Positions 1 to 64,000 of a DNA stretch of 64,000 nucleotides are shown piece after piece. How positions within the stretch are numbered: position 1 is the first letter of the stretch; every line of letters starts with the position of its first letter. The translations under genes were made by a program, and so were the position numbers. The stretch spans positions 1,302,001 through 1,366,000 of the forward strand of contig OX596341.1 in the NCBI GenBank assembly GCA_951394405.1. The letters run 5' to 3'. Below the pieces are notes generated by a model that did not search any database, was not told the DNA's origin, and worked only from the letters and a program-made list of their open reading frames with translations. Source of the stretch: Coprinellus micaceus (Eukaryota > Basidiomycota > Agaricomycetes > Agaricales > Psathyrellaceae).

Positions 1-138
1 TCGGCCGAAGGGGTCTTACCGATAAAGACCGGAAAGGTACCCGCCCGTGCAGTGTATGTATTCGCCTTGGTCGTTGTACTTCCCTTCACCCTCCCTGCCC
101 AGCAACCCGCCGCTAGGGAAGGCACAAGCGTTCAAATA

Positions 139-1853
139 ATGGAATTTTACGATTCTGACGTTGTAATCCTGTGAGTTCAAACTTCAGAGACCGTTCCGTG
201 TGGCGATCCTCCTATGGACTGACCTTCTGTCGCAGTGTTACAGGACAAATCGGATCGGGAAGGAGTACCGTGCGTGGAGGTTGCTGCGTGCCTAACCACA
301 ACCTAAGTGATCTCCCCTAGTTCATTAACTCCTTGCTCCCTCCTGCAGCGCAGAGGATGGCGGTTGGAATGAGCCTCGCCGCGTGCACTTCTGATATAAC
401 ATGTTCCATCGTCGATTGGAAGGATCGTCCAAGGTCGTCGGCACCGTGTTGGAATAACCGGCTAGTGCTGGTTGATACCCCAGGGTTTGATAACGAGGAG
501 AAACGAGACCGTGGCGTCATTGATCAGATTAAATTCTGGCTTCGTAAATCGTGGGTCAAAAGCACCCTTATACTAGGCTTCGATATTCACTCGCAATTTA
601 CAGCTATCCTGCTGGCAGACCACGGGGAGGTGCGATATACATGCGTGATAGCAAGGCCCCGGCCAGCGACGCTTCCATTCTGTGGGAGAGTAAAGTCTTG
701 GGTTTCCTAAAGTCAGCCATGCGAGGGGAGTTGTGTTTTGTGGTGACCAAAGCTGAAGAGATTCCCGAGCTGCAAAGGTCGCCGGTAAGGCAGTGGCTGT
801 CCCGCCGTTGGGGGCGTCAAGTTTCACCTTCGCAGACGGAGATCTATGTAGTTGAAGCCCAAGATCACGTCAAGACGTGCGCTGGTGGGCAGGATGTGAG
901 TCTCGTGTGCGGCCATAACGTCTGGAAGCCCGTGGAGTACTTGTTCGGTAGATCGGAGATGCAGCTCTTACACGACGACATGGTCCTACTGTGAGTGTAC
1001 TGCGGCCGTCCTTTTCCCCGCTCGAGGGTCATGAACTCAATCTCACAGCGTCACTGGGCTAACCGGTTCTGGGAAGAGTACAGTGAGTGCGTTTCCCTAC
1101 TCTGCCAGAGCAATTCGATATCATCCCCCTAGTTCGTAAATGCTCTCTGGAAAGAGCCTGCTCGTCACCAAATGAAGGTGGGCGAAAGAGATTCGCTCCT
1201 GCCCTGCACCGCGCAGCTCGACTACGCCATAATCGATCTCAAGACCGCCCCGGGCTACAACAAAGACTACCGCCTGGTCTTGGTAGATACTCCAGGGTTC
1301 GGAAACCCCGACAAACCGTTTATGAGCATTCTAGAGGAGATAGTAGCCTGGCTTCGGGAATCGTGCGGCCTCTCCTCACTCTCGAGCACTTATCTAACAG
1401 GGCTGACATTTGGTTTCCAGCTTCCCCGCAGGCAAGTGTCGTGGAGGCATCGTTTACCTCCACGATATAACCTTGGACCGGTTTCAGGCGCCTCCTGAGA
1501 TACAACCTTTAGGGGCGTCCCTTCAATGGGGAAGCCAGGACCTCCATGTCGTTACCACTAAATGGGGGCTCATTGTCAACACGGAGGAGAGGGAGAAATT
1601 AAAGCGGACGGTGAATATGTGCCTCGCACCGATCTCGGACGGCATCGAAGTGCACCACTGCTCAGCAGAAGAAGACAGTGTGGACATCATTAACAGAATT
1701 CTCCCCGAGCTAGAGAAAGGTTCCGGATTCGTGTTTCGCCCTAAGCCCGCCCACAAATCGAGTTTTGAGCCCTCCCGCAGGAGCTATGAGGCGAGCATAT
1801 CCGCCTTGATCAAGTTGATGATTGCCTTGCTCCGCGTGTCAGGCAGTTCGTAA
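139..1853 (+). CDS. Two-domain P-loop GTPase (modules 1 and 2 fused)
   Basis: Seven exons: 139-170, 236-269, 321-550, 604-990, 1049-1082, 1133-1362, 1421-1853; they join in frame to 459 residues. Each half has a P-loop, a Thr/Cys-rich G2 region, DTPGF (G3) and a G4-like segment. Module 1 reads GQIGSGRST, with Arg replacing the Walker A Lys, and has TKAE where the others have TKW. Module 2 has canonical GLTGSGKST and TTKW. The first half ends in DDMVLL, and the donor at 991 joins it directly to the P-loop exon of module 2, so the halves form one chain. The chain ends in a hydrophobic amphipathic stretch. The family is the basidiomycete AIG1/Toc34-like G-domain group, judged by motif pattern. 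Role unknown; membrane-linked GTPase signalling or defence is inference. The start is the first ATG before the conserved DVVIL strand. Confidence 0.75.
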
Positions 1854-2310
1854 CGTTACAACTCACATGTATTGACCCCTTAAGTACTGTGGAGACCACA
1901 CATGTCGGTATGTAATTTGTACCCTCCCTTGTCGGATTGTGGTCCTGGATATCAATGCGTACGATTACGCCCGAGGGAAATGGAATAAGCGCGCAGGAGT
2001 TGGCTCGTTGACCTCGTTTAAACCCAGAGAGGGCCCTGTTCGAATCTCGACGCGAATATGACTACGCTTCGGGGCCAGAAGTTCCCGGCATTGATGTTCC
2101 AAAAGTCTCAAAGGCTGAAATAGCAAGTACTGGGCGAGAGAAGGAGTAATACATATGGTGCTGCGGCACCGCGGGGTCTGGATGGGTCGCAGAGGAACGG
2201 TCGCATATCTATTTAAAATATGATCGTCGACGAGTGGTCGCAAAGAAGAAGCATCAGAGACCGTTGCGTCTCAATAGTTAAGGGTCAATTGTGGCCCGCG
2301 CCCTCCCCAA
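1854..2310. other. Intergenic, convergent gene ends
   Basis: This stretch separates the end of the first two-domain GTPase gene from the end of the minus-strand DUF6535 gene. I see no open coding structure with splice support, and no RNA gene. Confidence 0.5.
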
Positions 2311-4603
2311 TTATGAAGTAAACGGAGTATCAGAGCGGAACCCATGAGATGGAGATGGATCATGTTCCCTCTCATCCGGAGAACCCAAACCCGTTGTGGT
2401 ACGGAAATCGGCTGAGCTAGCAGAATCTTTGGGCGTAGCAAAGGGTTGAAACCTCTCCCATCGAATGAATCGCCAAAGTGGCAAACTCTTAGATGTTCTA
2501 CCCACATCTCGGGTGTGATAGACCGCCTCGACCGATCGGCGAAGTGAGTCTGTGACAGGGACTCCTGAATCTAACAGGAGGAAGTAGATGAAAGGGCGGA
2601 CTTGGTAGGTGAAATCGGAGTTGGAGGATTGGCGATTCAATCCCTCGAGGAGCTCTTCACAACGTGAACCCTCGCAGCCATATGTTAAGATCCGAACTGC
2701 GGCTCGCAGAAACCGAGCGACGTATTGGTCGTGGGTGTCCAGCGAATCTTGCTGGCCAAGGATGGATTTAGATCCCGCTATACGGCCGAGGAATTGGTCG
2801 AGTACTTTGCGAACGCGACACTGCACTTCTAAAAGAGTCGAGGTCAGCGTCTTGGTTATCGGGACGACAGCCAGATCATTTACCTTCTAGGTCGCCTCCT
2901 GTGATCTCATTGTCCACAATGACTTCAGCGACAAATTGGATAGGGAGTGTTTGCGGGGGCATATAACCCTCTGCTGTCTTGTACGGAGTAGATACTTCCC
3001 GACCATACATCCATTCGGTTATATGAACGCAGCTTCGAAGGGCTCGGCGTCCGACCTCGAACGGTAGGCGATCGAAGCCGTCTGTTCGAGAGCACAGACG
3101 AAGTGCAGCATCAGAGACGAGTAGATCAAAGTCATCATTCAGGTCCACCACCGTGCCGTGAGGAACCCCAAACGGCAGGGGGTGCGCCGTCGAAAGGCGC
3201 TTGAAGAATCGCCCATAACACGTCCGGAGCCCGACCTCGGTGGCTTCATTCACCGCGAGAGGAACGTCGTTCGATTTGAGTACCATTTCGATGCAGCTGT
3301 CCAGCGCAGCTACCGTCCTCAAGTCTGCTAGCTCAGCGTTCTTCATGTCGAGAAGACCTTGAACGCTGTCATAGAGCGGGACGGGGCGTTTAGGAAGTTT
3401 TGTTGTATCCCGTGGGCCTAAGGATATATAGTCGGAGTCCCGCTGGAACAACCAAGCAATCCCATGCTCCAACCAACTGTCGTTCCGCTGGCTACGGAAG
3501 AGGATCCCAGTCGCACGCGGGAATGTGTGGGGATCCTTCCCCTCTTTGAAGTCCCTGGCGTGTGTAGACAACAAGCCACGGGAATCAAGCTTCGGCCATT
3601 TTCGGGATCCCCCGAACACTGGGGCGAGGGTGTTGACGACAAGGGACACGAGACAGTGGAAGACCCAGGCTTGTGGCGCTTTGTAAGGGCATGGTGAGCG
3701 GGGTTTGGCGACATTTCGAGGTAAAAAAAGGGAAAGGGCCTGGAAGGTTGGCAAAACCGTCGTGGAAAGCAGGAAACACAGAGTGATCGCTACGACCACA
3801 GCGACGTATATGCAGACAGTGCGGTTCAGGATCCACAACAGCTTCGTCAAGCCAAAGAGAAATAGGACGACGGCCGTCTGGAGAATGAGGCAGAGCAAGG
3901 TAAACACCTCTGGGACAAACCATGCGTCCAAAGCCTCCACCTGCATGTGATGGAGAGAGAAGGCAATCTGAGGCTCGAGACCAACATGATTTCGTTGATG
4001 CTCTCTCAACCATTGGAGGGAGATGGTGCCGATAAGCACAGTGACGAGACTAAGGACGAGGCTGAGGAACCACAGGGTGTTGATGAGGGTGGCAGCGCCG
4101 TCAGGCAGGGAGAGTGCGTCCGTGGATAGTTCTCGGGCATCCTGCTCTCCCATTTTGATTAGGAGGCGAGTGAGCAGAATTTCGACCGGATCTTTCCGAA
4201 GCGACTTGTATGATTCGATGATGAAAGCCGTGACGACAGCGGAAAACAGGCCTGCCTGATCGCCAGGGTCAAGAGGGCACGGTGGGCAATTGTAGGAGGA
4301 CGAGAAACTGACAAATATCAGGACATTCTGGACCTCGTCCTTCCACACTTCGCATCTAGCGTTGTCCTTCTCCAGAAGTGGCGTCAAAAGGCGAGTCCAA
4401 GGATCATCGATTGCCGTTGGGCGGGCGTGCCCATTGGGATCTGGAGTCTTATCAGAGTCGGCAGCCTATGAAGACGAGTCGCGGTCAAATTCAGCATCAT
4501 ACGTTCGTAGATCTGGAGGGAGAGTGTATGCACGCACTCGCCTCAGCTCTGGTATGCTATTGGTTTGTCCCTCTTGCGGTGGTTCTTGAGCAGGTGGCCC
4601 CAT
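2311..4603 (-). CDS. DUF6535 domain membrane protein
   Basis: Four exons on the minus strand: 4538-4603, 4313-4465, 2884-4255, 2311-2828, in frame for 702 residues. A 72-nt intron (4466-4537, gtgcgt...tag) removes what would otherwise be an in-frame TAG. A 57-nt intron (4256-4312) is open in frame but, once removed, restores the family signature NVLIF-AGLFSAVVTAF. The N-terminal block contains PWTRLLTPLLEK and the AGLFSAVVTAFIIESY segment typical of DUF6535. It is followed by about four hydrophobic segments, including one around LINTLWFLSLVLSLVTVLIG, then a long C-terminal region without recognised motifs. The function of the family is unknown; an integral membrane location follows from the hydrophobic segments. 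It diverges from the GTPase gene at 5163 across about 560 nt, so shared control is possible but unproven. Confidence 0.85.
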
Positions 4604-5162
4604 GGTGTTCGGTTTCAGTGAAGCGATACGATACGGACTCGAACAAACGCACTATATCCCTTTTATAACGGGAGAGACAGGCCGGGGACGCGTGCATTCC
4701 GTCGAGGGTTCGGAGTTGATGTGCGGCCTGAACGTTGGGCCGCTTTTGCCTGTGAGATGAGGTGGTGTAAATTAAGCGCCCAAGGTTACCCACCAAATAT
4801 GAACATCCGCCGAGGCCCGAACCCGTAAATCCCAACAGATACTTTGGAGTAGTTTCGCGGCAGGCATGAGGCCAGGGCAAGCTGTGGACCCCTGACAGTT
4901 CAAACCGATCGGCAGGGCCCGAATATCCTGCAACACGGCGACCACCAGCTGGAGGCGAATACGCCTGCAGGACTGTGCCTGGCTGTGGCACTGCCAATGT
5001 AGCACCTGGAGACGTGGGGATAGCGCACCATGACGCCAACGTGTCAGATGGTGCCCAGCACTATCATGTTAGTATACAATCCTCCCGTCAACTTAGAAGA
5101 ACCCTCAACGTTCGACGAAGACGAAACCTTTTCCCGCCTACACCTGGCACTCGCATTGGGCA
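4604..5162. promoter_or_regulatory. Divergent intergenic region, DUF6535 / GTPase
   Basis: The two flanking genes start outward from this 559-nt stretch, so it should hold both promoters. Open frames here (for example minus 4557-5039) have no domain or splice support. No specific element was identified. Confidence 0.4.
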
Positions 5163-6085
5163 ATGAGCCAAAGAGGAGGCCGGCTGAATTCCAAATCTGG
5201 GACCTTGATTTTGTGAGTAGAATTGTACCTTCGGCCCCCCTGACCGAACTGACGCACCGATGGAAGGTTATTGGGACAAAGCGGAGCAGGGAAGAGTCAT
5301 GTACGCACCCTATGCTACCAAAATTCCTGGCACGAGGGCTGATCCGTCCGCTCTAGTTCATCAATACCGTTGCTGGACAAGAACTGGCGAGAGTTTGCGA
5401 TGGTCAGGGAAGCGGCGACCTTGAAGTCCAGCATCATATCATAGACAGTCGCTCATGCCCTGGATCGAAATTGATATTCGTCGACACTCCGGGATGGGAC
5501 AATCTATATATCACGGACGACAAAATTATGAAGAAGATTGCCCAATGGCTGGAGGAACAGTGAGCGGGGCGTTACAATTCGAGTCAACGACCGCCCCTAA
5601 CCTCGTTGCACAGGTGCGACAAAGATGTGAGAGTGGGCGGTATTCTCTTCCTCCACGATATCACACAAGACCGCCCGAATGTTCCCCCTACGTGGCCGGT
5701 GAGGTACCTCTCTATCGCCGTGACAAGACGCTTGCTCCTAGCGACAGGAAAATGGGACCTCTACCGGTCTTGGGGAAACGGCCCCGAGAAGGAGAGGCAA
5801 AGGGAAATGGAGTTGGCTGCGAAAGGCGCGTGGCGGGAGCTCCTCCAAAATGGGGCACAGCTCTGCCGTTTCGAGAACGACGAAGGCTCTGCGTGGGAGG
5901 TCCTGAACGAGCTTTTGAAGTCAGACCCCTTGGACTTGAGCACCCTGGTGAAGGGGCTAAATCAGATGGGGGCCGCCATTGAGAAGGCTCTCCATCCTCC
6001 TTCCAAAGGAGGTCGCGACCGTGGACCAAATGGAGAGCAAGGATTTCTGGGATGGATACGTGCATTGATGGGATGCCTGGGCTGA
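5163..6085 (+). CDS. Single-domain P-loop GTPase (module 3, GKSH/TGKWD type)
   Basis: Four exons: 5163-5212, 5267-5300, 5357-5559, 5614-6085, giving 252 residues. The 34-nt second exon encodes LLGQSGAGKSH, an intact Walker A. G3 reads DTPGW, followed by the conserved GGILFLHDIT segment and a G4-like TGKWD. The C-terminus is FLGWIRALMGCLG, which can form an amphipathic helix. Together with module 4 it forms a sublineage: both have a SGxLIL strand before the P-loop, His after GKS, and TGKWD instead of TKW. The start ATG at 5163 is the only nearby ATG in the frame required by the phase-2 junction. As elsewhere in the array, function is unknown; GTP binding follows from the motifs. Confidence 0.75.
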
Positions 6086-7099
6086 GTAACTCTTCTCGTC
6101 AAATCAAGTTATCGTGGTTCTAAAACTAATCCTCCCAAAATCTTCTCCCGTCGCTGGTCTGTGAAGCAGCTTGGGGCTTCTTGCTATGGTCGTATGGGGT
6201 AAATGCGTTGCCGGAGGTTGATTCGGTGCTGAAGGACTTGTTTGATTGTTGCTCCTTGACGCTAGCAATAATAGTCGATACGACGCAGCGCGGTTTGGTC
6301 ACTTTTACATACCTTCCCCTGGAGATTTCGAGCTGAAACTTGGCATATGCGTAATATATTATTACTTGGTTATCCACCGCGTGCAGCTGTGTTCATTCCT
6401 TGTGACTAAGGGGCACACTCTCGGAGAGGCGAATAGCGCCTGCAAGGGGCTTCTCGCGCCAGCTGCACTCATCGGGGACTTGGCCTTATGGCCTTATGGC
6501 CTCGTTTCAAGTGTTGTCGCCTTGACTGAGACCCTCGTACCTTGCTCATACCCTCCCGCTTTCGGGTGATCACCTACAAGCTACCGCGACGCGGAAAAAT
6601 CATGGTGTGAGGCTGATTGGAGGTTTTTGCCACTTCTCGATCGCTATTTCGGCTCGTCCCGGAGGTGCTGCTGCATTTTCAGAGCCGGCGCCTATTTTGG
6701 TGGCGAACCAACCTTCACTCGTCAGCGGGCAACACTTCCTAAATGCGTGTCATCTAGATCCGAAACCCTTTATGAGCGCAGTGCCCCACTGGAAGGGACA
6801 TGAAAATGAAACCGTCCGTCCAAGAAAACCACCGTTCGGCATGCCTGCGGTGTGAAAGGGAACACGAGGTAGACACGACTGCTTCGTGTCGGTCCCTATC
6901 CATCGATAAAGGGCAACATGGCGCAGGAGGTGGGACGGCACGGTGCTTATGACGTTTAAGCCTTGAGGCTACTGCACGTCACGTCGTGGCTGGATGTCCT
7001 GGACTCTGTGGTGATGTTGTCATCTTGTCTTGAGGATTGACATCGTTCTGCTGCAACAAGAAAAGTTCTTTAGTATCACCTCGCCTTGACGGGTCGTTA
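6086..7099. other. Intergenic, no gene recognised
   Basis: About 1 kb between modules 3 and 4. Frames at 6246-6569 and 6607-6855 are open but show no recognisable motif or splice pattern. The region presumably holds the promoter of the GTPase at 7100. Confidence 0.4.
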
Positions 7100-8260
7100 A
7101 TGACATCTCACCCTGCTAAACCTTCCACGAAAGGGCCTATGACGGTGCCCGAACCTCAAACCCCTGTAAGCCCAGTGTTCGGGGGCGACGCCCTGAAGCC
7201 GACCTCAGGGATCCTAATATTGTGAGTGGGACGGTGCCCAGCTGGAAACCTGGGAGTCTAACTGACGAGCCGATTTATTCCCACGTTGGCATCGACAAGG
7301 TTAATGGGACAAACGGGGGCGGGGAAGAGTCATGTACGCAGTCTGTCATCCGCGCCCGGGGGAAAGACGTGGTTTGCTCCAGTTCAGCTCACTTTCACGC
7401 ATCCCAGTTCGTAAACAGCGCTGCTAGAGCCAACAAGGCGCCCGTCCGCGATGCCCTGTCAAATAGTGACTTCGCTGTCCGAAGCTATATCGTCGATAAC
7501 CCTCGCATGAAGGACCCTAGAAATGTCCGCTCAAAAGTCGTGCTCGTGGACACCCCTGGGCTTAACAACGTAAACCGCAGCGACACCGAGATTATTAAAT
7601 CGATCGCTGCATGGCTGAACGACAAGTGAGCACCTTCTCCCTCTGGAACTGTGAGCTGGCACCTACCTTTCGGACGACCCCAGTTGTAACGATGATGATC
7701 TGGTCGGGGGAATCATTTTCCTTCACGATATTGCCGAAGACCGAGCCACCGTATATGCGGATAAACACGCTTGGCCAGTGAGGTATTTCGACTCGCCGGC
7801 CTTGTTGCAGCACATTTTCCTCACCACGGGAAAATGGGACCTGGCCTTTGTTCAGAGCAACAAGAAGAGATACGACGACCGGGAGAAAGACTTGAAAGAG
7901 ATGATGGCATGGAGGAGGCTGCTGAACAGAGGAGCAACGTCGTGTCAGTATGAAGGAGACTACGAATCTGCGTGGAAGGTGATTGGCAAGGTTCTGGAGA
8001 TGGATGCGCTGAGAGCACAATTGCTGAGGAAGGAATTCAACACGATACAAGGCAAGCTGCCGGGATTGCAACGACCGAAGCCGGGGTTTTGGAGAAAGTT
8101 CAGGAACCTATTTTCGAGGGTGAGTGTTTCGAACTGGGCAAGTCCCGCATTCATGACAATGTCTTCCAGTCCCCGAATTGAGGAGAAGCAAATCCTATCC
8201 CAAGACCTGTATTGTTATCGTGGCTTACGCTCTCTTCATCCAAGCCAGTGTCTGGATTAG
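7100..8260 (+). CDS. Single-domain P-loop GTPase (module 4, GKSH/TGKWD type)
   Basis: Four exons: 7100-7221, 7300-7333, 7408-7625, 7684-8260, giving 316 residues. The 34-nt P-loop exon encodes LMGQTGAGKSH. Read in the uncorrected frame it looks frameshifted (GGGEES), but the spliced frame is intact. G3 is DTPGL rather than DTPGF or DTPGW. The GGIIFLHDIAEDR segment and TGKWD follow. The bases after GKSH, including the donor gtacgca, match module 3 almost exactly, so these two arose by a recent duplication or are under strong constraint. The tail holds KPGFWRKFRNLFSRV, a basic amphipathic stretch, and then about 40 more residues that may reflect an unrecognised terminal intron. The N-terminal extension is rich in Pro and Thr. 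Confidence 0.7.
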
Positions 8261-8320
8261 CGTTAGCCTTATTTAAGACTCTACGACGAAACGCGCACAT
8301 GCTTAATATATAACTTATGA

Positions 8321-9648
8321 TCAAGCAATGGCCTTCATAATCTTCTCGTAAATGGTGAAAACGATACCCCCGCTCAGCTAGAGGGCCTTTAGGTATGTAT
8401 ATTGAGAAGAGAAGCATTGGGGGAAAACGCACCACGAGCCGAGCCAGGCGAGGTGTCGTCCCCGTCCAGAACCGCAACAGGCCCTCTTCAGTGAATATGC
8501 GGTAGGCGCAATGGAACGAATTCCGATATTGAACCCTCGCATCTAGAGATTGCATTCTCGTCTTGATAACACTGATGGGGGGTTAGCATATTTATCATAT
8601 GGTGGAGGGGCGACTCGTACTCGAGAGGCATAGTGGTGTACACTGTAACGAGGCCGGCGATACCTCCAATACCAAACGTGATGGCACTGGGCAAGGGCTG
8701 GCCGGGCCTTGCAGTCCCTTGGACAAGCTGCTTCAGGGTAGCATACGTGGTGAAGCGAACGGCGGAGTTAGCTCCTTGGCGCATCATCTAGAAGGGCGGT
8801 CGGCATTCGTGACGGGGGGATGCGTTGTGCAGGCGTACCACGGGGAAAAGTCCACGGTATATACCGAGGATACCCTCCTGCTTGATAATAGAGGTTGTTC
8901 CATGTATCAAGCCACGGTATTGAGGGTTAGGTCGCTTAGCGTCGTCAATGAGCTTGGTCCTGTTGGATGTTCAATTCAACACTGTGTTTGGGCGGTGGAG
9001 GGTCCGTACTTGATTGTCTCCGAAGGTGTCACTGCGAAGATGGCTTCCGTCATACCAGCACCCAAACCAGCTGCAACACCGTTAGTTCACGGGCGCACTG
9101 ACCAGTAGCGGAATTGTACCAAGAAGACTCCTGGGAGCACTGATCTTTCCCTGAAGGACTGTTAACCACGCAAGGAAAGACCCTCACAAACACCGTACCT
9201 GTGAGTCGGATAACTGCTGCTTGAAGTAGTCGTAGGTCAAGAAACGGACTCCCGCCTTCGCTGAGTTGCCTATTACAAGGGCCATGCATCCGGAGTAGAG
9301 ACCAGTGACACCGTGCGTCCTAATGGTATCCTTGATGATGGCAATGGGACCCTCTTTCTACAGCGAGGTCGTCAGGACCGCTTCAACACCTTTTGAAGTC
9401 AACGACGCACCTTTCCCCCGAACTGAGAGCGGGTTTTAACATATTCCGTCGGATACGTGACAAATCTGCCATTCTAGAGCTCATGGGCACTACAACCATC
9501 GGTCTTAGGGTCTTCACGTACGCTTCGATGGCTCCTGCGGTTGCACCAGCAAAACTAGCGCTCGAGGTGAGTCCCATCTTTCGCGGTGAAGTGATCGAAC
9601 ACCTTACAGCGAATGTAATGGCTTATCTTTCTTGGCCGCGACAGACAT
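8321..9648 (-). CDS. CTP1: Mitochondrial tricarboxylate (citrate) transport protein
   Basis: Ten exons on the minus strand: 9608-9648, 9522-9554, 9411-9465, 9199-9357, 9120-9150, 9010-9070, 8839-8959, 8621-8787, 8433-8571, 8321-8377. They join in frame to 287 residues, the usual length of SLC25 carriers. The three carrier repeats each show the Px[DE]xx[KR] signature: PTEYVK, PSETIK and PLDVIK. Family-specific segments include AGATAGAIEAFVTYPTEYVK, GLYSGCMALVIGNSAKAGVRF, MMRQGANSAVRFTTY and RFWTGTTPRLARLV, all characteristic of yeast Ctp1 and human SLC25A1. It exchanges citrate for malate or other tricarboxylates across the inner mitochondrial membrane and supplies cytosolic acetyl-CoA. It is divergent from HEM4 across about 360 nt. 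No damage is seen; this is a housekeeping gene inside a rapidly evolving array. Confidence 0.95.
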
Positions 9649-10007
9649 CGTGCCGGAGTCTAGTAGGTCAGGAAGTGTTACCCGTCGAGAAAGTTGAGAG
9701 TCAAGCACGAAAAGCCGGGTGCCATCACGAGGTCGACATTTCGGGGTTATTCGGTAGACCAGTCACTAGCGACCAAGTCATTTGGAAGGCCGAACGCCTA
9801 CATACCGGCCAATATTCAGTCCTCAGAGTGGTATACGCGGGATAAAGGCAGGACGTCACTCGGGCATGCACCACGGTGGAGGTCATCGAGCAAATGGGTT
9901 GACCAAGACGACCATAATCTCAACCCTAAATTGGGGTTGAGATGAACCCACACTCCCAATTCCTCACGTCTTCTTTCCCAGCAACCAACTTGCAGCATTC
10001 AATTCCA
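9649..10007. promoter_or_regulatory. Shared CTP1/HEM4 divergent promoter with inverted repeat
   Basis: This 359-nt stretch separates the two divergent starts. At 9917-9926 and 9934-9943 lies a perfect 10-bp inverted repeat (atctcaaccc / gggttgagat) around a 7-nt spacer. It lies 65 nt upstream of the preferred HEM4 ATG and could be a dimeric factor site or a 5'-leader hairpin. Its function is inferred from position only. Confidence 0.45.
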
Positions 10008-11000
10008 ATGCTTCGCCCAATCCTCCTTTTCAAAGAGCCTGCGGCCGACTCACACTACGAGACCACTCTCAAAGAAAAGGGATACATCGCCAAATGTGTT
10101 CCAGTTCTCCATACAGTCCACATCAACACCGACGGCCTCGCCGAATGCTTGTCAAAAGCAAAGCAAGTGGGAATTCATGGGATTATCGTGACCAGTAAAC
10201 GCTCCTGTGAAAGCCTCGGGGAAGCGGTGACGCGATTATGCTCTGCTTCAGGGATTACTACGGCACCGGAGGCATCTCTAGGTCGGTGAACCCCTCTTTC
10301 GTTGCATCTCGTCAGGAACACACCTCAATTCACGCTATTATGCGGGGCACACTGCGTTGCAGCATATCTCTCTACTATCCCGTTCTATGTGGTTGGGGAG
10401 GCCACGGCAGCTGCTGTGCAAGAAATTCAAGTCCGGTTCAAGGGCAACGGGTTCAGTTGCGCACTGATCAGAGGGGAACAGTCTGGCACAGGGGAGCAGC
10501 TGGGGAGATTCATCACTGACCATTATCACGGGCACGGGGTGGAGAAGCTGCTATACTTGACGGGGGACAAGAACCGCGACACCGTGCCCTCGATCTTGGC
10601 CGAGAAGAGCATCCCATTCCAGCCCTTGCAAGTGTATGAAACGCGCCAAAGGCCAGATTTCGAGGTACTTTTGGACGAGGTGGTTGATTCGTTATACGCT
10701 GAGTCGACGCCCGGTATGTTCTCGTCACCAGCCCCTCCCCAGATTCCCCGCTTATCTGCCCTAGAACCGTGGTGGACTGTCTTCTTCGCACCGTCAACGG
10801 CGAAGTTTGCGGCGCCATCTGCACGAAAATGTCTTTCCTCCCGAAACATATCCTATCGAATAGCAACAATAGGTCCTGTCACGACGGCTGCCATTGAAAA
10901 GACCGGGGGATCCGCCGTCCGAGTAACCGCCCCGAAACCAGACGCTCTGTATTTGGCTGAGGCCATCCGAACTTACGATGACGATCGCGATGAAAGGTAA
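10008..11000 (+). CDS. HEM4: Uroporphyrinogen-III synthase
   Basis: Three exons: 10008-10281, 10363-10713, 10765-11000, in frame for 286 residues. The enzyme cyclises hydroxymethylbilane to uroporphyrinogen III in cytosolic haem synthesis. Visible family segments are ILLFKEP near the N-terminus, GIIVTSKRSCESL, PFYVVGEATAAAV, KLLYLTGDKNRDT, PLQVYETR, WWTVFFAPSTAKF and RIATIGPVTTAAI, in the order expected for the two-lobed HEM4 fold. The 51-nt second intron is open in frame but has gtatgt/ctag ends and interrupts the TP-EPWW segment. The first intron (10282-10362) was chosen because it is the only tested pair that keeps the frame into YLSTIPFYVVG; its gtcggt donor is weak. An in-frame ATG at 9942 would add 22 residues. 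Confidence 0.92.
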
Positions 11001-11475
11001 TAGGCGCCGGAGCAGCTAAAGTAAGCCATTTGCCTCGACTTCGGAACTTTGAGAAACACACTCAAACTGGGGAGCGCAGGTTGTTCACATGTATTCACAT
11101 TGCCGGATCTTGAACCTTGGAGCTTGAGAACCCGGCGATAAATACTCATCGGCGGTTCTCCCGAGAACCCACCCGTTTCAACATAACTCGATCGCGGCCC
11201 AGTGATATGGTGCCAAGTCAGCACACTCACCAGAGCCGTGGACGTGAATGAGGGTTCATCTAAACTGTCGCTCAGCGCGGAGCTTGTGCCCTACGCAATC
11301 AGCGTACAGCCTAATGCGAGGCTGGCTCAAGCACCCCCGAATTGGATGTTGAGAACGATCTGATTGCGTTGGTGCAACGAGCCTGAATCGTGGCGTCAAT
11401 ATCTACCCCATCGTCGCTCGCTAAGGTTCCCCAATTCCTAGAGGTCGAAGGCTCTATACCAGCCTGTCATCGGGG
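11001..11475. other. Intergenic, no gene recognised
   Basis: About 475 nt between HEM4 and the second fused GTPase. Short frames on both strands lack motifs. Presumably terminator and promoter sequence. Confidence 0.4.
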
Positions 11476-13580
11476 ATGCCTAGCCATGATCACAGACTCG
11501 ATCCCGCGTTGCAAGACGGCGGGCCTACAGACATTGTCATCTTGTGAGCGCCTGGGTTCGAATCTATTGGCGGAACGTCTAATCACGCCCTTGTCATCGC
11601 AGCGTTATGGGACCTACAGGCGCAGGGAAGAGCTCTGTAAGTGTCCTTTGATTGTCCTGCTCGATCGGAGCGCTGATGCCGAAGGGTGGTGAAGTTCATC
11701 AACCTCATCCTCGAGCACATCGGGGACAAAAGCCAGCCTGTCAAGGTTGGGCACCAACTGGTGCCTTGTACCCGAGAACTTCAAACCGTCATCGTCAAGG
11801 ACCAGATTGAAGATCAAGATGCCCACTTTCTGTCTCTCAGTAACGAGTATCGCATGGTAGTTGTCGACACACCAGGTTTCGACGATACTGTGGGCTTGGA
11901 CTATGAGGTTCTGAAGGGGATTGCCGAGTGGTATCAAGAATCGTAAGCACGATTGAATCTCCCATGGTATGAACGGACCTTACTGACGCTCCCCAGTTGC
12001 CGACGCAAGATGATCCTTGGAGGTGTGATATACTTGCACGACATCTCTCAAGATCGGTTCACCGGAACCGCCCGGCGGAACCTGAGCACGTTCACTAACC
12101 TGTGTAATGACGCAGTCCTTGACAAGGTGGTTCTTTTAACGACCAAGTGGAGTCGGGAAAGCGGTCGTGACTTCAACACGAGGGAACGCGAGCTCAAGGA
12201 AGTTCATTGGAAAGATCTAGTCGTTGGACCAAAGGGGGGCGCCTCCGTCATGAGACTGTCTGACCACCAGGGGAGCGAAGGGCAGAGCGGATGGCGAGTG
12301 ATTCGGCATATCCTACGCAAATTGGACCGCCGCCTGCTTCAGAAGACTCTCGACGAGGCGTTTCAAACCCAAGACACTCGAGCAAGAAGGAGGTCCACCC
12401 TGGAGACGGAGGCGGAGAGAGGGCTCCGAATCCGGATTCAGACTGCTTTGACCATTCGGGAAGAGATTGTAGCGTTGGAAGCACAGGCAGTAGGCGGGGA
12501 CAAGGACGATGCAATCAAAGAGAAGGAGGGAAAGTTGAATGAAATGCACCAGGCCATAGTGACGGCTTGGAAGGGGATCCAAAAGCCCTCACGGGCGATG
12601 CGCAAGTCTAGGTCTCTTTCCAGGTTGTTGGACGGTCCCCTGGTCAGCCGGGTAGCGCCCACACCCCCTCAGTCCGAGCCAAAGCTAGACGACATCGTGC
12701 TTTTGTAAGTGCTTTGAATGCTATCCCCCAAATCTAGGCTCTCATAAAGCTCGTAACAGGATCGCCGGAGCATCCGGGTCGGGCAGGAGTACTGTAAGTT
12801 ACACTATCGTTGATCATATCGGTGGTAGGCAGCAGGCTGATGATCCGAACCCCAGTTCATTAATGCGTTGCTTCGCGAGGTTGGGGGAGAGGAGCTGGAA
12901 GTTGGGGACAGCGGATCCTTGAGCTCTTGCACCAAAGAGGTGCAATGCTCAATGATCGATCTCTCGCAGTCTCCGAAATCTAAGAAGCAGTGTCGCATAT
13001 TCATGGTAGACACCCCTGGGTTCAACGACTGCGATCCGAGGAAAACCGACTCTGCTATTTTGCAAACTATTTTGGAATGGCTCCAGCGCTGGTATGTGAG
13101 CCTGGACGAACAACGAAGTAACCCAACTGATGCGCCAAGTGTCCTAGGTTGCACCCGAATACATCGTGTCGAGGTGGCATCCTATACCTCCAAGACATCA
13201 GCGTATCGCCATTACCACCCCTCGTGAGCGTCAATCGAGGCGTTTTAGGGAAGAACTTCGATTCCGACGTCTTCAAGCAGCTCGGCTTCGTAACGACAAA
13301 ATGGAAATACGCAGAAAACGGGGAGAAAACTCACTCGACATTCGAGGAGCAACTGGCGGATATACGGGCAGCTGGATCCGGGCTTTACAGCTTCAAGAAA
13401 GATCAGGACGCTTGGTCGATTCTGGAAGACTTTCTTCCGCGTCTGGAGAGCGGCAGAGACATACACGTTGGGGCGATTCTCGACGCCTTTCGGAGCGTGT
13501 CACAGCGGCACCACCTGAGTTTGGGGATAGACTCCTTCCTGAGCCGGTTTTTCGCCCTCCTCGAACGTCTGCTTGTCTGA
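11476..13580 (+). CDS. Two-domain P-loop GTPase (modules 5 and 6 fused)
   Basis: Seven exons: 11476-11543, 11603-11636, 11695-11942, 11997-12704, 12760-12793, 12856-13091, 13148-13580, all in frame for 586 residues. Module 5 is canonical: GPTGAGKSS, PCT in the G2 region, DTPGF, GGVIYLHDIS and TTKW. It carries a long helical extension rich in Glu, Lys and Arg, with ETEAERGLR and a likely coiled coil. It ends in DDIVLL, whose donor at 12705 leads straight to the P-loop exon of module 6. Module 6 reads GASGSGRST, again Arg for the Walker A Lys, with DTPGF and TTKW retained. The chain ends in a hydrophobic, basic amphipathic helix (FLSRFFALLERLLV). Lys/Arg order is the reverse of the other two fusions. 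Splice phases at the fusion point equal those inside each module, which supports a genuine fusion. Confidence 0.78.
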
Positions 13581-14414
13581 TAGTCCACATTTTGGACGAC
13601 GAATACTACTCCATTTTTATCTCCATGAATAACCTTTGCGCCTATCGTATGCGTCGCTTCCAGTTTACGCGAAGAGCCTAAGAGAGCTCCGACTGGCACT
13701 ATCGATCCTGCCGTAGGTGGTCACCGCCCAAGAAGGCCGCTTCTGGCTGCCTCGGCCAAATGGACTGGCTGTGAGAACATGGGGCGGCGGGGAGTTCCTT
13801 TTCCTTGCAGCCATTCATGTATGTACTGTATGCCCACCTCTCGTGGCACCACCGGCAATCGGAAGGTCTTGGGCCTGACTTCCCCCCGCTTGCTCCCCCA
13901 TCACGGACACGCCTGAAGCACAGCAGCTTCGCCGTGTGTTTTCTGGTTGGTTGCAACCGCTTTCCCTTTCAGCGAAAGTAAACATATTGCTTCCTATCTC
14001 GAACCGATGCAGGTATACTTACGTCGAAAAGTTCCATAAACCAAATCAACGTCTTTCAAGTTTCAGCCCAGTGCACGTTTAGCTACTAAACTACCCCAAA
14101 ATTGGAGCAAAGAATAGTTTGGCGAAGATGACCCGAGTTTCTGGCGAGGCACATACCTGGAAAGTCGTAAACCCTGGGGACGCTGGGGCAGTCCAAACAG
14201 GTCACTTCAACTTGGGTAGCGGGTCTAGGGGATAGATGGTGGCAACCCGTGGCATGAGAACTCGGGCGTGTCACGGTGAGACCCAGACCGCACGGGCGAA
14301 CTTTGTTCGTGACCTTAGACTCCCCATACGCTTGCCTTCGGGGAACGCTCCACGACCCATCCCTGATACGTCTCCTGTGCTACCTCCCGAAGGACCGGCG
14401 TGACTGAATTAGCT
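13581..14414. other. Intergenic, no gene recognised
   Basis: About 830 nt between fused gene 11476-13580 and the single-domain gene at 14415. The frames seen are short and unsupported. No DIVIL-type exon is present, so modules 6 and 7 are not fused. Confidence 0.4.
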
Positions 14415-15329
14415 ATGTCCGGTAGCAAGGACCTTGTGATCCTGTAAGCTCAATCATTCCCTCCAGGCCATGCCTGATGAGAGTTTGTAGTGTCATGGGG
14501 ACTACGGGGGCGGGAAAGAGTTCAGTAGGTACTTTGGGCTTTGGGCGCGGTACTGACGCTTACATTTGTTGCTGGAAGTTTGTCAACCTCCTCCTCAGTG
14601 CTGCTGGGAACCCACGACCGGAGGTCAAAGTTGGCCATGGTTTGCAACCCTGTACAACTCAACTCGAATCCGTCATCATCGAGGGCCAAATCACGCGTCA
14701 AGGTGTCCGTTTCAAGAATCTCACACAGGAGCATCGCATTGTAATTGTCGACACCCCCGGTTTCGAGGGGGTTAAGGAGACCGACACCAGGATCTTATGC
14801 GATATTGCGACGTGGCTGAAGAAAAGGTCAGCACAGTTGGCGTCGTTCATAATGGTACAAGAAGTGGAAGGGAGAAGCTAATGGACCCAGATTCAAAAAG
14901 CAGGCGATTTTTGGAGGGATTATATACCTTCACGATATCAGCGAAGATCGCTTTCCCGGTTCGGCGAAGCAGAACTTGAAGAGTTTGAAGCGCTTGTACG
15001 GGGACGCGGCTCTTGACAAGGTTGTCTTGGTCACGAGCAAATGGTCTCTGCAGGAGCCCCGAAGATCGGAGGAAAAAGAGCAACAGTTAAAGGAGAAATA
15101 TTGGGAGACACTGATTTCGCCGAAGGAGGGGGACGGTGCGCATGTCATGCGACTGTTGAACCCCAAGGGAGAGGGAGTAGGTGCGTGGGCAGTGGTGTGC
15201 CACATTCTGGTCCAGTTGGACAATAGGCTAAGCCAGGAAACCCTTGACATCGTTCGTCAGAACCAAGGCACCTTCCTGGGCTCCCTCCTCAGGGGGGTAT
15301 TTGGCCGATCTAAGGGTCGCACAAAGTAA
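14415..15329 (+). CDS. Single-domain P-loop GTPase (module 7)
   Basis: Four exons: 14415-14443, 14491-14524, 14579-14826, 14891-15329, giving 249 residues. A nine-residue leader, MSGSKDLVI, is followed by the 34-nt exon encoding VMGTTGAGKSS. Next come QPCT (G2 region), VIVDTPGF (G3), GGIIYLHDIS and TSKW (G4-like). The protein is closest to modules 5 and 9 in motif wording but lacks their long coiled-coil insert. It ends in SFLGSLLRGVFGRSKGRTK, an amphipathic then basic tail. The acceptor before exon 4 was set at 14890 because it alone keeps the frame. A decayed fragment of adenylosuccinate lyase starts 540 nt downstream, matching the layout behind module 9. Confidence 0.75.
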
Positions 15330-15393
15330 CATCTTACTAGACACTCAGGCTCATCACCTCACACTAGCAATGCTACAACCCACCCTGCCATTA

Positions 15394-15460
15394 GGTTGGT
15401 CGTGCGCCAAATCGCCGCTTTCACGGAGAAGTCGACTTTCAGTCAAGCAGCAACTGGGCG
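15394..15460. repeat. Diverged direct repeat R1 (partner at 16453)
   Basis: Shares a degraded run with 16453-16530: gtygtgcgcc, an A-rich gap, gccg, T run, then gtcgactt and caag. A shorter match (ctcgagaacgat) follows each copy, near 15570 and 16675. The two copies flank the lyase fragment. Aligned by eye only. Confidence 0.4.
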
Positions 15461-15868
15461 TTGAACTTCCTTAAGTTGAAGCAACCGGCCTGCTGTTCGA
15501 AATAAGCGTCAGCGGGATGATAACGCGAGTCATTGGGACAAGGGCCTTTCACCCAGCTTATGACAGACCCTCGAGAACGATAACCAGACCACAGTGAATG
15601 TCAGCGGCGCCTCTGAGAGAGGGAGAGCGAGAGTAGATCAGGAACCCCAAAGCCGCAGGTTAGGCGGGCACGCATGAATGTCTGAATCTGGTCAGCCTGG
15701 TGACCATTCGGTCGAGCTCTTTGACCTTGCGATTATGTACCCCGGAGATGCCCAGGACGTTTGCGTGGCCGCCCCTCAAAATTCCTGCATGAATTCCGGT
15801 CATGTCAAACCCGAAAGCCTAACCACAAACACGTCCTTTTAGCCGACTGTCGCAAGTTTATTCGCACC

Positions 15869-16330
15869 TTACACGGAGAGCTCGACTTTCTGACTCGTGG
15901 CAATCGCGTCCCAGAGCTCCTTGTCAGCAAGGGCAGGTTGTACCAGCTGTTGAAGAAACCATCGACCTGCTTCGGGGCCCTGCCGACTAAGATGGCAGGG
16001 GACAGCAAATGATTGATGTCAGCGACGATAGGCTCGAGACAAGGATCAGACCTGACGCGACCAACTTGAAGCAGGTCCTTCTCGAGGCCCGAGGTCCCTT
16101 CATGCGAGGGGACCTAAACAGCGACCGCATGTCAATCGCATATCTCGGACGGGTTTACATTCGTTGTTCGCGCGGTTCTCTTTTAAATTGTGCACCTCCT
16201 TCTGGCTCACCATAAATGGCAAGTCCTGGGAGGTTCCGCAAGTGACGACCCCAGGGGTGAGGACGTCAATCTTCAACCCAGATCATCCAGAAGTGTCAAT
16301 GTCCGCCATAGTCCGGCTGGCGGTACCCTT
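15869..16330 (-). pseudogene. Decayed 3' fragment of adenylosuccinate lyase
   Basis: The stretch aligns by eye with the 3' end of the intact lyase gene starting at 20836, beginning at the equivalent of its stop codon. Matching runs include ttacacgga, ccttgtc.gcaagggcagg, tcgacctgct, tgacctgacgcga and tctcgag. In translation, VGRAPKQVDGF corresponds to [11 protein letters not shown] of the intact enzyme. The frame then breaks within about 30 codons and no continuous ORF remains. Similarity fades around 16260-16330, the equivalent of intact positions near 21290-21360. The rest of the gene is missing. It lies 540 nt behind GTPase module 7, while the intact gene lies 508 nt behind module 9, consistent with one duplicated block. 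Confidence 0.8.
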
Positions 16331-16452
16331 GGTGGAGTCCGGAGGATACGGGGACGCCCCTTGAGTCCCTTCGGCGGGGGCCTAATTTGCAGGCCCAAAG
16401 GGCCGCCAGCTGGTAACACAAGCAGTCACCTCACTCGTGAATTCATTGTGTC

Positions 16453-16530
16453 GTTTGGTTGTGCGCCCAACAGCCGTTTTTGCGAACAGGTCAAGAAGAG
16501 GTCGACTTCTTGCCAAGTAGTAACCGTATA
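16453..16530. repeat. Diverged direct repeat R2 (partner at 15394)
   Basis: The second copy of the repeat described at 15394-15460. It has the same orientation and lies on the far side of the lyase fragment, about 1.06 kb away. Confidence 0.4.
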
Positions 16531-16740
16531 TCAAACGGAGCTAGAAGGACCGAGCAGGTAACCGAGGCCGACAATAAGGTGTTGACGATCGACTCGAAGT
16601 AGGCCCTAGGGAAATGGCCGAGCGGGTCGCCATCGAGCCAGGAGACCTCAACCCGGTCGTCGGTTTACGGCAGAGTCTCGAGAACGATCCCTCGTTTGCC
16701 AAGCTGGTCAAGTAGGTATACTCGGTGAGTTTGTATATGT

Positions 16741-17075
16741 ACCGCGTGCAAGAACCTCATCTATGTAGTCTCGGAGAAACCTTTGAATATTTTTGGCCTT
16801 GGGAGAGCGGAAGACGTCCCGGGCAACCATGTGGGCGGTGTCTTAAAGAGACGCGAGAGTGAGGGTATGCCAGGGAATCGAATATGGCGGGATGGATAGG
16901 GATCTGCGTTCGGGTTTGACTGGCTTGGTGGCCAGGGTGGCGCAGGGGGCTTGGTTGAATGAGTGGGCTGAAGGCGACCGAACAGCAAAAGGCGTGTGGA
17001 GAAATGGCGCCAAGAGGACAGCTGGGCGCAAAGGATCCGTCGGGTGCATCTTGGGTTGCCGCTGAGCTGAGGATG
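16741..17075 (-). pseudogene. Possible remnant of a mitochondrial-protein gene
   Basis: On the minus strand an ATG near 17075 opens an Arg/Ser-rich segment without acidic residues (RRILCAQLSSWRHFSTR), like a mitochondrial targeting peptide. The frame runs to LSRLFKTPP. A coding-like segment MVARDVFRSPKAKN then IQRFLRDYIDEVLA continues in another frame, as if one base were lost near 16850. No family is recognised. An intact gene with an unrecognised intron is the alternative. Confidence 0.25.
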
Positions 17076-18352
17076 AAGCATTGGCAGTGGCGGCAGATCA
17101 AACCCGTGGGACTCGTCTTTGAAGGCCACCCGCCGCCTGCCTGCCGCCCACGAGTCACCAGCGAATCTTAACTCAACCTCGATCCAATTGCTTTCAACTG
17201 TCTTGTCTGTTATCGTACCTCCGCTCGTCTCGTCAAAAGGCGGGCAACTGCGCTATGGGGGTCCCCCATCATGTGCTTTTCTCTGCCTCAGCAAATGCTT
17301 GGCCTCCCGCCACTTCCCTCCAGGATCCCCCTCTTTTCCCCTCCTTCAGAGTATCTGGCCGCATGTACACACCGCCCGGCTGTGAAGGATCCGAGTCTTG
17401 GGAAAAGTTAGACCAATTTTGTCCCAGTTCGATGGTTATGGGCCTGGGGCCTGCACGGTATCCTTCACTATTCACAACGCCCTAGTCCGTCGGACACGCT
17501 TTTCTTTTCACAACATCGTCTCCGAGATGTTACTATAGGCCTTTTGACTTCGTTTCCCAATGAAATTGGCTGGCGACCTGAGGTCAAGGAAGCCCCGACA
17601 CGCTGAACACGGCTGGAGGGATCCAAGCCTACGGAGAGGGCGTGACAGAATCGAGGAACGTCAGGTGAGCAGCGTGCCCGTCTTCCCCGCGGCAACGCTC
17701 CCTTCACTTTGGCCCTTCCGGTTTCTAGACTCGAGACGGTGTGCTTCCTCAATCCTAGCCGATTACCTCACTACTTACGTATCGTTCGAGCCCATGTAGG
17801 CTCAGGTCCGATCCTAAAACCCCCAAATTCGTCGCGACCCCCTCATGCATTTTTCATTAATTTCGGCCATTTTCGTCGCATGACAGATGGGACCTCTGGG
17901 AAGACCACATTCGTCGCATCTGACCTAAAATCATCCAAATTAAGAGCCCCTCATCTCTTACCAAGATAGAGGCCCCACGCAGCGTCTGGCGCCTAAAGTT
18001 TCCTAGAAACAAAGAGGGAAGGACCAGAAACGAGGACCCGTGCCGGGGCCCGTGGCCCTCTGGCAGGGCTAGGGCAAGGGACCAGGATTGTACATCGCTG
18101 GTGATAGGGTCAAATTCCGGCACATATGGATCGAACATTGGCCCAATTTCCGGTCATACACCGACCTCGGACTCCCCCCTTTTTTTGGGTCGTTTTCGTC
18201 GCACCAGGATCGGATCTCTGTAAGCATATAAGTCCTGCCTATCTGGCTTCGCCACCTTTTACCGATATTAATCGTCCCACCACAACAGACTATAACTCAC
18301 TCCCTTCGAATTCAACCCACCGTTGTATCGTATTTCCATCAGTTCAACGAGA
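17076..18352. other. Intergenic, low-complexity, no gene recognised
   Basis: No supported gene. The motif ttttcgtcgca occurs twice (near 17870 and 18190) in pyrimidine-rich sequence. The last 100 nt form the leader of the third fused GTPase gene. Confidence 0.35.
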
Positions 18353-20328
18353 ATGTCTCGACGTACTTTGGAATCGTTCCAAAACGACATCGTGATTCTG
18401 TGAGTCTGATCGATCCCATGTGCCTCATTGGGCTCATCGCTGTGGCCGCTGCTACAGGGTTCTGGGAGCGACGGGCTCCGGAAGGAGTTCAGTAAGTGGT
18501 GGTAACCTCGAATGGAGCGACTACTTGAACCCTCCGGGTAGTTCATCAACGACTACCTTTCCACGATCAAGCATGCCACAAAGCTAGATGTTGGTTCTGC
18601 CAATCAGCTGACCGCTGTGACCTCGGACATTCGACCCATTATCGTTGACAAGCGTACATGCCAGTTCCCTCCAGGCCTTCCATCGGAAGCGAGACTCGTC
18701 ATCGTAGATACCCCTGGTTTCAATCGCCCCGACCACAGTGATGGCAAACTCATCGACGAGATCGCGTTGTGGTTTCGCAACTCGTACGTCCGCTCAGCAC
18801 ACAGAGGCTAAGTCTAATTCACAGTGCACCATAGAAAGGCTACCCTTGGGGGAGTCATCTACCTCTACAACATTTCAGAGCAACCACCCTCCTATCGTTC
18901 CCTCAGCGTCAAAGTCAATAAGCTCGACCCCAAGCTCCCCACAGCTTTGAGAAAGACTGTGATGGTGATCTCCAAATGGGAGCACTTGGAAGGGGATCGG
19001 TTTCCACGCTGGCGACAAGAGGTGTTGAGCGATTGGAGCACGTCCATTCGTCATAACGGGATAGGTGTGCCTGTTGAAGACTGGCAGTCGCCTGCAGGCG
19101 GGAAGGGGAATGCCAAAGATATTATCGAGGCAGGGCTACGAAGGGCTGTGTTAAGTCAGCTAATGGACCAGCAGCCCGCTGACGACCCTGCTTTGCATGA
19201 CGCCCGCCCGACGGACATTGTGATCCCGTAAGTTCTATACCTCCCTCAAGCCGGGAGATGCCTGATGACATTCGATAGTGTCATAGGGCCCACAGGGGCG
19301 GGAAAGAGTACCGTGAGTGTCTAGAGCACGCCGAACACGAATGTAAACGCTGATATACGAACGAAGTTCGCCAATCTCCTTCTCGAAGCTGTCGACTACC
19401 CGCGACAGCGGATCAAGGCCGGTGGGCAAGACTGCACTTATGAGTTGGAGTCGGTCGTCATCGAGGCGCAGGCCACCCGGGGGAAGGCCCCCGCCGTTAA
19501 TCGTAGCGATCAGTATCGGATCGTGATTGTCGATACCCCCGGCTTCGACGACACCACCGCGTCTGACTTCGAGATATTGAAGCGCATTGCAAGGTGGCTA
19601 GAGGAGTCGTAAGTGCAAATCCCCACATATGCTGAAGTGGGAGGAAACGCCTCACGATCCATCTAGATTCCGTCGGAATATGATCCTCGGGGGGGGTGAT
19701 CTACCTTCACGACATTTCCCAGGATCGATTCTCTAGGACGGCTCGAAGGAACTTGGATATGTTCAGCCAACTATGCGGAGACGCGGCTCTCGACAAGGCG
19801 GTCCTCGTCACGAGCAAGTGGAGTCGACAGGGAGATCGTAACTTTGTAACAAGGGAAAATGAGCTGAAAACGGTTCACTGGAAGGAAATGCTTCATCCTC
19901 CAAAGGGCGAGGTTGGTGCAAGGGTGATGCGGCTGGGCGGCCCACGCAGACGAGAAGACCCCAACAGAACAGAGGGCGATGATGCGTGGGCGGTAATACA
20001 TGGGATTCTCGGTCGGTTGGACCGGCGGCTTGCTGAGGGGGACGTACAGAAAACCCTCGCTGAAGTCCTCCAGATCCAGGACGAGCTGGTCAAGAGGAGG
20101 GGGATTCCAGAGACGGAAGCGGCCAAGGAGTTACGGGACCAGCTACAGGCCGCTTTACGCGTTCAAGAGGAGATGCCGGCGTTGGAGGCGCAGGCAGCGG
20201 ATGGAGATGAGGTGGCAGAGGCAAAGATCAGGGAGAAGGAAGATGAGCTACGCAGGATGCATACCGCCATCCAACAGAACAGGGCTTCGTTTTTCGCACG
20301 CTTTCGTCGTTTCCTCGGGTTTCGATGA
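18353..20328 (+). CDS. Two-domain P-loop GTPase (modules 8 and 9 fused), probably disrupted
   Basis: Exons by homology: 18353-18399, 18458-18491, 18542-18783, 18825-19227, 19279-19312, 19367-19608, 19667-20328. Module 8 reads GATGSGRSS (Arg for the Walker A Lys), with DTPGF and SKW. It ends TDIVIP, whose donor at 19228 joins the P-loop exon of module 9, GPTGAGKST. Module 9 has DTPGF, YLHDIS, TSKW, a helical extension like that of module 5 (PALEAQAADGDE) and a C-terminal FFARFRRFLGFR. Two frame breaks exist. No GT-AG pair tested keeps frame between exons 3 and 4 of module 8. A run of eight G (19689-19696) adds one base before YLHDIS in module 9. Either this copy is decaying or the runs are sequencing errors. 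The total is 2 nt over a multiple of three. Confidence 0.65.
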
Positions 20329-20835
20329 TTAGTTGATGTGCCCCAGTTTTGTTCACTTGCTCATGTTCGAGTATTGTAATTACAGTCTCTCGGTCGAATA
20401 TGTATTCAGGTACTGGTATGCCCAATGTGACCCATATGCTCTGCCCATGCACTACCTGCCGAGCAGGAACCGTCCTATATCTTCACCTCTACTGTCACGG
20501 CGAGTCCCGTTCGGAACTAGGCTTCTAGCTTTAGCCTCAGCCCTGTCGGTGGTGTAACCCACGCTGGAGGCAAAGGCCCTTCAAGAACTTACCTTCCTGC
20601 GTGGTTTATTTACCGAATGGAGAGGCAGGTGTACTGAGAAGCGCGTGGCAGGATTGCTTCCCTCGGTCCTCAAGTAGCTTGTATCGACGCCCCTCCTTTC
20701 CTCGCCACCGATGTAACAGGACATGTATGATTGGAACCCCTCGACACATTTATACTACAGACGTTTCCTTTTCACTTCCAGTGATAATAATGATACACCC
20801 CACCTTTCCAAGCTATCGGACGCTTCATTCCCAGT

Positions 20836-22707
20836 TTACACGGATAGCTCAACCATCTGACTGGCAGCAATCGAGTCCTGGAGTTCCTTGTCGGCAAGGG
20901 CAGGCTCGACCCAGTTCTTGAGGAAGCCGTCGACCTGCTCGGGGGCACGGCCGATGAAGCTGGCAGGGTCGAGCAAGGAGTCGAGGTCGGCGATGATGGG
21001 CTCAAAGTAAGGGTCTGACCTGACGCGATCGAGTAGGTCGTTCTCGAGACCGAGGCCCTTGACTTGGTGCCCAGCTTCGTGCGAGAGGACCTAGACAACG
21101 ATGGTCTGTCAGCCATACATCTCAGTCAGAGGCCGTATTCGTTACTCACGCGGATCTTCTCGTGGGCCTCCTGCCTATCACCTCCCCTCTTGACGATGGC
21201 CATGATCAAGTTCTCAGTAGCCATGAAGGGCAACTCCTGCGAAATTCTGCGGGCGATAACCTTGGGGTACACGACGAGGCCCTCGGATACGTTCTGCAGG
21301 GTCTTAAGAACGATGTCAGCAGTAAGGAATGCTTCAGGGAGGGTGATGCGGCGGTTGGCGCTATCATCGAGGGTGCGCTCAAACCACTGGACGCTCGAGG
21401 TCATCAGCGCGTTCTGGTGAAGGACCATCAAGTGCCTGGCTAAGCTGCAAACACGTTCAGAGCGCATGGGATTGCGCTTGTAGGCCATGGCAGAGGATCC
21501 GATCTGGGTCGATTCGAAGGGCTCCTCGACTTCCTTGAGGTTAGCCAAGAGGCGGATGTCAGTCGCAATCTTGTGTGCGGTGGCTCCGAGAGAGGCGAGA
21601 GGGGCGAGGACGTCGGCGTCGATTTTCCTGGAGTAGGTCTGGGAGGTGACGGGGTAGGCGTACTCGAAGCCGGAGAGCTTGGTAACAAGGCTGTCGAGCT
21701 CCTCGACCTTGTCGTGGTCGCCGTCAAAGAGGGTCAGGAAGCTGGCTTGAGTTCCAGTGGTACCCTTCACGCCACGGAAACCGATATCGTCCCTAGCGCG
21801 CTTGAGGTTGCGGAGATCCCATAGTAATTCCTAGAAACCAAAGAAAGTCAGCGGCTAATCAAGCATGGTCGCAGGAGAGAATACCTGGATCCATAGAGTA
21901 GCGCGTTTGCCGACAGTAGTCAACTGAGCGGGCTGGAAGTGGGTAAACCCAAGAGTGGGGAGGTCGCGATACTGCGCGGCGAACGCGGAGAGGCGCGAGA
22001 TCAGAACAGCCAACGAGCCAATGAGGAGGGTGAGGCCTTCGCGGAGGAAAATGAGGTCGGCATTGCTGAGTAGTTCGTGAGCCAAGGGCCCAAATATGGT
22101 CAACTTCAGAGGTAGCTCACTCAGTAACGTAGCAGGAGGTTGCACCCAAACTGCAGAGTGTCTCAAAGGTCAGGACTTGTCCCCGGGAATAACGAACCCT
22201 CGGAGGGACGTACTGTATAATGCCTGCAGCGGCGGGAGCGACCTTTCCAAAGGTGAATACGTGAGCCATGACATCGTGTCGGCGCTTCTTTTCTTCAGCA
22301 GCAGCGATCTCGAATTGCTCGGGGGTCAGATCCTGAGAAGGAGTGAGGCAAAAAGGTTTAGGCACCGAAAGGTAATGGTACTCGTTAAAACGCACCAAGT
22401 TGGCCTTCATCTGTTCAAGAGCCTCGTCGGAGATGGGCAGACCAAGCTGTTTCTCCGCAATGGCGAGGTTGAGCCAGAGCTGCCTCCAAGTGGAGAAGCG
22501 TTTCTATGTCGAGCCCTGGTCTGAGCCTCCCCCTTCGTTCCTCATATCCCACAGGGAAGTACGTACTGCCGGAGAGAAGAGGTGCGACATCTCCTTGCTC
22601 GCATACCGGCTTGCCCCCCACACACATTCAGCCTTGATTCCAGCCTAGGATCAGATGCTATTTGCTCACCTGGAAAGCGGGGTCTGGTATGTCTCGAAGG
22701 CTTCCAT
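20836..22707 (-). CDS. ADE13: Adenylosuccinate lyase
   Basis: Eight exons on the minus strand: 22670-22707, 22567-22609, 22396-22503, 22214-22332, 22121-22150, 21885-22065, 21150-21830, 20836-21090. They join in frame to 484 residues, close to yeast Ade13 (482). The enzyme acts twice in purine synthesis, releasing fumarate from SAICAR and from adenylosuccinate. Clear segments are [43 protein letters not shown] with the active-site His, [38 protein letters not shown], the catalytic loop [21 protein letters not shown] and a C-terminal [12 protein letters not shown]. All key motifs are intact. The gene converges on the module 8-9 GTPase. A decayed partial copy lies at 15869-16330. Confidence 0.96.
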
Positions 22708-23138
22708 CTCTGCTCTTGGATCCCCGTCAGAGCATACGTAAGGAACTGCAGCCCATACTCACGATACGAAGGTTGGGTGGTTAAGCGTGGATAGCTTCAA
22801 GTGATTTCGAGCGCGAACTTTGTTATCTCAAATTTGTGATGCACCAATCAGGTACAATCGAAGATGTCATCCCCCCATAATCGGGTGCCTTCGGAGTTCG
22901 GCTTTTGTCGGGCTCCCGATTGGACGCTTAGGAGCGCCGTTTCCTCCTCGCAAGCACCTGTGACTCGCCTGTGCCTCCAGTTCCCGAGGACTGCCCACCT
23001 GAGAAAGAAGAGTTCATGGAACCGACAGAGGGGTCTATTTTAACTCTTGGGTCTGAGCGGCTATAGTACAACTGCAAATTGAAGCCTCTGGCCAATAATC
23101 CGGACCCTCCATGACCAAACATCTCCGACCTGTCGCAT
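22708..23138. promoter_or_regulatory. Upstream region of adenylosuccinate lyase
   Basis: A 431-nt gap before the next minus-strand gene. It should contain the lyase promoter. No specific element is recognised. Confidence 0.35.
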
Positions 23139-23553
23139 TCAGGAATGCACTGAATCGTTCTCCACGGACTCGGCCAGGTCGTCCACCTTCTTCTCTCTCC
23201 CCAGCAATTGCTCCGTACCCAATACTTCCGCTTCGTTCCGGATCGGCTGGGAACGCCTGTCCTTCTGGGCGACCTCGGGGAAGACACCTCTCTGAGTTCG
23301 CTGTTTGACCCCGGGTTGTATCCCAAGCTCATGATTCTGTAAAGGTGAATCAACAATTCAGCGATATCAAAGATAGTGGACCGCAAGAATGCACCTGAGG
23401 AGGGTGTCGGTACGCCTCATCGTTTATGTTCCCCTTGGCCACAGCGGGGCGCCCGTGGTGCTCGATGGCGTCCTCATCGTAAATTTGGTTGCTGTTGGCG
23501 GCTACTTTGATCTTGTCGTCTGGCCAATCGACGGATTGTATTCCCTGGGGCAT
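23139..23553 (-). CDS. Small unknown protein, two exons
   Basis: Exon 1 is 23395-23553 and exon 2 is 23139-23336, joined at phase 0 across a 58-nt intron with a gtgcat donor and a pyrimidine-rich ttacag acceptor. The 118-residue product starts MPQGIQSVDWPDDKIKVAAN and ends in a charged helical part (LLGREKKVDDLAESVEND). It has no signal peptide or membrane segment, and I do not recognise the family. Exon 2 read alone from its internal ATG seems to contain a frameshift; the spliced frame removes that problem, which supports the model. Further 5' exons are possible because the frame stays open upstream of the ATG. Confidence 0.45.
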
Positions 23554-26500
23554 GGTGAAAAGGGTAATGGTTTGATAGCAAGCCCTGCGCCGGCGCAATG
23601 TCTTGTATATGAGGGGGGTTTCGACGTGACGTCATTCGATTGTGACTGTCTAACACCGCACCCTAGCTCCAAAGAAAATAGGCTTTGGAATTGACGTCGA
23701 CAAATTTGAGTTGGATAAAAGCGTTGCATATCCCTGGCCTTCGCGCGAGCTAGGTCACGACAGGACGTCACCAAGGCCAATTTAGGCGCCCTGGGCGCTT
23801 TCCCTGCGAATCGACTCGAAAAGACGAGTAACATCCTCCATGCATTGACTGGCTTCCAATTTCCCAAAATGTCTGAAGTAACTCTGTGGTGTAGTGACAC
23901 GGCAGCTTCGGGAGGGGTATTCCGGTCAACTCCAACGATCCTCAAGTCACCCGAATTCGAGTCCTTCCAAGTCCCGCGGTCCCTGACGCCCAAGCAGGTG
24001 GATGACGTGACACATGGGCAAGGCTCAGGGTTTTTTAGTCTAACTCCGTCTCAAGAGTCACCTGAGAGTCGATTTCTCCTCTTTGACCATCTCCCGGTAG
24101 GGTGCCAATGGTGTACGATCTGCTCGATTTCCTCGGCCCATTATGGAATTGTTCCTGATACACGGTGGCCACCACTGCATGTAAGCAACTTGCCTTCCAG
24201 CCCTCCCCCATCATTTCTCCCAACCATCCCACCTATACTGACAATCTGCTGACTCCCTGGGCGCTCCTTATCCATCACGTTTTTCGGTGGGTCCTGATAT
24301 AACCTGATACATCAGATATGATTGGGCTCATGCTGATTTCTCACGGTATACATTTCAGTCGGCTTGTCATAAGTCAACCAGACATTACCAGACATTACAA
24401 CCGCTTACCAGGCTGGAATCGGAATTTGCATTTGTTCGTGCGTCGTCGATATGCTTGAAGCTAAATGCGGTGATACTACGGATCAACTTCAAGAGACAAC
24501 ACTGGGTCTACCTATAATCCTCTCTTCATTGAGTAATTGGGGTGGCTCCTACCATGCTATAGGCGTTCAAGACGCTCCTTACCGTTGGGGGCCGATTTAA
24601 ATTCTCACCTCTAGCATGTTTCGACATGATGAGCTACGCCTGCAGACGGGTTCTGAGCGAGGCTGGAGTGAGGACCGGCCACTTCAGGGTCGGAACTGCA
24701 GTAGGGTACCAAAGTTGTGATATACCTACACAACAGGGGGATACATAAACGTAGCATGCTCACCTGCGACCAGGTGTCAATACGGGAATATCGGTTCTGA
24801 GGGGTGCTTTTGGGTGTGGATCAAGGTAATTGGGTCCCGATGGAGGGGAACAAGGGAACCCACGGGCCGAACCTAAACTTGATGGGGCCGTTGGGGTAAG
24901 AGGGAGCGAAGTGGGTGTCGGGCGGTGTCGGACTTAAAAGCTTGACGAGCCTGGAAGTGCAGTAGAAAGGAACCAAATCCGCAAGTTGCAACAAAACGCC
25001 AATGTTAAGTCCCCTAAGATCGATTATGCCAACCCCATCGAAGTAGCCATCGTACACAAATTCGGAAGACGTGTCCAGGGTAGGAAAGGGAGAAAAACAC
25101 TAACCCATCCGTCCTGCGGTGATTCAACCTAATAACCTCAATATATGATAGAGAGAAGAGCTGTGGAAAGCGAGGCGGTTGAGAATGGACACTGGGACGA
25201 GAAACAAAGGTCATAAAGAGGGGGAGAAAGGAGAGGGCAGGCGGAAGGGAAGAAATACGGTAAGTAGATCGTGGATAGCGTTCATTAAGACGTCATGGCG
25301 CAGTGAATAAATGGATGACCAAGAGGCGGGTGGGCAGGGACGCAAGAGAGACAAATCAGTCATGAAACATAGTAGATATTTGACTAGTGCCATCCACCAT
25401 CTAGGGTGCTCATCTCCGACAGTGGTAGGGGCGGCAGACCACCTCTTTATTCCACTCAACAGCTGCCCTCTCCCTTCCAGGTCCAGGCAGACTAGGAGGC
25501 AGCGCGAGACGTAACAGAAGAAGCCCCAGTCGACTTGATGGAGAAGGTGACCGTTGACTGGGCCCAGCAGACGCCGGAGGTAGATACGCTCCAGGTCGCA
25601 CAAGACCACTCTGAGACCTTCCGCAGGACGGCGGCGATGCAGGGGTGCTCGTCAAGGTAGTTGGACGCCAAAGAGGTCCGAGGCCTGAAGAGGAAGCACA
25701 GGATGACCGGGTAGCGCGGTGACCCTGCTAGGTTTGCTCGAAAGCGACGGAGATGGTTTCGGGTTCAGACCGGACATGCGACGACCCGCTTCACATCGAG
25801 GGAGGTGCGGGGCCATATGAGTGCACACCTGGACAGCGGCGTTTCTATTGTAATTCGACGATGAGCTGGGGCTCTGATTCGGAGGAGGTCGTCGGGGAGG
25901 GGAAGCGACGACCCCGTCGCCAATCCCGAAGGGGGTTGATGTATTGGGACTTGGGAATTGATTTTGTGGTGCCGCAGAACTCGAGTAATTAGGGCATCTG
26001 CAGGACTCCAAGGACCGAGGGGCCGTCAACGTGTGTGGGTGGGGGACTACTGGGGAGAGGAATGGGTCAAAGGGAAGGGGGACAAGTATGGACCTGTCCT
26101 GCTCGTCTCCGGCATGAGGTGTGTGCTAACGACTCTGAAAGCTTCCTGACCACCATCTAGATTGGTCCCGAAGGGGTCACATCTGACGGATGGAGGCCTT
26201 CATAATCTCTGGATGCGTAGGGTGCCTGCCAGGTGGAAAGTAGGTGGAGGGTGAGAGGGAGGCCGTGCCAGCGGTGGTGCTGGTGGTCGGTGGTGATGAT
26301 GATGCGAACCACGTAGTGGATGGTAGATGGTAGGGTGCCAGGTGTCACAGTACGCGCCGAATGCGCGTGTCACCTCGGAGGGGGGCGGTCGGTCTTCTTG
26401 GTTGTACTACTGTTGCTAGAGAAAATCCTCGCGTTTACAATCACGATCCCGTCAAGGTCGGTGTTCATCTGCTGTGTGCTTCATCTCCCTCGCTTCCCTA

Positions 26501-26879
26501 TCTTCGCATTGCCTCTTATCGCGCCCCTTGCCTCAACCCCCCTGCTCTCCGTGGTTCTGTATCTCCCTCCCTCAGAACCGCCCGCGGAGTTGCCAACTCT
26601 TCTCTCGTCCCCTTTCCTCCAGCTGAGCTGTTTCATCCATCGTGTATCGCTCCTCCCAATCATACTTCGAAGTAAACATATAACCGGTCGTCCCATTCCT
26701 GGACCAAGTCAAATTCCAGGCGCAGGAGCGTCTGAAATTTGTCTCCGTCGGGCGCAAAAGTGGGTGACGACATGCATCTCTTTTGAGCGTCACTCAATGG
26801 GCCAGTGTGTATACACTTCCAAGCATGAAGCCGACGAGATTGGCCGGGCAGAATCTTGCGGTCGGGTACCTGCGTTCAC
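23554..26879. other. Gene-poor stretch with unsupported frames
   Basis: Frames such as minus 23502-23993, plus 23845-24252, minus 25211-25609 and minus 25652-26029 have no recognised motif and no splice pattern I can defend. A short tandem (accagacatt repeated) occurs near 24378. The 25-26.8 kb part is G-rich and resembles the flanks of the Sds3-like copies, so older copies may be present but were not demonstrated. Confidence 0.3.
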
Positions 26880-27850
26880 GGTCGTGGCGGTGCTGAGAGG
26901 AGTGGGGGTGCCAGTTAGGCCCAGGGCTCATTGAATAAGACGGCCGGCCGATGATGTGAAGACAGTCGCCCAGGAGGTCCAGCCATGCAGTGGTGCAGGA
27001 TTCGTCGTACTGGGAGCAAGGTTCGTGCACGCCAACGAAGAGAAACGTGGATGACGCACTAGTTTGGAGGGACTCACACTCGTACTAAACCTGAGCTATG
27101 AGACACAACTCCAAGAAACGGACTACGGGACTGACCTGTCACCACGATCATGGGGCAGCCTCGTCCCGACGGTGCCAATCTCGTAAACGCGTTTCCTGCT
27201 GGCCAATTTGAGGCCCATCCCTGCTATCCTCTTCGTTGTCATCATTGTCGTGCCTTGGAGCTTCAGTGTCGCCATCCTGACCGATATCGCATCGACTTGA
27301 AAAGGATATTGCGTCCAAGGCCAGTGACGCCGTTACTTTCAAGGAAGGAGGGTCGCCACTGCCGGAGGATGGGGATGGGAGTGGGGGACTGACGTTGGTG
27401 TCACCCTGGTTCTTGAGGTTGAGCCAGATAAAGGGTCGGAAGTACAGGATGAAACAATTAAACGTTGAGTTCAAGGAGGTAGCAGTGCTCCTTGGCTGTG
27501 AAGAGGGCGAGGTCGTTGAAGATACGTTGAACGATTGGTGATGCGCCGCCGAAGGGGGGGTTGGACGAAGTAGTCGAGAATGTGAGGCGATAGGGAAGGG
27601 AGAGGGAGGGGACGCAGTTCTATTTCGGATATCCCTGCTACATCGGTGCGTTCGATACGAATACGCCGACGGGGTTAATGAAAGGGGTGTGCTAGAGGAC
27701 AAGCTGGGCGTCACTGCCGACAGAGTTGACGAGAGGGTGGTAGACATCTTTGGGGCGAGGTTGCCCCTGCCAATGATGCCGGCGCTGTTGCTATAATGGA
27801 GGGTGCGGGCTCGATAGTGACGGTCGATTCATCGTTCTCGGTGGGGTGAG
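26880..27850 (-). pseudogene. Decayed copy of the Sds3-like gene
   Basis: Three blocks match the neighbouring gene at 28305-29435 in the same order. Near 27790-27850 the minus strand reads ENDESTVTIEP then PSIIATAP, against DDDESTFVAIKP then LSVIATGP in the neighbour. Near 27147-27240 the bases around ggccaatttgaggc match. Near 27060-27140 the end of an intron and YECESLQT match CERDPPQT. The equivalent of the start ATG is gone, a stop lies just upstream in frame, and the middle is not open in one frame. This is a dead tandem copy. Confidence 0.6.
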
Positions 27851-28304
27851 ATTACGACCTATCTTTGATAATGGTTTCACTTCTCGAGCGTACGTGGCTG
27901 ATTTGGGTGGGGGAAGGCAGTCATCTGGGTCCTCGAGATCCTTCCGTCATTGTCCTCATCGTCGCCTGAGCCCTCGCTCCTTCTCAATCTGCGCCGTCTC
28001 GTCCGTCGCATCCTCCCCTCCTACTGATCGTACTTTGAAATAGCAGGTATACGCAGGCATCCCATCCCCATCCCAGGCCAAGCCAAGTCCCAGGAGTCGG
28101 AGTGTTATCCCGACGTTTGTCACCATTGGGCGCTGGGTTGACCCGACGGGGAGTATAGCGTCCGCAGGACGTCATTCCCGCCTTGGTCACCCTCATGCGG
28201 TGCTAGTGATGTGAGGAGTGGGAGTGGTGGCTGGGAGGACGCCCTGGGCCTTGAATAGAATGAGACGGGCCATCAGGATGAGTCGGGGTGAGAATGCCCC
28301 ACAG

Positions 28305-29435
28305 TCATACTGCTTGGCGCGCGGGGTCGTTGGCCGGGTCGAGGCACCGGATGAGGTATTGGGCTTCGGGAGCCTGGTGATAAGTCGCCGGAGAATTGTA
28401 GCTACTGTGGCGGCCCTCTCGACTTCCGTAGTTGGTGCGTCTTTGGCTTTGGATTAGAAACTCGAGGTCCCGGGCAGCGTCGGTGGTTGAAAGTGTGGTC
28501 GATTCGGGGCTAGCGAGTTCCATGGATCGGTCGGGGTAGTCCAACCGTCGCCCTCCGTTGGCCTCAGAGACCATATATGTTTGAGGGGGGTCGCGCTCGC
28601 ACTAAGCGGAGCACATGAGCCACAAAACAGCGAGTAGTGAACGGCGCGACTGACCTCCCACCAAGAACATGTGGCATGCTTCCCATCGCGGCGCCTCTCT
28701 TGAACGTTGGCGACTCCGTGCACGGGTTTCGTGTGGGCCAATTTGAGGCGCCTATATCCTGGAAGCCAACCACCCAGAAGGTGAATCATCTCTGGGTGTG
28801 CCTGTAAACGATTGCAAGAGCATCGTTAGAGCGGAATGAAACGCGGAGACACCATGACGAACCTTTTTAACCAGTTTTTCCTCCCAGGCTAGACTCTCCA
28901 TCTTCTCCACATAGACGCGTTCCCGAAGGAGCGCCCACCTCAACTCAGTAGCAGCCGAGACATCGAGTGCTTCAGCGCGGTGCGCAGGGTGCAAATCAGA
29001 CTCCGGGTCATTCAAGTCATGGTCTTCGTCGTTGGGCTCTCCTTCTCCTTGCCCATCACCCTCAACGTCGACATCGCAGGCTCGCCGATGCCTGGATACC
29101 GCAGCCAACGAAATCCTCGGCTCCTCTTCCTCCTCTTCGGAGTCCTTGGCGGAAGGCGAGGGGGTCACTTCACCGGAGTTCACGCGAAGAAGCGGCTGAA
29201 GGGTTGCTGATCGTTTATCGGCCAGAGGGCTGTCGGTTGGAGATACGGCCGCATCGGGAGTGGCCTTGGTGGCTCCGGAATGAATCCTACCTCTCAACAG
29301 GGGTTCGACAGGGGAAGCTCGGCCGGGGGAGAGAGCCGGAGCTTGAGGACCTGTTGCTATAACTGACAGTGCAGGCTTGATAGCGACGAAGGTCGACTCA
29401 TCGTCGTCCTCGGTGGAATCAAGAGTACCGTTCAT
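28305..29435 (-). CDS. Sds3-like protein (Sin3/Rpd3 histone deacetylase complex type)
   Basis: Three phase-0 exons: 28863-29435, 28655-28801, 28305-28601, giving 338 residues. The first half is acidic and Ser/Pro-rich with a run of six Glu. Then ATELRWALLRERVYVEKMES begins the helical region typical of Sds3/Dep1-like proteins. The next exon has HPEMIHLL, then RRLKLA and ANVQERRRD, and the last exon starts ERDPPQTYMVSEAN. These match the family consensus as I remember it (LYxEKM, HPELxxL, LQTDMVxExN), with several odd substitutions. Sds3-like proteins are scaffolds of Sin3 deacetylase complexes in the nucleus. The C-terminus is short and unlike the family, so the copy may be truncated or decaying. 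The start is the ATG before the acidic region. Confidence 0.55.
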
Positions 29436-30802
29436 CTTGGGCTAGGGCTTCACTTCTCTTGTCTTGTTGACATGCCCATTTGGGTGGTGGAGGATCTTCT
29501 TCGTCTTCAAAGTCGTCTGCGGGCACGTATGGATGAGTTGCGTTTAGTGTTGCGGACTCGGGGAGGTTCTGTGATACTCCATGTCAAGACTCTGTCCACG
29601 AAGAATAGAACGAATGTCTTACTAGAAGTCGCGTCTCATCCTCGTTCTCTTCCGTGGCTCCCGGAGGCTAAGTCTCTTCTTCTCCTCCGTCCTCTTCTCG
29701 TTGCTGGGAGAGCTCTTCCTCTTCCATGACCTCCAAGGCCCTTGCTCTTTGCTCGCCCAACCTCACATCGGGCCAGGAACAATACTACTCGGTTTGCGCC
29801 TCCGCGTCCTGAATGCCTTGCGCGACGGTGGTGGTGGCCGCTCGTCCGTATCAGGAGCGCCCCCGTCCTCGTCCTCTCGGTCTTCTTTGTCGTCGGGACT
29901 GGTCGACTGCTGTTAGTTGTTGTCGCGGTGGTGTTGGCGGTGGCCACCGGTTTCCTGCTCGTCCTTTGTGGGTTCGGAGGGCTCAGGGTCTGGATCTATT
30001 CCCGCCCCAGTGCTGTTTGGTGGTCTGTAGCGTCTTGGATGGACGGTGGGGCAGTCTTGCTTGTCGAGGCTTGCGGTAACCCCTGAGCGGCTGGGGGCTG
30101 GCTGGGGCGGAGGAGGGAGGGAGAGACCTGAGGGGTCTGAGGATAATGCTGATCCACGCATGGCTGGTGGAGGTTGATGGGGGGCAGTAGATTCACGTTC
30201 CTCGCTGCGCGTAGGCACGGCCGTTCGCGCGACTTCCGACTCGATGGGGTCTGTGCGCGTATAGAGGAATTAGGTTTGGGCTTGCCAGTGGGTGCTCGAC
30301 TGGACTCGATACTAAATATTTAGGCCTTGAAGAGTAAAAGCGTATGTCTCACCGAACATGACGTCCTCTTCCTCTCCTCGTTGCCGACTGAGCACTTCTC
30401 ATGCTCCCGGGCTGGGCGCGACACCATTTCGACCGTTTTCCGCTGACCCTCCATCGGACGGTTGATAGTCTGAATCCAGATCCGCTCCGACGGTATTGGG
30501 TGGGTATCTTGCAGTAGGAGATCGCCGAGGCGCTGGCTCGTCCAAAATAGCGGTCGTGTCGAAGGAGTCGCGTCACCATTCGCATCAGGCCGAGTCCTGT
30601 GTTCTCGAGCTCGAAGCGTGTTTCCAAAGAGGAATCCGAATATCATGTGTGGAGGTAGTGTGTGGAGGTGTTAGCCAAGAAGCAGTGATCATGGCTCGGA
30701 ACGGCGATTCAGAATGATTGCTACTCGGAACATTCCCATGCGTCAGGCCAACTTTGTCCGTCATGCACACTGGGCATAGACGCTTCCGAGGATCGTATTG
30801 AA
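29436..30802. other. Low-complexity stretch, coding-like fragments
   Basis: The minus strand at 29640-30220 encodes acidic and Pro-rich stretches (DPDPEPSEPTKDEQ) broken by stops and frame changes. They resemble N-terminal parts of Sds3-like genes but give no gene model. Minus 30320-30646 is open without recognised motifs. No functional gene is supported. Confidence 0.35.
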
Positions 30803-30850
30803 GGATAATGCTATTCGACAACCCCCCTTGCTGCCAGCAACCCGGGTTGC
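30803..30850 (+). repeat. Left terminal inverted repeat
   Basis: Begins ggataatgct and ends with the perfect 14-bp palindrome gcaacccgggttgc. It pairs with 31909-31956. Confidence 0.85.
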
Positions 30851-31908
30851 GACCTCCGCTCATGAATTATGTTATATGGCAACCCCCTTGCTGATGCCGT
30901 CGGTGCCGAGCGCAGCGCCAAATTTCAAGGTCCGCCCACGGGCGCTAACTCGAAGCTGAGCTCGACTCACCGGGCACTACGGCGTTGGAGTCGCTCCAAC
31001 ACTCACTTATGAGAAATGTGGTATCAATTCTTTTTATTCTGTAGGGTGCATCAACGCCACTCCAAAGGAAATGAGGTGGGCCAGTGCAACAGAAGTCTCA
31101 CATTGTAAGTGCTGAGCAGTGTGCAAGCCTCAAGGCCACTGGGCGCAATCAACCTTGTGGGCTAGGACCGTGACATGCTGCGAGAACCTACTAATGGCTG
31201 AGGGGACACCAACGATGTTCCAACTCAATGAACATCTGATAGATCTTCAACCTACTGGTTGCCTACTGGCCTACATGGTCAAAGTGCCTTGAGCTAAGAG
31301 CCAAGCCTAAATGCGAACTGAACCCTTGTACACACCTGTGGTATCTATAGAAAATAAATATATAAATATTCAATGCGCAGTAGCGATCCTACTACTGATG
31401 GAATACAGGAGGCGAACCGGGATCTGGAAGGGCAGCCACGATCACCAGTGGACGGCGAGGGGTTCTCGCGATCGGGCATAGTGGCCCTTATCTATAATAG
31501 CCAGGAAGGATGGAAGGCGCTCTCAATGCCGTGTCCATTAAGTAGCATGTGGGCTAGTCTGATAATGAAGGAGAAGTTTTCTTGTTCGTACCGTCGCCCA
31601 TACGCTGAAGTTCCGTACGATTTCGACGGCGGCCCAGACCGTGACGCTCAACAAGCCAAACAGTGCTAAACCACCCCTACAGCCTGCAGCCTTTCAAGGA
31701 AAACATACTATATTAGCCTTTGAGTGACGCAGGAGTAGCGCGCACACGGGGAATCCAAAATTCGCGGCCGCCTTCGCTATTTACAAGTTCGCTGGGGCGA
31801 GGCGACTTAGCGCGGGGCGGGGGCGGAATTCTCCGGCAGAGCCGGCAGGTGTAATGCTGCCGAATAGGCAACCCCGTTGCTGAATAGCAAAATTAAACGA
31901 ATTTGAGG

Positions 31909-31956
31909 GCAACCCGGGTTGCCGCCAACAAGGGGGGTTGTCGAATAGCATTATCC
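31909..31956 (-). repeat. Right terminal inverted repeat
   Basis: Reverse complement of the left repeat with three mismatches. It carries the same internal palindrome gcaacccgggttgc. Confidence 0.85.
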
Positions 31957-32306
31957 CGTATTATTGAATGCTGGTTAGGTCAGAGGCGAGTACTCAAATG
32001 AGCAAGACGACCTTTCCACTATTTGGAAAATAGGCGTATAATTTATTTACACTGTGAACTACATACCATTGACAGGCGTAGAGATGACTGCCCAAGGTCC
32101 AATCCTGCGAGCCGGCGCACATGGTACAATAGAAGATCATTGAGAGTCCAGACCGAGTCCAAGATCCGAAACGACGTCCGTGTTTAGATAGAAGTCAAGA
32201 ATCGAGAAAATATAACTGAGATAGTATCTGAGAGTCCACGAAGGGTCCGATAGAAACATGTCGCCCTCAACAAACAACGCCCACAAACCACCAGCTGATC
32301 ATTGAA

Positions 32307-34064
32307 TTAAGGCCTATCCCGACGACTTGAAGAGCCAGGCATACCCATGTAGTCCTGCGCATGGAACTCATAAGGCGCTCCTCGGCGAGAATTCCCTCCT
32401 GAAGATACTGAACTGGAGGCTACAGGGTATGGCTGGTGGACGGGCATCGAATAAAGGCTTTGCCCTGCACTTGAACCAGAACCATACCCGGAAGTGAGGA
32501 ATGGGTGGCTCACGTCGACAGCGCGATTCGTCAGGCCGATGTGCTGGAGGGTGGGTTGCTCATAAGGGTCGGTGTTCGGAGCGTAGGACGTTAAGGGGAT
32601 GGGAGTAGGGGAGTAGACGAAGGGATTCGGGTTCTGGAACGCGGAATCGCGAGTATGAGTGAAGGCGCTGCCTGTGGGCGCAGGTGGGCGTACGTGCTCC
32701 TGAAAAGGGATCTGTCGCGCTCGACTTTGCTCTGCGCGATCGGCGTTGACAGCATTCACCAAGGGCCCGATCGACCCTAGCGGACCCTGGAAATGATGAC
32801 GAAGAGTAGTGGATGCTTGGTTACGCGTCCAGTCCCGGACGTTTCCCCAACGGTGGTGGCGTGAGTCAATAGATGCCAATCGAGAGAAGAACTGGGGAGG
32901 AGTGGTGAGATTAAAAGTGGCAGAAGCAGACACCTCATCGACAGAACCGCTGGTCGGAAGGCGATCGGAAGGGCCGTGAAACTCCGAGTTGACTATAATG
33001 TCGAACGAGATATCCATGAGATACTGTACCCCGCCATCTTCAATAAGCCAGCCTAGTCTCCTTTGAACTTGGTCCATAATCAGCTTTAACCCCCGGGGAG
33101 AGCGCCAGTTGCCTATGTTGAGGTCGTGACACGGGATCCAGATGACTTATGTAGATAGCAAGTAAGCCAGAGGAAACGGGAAAAGACGAGGGAATGTGCA
33201 TACCTTTCGATCCGGCGCCAGAGGAAGAACTTGGAGCCTCGTCGTGACGGCGATGGTGGGCGGGAGACTGTGAGCTTCGCTCCCAGGGCGCTGGGGCAGT
33301 CTGCTCGAAGGAGAGAGCTGACGTCATTGCCTGAGCACTAGGGATCAGATGCATCCCATCCGATCGAGACGGGGCAATCCACCTCGATTCGGAACCATCA
33401 TCAGATTCGGTACCGAGGCTGCTATTGCTCGCACTGGCAGAGGTCTGGCTTCGAGCCACGGGGTAGAGGCTAAACTGACTGACTGGATCGACTGAGCTCG
33501 GCGCAAAGCTCGACACGAACGTCATTTGATTTGGGCCATTCTGGGCATTCTGGGCCTCTAGTTCCTTGGTCCTCTGGCGCCTAATCCAATCCAATAGGTC
33601 AATTTATGGATTCGTCGTGTGTGGTAACGCAAACGTACTTATTTTGAAACCAGACCTGGACTTGCCGCTTTCCCAGCCCAAGATGTTCTGCTGTGTATTT
33701 CCGTAGTTGAGTCGAGGGGTACCTGCCCTCGGCGAAGATTTTTTCCATGACGTCGACTTGATGGGGAGACGACCTATGCTTCTTGCGCCGCACACTTCCC
33801 TGGACAGAGTCTTGTGAGACCAGCGACGTGGCTCCTTGGATTTGTTGAGACCCTCCGACCTCGGATCGTGCGTTTGGCCTCACAACCCGGGGTTGCGCAA
33901 CGACAGACTGACCAGGAGGCCCATGTTCGGACGCTATGGAGCGATCGAGTTCCTCGGCGTCAGAGTGTACGACTGGAACCTGTGAGCGACAATTCGCCCC
34001 GAAAAGGTGGTAAGCCCTAGACAAAAATCGATCGCGGCGGATTCAAGCTTACACGCGAGTCCAT
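32307..34064 (-). CDS. Homeodomain transcription factor
   Basis: Four exons: 34053-34064, 33639-33979, 33204-33580, 32307-33145, in frame for 522 residues. A homeodomain lies at about residues 66-125: RRKKHRSS at the start, helix 1 with VDVMEKIF, and recognition helix VQVWFQNKRQR, split by the intron after N-K. It is a typical 60-residue homeodomain. C-terminal to it is a second conserved region seen in fungal homeobox factors (IPCHDLNIGNWRS, then MDQVQRRLGWLIEDG and YLMDISFDIIVNSEF), followed by a Ser/Pro-rich tail. It is probably a nuclear regulator of the basidiomycete Hom1/Hom2 or yeast Phx1 kind, inferred from layout. The 12-nt first exon (MDSR) was chosen because it gives an ATG in frame. 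It is divergent from the coiled-coil gene at 34919. Confidence 0.85.
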
Positions 34065-34482
34065 CAGAGTCTATTGCTTGCACCAGCGGGGAGAGTCTCG
34101 CGATAGGACGAATCGCTCCCCAATAGATATGAGAGTGCCGCCGCGGGGAATGAGAGTGTCGAGATACAGAGTGATGCGAGAACAGCGACTTCACACAGCT
34201 CAGCAAGGCGATGCTCGAGATTGGCGAGTGCGAGTTTCCCAGGAACTCATATCTGGTATAAGTAATGAACCTTATGAACATGAGGAGCCGGACGGCGGTG
34301 ACCTACTCAAGGTTGATGAAGGAAGACCGAAAAAGTCTCTTGAATAGACTCCGGCTCGATGAGGAGACACAGACACAGCCAACGGACGCGTCGTGATTAA
34401 ATCTCTGCAAAAACAGTCGCTCGCGGGGATCATGGAACGGTGCGATGGATGTGATACACCGTCACATACCATTCTGAGACGG

Positions 34483-34520
34483 GTCTTTTATGTGTTACGG
34501 TGTTCTTTACGTGTTACGGT
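34483..34520. repeat. 19-bp imperfect tandem repeat in a divergent promoter
   Basis: Two units, 34483-34501 and 34502-34520, both end gtgttacggt and differ mainly in the first half. They sit between the homeobox gene and the gene at 34919, so they may be paired factor sites. Confidence 0.5.
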
Positions 34521-34918
34521 CGTTTCACGTCGTTTAATAGACGGTCTTCATGTTACCGGCCCCATAGAGTAGTAATTAATCGAAATGCTGTGGAAAGGGT
34601 ACCATCCAAGAACAACAACCCTCGTTTTCGCGGGCCGTTCCACCCCATAACCGGCACAGGGTCTTTGGAAAAGGGAATTCGAAGGACGGTATACGCTGTC
34701 GTTGGCTGATGAAAAGCTGATGTTCAGGGTTCCAATGTGTGACGATCGGAATGGCTGTGGTAGCATCCCGCTACTGAGAAGTTCGATTGCCACGGACGTC
34801 GCGTTGCGTCTTGCACAGCGTAGACAAGATACGGATAGATATATATAGTATAGTATGTGGTGCAGACTTCCTTCGTCGGTATCACGAACTTCTACCTTTT
34901 TCCTTCCCTTCATACGAC

Positions 34919-35701
34919 ATGCCCAAAGCTATCAACACGCCCCTCCGGCATCGGAGGAGGATGCCATTCCGGGCCACGGACACCCCTGATAGCCCGTGTG
35001 ACAGGCGCGCCCAAAGGCGAATGTCCCAGAGGCGCAACACCTTACCTTTGGCATATCGGAACATGATATCTCTAGACCCCTTCATTGGACCGAATCTCAA
35101 TGGGCGGGTCTCGCAGCTAGAGAGACGGCTTCACGAAGGAGTATTACCCTCTGGGCGAGCAGGAGACACCGGTGAGTACCGTAATACTCGATCTTCTCTT
35201 ATTGGTATATTGTCCTCATTATCATCGGCAGGGACAGTTCGAGCGGAGCACGGCGAAGTCGCTCCTGGCTCTGCGCCTCCCCGGGCAGTAGCAACGATCG
35301 CTCATCCAGAGGATCACCGCCTTGAGGAAATCCTGACCAACGTCAAGAAAATGAAAAGCCAAATTCGCCGGCTCGAGCGTGCGAAGATTCGACTCCAGGA
35401 AGAGCTGAAAGACAAGGGCGATGCCTTGAAAGACGCTCGCATGGAGGCGGAGGTAGCGCAAACCCAGTTGCTACGGCTCGAGGATTCGACGAGTCTATTG
35501 GGAATTGCGAATCAGAAGGTGGAGCAGCTGACCGAAGTAATGGGGGATCTCAAGAGCGAAGCCTCAAAATTCAGGCGGTGGTGGTTGACCGAGTACCATT
35601 CGCTGAAGGTTGTATCAGCTCTCCTCCCTTCCCCAGATGAAGTCGTTGAGATTATATCCTCCTCTCAAGAGCGTTTCCTGGCTTACTCTGATGGCTTGTA
35701 G
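34919..35701 (+). CDS. Coiled-coil protein of unknown function
   Basis: Two exons, 34919-35171 and 35232-35701, giving 240 residues. The 60-nt intron (gtgagt...cag) is open in frame but has clear splice sites. The N-terminus is basic (RHRRRMPFRA, RRAQRRMSQRR). From about residue 120 a long heptad-like coiled coil runs through IRRLERAKIRLQEELKDKGD and VEQLTEVMGDLKSEA. The last 30 residues contain SALLPSPDEVVEIISSSQ. No signal peptide or membrane segment is seen and no family is recognised. The layout suits a structural or adaptor protein. It shares an 854-nt intergenic region with the homeobox gene. Confidence 0.65.
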   Translation: MPKAINTPLRHRRRMPFRATDTPDSPCDRRAQRRMSQRRNTLPLAYRNMISLDPFIGPNLNGRVSQLERRLHEGVLPSGRAGDTGEYRNTRSSLIGILSSLSSAGTVRAEHGEVAPGSAPPRAVATIAHPEDHRLEEILTNVKKMKSQIRRLERAKIRLQEELKDKGDALKDARMEAEVAQTQLLRLEDSTSLLGIANQKVEQLTEVMGDLKSEASKFRRWWLTEYHSLKVVSALLPSPDEVVEIISSSQERFLAYSDGL

Positions 35702-36220
35702 TTGTATGTATCTTTTTCTCTTCGTGTCGGACAATTACGGACAAAAGGACGCTAGATACTTCGTATTGTATCGCTGTTCGTTGCTTGCTCTGTAGTTTCG
35801 GGACAATCCAGTATGCTCGATGCCCTCTGGGTTGTCAAACTTGTCGCTTCGATCGTTGCTGCTACTCGAGAGTCTCTCACACGAACTGGGGTATCGAAGA
35901 CCACCACTCTCTGCGGAGCCACCGAACGGGCTCGATTGACCAAACGCGGTCACTGGAACTGTCCTTGACCAAGAAGTTGTTGGTCCATGTGGACGCACGG
36001 AAAAGTTCATACCTAACGCATTGGAACTCCGCCTGCCACCGCTTTCAAAAACGATAACTTTATTTGGGGTGCGCAATTGGGCCGGTAGCGGCGGGAAATG
36101 AGAGGTGATAAAAAGCGATGGGCACTCTCGCCAACACCGTGATTGCCAGTGGGTTTTAGAGGGATCTCCCTAGTTCAAGTTACCATTCATTGCTCAATGC
36201 TGGTGAAGCGCCGGCGCTCG
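35702..36220. other. Intergenic, no gene recognised
   Basis: A 519-nt stretch between the plus-strand coiled-coil gene and minus-strand coding. Minus 35735-36076 is open but overlaps the 3' side of the plus gene and has no support. Confidence 0.35.
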
Positions 36221-36854
36221 TCAAGGGACGATTCTGGTTCGAACGGGGCCACTGTCATGCTCTCCGCTCTCCTGTAGACTCTGAGGACCATTAGAGTGCG
36301 TTCTCTCTAGATTCTCTACGGAGCCAATGGTTGGTATCCGCCAGGGCAGACCCGCGATCACCTTTCGCCAATTAAAGCTCGAAGTCTTGGAACCAGAACG
36401 CTGCACCGTATGACGGTGCCTCAGTCGTGACTCGCTTTGAACTGGCTTGCTGCCACCACTCCGAGGGCTGTTCACCATACCTCTGGGCCCGCCACGAAGT
36501 CTAGAAATGTGAGTCTTTGGGTATGCCTAAGCTTGGGCTAGCTCCTGCCTCTGTTCCAATCTGGCGGGAGGGGAAATTTGAAACCCCTGGCACTACCTCT
36601 AGGCTCGAGCGGGAGATCATCCTCAAATGGTCTTCGTTCGAGTAGTATAATGTCCCATTGAAGGACCCAATGTATCCGCTCCTCTCTGATAGGGCGCCAC
36701 TCTGCGTTCGTAGGAATTGCGCCTTGCGCTTACTCACTCGGGTAGAGATCGCCTGCTTTGCGGCCTCCCATAAAACGACTTTAGAGGCCGTGGGTGGCCA
36801 CCCGCTGCTCTCGAGATGCACCTTCTGCGTGTCGAAATGCCCAGCCCTCAGCAC
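36221..36854 (-). CDS. Unknown protein, partly resolved model
   Basis: Minus-strand coding signal in two parts. 36221-36500 follows a ttctag acceptor and encodes LRGGPRGMVNSPRSGG, a basic Ser/Arg-rich stretch and a stop. Upstream, 36600-36854 encodes ASKVVLWEAAKQAIS and SGYIGSFNGTLYYSNEDHL. The donor between them was not fixed, because the obvious gtagtg site is out of phase. The first part begins without ATG, so 5' exons are missing. No family is recognised. An alternative is a pseudogene. Confidence 0.3.
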
Positions 36855-37097
36855 TTGAAATTTCCAGTATCAGCATTGTCCGAGTGCAAACCAGGGCAAG
36901 TCCATATGAATAGCGATGGTACAGTCAATAGGAAATGCAATCCTCTGATACTCCTACTCTCAACTTGAAGGGACCCAATCTACGATTTCCGCAGAGCACT
37001 ACTGCGTCGGCGAGCCCTTCCCGGCCACTGCCCCTCCGCAACCTCCCTGGATCGGGGTGACGTTCTCTGTGTGGGGATGATTGTCCGGCTCGCACCC

Positions 37098-38155
37098 TTA
37101 TGCGTGCCCGGGCGCTTCTCTGTTCTGAGTGTCGGGTTGACACGCTTGCTCGGATGAGTCACCAGTTGGCAGATTTGGTACGCTCGCCCTTTCCTTTGCG
37201 GCTAGGGTCAACATTCAGGTCAGTTGTCCATATCATTCGTGAGAATGGCTATACTGACATTCGAAGTACAGTTCTTTGAGGAAAACTCCAACCAACTGGC
37301 GAGATAGCTCACATAATTGGTCATAGCTGTCGAATATCTCGTAAAGGGTCTGCACCCACTCGTCCAGAGCCCTCCCGTTCACTGCCTTCTTCTCGGGACT
37401 TGAACCTTCGAAGTTGAGTAAGGCGACGCGGTACATGCAGATTGCAGTGGCAACTCTCTCAAATGTGAGAGGCTCGGGGGGGCTGGATGCTTCCGTCGAA
37501 GGCGCCGGGGAGAGCGTTCCGGGCGCACCATGGAGGGGGATTGTCAAGGGAGGTAGAGAGCGAAACTTTGGGTTGATAGAGGCGCTATGAAGCCTAGATA
37601 GAAAGATCAGAGCGGGAGAAGGTCAGTAAAGCTCAGGGACGAGGAGCGCCGAAACCAGGCGGCTTTAGGGGTGAGGGCTGTTCAAGATAACAGACCCTGG
37701 CACTCACGAGGGGACTCTAGAGAGGGCATGGAGGTTGTCCACCAATCCAAGGTGAAGAGCGTTCTCCATCATGGATCCGAGTAAGCGTTTCGACGATTCT
37801 GCGCGGTGAACAATGACGAGGGAAAGTGAGGTCAGATGAGAGTGGTGCAGTGAGGCAAACTAGTGTGGCGAGGCTCGTGCTACGATGGACAAAACGGAAT
37901 GACGTGTGCTTATAAGCACTCCCGCGCTGATTGCATGTGGCCGTCAGCATCTCCGAATCATCTCCTAGCTGTGCTCTCCAGTGCACCAGAACACTCATGG
38001 ATCCCGGTGCGGCCTCATTAATGCCCAAAATCACAAGCGATACATGAGCTCCGCTCAAGTGAAGGAGAGCTTCATCGTCCAAGCTCTGTTGAACCAGAAA
38101 CCTATTCGGGTGTTTTAAACATTTGTCCCGAATAAGGTCCTCTGCACTGATACCC
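37098..38155 (-). CDS. Unknown protein, multi-exon, 5' end unresolved
   Basis: Exons on the minus strand are 37884-38155, 37708-37798, 37259-37593 and 37098-37201, with phases that agree at all three junctions. The product reads GISAEDLIRDKCLKHPNRFL, then LHLSGAHVSLVILGINEA, MMENALHLGLVDNLHALSR, a Pro/Ser-rich link, and FERVATAICMYRVALLNFEG followed by YEIFDSYDQLCELSRQLVGV. It ends in a short polar tail. It is mostly helical, without a signal peptide, and no family is recognised. The first exon listed opens after a possible ctgag acceptor at 38156. An upstream ATG exon near 38300 (MHLASSEAVQTSF) is plausible but its phase did not fit. A minimal protein could start at 37772. Confidence 0.45.
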
Positions 38156-41100
38156 CTCAGTTATAATCAGGGAGGCCGAAGGTTTGATGAGACGGGCCGT
38201 CCACAAATTTCTGCACCGGACTCCTTACCACACTCCCAGTCCATGCCAAGACTTTCGAATGAAGTTTGCACAGCTTCAGACGAGGCCAAGTGCATGGTTA
38301 GACCCTATGGTAGGCCCAGCCTACGGCTACTGGTCTCAGCGAGGTGACCTACACCTAGCAGGTTAGTTCCAAGGAGAATATTACTAAAGGAAGGCTTGCA
38401 ACCACGGTATTGCACTGGCCTTTCCCAGCCTGAGAGAGGTTGGCATGCTCCTCGCACTTAGAAGGGCGCGTTGAAAGTAAGTGCCTACTAGCCTCTTGGG
38501 ATCTGAGCGCACGGTTGTGGCAGTATACATTGCGTCCTGGTGGAAGGGGGAGCGCTGGTCCTGTGGAAACGCAACGAAACAACCGTAATGTAGAGAGCTA
38601 CCGAAGAGATGTTGGCTTGAACTCGAGTCTGTCCTGGAATACCAGGACACACAACTGCGAATCGATGGTCACGGTATGTTGCAACCGTCTGTGGTGGCTA
38701 GACTTGATCCGGGTCGTGAATGATCACCAAGTGATGGCTCCCCACTCTGCCGTGATTCGGCATCGCTGGTCACGAGCCGTCCTCGACCCGTTCAATTACT
38801 ATTGCCTTGTAGTAGCTTCACCGCGAACCAGGATCCACTGCAGCGCGACAAGAAGGTCACCTACCGAGCTTCCACTAGCCATCATGCGACAAAGGATGAC
38901 ACCCCCTGCCACCGCCGTGACATGCAGTCGCGGCCGTGCTGCACTACGCTACTTGGGCATGCTCTACGCAGGCGGCGCAGGTGCAACACTTGAGAATCTA
39001 CTGCCTTGAACTTGACATTTACAATGGCAACGACCCCGGGTCCTTCCGAAAGCCTCGAAGGACTCACAAATTTACGACCTGAACACCCTCCGATCCGTTG
39101 CTCAGACCAGCGCTATCCAGACTCTACTGGCAGCCTTCGGCACTACTGGGTTCTTGTCGCGCATCCTACTTCCCAGGCAGACTCGTGCTTCGTTTGCCAT
39201 GGCAGCCTCTCAACTCCGTGCCACGTCGATTCGCGGAGACAAGCGATGCGGCGTTCTCCAGCCTTAGAGCCGCTGAAGCAAGGTGACCCTACGACACCCC
39301 TGCTTGAATTGCGCGCCAACCTATCTCAGTACAACTACAGGTAGCCAGGAACTGCAAAACACATCGTCATCGGCTTTCAGTACGCAGAGGCGGCACTAAT
39401 CTCGGCGGGCCTCGATGTGGGCATGCACTCGAATGTCGCGGTGTAACGTACCGTGCGTGTGCCAGCACGCAACCAACAGCATTGAGTGGCGCGGCTTCTC
39501 AAAGCACCGAATGGCCAACGAGAGGCGGAGTACACTATTCGTGGCGACATTCGAGCTTCTGCCCTTTGAGCCAACACATTGGTAAAAGACGTCCTCATCG
39601 CTGGCATGCAAGTCCCTGCCTTCGGGGAATTCTCCTACGATCACTTGGGAGGTACAGCTGAATCGAATCTGTCTATGGCCACGAGCGAAGAGGATCTCCA
39701 AGTACTCTTGGCGATACCGATTGCTAACGAAATCGCTGTCGCCTCAGAGCCCGATTGAATCCCATGACCTCAGGACAGCATGCCTGGGGTGTGGACACAA
39801 GCCCATCATCATGATCTCGTCATTTCCCGGAGCACCGGGGCTCTCCTATGCCAGCGCCCTTCTGATTCAATCACTGAGTCTAAGCAGAATTGCGGAGAGC
39901 AACCTACAAATCAGGGGATGGACAGACGTCACGAACGAGGACGCTCAGGGTAAAGGGGCACCCCCTTGTCTCTCGTCCAACCAGGGAATGTGACAATGCC
40001 TTGCGGAAGGTCGCCGACCCTGTGAACGCATGGCACCACCCTTCCTACGATACTGCAACAGGACCTACGCCCGCCCTCGCGGTCCACTGTAAAAGTCTTC
40101 AACGCAACCCGAATTCCAACCCTAGTGATGCCCCCGCCGAGGAAGAAAGAACCCCCAAGTCAACGCTCCAGCTTGAGCGACCCCACATGTAGAGTCTCGC
40201 CTAGCCATGTAGTGGGCGCTTAATCGTGACTTAAAGGTGAACTCACTCGCTACACCTCCTGCCTGAGTCTGACGTAGGGGAATTGTAGGCCATGGTGTCC
40301 TACGATCTTCGGTCTTCCTCGAGTCGGCTTACGGCCGCAGCTTGGGCGCGTCGTTCCCAATCGTAGGGAATGTTACGGCTTCGCCGGCCGGCAGCGGTCG
40401 AGATTAATACTTTCGTGCCTGCAACTGGGGTGGGGCAGTATATTCGAAGAACTCCTAGAATAAACCGAAATGTGCATAAATCCCTAGAAACGATTGAGGG
40501 TTGTAAGTTCTCAAAATGGACTTCTCCATATCAGGCGGCCTCTGCATTGTTGGCGCGGCTCATTTAATACTGTGAAAGGGGGCAGTGGGGCAGTGCGCCC
40601 ATCAAGGACGTGTCATGTGGAACTCGGGACCTCGGTGTGGGTGAGTATCGAACGTTCGGTATAGGAAGGGAGACGATTGGGCGTAGAGCTTGCAATGAGG
40701 CGAGCTGTGTCGTCCTCGAGGCAATGCACTGCAGCACCAATCACGTCCAGATGAAAACATTTTTGTACCTAGATGTAGGGACGGTGCCCTCACTTCAATA
40801 GCGATGAGAACGGAGATCTAAGCCAATACGATTGCCAGCCGTCCCCCAGTTGCAGAGACAACATGACCTTCCTAACGTGAACGAACAATAAGGGTTCCGT
40901 ACACGGTATCTTGCGGACGATTAATAGGTCGACCTACACAGAGTAAATTGAACGGTTTGCGGGAGAAGCGTTGCGGGGAACCTGTGCCGTTGTATTGGGC
41001 TTGCACCGCCCAACACCTCGTGTCGCAATACCCACCTGGCTTCGCCTTTCGCTGGAGGTCTGTTGGGAGGTACCCCAAATATTGAACACCGGAGCTAGGT

Positions 41101-41402
41101 GATTAATTCCCTATCTCGGGGAGTTAATGGCGCCCATTACCTCTTTCGGCAGACTTTGGCGGAATCGCGTTATTAACTCTCGCAAACATGGGCGCCTAAT
41201 GTTGGCCGAAGTAGCATCACATCGAGCACTGGCTGCAGTGAGGGAGGGTCGAAGGGGAGACGTAAAGCAAACCGGTATAAAAGGCTGCTCCATTCAACAC
41301 ATCCAAAACCCCATCGATTTCGAACACACTTTCCCCTCATCTCTGAGAACCAACTCCAAACCACAACCCGTGAATCCTTCAAACCCGCCGGAGCCTACTA
41401 CG
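38156..41402. other. Long stretch without a supported gene
   Basis: Frames at 38440-39009, 39006-39344, minus 39396-39701 and 39890-40192 are open but carry no recognised domain and no consistent splice structure. The sequence may hold decayed genes. Near 41100-41210 there are partly inverted ggcgccc / gggcgcc blocks in the presumed promoter of the gene at 41403. Confidence 0.3.
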
Positions 41403-43477
41403 ATGGCGCATCACCACCGTGACCAGTTCGGAAATCAAGGTGACTCTGCTCCATTTAGAAGAAGTGGCGGCGTCAGTGATCATGAGGCTGACTACGTTCA
41501 AGTTCAACACCCGTCAGTCCCAACCTCTCCTACGGAAAACCAAGATGAAGACTCCATCTACGCCGACGACGATGATACTGCCGTGAGTCATGGATTCTAG
41601 TGTTTCATTCTGGGGCGGATGCGAGCTCAAATCTCTCAGCGTTTCCACACATTCCAACCGCGTGCCGCCGCCGATGTCGTTCAGCCCCCCAGCCAGCAGC
41701 AGCCCCCTCGAGTCGTTGAGCATCTCAGGCGCTGCTTAGAAGTCTACGAGGTCATGGACAGTGAAGCTGTCGGAGCAGATCCACATCTTGAGAACCTGTG
41801 AGTCGTCGCTCTCCCTCCTTGTGTTCAGCAGAGGTTTATATGGGATTCAGCACCGCTGCCCTCGAACGGGCCATACGTTCCCAGTCGTCCTCGACGACCT
41901 CTTACAAAAAGCGCCCACTCCCGCCGAAACCTGAGTCCCCCCGCGTCGCGGCTCCCTCATCAATGGAGCCCTCGGTCTCTAGACCACAGCAGCAGTTGAT
42001 TCCTCCATCGCCCATGTCCACTGGGTTTAGGACGGCGTTGTCCTCGCCATCGGCAGATCCTTCTCACGTATCGTTAAATCCACCCCCATACGCGCCATTG
42101 CCACCTGCTCAACCTCAGGCATCCAATCGCTCCTCTCCGAACTTAGGTTCTAGTTCCACTACCACTCGTTCCTCGCCATCCAGCCCCTACAATGCCAGCC
42201 GCGGCAATTATCATCCGACCCAGCCCTCCCCTCTGGGTCAACGGACCTCGGTGGATGTACGTCTTTTGAAGCGTTGTATCCCTCCCGAACCCTGGCTAAC
42301 TTCGCAAAAATTTGTCTAGCCCATGACAGATATCACAGAGGCGCTGGACCCCGAGGATATAGTGCCGCATAGGAGGGAAGGGTCCTGGCAGCGCCGGGTC
42401 GCACTTCCCGATTCAGCATCGCAGGCTCCAGGCTCTCCAAGCGCTTCGCCACTCTTCAGAGTGGCTCCCCCTCGGCCTATTGGCAGCCGGAATCCTCAAC
42501 CCCGATCTCAACCCCAGTCTCCATCGTTCAGCTCCATGCCTACTGTTGGGCACCAAACCCACCTCTCTCTCGACCAAAGCCGGTCGTTGGAGAACAACTC
42601 TACCTCCCCTTCCCTCTCTTCCGGTCGATGGGGTCCGCAGGGGGACGACCCCACCTCCCCTACCCTCTCAACCGGTCAAAGGCGCCCATTGGAGACTAGT
42701 CCCACGCCTTCCCTCCCAACTGGGTCACCATATGGCAGCCCCGTTGCCCGTCAACGACCTCCCATGACATTCACCCCCAACAGGCGTACGCCCTCCGAGA
42801 GTAGCAACGCCCCTCCCGTCCCCATCAACCTCACTCCAGCACACACCACCAGGGCCTTCTCCGCCTCGCCAGCTCCGACACCCTCCCCGAACAACACGAC
42901 TTGTGCGGGGGATATACCCAGTGGATCGTTCCCAAATCATGCCGCCGTCGAAGACCGGCCTGACGCCACCACCGCGCAGTTGTTGTTCCGAATCCAGGAC
43001 CTCAAGTCCAGCGTGTTCGCTCTGGAGAAGAGGTTAGGAGAGACCCGAGCCAGCTACAAGACTTTGGGCCACACCATCGACAAACTATACACTGGGCAAG
43101 GCATGGACAAGGTGTCGCCGAAGAGGCCTGCCACAAAGCCTTGTCGGTACAGGGTCATCGACCGGAAGGACGAAATTATACCCTGCGAGTGCCATGAAGA
43201 CATACAGTCGGCGTACGGCGGATTATGCTCGCACCCTAGGCTGATATGTGATCTCGTTCCAACCAACATTCGCCTCGAGGATGGTCCTAAATTCTACCAT
43301 CGCGCCTGGAAGGCCGGTGGCCTGGACCACTTCGAATATCTCAAGATCCTGATCGCGCACGGCGTCGCGTTGTGCACAATTCCATATCCCCGCGCCGCAG
43401 ACGACACGTTTCGCAACCAATCGCTCCCTCTATTCGGAGACTTCAGCGGGGGAGGGGGAGGTGTAGGCCGAGGCTGA
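41403..43477 (+). CDS. Long Pro/Ser-rich protein with conserved-looking C-terminus
   Basis: Four exons: 41403-41582, 41640-41797, 41851-42256, 42320-43477, in frame for 633 residues. The third acceptor was set at 41850 because only it preserves phase (HLENL-TAALERAIRSQ). After a short His- and Asp-rich N-terminus, residues about 110-420 are low-complexity Pro/Ser/Thr with several PPLPPKP-like motifs that could bind SH3 domains. A short coiled coil follows (LFRIQDLKSSVFALEKRLGE). The compact C-terminal 150 residues contain CECHEDIQSAYGGLCSHPRL and WKAGGLDHFEYLKILIAHGV, with several Cys and His that might bind metal. No family is recognised. The layout suggests a scaffold or cell-cortex protein; this is inference. 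Confidence 0.65.
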
Positions 43478-45472
43478 GGTGCGGGTCGGGGCGCTGGTGG
43501 GGTGCTATCGCGAACGAAGAAATCTAGTACGTACTTTGAAGCAGTCCAGCGTTTTCAAACGACTAATTCAAGGAAATGTCTGTGGCAGCACTTTGAACAT
43601 TTGGCCGCTCGATCTCTTACACTCTGTATCATATAGACCTAGTGCGCTTGGAACAGAAACTGGAAAACATCTGTCAAAGAAAATGGACGTTAGACTACTG
43701 TCGGTTTCGTTTTGGACTCTTAACTTGTATATTGGACTTCGCTTCTATCGAATCGCTATTTTACCGGCTGCCAATGAAATCCCCCCAGACGCATCATTCA
43801 GACAGTAGGTAGGTGATCGCACGGGTGGCTTTGTCGCACGACATCAATTTTCTATTTATTTATTTATTTAATGTTTGTGCTTCACCTCTTACCGCCGTCT
43901 GGATGCGTAACAATGGACCCGAAACCAACATCTCCCGGGATACGGGAACGAGCGGGCGAGGGCCTGAGGCCTGAGAAGAACTGGAAGAGGTCCGGTTCTA
44001 CCAGGCAGCCACTATCTTTCTTGTAGACGTCAACCCATCATGGTCCCCTTCGGTGTCTCATCCACTACCACCGCGGAACTCGTGCAGCCGATCCTCAGCA
44101 CGGTGACACTCCCGAGCTCACCAGACCTCTTGTTCAATTACGCATTGTCTTGTCTTTCACTTCACTCCAAGTTGCCACAGCGAACCTCGAATCCCTGTTT
44201 GGCGAAGAGCGAGATGGTGTCGGACATGCACATTCTCGTCTTTCCCCCACCGCAAGCGGGAGTTCTTGACCCAACACAGCTTGTCCCGTGCTCAGTGGAT
44301 AGCTGGGGTTGACCCCACCCGACTCGGAGCTTCGTTGAATGGGATCCCCACACGAACAGGCCCTCAAATTTCCGCAAGTCTTGGCTAACTACTTCGGCTT
44401 CCTCTCTTCGATGCTCTCACTTCTTTAGGGTGTGGAACCCTACACCAACTTCCCTTTGGGAACCCATTCGTTCATACCCTCCTAATTCTATCATCAGCTT
44501 GTAATTTCCCCTTCAACCATCAACTCTTGGGCGGAAGGAGTTTTGGGGGACCGCCGGAGTTGGCAGCCTCGAATGTGGTCACTTGCACACGATCGTACGT
44601 TCTGACAACCCCAGCACTCGTGGAGTGGCTCTCCCTTTTGATCTGTCGCCTACCCCACCCTGAAGTATGTGTACTAGGTGTGGACAAACGAGATCAAGTC
44701 TCATTATGGCGACCATAGAACCCACCCCTCCACAACTTCAGTTTCGACGCCCTGGACAAACTCCGCGGGGACAGCACAAGTGTGGAAGACATCCTGGACT
44801 GGGCTGGCTTCACCTCCACGATCGTCCTCTGGTCCCAACGCTCGTCTTCTCAGCATTGGCCTTCAACTTGCATTCGCTTTTCGAGGTCTAGGGACCATTT
44901 CATAGTGCCAGCGACTCGAAACCAATTCAACTTCTCTTTCCGCAGCTGTCATCCCGTGTTTCCGCGGTCAGCTTGGGTTTCGTCAACTAACGAACGGGGA
45001 TTTTGCTCCCGGATGGCAGTTAATCTACCATGAGTCTCGCGGTGAGTGTTCATTGCAACCCTTTCTCGACCTGCAGTGCTAAACATCAATCAGTTCATAA
45101 CAAGGCCGTGCTGGTATTACCATCGCTCTGAAGCTGTGGACGTCAATACCGCGATCACCCCCGCCCGCAAGGGTAGAGCCAAAACCTGGTACTTACTAAT
45201 TGAGGGACACTCGAGTGGCTGACGCCGTTTCTTTCGTACGGGCCATGTTTGCATTTGATATAAGCGGTCGACCAATTCAGCGCTGCTGATCAAATTCGTC
45301 GTTCTTCATGACCACGAAGTTTCAGACGTTAGCACAGCCATTCTGATTAAACTCGATAAAAGGCTGGTTATCCCAGAAGCTGGAACCTGGATCGCAACTC
45401 ACTGAAAGCCACTGCCATCCTTCACCCATACCCCGAACGAATCTCGCCCTTGCCCTGGTCAGCCACACAACT
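43478..45472. other. Intergenic with microsatellite and one coding-like island
   Basis: A (atttt/attt)n microsatellite lies at about 43850-43872. Near 44750-44830 the plus strand reads FSFDALDKLRGDSTSVEDI in a clean frame, but no exon borders or gene could be built. The remaining frames are unsupported. Confidence 0.35.
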
Positions 45473-47107
45473 ATGGTGAACAGTTCTCAGAACCAGGTGT
45501 CCGACAAGGAGAACCAGCCCCCCCCACCAGATCCCAACCAAGCCTCAACTGGAGCTTCCCGGAAGCGCCCGTGCCACCCACAATGTGCAGTTGGATGGGG
45601 ACCACGCCAGAAGTGGTGAGTCACGTTGTATTATTCAATATGCACAGTTTATTGACAGATCCTCGGTACTCCTGCATCGATAGCGCTAGGGCTGACCCTC
45701 TCGTTGGGTATGGACGGCACTTTGGCAGGACCATTCGAACCTTCTGCCGTATCAACACCTTGATCACGAACGGACTCACTAGAACCATGCAGCTAGAACT
45801 GGATCGCATCACTGAAGAGGATCTAACACTCAGGTAAGCTGCGGAACGCTTAATTGGCCATTGGGCTGAGCGGCTCTGGGGTTTAGTGAGCTCTCCGAGC
45901 ATAAGTTGTACCGAGCCCTCCTGTCCCTGTCCCCCGGTCTCGAGGAACGGCTCAACACAGGTTCCGAGAACGACATCCACTACGTCGCTGAGATGGTGCG
46001 TAGCATTACTCGTCTGTTCTACTCGGGTCCCATCCCCTTTCGATGTAGATCTCGAAGGGAATATCGTCGGCGCGGTCTGACGACACGAAAACCCTCAAGT
46101 CTGCTGTTGTGGATTGGATCACTCCGGAAAATCGATATCTCACCCCGCCAATTCAGAGGAACGTCAAGACAGACAGAGGTTTCCATCATGAGAGGACTGG
46201 GGAACTTTTGTGCCCCGTAAATCTCAACTGGAATGACCCCAAGTATTTCGGCTCTCGTTTTTGTGAAGTATCTTGCTGACTTGGAAACGCTTTCCAGGAT
46301 CCGCCGAGACCTAGCGAGCGGCCACCTTATACCCTCCGGTGACCTCTGGCCACGCTTCCTCTACCAAGGTTTCGTCTATAATTCTAAGGACCCTTGGGAT
46401 GGGCTGTTCCGTAGTGCGTTGCTCTTGAAGGTGCGTGGGAGCGTCCCAAAATGGACTGGGTGAGGCCACTATTGCTAATGTGTTTATGATAGGCCTACAG
46501 ACACGTCTTCACCTCCCCGAGCTCTGTTGACGGGGATACAGCTAGGGCGACACGATCGAGCAACGCGCGAATTCACGGAATGACCTCAGTTACTATCGCA
46601 TCGCTCGCGTACGTCGCCACACAGGTACTTACCCTATCTGCATCAAGCGCCAGTAGGTTGTTAACGCCCTCTGCTATCATTTTAGGTTCGATTTGCCCTC
46701 AGTTCTTCCGCCATATTTTCGAGGACGGATACTGTGACGGATTCGGAGTTCTTCTACAACCTGGTCATCGACTTGCTTGAAGATGAGAATGAAGCGGCGG
46801 AGGTTGCAGAGGTGCTTCAATGGTGGAACCAGTGCGTGAACTCGGCAACGCTTTCCAGCCCCTGACAAAAACTAACAATATGTGACCATTCCTTAGACAA
46901 GTTTTTCCGACACGCGTCAACCATGCTCGACCCGTCCACTGCGAGTCGGTAATAGCGAAGATCAAAGAGCGCAGGAGGTTGATAAACGAAGGTCTTTGGA
47001 ACCCCTCTCCCGACGACAGGTTGCACAGGTCACAGACCCAGACTTCCGAGTCGCCAAGTGTAAGCACAGGCAACATCCCTGATACCCAATCACAGGTTCC
47101 GGGTTGA
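45473..47107 (+). CDS. DUF6698 domain protein
   Basis: Eight exons: 45473-45615, 45659-45833, 45887-45995, 46049-46242, 46298-46430, 46493-46624, 46686-46831, 46897-47107. Exons 2-8 join cleanly and give the signature of the Agaricomycete DUF6698 family: DPRYSCID, GYGRHFGRTIRTFCR, ARSDDTKTLKSAVVDWITPE, CPVNLNWNDP, LWPRFLYQGF, HVFTSPSSVDG, RATRSSNARIHGMTSVT and VFSRTDTVTDSE-like wording (AIFSRTDTVTDSEFFYN), then QWWNQ-QVFP. Function is unknown. In exon 1 the ATG frame and the frame needed at the donor differ by one base. A run of eight C at 45518-45525 is one possible site of a surplus base. Either the true start lies elsewhere or the 5' end is disrupted. A final intron with the same stop is possible at 47060. 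Confidence 0.82.
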
Positions 47108-47658
47108 ACACCATCAGATATTCCGCAGGGGTGGTATCGCGGAATTCGGTAGTTGTACGCTGGGCGCCTAACGCCGCGAGCGATACCACCAGTTGTATAT
47201 GCCTTAATTCTCATTCATGGGGCCCGCGTAATGAATCGCATCAAATAGTCTCCCGTCCACAATGCTCCCAGAGCCCTGCGTGCGATTGTTAATTGCACTT
47301 TCTGGTTAAATCCTTCGAGAGGTTAACAGCTCTTCATCATCCTTCAATGAGTTCACTACTCCGCATTTGGAAGTATGAAAGCTACCTCACAAAGCGATGT
47401 ACGCGTGCCATAATTTATGCACTCATTCATAGACACAGTATCAAAATCTGACTCGATGATTAACCGTCGATATGAAGTGGTACCCGGGAACTCCGAGCTG
47501 CACTCGACCTTGTCAAGGACACCCAAAGTTCAAAGACCCGAGGAGCTGAGTTTCATACTTCGCTCCACACCAACTTCCCCCATTGTCTGCGGATTCTTCA
47601 GCGCTTTGAACATCTCCGCAACCCTCGTCGCTTTTTCCAACAAGAAAGATCGCCGCCA

Positions 47659-48443
47659 ATGGACAACCCAGACTTGTCCAATTTGTCGGCGATGTTATCA
47701 AGTAACGGGTCTACAAAGAAGGCTCGATTTTGTACAAAATGTAAAGGGCCGATGAAGGGACACCCCAAGCCTCCTCAACCTTGCCCGGCAAACTCTAGGC
47801 CGGGTAATCAGGCAGGAACGTCCGTTTCGGCGGCGTTGGGGAACGAGCTAGTAACTGGCGTCGGCCGCGGAGGTGCTTTCGCAAATCAGGAGAGCAGCCG
47901 GACCGCAAACGCGCATGAAATTGCTCACATTGTGGCCGTACGTTATATCACGTCGCCAAATTACCCTACGCGCGAACTGACCCTCCCTTATAGACCACTT
48001 TAGCCCTCATCACTCAGCAGGCGACCACTTTGCCGTTGAGCCCTCTGGTTCAGGAGATGGCGCCTGGATCTGTTGCCCATTCAGGATCAGATGCCTCACT
48101 TCCTCCAATAACAGAGGAAGCCGTGGAAGAAAGAGAAGAAAAGGTCGACGCGGCGGAGAACACTGGCACCCAAGGTCGGAGCGTGCCTGGAACCTACGAC
48201 TCTGCGCTCGACTCCTTTCTGAACGCAACCTCCACCAAGATTTCTCAGCTCCCAAATTCTGACGATAGGGGAGAATGGGCGATCGTTATAGCGAACCGAC
48301 GGGGTAGTCTAGAAGCTTGGGCATTAAGACCCGATGATTCGGACAATTTGGTCTGGGTCTTCTCTCACCGCAATGGACTCCTTATTTTCGTTGGCGTGGT
48401 GTTGGGGGCGTTACTGATGTTTGTATTTCTCGCATATCTGTAG
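47659..48443 (+). CDS. Predicted tail-anchored protein with N-terminal Cys motif
   Basis: Two exons, 47659-47937 and 47994-48443, joined at phase 0 for 242 residues. Near the N-terminus is FCTKCKGPMKGHPKPPQPCP, a CxxC...C cluster that may form a small zinc knuckle. The middle is polar and acidic (TEEAVEEREEKVDAAEN). A conserved-looking globular part follows (GEWAIVIANRRGSLEAWALR). The last 21 residues are a single hydrophobic segment, FVGVVLGALLMFVFLAYL, ending at the stop, as in tail-anchored membrane proteins. No signal peptide is seen. I do not recognise the family. Confidence 0.6.
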
Positions 48444-51400
48444 GAAACAATGGGGTTTAAATCGTTTGACTCACTGGCTAGATGCATGCATAACATCTAT
48501 CGGTCATATTACCCTTCCCCACGAGTTCCAAATTGTTCGAGGTCGCTTTGTCTCACCCTCAGTGCCAGGCCTTGCTTCCCTCGCGTCGACTGCACTACAT
48601 ATTGGCATTGTCGTGGCTGGGCCTGTGTGACAAAGGTTTGGGGTACATTCTCAGTCAGTTCAGGGCGTCTATTGAACTCCCGTTCCGGAGACCATGGTTG
48701 GTCGCAGACCGTTACGAGCCCAGCTTCGATCGCATCATTTCGCTTAGATCCGGGCTGAGTCACATCAACTTGGAACACCGCCTTCAATCGAGGACATTGC
48801 ACTCAGGATTACCGTGACTATCACCATGTTCAACGCCTTGCTGACTCCTTCGAGGCTCCCATCGCGACCACCTTTCCTAGCGTTATTTGAAGCCCTGATT
48901 CTAACGTCAAATATGTGATCAACGACCCTATGTTGAGGCGACTTACCCCTCCTCGTCCATTCATAGGCTATCATACACCATAACGGCCTCTTCAAGTTCA
49001 ACCATCCGAATCCGGCTGGTCATCGCACCACCCTCAAGGGTTAGGGATGTCGATGGCCGAAACTCCTTTCTTCTCGTCCCGAAACCTGCGTTTGTATAGA
49101 TCACGCTTGACCCAGGCCAGCTTTGAACTTGGGGTCGACGCTCCTGAGGATCTTGAAGCCATGGCAGCGATTCAAGGTTTCGACGCTGAGCCCCAGCCCT
49201 CGAGTTAAGGGTTCTTCGAGGTACCGTACCCAGTCTCGCACCTCACTCTCAGCGATTCAATCATTTCTATAGGGCTCGGTTCGGTGGCCTGGGGTGTAGA
49301 AGATCCCCGTTCGATGTTTACGCGTGGAGCTCTCGTACATGGTTTCCTGGAATGACGCTTCCGGTGTTTCATGCCCGGACCCAAGACCCACCATTCTTTC
49401 CCCCTCAGTATGCTATGCAACGACGAGACCTCTCTGGGGCTCGAACCGCAGAGTTGATATTGAGTGGACGTCGATTCCCGTTGGCGATGGGGGCGTTCTA
49501 TGGTTGAGCTTTTTGGGGATCAAGATGACGCATAAAGGTCACTGACCTCTATTGCCAAGACTCTGAACGAGTAACTCACTTTTGATGCAAATCTGAGGCA
49601 TCCTCCCAGCTTACTTCCCTCTTCTTCTCCCCATGTACCCCTCCTTCCTTCTCGTACCATATTGCCCCTACACTGAGCCGACTCATCCCGATACCCATAG
49701 CGACATGTTTAAACCTTCTACGGGAAGGACTCCACGGTTACTACTCTCCGCGTGATCTCACAATCGAGTCGCCGAAAACCACAACCCGATTGGAGAAACC
49801 AAACGCAGAGGGGCCGAAGGAAGAAAGAGGGGGTTTATCGCAAAGCATAGTCGTCGGCATGCCTCATAGGTTGCCTCTCTCTGGCGTTCCGTTTGAACGC
49901 AATTGGCGAATGGGATATGGTTGCGGGGAGGTGCGATAGCCTGAGGTTTGTCGCCGATGACGCCCTTGCTACTTACTAATGCTTACCTTTGTGTTGCAGA
50001 ATGTGCTCTCCAGCAAAGGAGCCGCCCCAGCAGTAGCTGTTGCCTCGTAGAGGCCGGGCCCACTTTGATATGTGTTCTCCTCCCCCTCGCTTCCGGCTTC
50101 CGGTCGTTGAGAGCGTGCCGCGTGCCCGATTGTTGCGGCCCTCCTTACACCCGCCCCTTCCTTTATGAAGGTGTAATCGATGGAGTGGGCACACTGGAGA
50201 AGAATTCAGGGACGGCCTGAGATGGTGTCCCCACGCCAATCACCGTGGCCATAACTATCATGACGCCGCCTGCTTTCTTTGTGATACTTAATAACGCGAG
50301 GTTCGGGCGTGACTGTCATTGGTCTAAAAGCAGTGGAGGGCGGTCCGATTGTAGCGTTCCAGTCCGTGTATAGGCAAACGATCGATGCCATAAAGTCAGT
50401 GTCACCCTCACAGTCCATGTCACTGCCCTCAATTCCAGCTGGCAGGATTCCCCAGACCCCAGCCCACTTTCCTGCAGCTCCAGAGGATGACTTCGGTATC
50501 AGTGCTTCCCGACGATACTTTCGAGAGAATCGCTCGATCTGTAGACAACGCCAATGGTTCCGACCGCGGAGCTCAGCTCCTTGCAGCAACCGCAAATACG
50601 ATGTACGTTCCACATTGAAAATGCGCTCATGGTTACTGAAGTTGTACGATCGTCTTCTAGACTGTATTTTTTGAGCATGGTTCGCCTTTACAACGTGCAG
50701 GGTCCTCGTCCGGTTTCCGCTCACGGCTCCTGCACCTTCTTTACCCCAGGTTACAGTTCACAGATATATCCAGCTGAGGACGTTCCGTCGCGATATCCTC
50801 CTCACGAAGGCCGTTGTGGTCCTGCTGACGTGCGTATGCCCCCTTGAGTGCACATTCCTGTTAACGAGCCAGATCATCATCCTCCCCAGCGTAGTGTCGA
50901 GCCTTCAGGCGACGTTCGCGTTTCTTTGTTTCTACGATTTCCTGTCGAGGGACTTTCCAGATGAGCCTAATCAGGCGGCCAGCTGGACTCTGTGAGCCCT
51001 TCCGGCATCTGCAGTGCCAACCTCCCTGACACCTCATCGCTCTATCACTGCTAGGACTGCGCCAGTAAGCCCTTCTTTTGCACCATTCCTTCGCCCTAAC
51101 AACTCATCACTGCCAAACAGGCCAGCTTTTTTGCTGTAGTACGTCGCTGAAATGCTGTGTTCTTGGCACCAGGCTCACTCAACGGTCGTCCACAAGTACA
51201 TCACGGTTTTTGTTGCACAAGCGTGAGTCCGTTCGGCTTGTTTGAAACCCATGACCCTAGTTCACGGAACAATCACACCCTCAATCATAAGCTACTCGTT
51301 CGTCAGAACATGGAATTGTACGAATCTGAGGGCGTAAATCAGCGCCCTCTATTCTCCCGCGCCCGCCGATACTCATTCCAAGCTTTCAGTAACGAGGAAC

Positions 51401-54400
51401 TCCCGACATTGTCGAATCTACCGGTTCATGGTCGCCGTTTCAGTCAGTCCCTTCCCCTTTAGAGCACCTTCAATCGGTTGAAACAACATCTATCTAGGCT
51501 CTTGTATCCCTTCTAGGCCTCGGTTAGTCCTCCCCTAACGTCTCAGCCTTGGTCTGAACACCCTCAACTGTACCAGGGATCGGGATCTGTGAGTCAGGAC
51601 TTGCCGGTGTCCAGAGTTCTGGCTGATGGACCTCATTTTCCTTTCAGTTTACGGCGTTCAAATGTGCGCCTCGTGCTCTGGTTACCTTTCCCATCGATCG
51701 ATAGACCCCCTCTAGTATAATCGAAAAAAAAAACAGCTTACTCTACGTGGCCGCCAGCGCCGTCATGGAAAGTCAACCGCTTCCACACTTCCCCTTCCCT
51801 CGGTATGCTGACAGCCTCCACCAGAGAACCGCCGTCGCAATACAGTCGTCGACTGTTCTTTTTTGCGAGGCGACATCAAGCTCATCCCTCTGTTTGCTGT
51901 TGGGAGAGAAACGAGGCGGGTTTGATCAAAGGAATCCGTGAGTCACTCGACGCCCACTCGGTTCCAGGACCAATAGCTTCACGCACAGGCTTGGGGAGTT
52001 CATAGACAAAGTTGTTCGTCTCACCATACGCAGAATCGCGGTGGTTTGGTATGTCACAAACAACCCCTTCGTTGAATGAGCTCTCAAAGGCCTTCTTGCA
52101 GCTTGTTCACCATCATTGGCCTCTTGCTTGTACGTTACCTGATCCATGACACCGTATTTGTGCTCTAATTTGATCTCCACAGTTTTTTGTTCAGCCAGCG
52201 ACTTGTGTGTTGTGAGTGTCCACTGCCCAGATAGGATGGTTAGGGCTCTCTTTAGACCACCCCGCTGATGGTACAATTCACAAGCACGGCCTTTTTCTAC
52301 GCAACTACACATGGTCAGTGGTTGGTGCGTCGTAATGGTCGCAAGGCTAATAGACTACGCAATAGTTTATGTCGCATCTGTAATGTGGAGGTACGCTGTG
52401 TGCTCTACCCTCCAATGGGTAAGCCGAACTGAAACCCCCTGCATTTTTCAGCCTGAATGCTCGCGAATACTACGAGCACCTTGCTTGTGCGGACTCTCAA
52501 GTCACGTATACCCAAGGATATGGGTGTCAACAAGGGCCGATTGTCGAGGCGGGGCTGTATGGCATGCGCCCTGGGTGTGTGAGTGATACTCGAACTGAAC
52601 GGCGGGCACAGCTAATACTAGCGCCATGCCGTGTTGCAGCGCCTCCCATGCCCTCGTTCGTCCACTCAGTCTTTGCCTGCAAGGCACGCCGGAGGTGCCA
52701 CAAGGGTGACTCTTCGCTGTGAGGATCAGCACCAAGGATTCGAGCACAATGGTAGTGGTGGCAACAATCCCCAAGATGGACTCAGAGGGGGTTTTCTTGG
52801 CACCGTGAAGGCGAGGGCTTACGGTGTGTAGTGGGGGTTATAATGGGTTTCGATACGGAGTTGTCCCATTGACCCTCCACGTTGGAACCTCGCTCACCCA
52901 ACCCATTCTTTGACCCAAAACCCATTACGATTCGCCGCGCGATTTGGTTCTCACGTAGCTATTTTCATCTGTATTTGGGGCGCCGCGCGCCTCAACTTCT
53001 CTGGCCTTAGTAATTATGGTCGCCCTGTACTACGAGTAGCGCGAGACACCATAAAGTATGTGCTACGTATGCTTGCCTTGGCCTTCGTTTCGATCGAAAG
53101 CTAACCTGAGATTGGGGGCAAGTCCTGGCCCAGCATCGGTACTTCGCCGCATTATTTTTTCTTTCGATTCGGCTATATGCCGAGCGCTATCGTTCTCTCT
53201 GGTCGTGCCTGCATATGCTTGAGGAACCTGTGTGATACGGCCTGTCATAAACCCGGAAACCACGAATCCTACACCCAACCGATCGCTGGTCTGGGTACCC
53301 GGGCTCGGAGTCAGTACATCGGCCTGCAAAGTTATTTACGTCAGTTCAGGTTCTGCTAGAGACACCACCACATATTCCTAGTATTTTCAAGTTGCACCCT
53401 GTCACCCCTGCATTCCCGTTTGTCGATAGGTCCGGAGCCCAGCATCAATGCCGGGATCACTCAGGGTCAGGATGTCGTCCCCAAGGGCAGGACGTAGAGA
53501 AATGGTGTATCGCCTCAGGAAAGGTAAGTGGTAGCTTTGATCTTCGACTGGCAGACGGAGATCTAGGAAGCTGCAATGCTCCCAGATCAGCGACTTCATT
53601 TCGCTTCCTCAACCACCACCTGCCTAAACTCTCCACAGTGTCACGGAGAAAGAATTTGCAGACCGACGACACCGTTGGCGAGGCGATGCAGCACCCCTGA
53701 CTTCCACGGCTCGAGCTTCCTCCCCGAGTAAGTATCCAAGATCCCTCTTATTTGAGGCTACAAGCCGCACCACTCCGCCACTCATGTCGACTGCGAGGTC
53801 CAGGAGACGTACCCCGAGGATTCGCTATGGTTCATGAACAAAGAACGAACCGTTGCGATGAGGGATGGGTCTCCGGGTGTTGATTGCTATCGCTAGCGGT
53901 GAAAAGCACGATGACGTTCTCCCACCAACGTTGCGACAGAAGGCGATGGAAGTGATTTCGGGCCAACGAAACCCCGGGGTGGGACGTCTATGAAACAACC
54001 AGGGTCGACATGGTTATCGCAGGAGTGGCCCGGAATGTAATGACGACGAATCGCCGTGCCCCTCAAATGTTTGTGGTCCACCGTTCTCGTCAAGTTTCGC
54101 CTTTTACCTTGCCTTTACCTCTCCCTTTATTCGTTGCCCCGGGCCTTCCTCTCGTCGGTGAGCAACATGCAATCTACTGCTCAACGTGTTACGCGATAAC
54201 TGGGCCTTCAGCTCTACAAATGTGAGAGTAGTATCACCATAGAATGACATGCCTCCCAAGTTTCATCCGTCAACGCGCACTTTCCCATCCGCATAAGGGC
54301 CGAGATAAGTCAGTGGAAGTATGCTCTACACCTCTGGGATGGGCCAGTATGCTATCAGACGCCAGCCCTAAGTTATTGTGGTTGAAGTAACCCCGTCGAA

Positions 54401-54918
54401 CTCGGAGCTGGTGTGTTACTTTTACTGTATGCTGAGCCGCTACTAATATAATATCAGAAAGGTTCACTCACCAGGCCAGAGACCAGATAAGCCCTCAGCT
54501 CCTTCGGACTCGGAATAGTGCCATTGCCAGTGAGCATACTTTCCCATCGAGAATACGCACGATTGTACCGGTCTCCTCTCTTTTGAGCGCTGGGTATTTA
54601 CCTGCGCTTCTATGCCACCTTTTATGCTTACTTTCCTTCAGATACTAGCTCCCGTTCACGATCGACCTGCCAGTGGCTGTAACGGGAGCATCTGCCACCG
54701 CTTCGAAGTCGGGCCAACCGCTACCGACTCATATCATGAGTGGTCGCGATGTCTGTGCAGCCCTAACGGCCAAATGTCAATCTCAGCCTAGCCCCGCAGA
54801 AACAAGACGAGGGAAATGAGTTAATCAACCTGATGGGTCGGCCCTCGTCCAGTTTGCTGAATCCTGTGCACCCTCGAGTCTCGGCGACGGTTGTCAGTGC
54901 ATCGCATTTCTAGCGAGG
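48444..54918. other. 6.5 kb with coding-like islands but no gene model
   Basis: Several islands look coding but could not be joined. 49047-49208 encodes a 53-residue frame starting MSMAETPFFSSRNLRLYRSR, perhaps a last exon. 50502-50600 encodes LPDDTFERIARSVDNANG followed by a gtacgt donor. Frames at 48533-48817, 50309-50674, 51157-51462 and 53392-53700 carry no motif I know. A run of ten A lies near 51727. This probably contains decayed genes or unrecognised introns. Confidence 0.3.
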
Positions 54919-55047
54919 ATGTCACAGTTGCGCCCACCCTCGCAGGAATCCATCAAGTTCAATCCTCCGGACCGCACACAACTACGTCGTTGCCTCTTTC
55001 CCCCCTCCCATCTTTGCTACATAGTCAGTAGTCTGGGTTCCCTCGGC

Positions 55048-58000
55048 ATGGGCGACTCAATATCCTGGCGGGGTTCTTATGAGCCGCCCCTCCCCACAAC
55101 ATACACATGTGTCAACTGTGGCAAGCACTACTCGACTCCCCATCATCTCGACGCTCACCAAGCCCGCTCCTGCGCATCCACAAAGCGTACCCTCTCTGAG
55201 CTCTTAGATAATACTAGGGTCTTCTGGGAGGCTCGAAAGAAAAGGCGACGTGACACGGCCGAGGGAGATGGGCCCTCTCAAACTAGTTCCACCGCCCCGC
55301 AGAATATGCACCCAGAGACACTGCTGGTGAGCATTTGCTCCGAGTTTTGAGGTGCAATTCGAACTCCCTTCCACTAATCCGAGGCCTTCGCACCAGGAGG
55401 GGAATGGGGCTACCACAGAAACACCGCACAGGATCCACCAAGTCGAGGTGCCTTCGACCACAACTGAATTATTGGTTAGCGCTCTATTGCACAGTATGGC
55501 GCCGCGAAGCGACTGACACATCGTAGGATTTAGATGCGCCACTCGCCTGCAGAAAGGCGAAAAGAGAGCGCCGGCTCCCTTTGCGTTACAGGCAAGACAC
55601 ATTGCCAGAACCGTTACCACCAGTGCTGGCCGTCCCGGCCACCTCGGAAGGTGAGAATCATTTACTGTGACGGTTTGCGCTTGCAAACTCAAACTCCCCT
55701 TTCGGTGCCCTTCAGAAGGAGCAGAGGGCGCCCCCGTCTCTGATTCTGGGACCGTCGTTCGTTCTCTGTTTCGCTACTCTTCCCGCCCCAACACCTTTGG
55801 TATCCTCAGACACTATATGCTGGCCTCGCCTCCAGAGCACGATCCCAGCCAAGCCATCACGCTCAGGGACCTCAGTGATTTTTTGCCCTCTTCCCCCAAG
55901 TCTGGAAAAAACGGTAATCATCCCCTGGGGCCATTCACCACTCGATCGGCGTTCGACCTTGCAGAATGGTACTGGAACACTACCTCGAAATCGTTCGTTG
56001 ATTTCCAAAAGCTCATCGGTATCCTGAAGCAGCCGACTTTCAACATCAAAGACGTGGCCAACGTGAACTGGAGGACGGCTTTCAAAACGTTGGGCTCGAA
56101 TGTCAATGACCTTCCCGGAGACGATGGGGCTTGGATCCAGGACGATGGCTGGCTAGTAACCCCGATCACGATCGACGTTCCTTTCCATAACCGAACCAAG
56201 GATCCTGGTGTCAAGCCGTACCTCGCATGCAAGTTCCGCCACCGCAGTATCCTCTCCGTCATCAAGGAGAAGGTTGGCCAAGCGGGCGATAGCTCGCACT
56301 TCCACTACCACCCTTTCAAGGCGACGTGGAAACGAACCAGTGAGTCGGCCGAGCTCGAGCTTTTCGGCGAGCTATATACCTCGCGAGCGTTTCGGGAAGC
56401 CGACGAAGAGGTGCAAAGTAGGCCCTCCAATCCGAAAAACGAAGGAATGGAACGGGTCATCGTCGCGTTGATGATTTGGTCGGACGCTACTCAGCTGACC
56501 TCATTCGGTAACGCGTCGCTATGGCCGTGCTACTTGTTCTTTGGGAACGACTCCAAGTATCGGCGCTGCCAACCGTCTGAACGACTTGGCCTCCAGATTG
56601 CGTACTTCAATAAGGTAGGCATCCATGGTCTTGAGCTAGACACTCGTGGCGTCACTGGACTAATATCATATCTCTTTTTAGCTACCCGATGATTTCAGTG
56701 ACTACCTCAAGCAACGCAACAACGGAAAGCTCCCAACAGACGCCCTGTTTTCTCATTGCGCAAGAGAATTGTTCCATAAGCAGTGGTCTGCACTCCTTGA
56801 CGCAGAACTCGTGGAAGCGATGCAAGAAGGGGTAGTCATAGTCTGCCCGGATGGCAAGAAACGCTGCTTTTTCCCGCGAATACTCACGTATTCTGGGGAT
56901 TATCCCGAGAAGTGGGGGTTATCCAAAATTTGTCTTCAGATTATTTACTCACCTTTGCTGTTGCTAGGGTACTGGTATGCGGAGTTCGGAACAACGGCGG
57001 GAAACCATGCCATCGCTGCTTGGTTCAGAAGGACGACATGGCCAAATTGGGTGCACCCATCGACACAGAGCGCCGAGTTCTGACCCGGTGTGTCCTCCGG
57101 AATGCAGAGGCCGTTACTCAGGCCCGGGAAGACATCAAGTCCGGATATGCCGTTGATAGTGCGAAGGTCGAAGCTAAGTTAAAGCCAGAATCACTTACTC
57201 CAACTCTGGTTCGTCGTTCAACAAGTTTCCTCCTGTGGGTTTACACATATTTACCTTCACAATATGTTTTGCCGGCGGTTAGTGCGCGTTCTCCGCGAGG
57301 CTATCCGACCCCCCGTTTAGCATCATCTCTTCCCTTGTGGTTGACATTCTGCACGAGTTCGAAGTTGGTGTCTGGAAGCGGCTCTACGTGCACCTCATCA
57401 GGCTTCTCGACGCCTGTGCGGGGGCTCAGCACATAACCCTTTCCGCAGAGCTGGACCAACGGTAAGTTCTTCGTTTCCATGTTTCACGGCGACCCTGGAG
57501 AATGAACATCTTTCTCGTAGCTACAGGTTAACACCTTCCTTCGGCCGAGACAGTGTTCGAAGGTTTGGTGTCAACGCCTCTGAAATGAAACGCAGGGCTG
57601 CCAGAGATTACGAGGACCTCCTCCAGGTGTGTGGGTCTCTGAGAATATCCAAAGCTCCTCCGTCTCAAGTCCTCTCTTGCTTTTCAGTGTGCCATCCCTG
57701 CATTTGAATCACTTTTACCTGAGCCCCACAACTCCATCCTTATGAAACTTCTCTTCATCTGCGCCCAATGGCATGCGCTAGCGAAACTTCGGCTCCATCA
57801 TGACATGACCCTCGACCTCCTCGAATACACAACAACGCTTCTCGGCGCCCAAATGCGCCTATTCTACCGCGATACTTGCTCCCAGGTTTCCACAAAGGAG
57901 CTGAAGAGAGAAGCTGAGGCGAGGGCACGACGTGAATCGAAGAGTACAACTGGAAAGGCATCAAGCTCGCGGAAACCGGCGTCACTCAGTATTTTCACAA

Positions 58001-59516
58001 TCAAATTCCACTTCCTTGGCGACTATGCTGCGGTCATACGCCGGTTCGGAACGACGGATTCCTACTCGACCGAAACAGTGAGTGAAGGGCGTGCCGTTCT
58101 ACTTGAAATCACACCGACGAACTTAATCCTTGCCATGTAGGGAGAGTTATACCATCGAGGGCCAAAGGCATGGTACCCGCGAACGGACAAGAAAGAATAT
58201 CAAGTCCAGCTGTCCCACATCGAGAGACGCCAAGTTCGACTCTCACAGCTACGGTCTGCACTCGATAGAGACACCCCGAATGCGCAACACGCAGCACCAG
58301 CTCCAGGGAAGTCTCCAGCATCGCCTGAACAGCGCTACAGCATTGGGGCTAGTCAGAATTCCCCATTAAATCTCGACTATTTCTCCGATGGGCTAGGGCT
58401 GAGGCGGACGGAATATTTCCGTGTATGTATCAGACACTGCTAACAACACGCTCGCTTCCTGACCCATTCTGTGGCACAGGACTTTAACCGCAAACTCAAG
58501 CAACATCTTTGCGCCAGAATCTTCCTTCAGCTCGGCCTCGAAGCGACTGACCCAAGTGAATCTTGGGTTCATGTTACCCTCCAGCACAGCCGTATCTACA
58601 GCCACAAGATTCTACGGGTTTACTACACCACTTATGATGTCCGAAGAGAAGAAGACGTGGTCCACATCAATACGCCTCACTGCAACGTCATCGTTCTGAA
58701 TAAACTTAAAAGGGAGAAACGGAACCAGGAACACCCGTACCTCTACGCCAGGATTTTGGGCATTTTTCACGTGAACGCCGCGTATGTTGGCCATCTCTCG
58801 GGAGAAGAACTCAGAAACAGGGCCAGGACGTTCCAAAAACTCGAGTTCGTTTGGGTGCATTGGTATGATTTTCTCGGATCCAAGGATGAGTTCAGCCTCG
58901 ACAAGCTCTCCCTATGTCCTCTTCAGTCGACGGCAGCTCTCGCATTCCTCGACCCTCAAGATATCGTTCGTGGGGTTCACCTTATCCCTCAATTCACAGG
59001 TGGCAAGTCCACTGCTCCCCTTCCATCCTTCCGGTTTTCCTCTGGAAAAGGTCAAGAGTTGTGGAAGGCATATTACATCAACAGGTATGAAACCCCCACT
59101 TCAAGTTGACCTAATATCATTCAAGTCTCGCCGCTCACGGACTGCCGTTTAGATTCGCCGATCGAGACCTGTTTATGAGATATCAGTACGGAATGGCTGT
59201 CGGACACACCTACATGCACACAGACGTGTTTCCTGACCCCAGTACCACCCCTGTATTTGCGGACAATTTTGACTATGTTCTTGACCTTGGCCCAGGTGCG
59301 TTGGTTGCAAATGGTCCTTTTATTGCCGATGAGACTTATCAACGGAATCCAGACACTATGAACACCATCGAAGAGCCGTCTTTGGAACTTGAAGCGAGAG
59401 CGGAATCGAACGATGATGGAGCCGAAAGAGAGGATTACTTTGAACGGTTGAACGATGGTGAACTGCTCGCATATGACGAAATGTACCCGGGGGTGGTGGA
59501 GTCACAATTCAATTGA
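55048..59516 (+). CDS. Plavaka-type (KDZP) transposase, intact
   Basis: Twelve exons: 55048-55326, 55397-55474, 55527-55650, 55716-56614, 56682-56911, 56968-57208, 57283-57461, 57521-57626, 57688-58077, 58141-58422, 58480-59084, 59153-59516. All phases agree; product 1258 residues without internal stops. It starts with a C2HC zinc finger (TCVNCGKHYSTPHHLDAHQA) and a Pro-rich LPEPLPPV segment. Plavaka landmarks follow: HFHYHPFKATWKR, ALMIWSDATQLTSFGNASLW, YLFFGNDSKYRR, CGVRNNGGKPCHRCL, VVDILHEFEVGVWKRLYVHL, QWHALAKLRLH, LGAQMRLF and a terminal FADRDLFMRYQYGMAVGH. It is a cut-and-paste DNA transposase with a presumed RNase H-like core. An upstream in-frame ATG at 54919 would lengthen the N-terminus. 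Element ends were not found. Confidence 0.9.
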
Positions 59517-61858
59517 ACGCTCCAGGTGGTAATGCCTGCATTCAATCGTTGGGACGCGCCTCCATTGGTACCTCTGAACCTGTGTTTTTGCGTGTGGATA
59601 CACGATCTGCCATTTAGTACCACCCCGCCTTCCGGTATGTGGCATGCCAATGACGCTTAATCCTGTCGTCTGCGGAAGCACCGCTTTTGAATTCAAGCGG
59701 CGCCTCTGCGCAGTGTTCAGCGTTGTGACCGCAATAACCGTTATCATTATACTTCATGGCCCTTCCTTGCATCCGTGAAGTCTTTCCAAGTACGTTTGCC
59801 GATGGCTTGAGCACTGGCGCCGCTCGCTGACCTGGAGTGTGCAAAAGTCCTTCAGCTGACTCCGCTTGAAAGGAAGAGTCTAGAAAAGAAGAATCTGCAT
59901 TCAAGATGCGGGGTGTGTGAAAGGAGCCGTGGTGGGCCTTACCCCTGTTCCTTCTTGGAAGCGTGCACTGAGAGCAATTGCATATGACAGGACTCGCCTT
60001 GCAACCTATCGTCAACACAACTCCCAATGTCGCACAGGGCCATAGTGATAGTGCCCCTTTGCTCAATGTATGTACTTCTGAAGTATGCGCCATGTGGGGT
60101 TATTGACAAATCATTGGGAATTGTATGGTAGACGTCCAGTTCACATCATCATAATATGCGTACAGGACAGAGTGAACTTGAAGCGTCGTGTGGGACAGAG
60201 TCTCAATGCCGAAGGAAGATTGAGCTGCCGTCGAGCAAGGCCTCCGAGTCTGTTCCTGGTGCGCCTTTAGTTGCCGCGGCAAGACTCCCAAGCCACCCAA
60301 CCCTGCTATTGTTAACCCCAACGGCAGGGGGCGCCCTCTGTGGGCCTCCAGAAGTCGGGCGCGATTCAAGGGCGCTAACCGAGAGCCCGCCCACTCTGAC
60401 ACGCGGCAGTCCCAGTCGTGAGTCGACAGCCCATCTTCGCGTCGCTTGCGAACTAAACATGATGGGCAGCCTACAGTCCAGGCCGTAATACCTGCTCACC
60501 GTATAATCGGACTGCACATAATCGGAACCCAAGGCAAGGGCAACAGACGCCCACGGACCTTCCTGCAAGTTCCAACCATTTCCCGTGCCGTTCTCGTTCT
60601 GGGGCTCGACATGCGCGCCTTGATTTGACTCGAGCCAATTCTGAACAAACTGACATCGAGGACCAGCCTGAGGCCACCTCGTCCGGCTCTTCTCCAGGCA
60701 GCCACGAGAGTCGCTGTTCGAGAACGTGGGAGGCCTCTTCGTCGGTTCAACCCCACAAGGCCATTGGCAGTCGGTCACGCACTCTGATTGAGCCACAGCA
60801 AAAGAGTTGTTTCTATGCACACACAAACACACACGCCGTGCCGGATGAAGCTTTCGGCGCTTACTCGCTGCCCTCAGAATGCTCGTTGCGCGCCTGCCGA
60901 CCGGTCATGACCTGCATGTGCCAGGGACATCTAAACACTGTCCCACCCTCATCTAGAGACGGCCCAACTTCGATCCGCGAGAAACAGCATTGCTCGACGC
61001 AAGTGTTTGGGAATCTCCAGCAGCTGGCCGCTCGTTACCACCTTCCTGATACGTTACCTCCACCGCCGGATTTATCTGGGGAACCGCGGGACGCGCGGGC
61101 TGGCCAAACGCATCCATCCGATGTCTACGTGCGGTGCTATATTCGTTCGTTTGGCAGGCGAGCGGTTGAGGGACAGTTGACTCCATCGAGCTACCCCTTC
61201 TAGCAGTCGCGGTATCGTTCGTTGGACAACGAAATCCATTATTTTTAGTCCGCATTAGCCTGTGATGTTCGGTGACAGCTGTAGAGGAATCGATATCAGG
61301 ATTGGTGTGCTACTGTTACCACCGTCGTACTTAGATTACTGTACTGCCTTGTGCCGTGAAATATTAATAAAACTTCCCTGAAGCGTGATGTTTCCCGTTT
61401 GATATCGTTATTCATTTTGGCGCTCATCATCGAGTTGGGCGCTTGTTAATGATCGGGACACAGCAATTGTACACAAAAGAATGGATGCGACACCGCCCTT
61501 GATGAGAAGTAGCCCAGTGAGGACGCATGTTCTCGCGTAATCCGCAATTCGATCAGGGGGGGTAGATGAACTCAATCTTCTTAGGTCCCAATGCGTCCCG
61601 TTGCGTCGCCTACCACTGTGTCAAATTAATAGCGACGTGCCACCTTGGTAAGCTCGCGTATTAGTACACAGCCGAGGGTACAGCCCTCTTCTAACGGTAA
61701 CGTGATAAGGGGGACCACTGGCGTTCGACGCGTACTAGACTCACACGACCATCGGTGAAAGTGGACTTGGATAAATAGCCCAAAGACCCCAGGCGTTCCA
61801 GTAATCCAGCAGAATCACTCCCCCTCCCTTTCTCCACTCGGCTATCCAAGTTTTTAGA
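59517..61858. other. Downstream of transposase, no supported gene
   Basis: Overlapping frames on both strands at 60203-60832 (minus) and 60625-61203 (plus) have no recognised motif. The plus frame contains LPDTLPPPPDLSGEP, vaguely like transposon-linked Pro-rich regions. A terminal inverted repeat partner for the transposase element was looked for here and not found. A CA-rich run lies near 60820. Confidence 0.3.
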
Positions 61859-63129
61859 ATGAGTGTCCGCCAGCAGACCCCCGACCCGAGGATCCTTCTT
61901 TCCCACTTCTTGCGTCAGGTGGACAGCTGCCATATCCACACCCCAAGTCGTCCCCCGGTGCCTCTCCACTATGACGCGAGAACCGAGTCCTTGAAAGAGT
62001 ATCCTTGGTGTGTAACCTACCGTACAGTCTCTCTTGGGTCGGCGTCCTGAAGTAACCTTCTAAGGCCTTGCGACCCAGAGTCCCAGAGGCGCATAGCGCC
62101 GTCAGACCTCGAAATATATCGTCGAACCCACAGGCTCGTCGGCCCGTCTTGTCTCTGTGCCTTCCTCGACGGAAAAGAGTATTCGGAGGCGCGGATCGGC
62201 ATCGTAGAGTCTGTGACCGGGGATAGCGACCGAAATCGGACAACTTTACATGGCGAGTACGTCGCCGTGTGTGCAAGTCAGAGATGCGGATACTACTGTG
62301 AGTGACATAGCCCTGGACATCTTATACTTGTGCGGCACTCACTGCGATGCCTAGTGTGCCTTGAAAGGTTCTATCCCTTGAACGGCTTGAGGTTGAAGAT
62401 GTGCTTTAAAAGAGGTTAGTGGGCCCCAAAATCACACACACGAGAGAAAGGTGACGCTACTTTATACCACAGCGATTCCCTTACCTGTGCAAGAATTGGC
62501 TCAAATCACCTTCGTCGAAAGGTCGTACGGGGTTGGGGAAGGCCTCTTCCAAATAATGCCCGCACCCGTCGTTCGGGGAAGGGGGAGTCATAAGTCGCAA
62601 TCGGTTACCAGAATCAGTGGCAAGAAAACTAACTGTTTGGGACGGTCCAGGCCTCCGCCGCGTGCGTCCGCGGGAACCGCAAAGGATACACATGGCGCAC
62701 ACTCGGGCGCTCGCGGCAGGCATCTCAGAATCGAGGTTCTGGGCAATGTTCGTGCAGTGCATCGCTTGCAAATTGGTCATGTTTCGTGAAATATCGAGCC
62801 AACACGAGTGCGAGAAGCCTTCTGCTGGAGCGAGGCAAATGTGCCACCCTTATTCTCCATCCACACGGAGGTTGCGTCCCCACCTGCAAAGAACCTTAGG
62901 AGACTCTCCAGAGCTTCCTATCCTCCGTTCGCTCAGGCCATCTCCCGCCCCAACCCAGAGGGACGACGCAGAGTTCGATCAAGACGAGGATGGCTCGGGT
63001 TCTGGGGATGATACCGACGTGATCCCGCCGTCGGATGAGGTCGAAGCGCCCGATTCAGGCGACTTCGAACTTCCCTCCATTTTGCAAATCCTAGATTCGG
63101 TTCCACGCACCTCCCGCGGCGGGCAGTAA
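61859..63129 (+). CDS. Cys-rich unknown protein
   Basis: Five exons: 61859-62007, 62065-62297, 62355-62414, 62473-62616, 62720-63129, in frame for 331 residues. Residues about 50-130 hold YRRTHRLVGPSCLCAFLDG, EARIGIVESVTGD and GEYVAVCASQRCGYYLCLER then FYPLNGLRLKMCFKR, with regularly spaced Cys. After the last intron comes FWAMFVQCIACKLVMFREI then SSQHECEK, a possible C2HC metal site. The tail is acidic (DQDEDGSGSGDDTD). Wording like this is common in unnamed Agaricomycete proteins, but I know no function. The 104-nt last intron has a gtggca donor and is the weakest junction. The frame before the ATG ends in a possible tttttag acceptor, so a 5' exon cannot be excluded. Confidence 0.55.
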
Positions 63130-63476
63130 AGGCTGCCTACCTATTTCGTTGCCCCATGACCCTGATGGACAAGTCTGATTATTTAGGAATTAGTTTGGAC
63201 TCTTCTCCGCATTGGTATTGGACTAGCTACCTTTGGACCTTCTTTTCGTATCAGAATTGTGACGGGATATTGATTAGTGACCTATATGATAAAGATATGA
63301 GCCTTGCGGTGAACGAGGGATGATGAATGAAAGGTGATAAGGACGATGGGCCACGGTGCGTCCTCATATTCGCGATGATGGCAATATGTCTCAACTTTTG
63401 AACTCCGACTGTCACCGCTATATAAGAGAGGTTGCGTTCAACCGATATCCTCAGAACTCCCCTCCCCACTCTCGCC
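63130..63476. promoter_or_regulatory. Intergenic, likely promoter
   Basis: A 347-nt gap. A TATA-like tatataagag lies at about 63420, some 55 nt before the ATG at 63477, in fitting position for a promoter of the gene that follows. Confidence 0.35.
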
Positions 63477-63662
63477 ATGCCCTCAAGTGAAGACCAGGGG
63501 TAAGCTTCATCACCCAAAAGTATTGGCTAATGCTCACATCAGGCCGCCGCCATTTGTAGATCTTGTAGATCTTCCCCTTCTTCTGACGCTGTTCAAGTTG
63601 GCGTCTATCTCTCAGGACAGCATCTGTCTTCGTGCAAGCTCCTTAGCAGGCCTGCTTGCGAG
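63477..63662 (+). CDS. Start of an unknown gene, incomplete
   Basis: An ATG at 63477 opens a 23-nt exon (MPSSEDQ), joined across a 43-nt intron (63500-63542) to 63543-63662, which encodes PPPFVDLVDLPLLLTLFKLA then SISQDSICLRASSLAGLL. A gtagtg donor at 63663 ends the exon at phase 2. The following exon was not identified before the window ends. The hydrophobic Leu-rich stretch may be a helix. No family is recognised. Confidence 0.35.
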
Positions 63663-64000
63663 GTAGTGGTAGTCTACTATGGATGGTACACGCGCTAACT
63701 CCCTATTTCCCGCCCCTCGGCGACTCTGTCGTGGCCTATGCAGCACGCTCTGACCGACGGCCACCCCCCGACCAGCCACGCAACTGTACTGTTAAAGTTC
63801 TCGCCCCTCGGATGGAGTGCGTCTTACGCCTCGAGGAAGTATTATTGCCTTGATGCAGCATCGGGTACGATGTGAGTCTGCCCGACCATCGTCTCCCCTT
63901 TTGCGTCGAACTGACTGCGAACACAGTCCACAGGGCACTGAGGAGGACGAGGTTGGGAAGGCGAAACTTCGGGGATGGCTCATCTCAGAGGGATGGTTCC

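Follow-up and report, generated by a model that had tools for sequence, protein, structure and literature searches.

An Arg-type subfamily of septin/AIG1-like GTPases in Coprinellus micaceus, found as solo genes and within fused chains

In Coprinellus micaceus, a GTPase subfamily that mostly carries Arg in place of the Walker A Lys includes genes that stand alone and modules that make up one half of a fused chain. Sequence comparison makes it very probable that the Arg is a trait of this subfamily and not a product of fusion. The best explanation as a whole would add to this trait that the Arg-type proteins are pseudo-GTPase partners of Lys-type GTPases, and we judge that fuller explanation to be evenly poised between right and wrong.

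Fused and single-domain genes in the window

The window is the whole stretch of DNA that was analysed, 64,000 nucleotides in length. Nine P-loops can be read in it, in three fusions (A, C and E) and three single-domain genes (B1, B2 and D). Exon models and translations of all six genes agree with the Lys and Arg residues that the first-pass annotation had quoted for these P-loops, and DTPG was found in 9/9 modules. The features are as follows.

139..1853, + strand: fusion A, modelled by hand with GT-AG introns as a single open chain of 459 aa
139-170, 236-269, 321-550, 604-990, 1049-1082, 1133-1362, 1421-1853, + strand: the seven exons of fusion A
236..269, + strand: mini-exon of 34 nt encoding the Arg P-loop of A1
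1049..1082, + strand: mini-exon of 34 nt encoding the Lys P-loop of A2
5163..6085, + strand: gene B1, single-domain, Lys (GQSGAGKSH), start codon picked by eye
7139..8260, + strand: gene B2, single-domain, Lys (GQTGAGKSH), start codon picked by eye, extent on the 3' side taken from the open frame alone
11476..13580, + strand: fusion C, modelled by hand as a single open chain of 586 aa
11476-11543, 11603-11636, 11695-11942, 11997-12704, 12760-12793, 12856-13091, 13148-13580, + strand: the seven exons of fusion C
12760..12793, + strand: mini-exon of 34 nt encoding the Arg P-loop of C2
14415..15329, + strand: gene D, single-domain, Lys (GTTGAGKSS), hand-made gene model of four exons
18353..20328, + strand: fusion E, hand-made gene model, frame of module 2 broken
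18458..18491, + strand: mini-exon of 34 nt encoding the Arg P-loop of E1
19689..19696, + strand: 8-G tract, at which module E2 goes out of frame in the hand-made gene model

The P-loops of modules 1 and 2 are GQIGSGRST and GLTGSGKST in fusion A, GPTGAGKSS and GASGSGRST in fusion C, and GATGSGRSS and GPTGAGKST in fusion E, the order being Arg+Lys in A and E and Lys+Arg in C. Each fused chain unites two complete modules in frame. There are zero stops between the modules of the spliced A and C chains, and the second modules of fused chains start with the opening segment of the solo genes, which is of the DIVIL or DIVIP type and precedes the P-loop intron. A fourth fusion, F, lies just left of the window; it has the order Lys+Arg and no stop between its modules.

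Of the three window fusions, A and C are intact and E, as sequenced, is not. Module 1 of E leads in frame into module 2, where the 8-G tract shifts the frame and the chain stops shortly afterwards. Two upstream acceptors were checked by hand as possible frame-restoring splices and both run into a stop. The frame of E2 beyond the tract is conserved relative to a solo paralogue (dN/dS 0.35), and the break may therefore be a sequencing error or a young event. This broken frame, together with the immediate stop that is met in A, C and E on reading through the donor after module 1, could be taken to mean that the cell makes no fused chains, and that the modules are separate genes or the intron between them is retained. 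We consider this improbable, since in A, C, E and F no stop separates the modules, which are connected in frame across GT-AG introns, and since C and F have retained a common joined layout despite their high divergence.

At a putative switch-I column, whose identity is deduced, B1 and B2 have Asp and the other seven window modules have Thr. As both of these genes carry the Walker A Lys, Lys by itself is no proof of activity.

Family identity

The window genes are part of a large local expansion of GTPases of the septin/AIG1-like (paraseptin) kind. Profile and Pfam matches identify in them a G domain with a P-loop and DxPG that is related to septins and AIG1. The best relatives in a PDB profile search were septins (E 1.2e-7), the matches stopping short of the septin unique element, and GIMAP7 and Toc34 were among the weak matches. 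Whole modules were scanned against Pfam after a first look at single exons had been uninformative; at E up to 0.1, Septin and MMR_HSR1 were matched in 8/8 modules scanned and AIG1 in 5/8, with a best AIG1 E value of 2.2e-8 among the eight. On the scores of module A1 alone, the gathering score was reached neither for Septin (22.4 bits vs 26.2) nor for IIGP (15.1 vs 24), and the PDB matches to IRGs span some 26-33 residues around the P-loop. T[TS]KW stands in the G4 region of most modules; the G4 motif of septins is A/G-K/R-A-D.

Survey of the genome

In the one genome surveyed, that of the window, 70 P-loops were read: 64 pattern matches with a following G3 exon and six read by hand. This total is a lower bound, because the genome searches score the best candidates only, and it covers members with the 34-nt mini-exon, which the survey pattern presupposes, so that members lacking it would escape. 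A pattern match without a G3 exon (C12:1973728) and a broken P-loop on C11 near 1833.8 kb were dropped before counting. The pattern-found P-loops comprise 49 Lys, 11 Arg, two Ser, one Met and one Thr; those read by hand are one Arg (C8:1036089) and five Lys (C8:1203398, C12:1978306, C4:3733813, C8:1468247 and C11:1272696). Eight modules lie in fusions (four Lys, four Arg) and 62 outside demonstrated fusions (50 Lys, eight Arg, two Ser, one Met, one Thr), the check for fusion covering modules other than 18 Lys and three Ser/Thr ones for which the sequence at hand was limited to pieces of 0.55-1.3 kb. Three neighbouring pairs on C12 were considered as Lys+Lys fusions and rejected, the stop of the upstream gene preceding the start of the downstream gene in each pair.

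Eight of the 12 Arg modules are thus solo genes, as against four in fusions. The solo state was established by an open-frame test for six and by reading translations for two. The open-frame test flagged a motif upstream of C8:2543038, which lies within a closed frame of 47 aa. All eight were also scanned for motifs over at least 1 kb on each side of the same strand, a scan that is not fully sensitive since the known G3 of C8:2543038 escaped its G3 pattern. The strict confinement of Arg to fused chains that was noted at first therefore holds within the window and fails genome-wide.

Distribution of Arg in fused and solo modules

A tree was built by a quick method from 66 of the 70 modules, with the P-loop columns removed and four hand-read Lys rows left out. 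One clade of 16 modules (SH-aLRT 99) holds 10/12 Arg modules, namely seven of the eight solo and three of the four fused ones; its remaining members carry Ser/Thr (three) and Lys (three). Apart from the Walker A residue, the G1-G3 core is retained in this subfamily. Lys is found in 47/50 tree rows outside it. Because most Arg modules fall in this clade, and because there is no difference inside it between fused modules (Arg in 3/4) and solo modules (7/12; p = 1.0, a weak test with four fused modules), Arg looks like a trait of the subfamily.

The first-pass annotation had tied Arg to fusion, naming homologues whose Lys or Arg is unrelated to fusion as evidence to the contrary, and the solo Arg genes are such homologues. 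That Arg arises with fusion, each fused chain being a purpose-built heterodimer of an active and a degenerate module, now seems very improbable. It would account for the union of exactly one Lys and one Arg module in 4/4 fusions found, in which the pairing noted by the annotation is borne out and extends to F, and over all modules Arg is indeed commoner in fused ones (4/8 vs 8/62, p = 0.025). However, Arg as a fusion product is rejected on account of the solo Arg genes, most of them in the same clade, where fused and solo modules do not differ. By a simple calculation from clade frequencies, with E1 counted as if in the clade, the chance that each fusion holds exactly one Arg is about 0.11 for four events to 0.18 for three.

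The subfamily trait is not uniform. At least six changes of the Walker A residue are required on the tree. Arg appears to have arisen or spread more than once, since E1 and C8:1036089 lie outside the clade, although E1, like C6:433633, is a long branch of uncertain placement. Nor is the switch between Arg and Lys fixed, since three clade members carry Lys, among them C8:2563916, which is sister to the Arg gene C8:2534311 and 71% identical to it.

Conservation of the Arg modules

The putative switch-I Thr and the G3 Asp are each retained in 11/12 Arg modules (by eye). Estimates of dN/dS, for the few measurable pairs, are 0.37 for an Arg/Arg pair, 0.36 for an Arg/Lys pair, and 0.15 and 0.35 for two Lys/Lys pairs. 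The few pairs that involve Arg modules point to purifying selection. On these grounds the Arg modules have little of the look of copies in decay, which supports what had been supposed at first from the DTPGF motif. The genome does hold Ser, Thr and Met modules at the Walker A site as well as broken copies such as that near 1833.8 kb on C11; even so, with open frames, kept motifs and the above dN/dS values, it is scarcely credible that the Arg modules are decaying duplicates. Among C-terminal tails compared with shuffled sequences for an amphipathic helix that might anchor the protein in a membrane, 2/14 stood out at the 5% level (C2, 15/500; C8:1293871, 2/500).

It could also be argued that Lys and Arg are near-interchangeable, that the Arg modules are still working GTPases or the residue matters little, and that the switch implies no division of labour. 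The closeness of the Lys/Arg sisters, the repeated changes on the tree and the retention of the G2 Thr and G3 Asp in most Arg modules agree with this, as does a docking study, cited in the excerpted text of PMC10731463, in which the septin Cdc11 could bind GTP and GDP. We nevertheless regard it as rather unlikely. Arg is kept in both C2 and F2 past saturation of synonymous sites (ps 0.81), although AGG to AAG, a single transition, would turn Arg into Lys, and the predominance of Lys outside the clade indicates that the residue is not free there.

Possible pairing of Arg and Lys modules

We tentatively favour a model, drawn by analogy, in which Arg modules would pair with Lys modules in trans and sometimes covalently. 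The Arg modules would act as pseudo-GTPase partners that use nucleotide weakly or in an altered way; an Arg module may meet a Lys module through the G-domain face and set its nucleotide state. The fusions would then lock together pairs otherwise formed in trans by solo Arg and Lys proteins. Precedent for such pairing may be seen in Cdc11 (GRS) with Cdc12, or in GMS IRGs that restrain GKS ones.

Cdc11 is a yeast septin with a natural Arg at the Walker A lysine; it pairs across the G interface with the Lys septin Cdc12 and is a candidate pseudo-GTPase, and the dispute in the excerpted literature concerns its nucleotide binding (PMC10731463, PMC8640212). The initial statement that Arg normally cripples hydrolysis is, to judge from these excerpts, too simple. 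Cdc11 (PDB 5ar1) aligns with Arg at the same Walker A position as the 12 Arg modules. Both are fungal, with a septin-class G domain and Walker A Arg, and the fused layout is suggestive of a Lys partner such as Cdc11 has. In contrast to the modules described here, Cdc11 is a separate filament-building chain and a true septin with septin-specific elements, and it is one gene as against a whole Arg subfamily in Coprinellus micaceus. The first-pass annotation knew of no description in fungi; Cdc11 already provides a fungal Arg protein that pairs with a Lys septin, while for the fused Arg/Lys arrangement in fungi no description was found in the literature searched, some of it in excerpt.

Vertebrate IRGs, in the excerpts of PMC1297648 and PMC3810784, comprise GKS (Lys) and GMS (Met) classes, of which GMS restrains GKS, and tandem proteins, one of which, in zebrafish, is reported to combine a canonical module with a quasi-GTPase one. 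The likeness lies in two classes split at the Walker A lysine and in double-module proteins joined in frame. IRGs differ in being vertebrate, in having Met and not Arg, and in belonging to the IIGP family with helical domains not seen here. It is conceivable, though we hold it a shade less likely than the pairing itself, that these fungal genes form a paraseptin system of two classes, with a dedicated Arg-type class that would pair with the Lys-type GTPases and govern them and with fused genes as covalent forms of pairs made in trans, as a separately evolved counterpart of the IRG GKS/GMS classes and tandems.

GIMAP8 has several G domains in one chain, and AIG1, GIMAP and TOC proteins are not known to include an Arg class. 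The AIG1/GIMAP and TOC paraseptins, as presented in excerpts of PMC11238149, resemble the present family in the Pfam AIG1 and the GIMAP7 and Toc34 matches, and are unlike it in the G4 region.

The fusions point to partners for experiment: the solo Arg proteins are predicted to have solo Lys proteins from this genome as binding partners. The parallel between a septin pseudo-GTPase and the Lys/Met split of the IRGs may thus be tested within one fungal gene family, and P-loops with Arg for Lys, kept over long divergence, would offer a direct probe of the GTPase fold without its key lysine.

Gene models and protein class

The genome surveyed comprises 50.3 Mb in 17 contigs, the window occupying C8:1302001-1366000 (positions in the same genome are given as contig:position). 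Gene models of fusions A, C and E, each with two GTPase modules numbered 1 and 2, and of the single-domain gene D were built by hand, and those of the single-domain genes B1 and B2 by a rule-based script. Fusion F, the fourth, is situated immediately to the left of the window. The fused chains of A, C, E and F are predictions, modelled on genomic sequence rather than transcripts.

Fusion genes and neighbours among the GTPase genes
139-1853: fusion A, seven exons spliced into a single open chain
11476-13580: fusion C, seven exons spliced into a single open chain
18353-20328: fusion E, modules joined in frame, second module frame-shifted
C8:1299456-1297647, minus strand: fusion F, single open frame spanning both modules
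2876-4465, minus strand: DUF6535 protein, consistent with an Agaricomycete source, DUF6535 being linked to these fungi
8488-8787, minus strand: mitochondrial-carrier piece
10290-11000, plus strand: uroporphyrinogen-III synthase (HEM4)
21126-21830, minus strand: lyase of adenylosuccinate lyase type

In all nine window modules the P-loop has a 34-nt mini-exon to itself (e.g. 236-269), with a phase-2 intron before it and a phase-0 intron after it, and read-through of the preceding donor meets a stop at once in fusions A, C and E. Checked at exon level, the P-loop residues quoted in the first-pass annotation all read as given. The second (Lys) module of fusion E is put out of frame by an 8-G tract (19689-19696); as codons beyond this tract are conserved relative to a solo paralogue (dN/dS 0.35), the break is either young or a sequencing error.

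A PDB profile search with eight modules placed septins at the top (best E 1.2e-7), and Pfam matches were to Septin and MMR_HSR1, with AIG1 in five of the eight. For A1, the module whose scores were set against the cut-offs, Septin fell short (22.4 against 26.2) and MMR_HSR1 passed (28.1 against 21.9). In most modules, moreover, the G4 region has the sequence T[TS]KW, and the family is therefore named here septin/AIG1-like GTPases rather than septins proper. The P-loops of B1 (5163-6085) and B2 (7139-8260) have Lys, yet in the putative switch-I column they carry Asp, in contrast to the Thr of the remaining seven modules of the window, and it is possible that B1 and B2 are themselves poor GTPases.

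Lys and Arg modules in fused and solo genes

Fusion F has Lys at the Walker A position of its first module (IFGLVGAGKSS) and Arg in its second (VMGQTGAGRST), so that all four fusions found in this genome hold one module of each kind. Identity is 57% between C2 and F2 and 41% between C1 and F1, but only 29-32% between F1 and each of A1, A2, C2, E1 and F2, and fusions C and F may therefore descend from a single event, duplicated later. However, F1 is also 41% identical to E2, over the 93 aligned residues of the latter, and is not grouped with C1 on the tree, which leaves three or four fusion events.

Protein searches of the genome revealed a large GTPase family with 70 readable P-loops. The proposal that Arg is tied to fused chains is not supported, as eight Arg modules are solo genes: none shows a second in-frame module, and scanning the same strand for motifs brought up no further P-loop of the family within 1 kb.

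Walker A variants outside the four fusions found
Arg, solo: C8:1293871, 2534311, 2536101, 2540102, 2543038, 2548567, 1036089 (L080); C6:433633 (L079)
Ser, no fusion seen: C8:1081579 (L069), GTTGCGSST; C8:1094471 (L071), GRTGCGSST
Thr, no fusion seen: C8:1137365 (L070), GRTGCGTST
Met, no fusion seen: C13:1142391 (L012), GATGAGMST

Among all modules Arg is in excess in the fused ones (4/8 against 8/62, p = 0.025), which seems to be a subfamily effect. On a tree of 66 rows, made by a quick method with no bootstrap and with the P-loop columns left out, one clade of 16 modules (SH-aLRT 99) holds 10 of the 12 Arg modules, all three Ser/Thr modules and three with Lys; the 50 rows outside comprise 47 Lys, two Arg and one Met. 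The placement of E1 and C6:433633, on long branches, is unsure. Inside the clade, where numbers are small, Arg is found in three of four fused and seven of 12 solo modules (p = 1.0). At the clade frequency of Arg (10/16), with E1 treated as a member, the probability that every fusion holds exactly one Arg is calculated as about 0.11 if four events took place and 0.18 if there were three, and the partition thus needs no special cause. Arg also occurs at C8:1036089, a gene of B type whose G3 reads VETPG, and at C6:433633, a divergent member on a different contig, which suggests an ancient or a repeated origin of the residue.

The Ser and Thr modules, placed inside the Arg-rich clade, are altered in G3 as well (GDxPG). 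A second array of the family occupies C12:1.96-2.23 Mb, where every P-loop read has Lys and the middle Gly is mostly replaced by Lys or Asn (GPTKAGKSS type). In the same array, three same-strand pairs of adjacent genes with a similar make-up proved not to be fused.

Constraint on the Arg modules

The Arg modules do not appear to be decaying, in agreement with the earlier view that these copies are not simply in decay. By eye, the putative switch-I Thr and the G3 Asp are each kept in 11 of 12, C8:1036089 alone departing at both. Among Arg/Arg pairs the dN/dS ratio is 0.37 for C8:2536101 and 2540102 and 0.35 for a distant pair (dS 1.75). The Arg/Lys pair C8:2534311 and 2563916 gives 0.36, compared with values of 0.15 and 0.35 in two Lys/Lys pairs. 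Four further comparisons were saturated, and no ratio could be obtained for the Ser/Thr pair. Constraint is weaker (0.70) between the Met module and its 88% identical Lys paralogue, C13:1244534. Arg is common to C2 and F2 despite saturated synonymous differences (ps 0.81), and a single transition, AGG to AAG, would turn it into Lys. The presence of Lys in three clade members, including C8:2563916, the sister of an Arg gene, counts against a strict need for Arg.

Possible pairing and function of the modules

The P-loop of yeast Cdc11, when aligned with the modules of this family, shows Arg at the same place, and Cdc12 is a Lys septin. The Met of C13:1142391 is the residue of GMS IRGs. Two papers name Cdc12 as the pairing partner of Cdc11 and report a clash of the P-loop Arg with phosphate in the Cdc11 crystal structure (PMC10731463, PMC8640212); nucleotide binding by Cdc11 is disputed there, docking having suggested that it is possible (PMC10731463). 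In vertebrate IRGs a Lys (GKS) effector class is restrained by the Met (GMS) class, and tandem double-module proteins exist, a zebrafish example reportedly uniting a canonical module with a quasi-GTPase one (PMC1297648, PMC3810784). The Cdc11-Cdc12 pair and the IRG classes with their tandem proteins are two fitting precedents for the way the modules may work. For the fungal arrangement itself, no paper was found by title and start of abstract among the matches listed in open-licence PMC text on fungal AIG1 GTPases, pseudo-GTPases with this substitution, paraseptins, basidiomycete GTPase expansions, fused pseudo-GTPases in fungi or the annotation names of such proteins. Nothing matched on fungal AIG1 GTPases or on pseudo-GTPases with this substitution, and among the 12 listed of 4,475 partial matches on fused pseudo-GTPases none used the word pseudoGTPase. 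Both the pairing of the modules and a hindrance of GTP use by Arg are inferred. The best-supported reading is that the Arg class would constitute pseudo-GTPase partners, and that the fusions would be Lys/Arg pairs made covalent.
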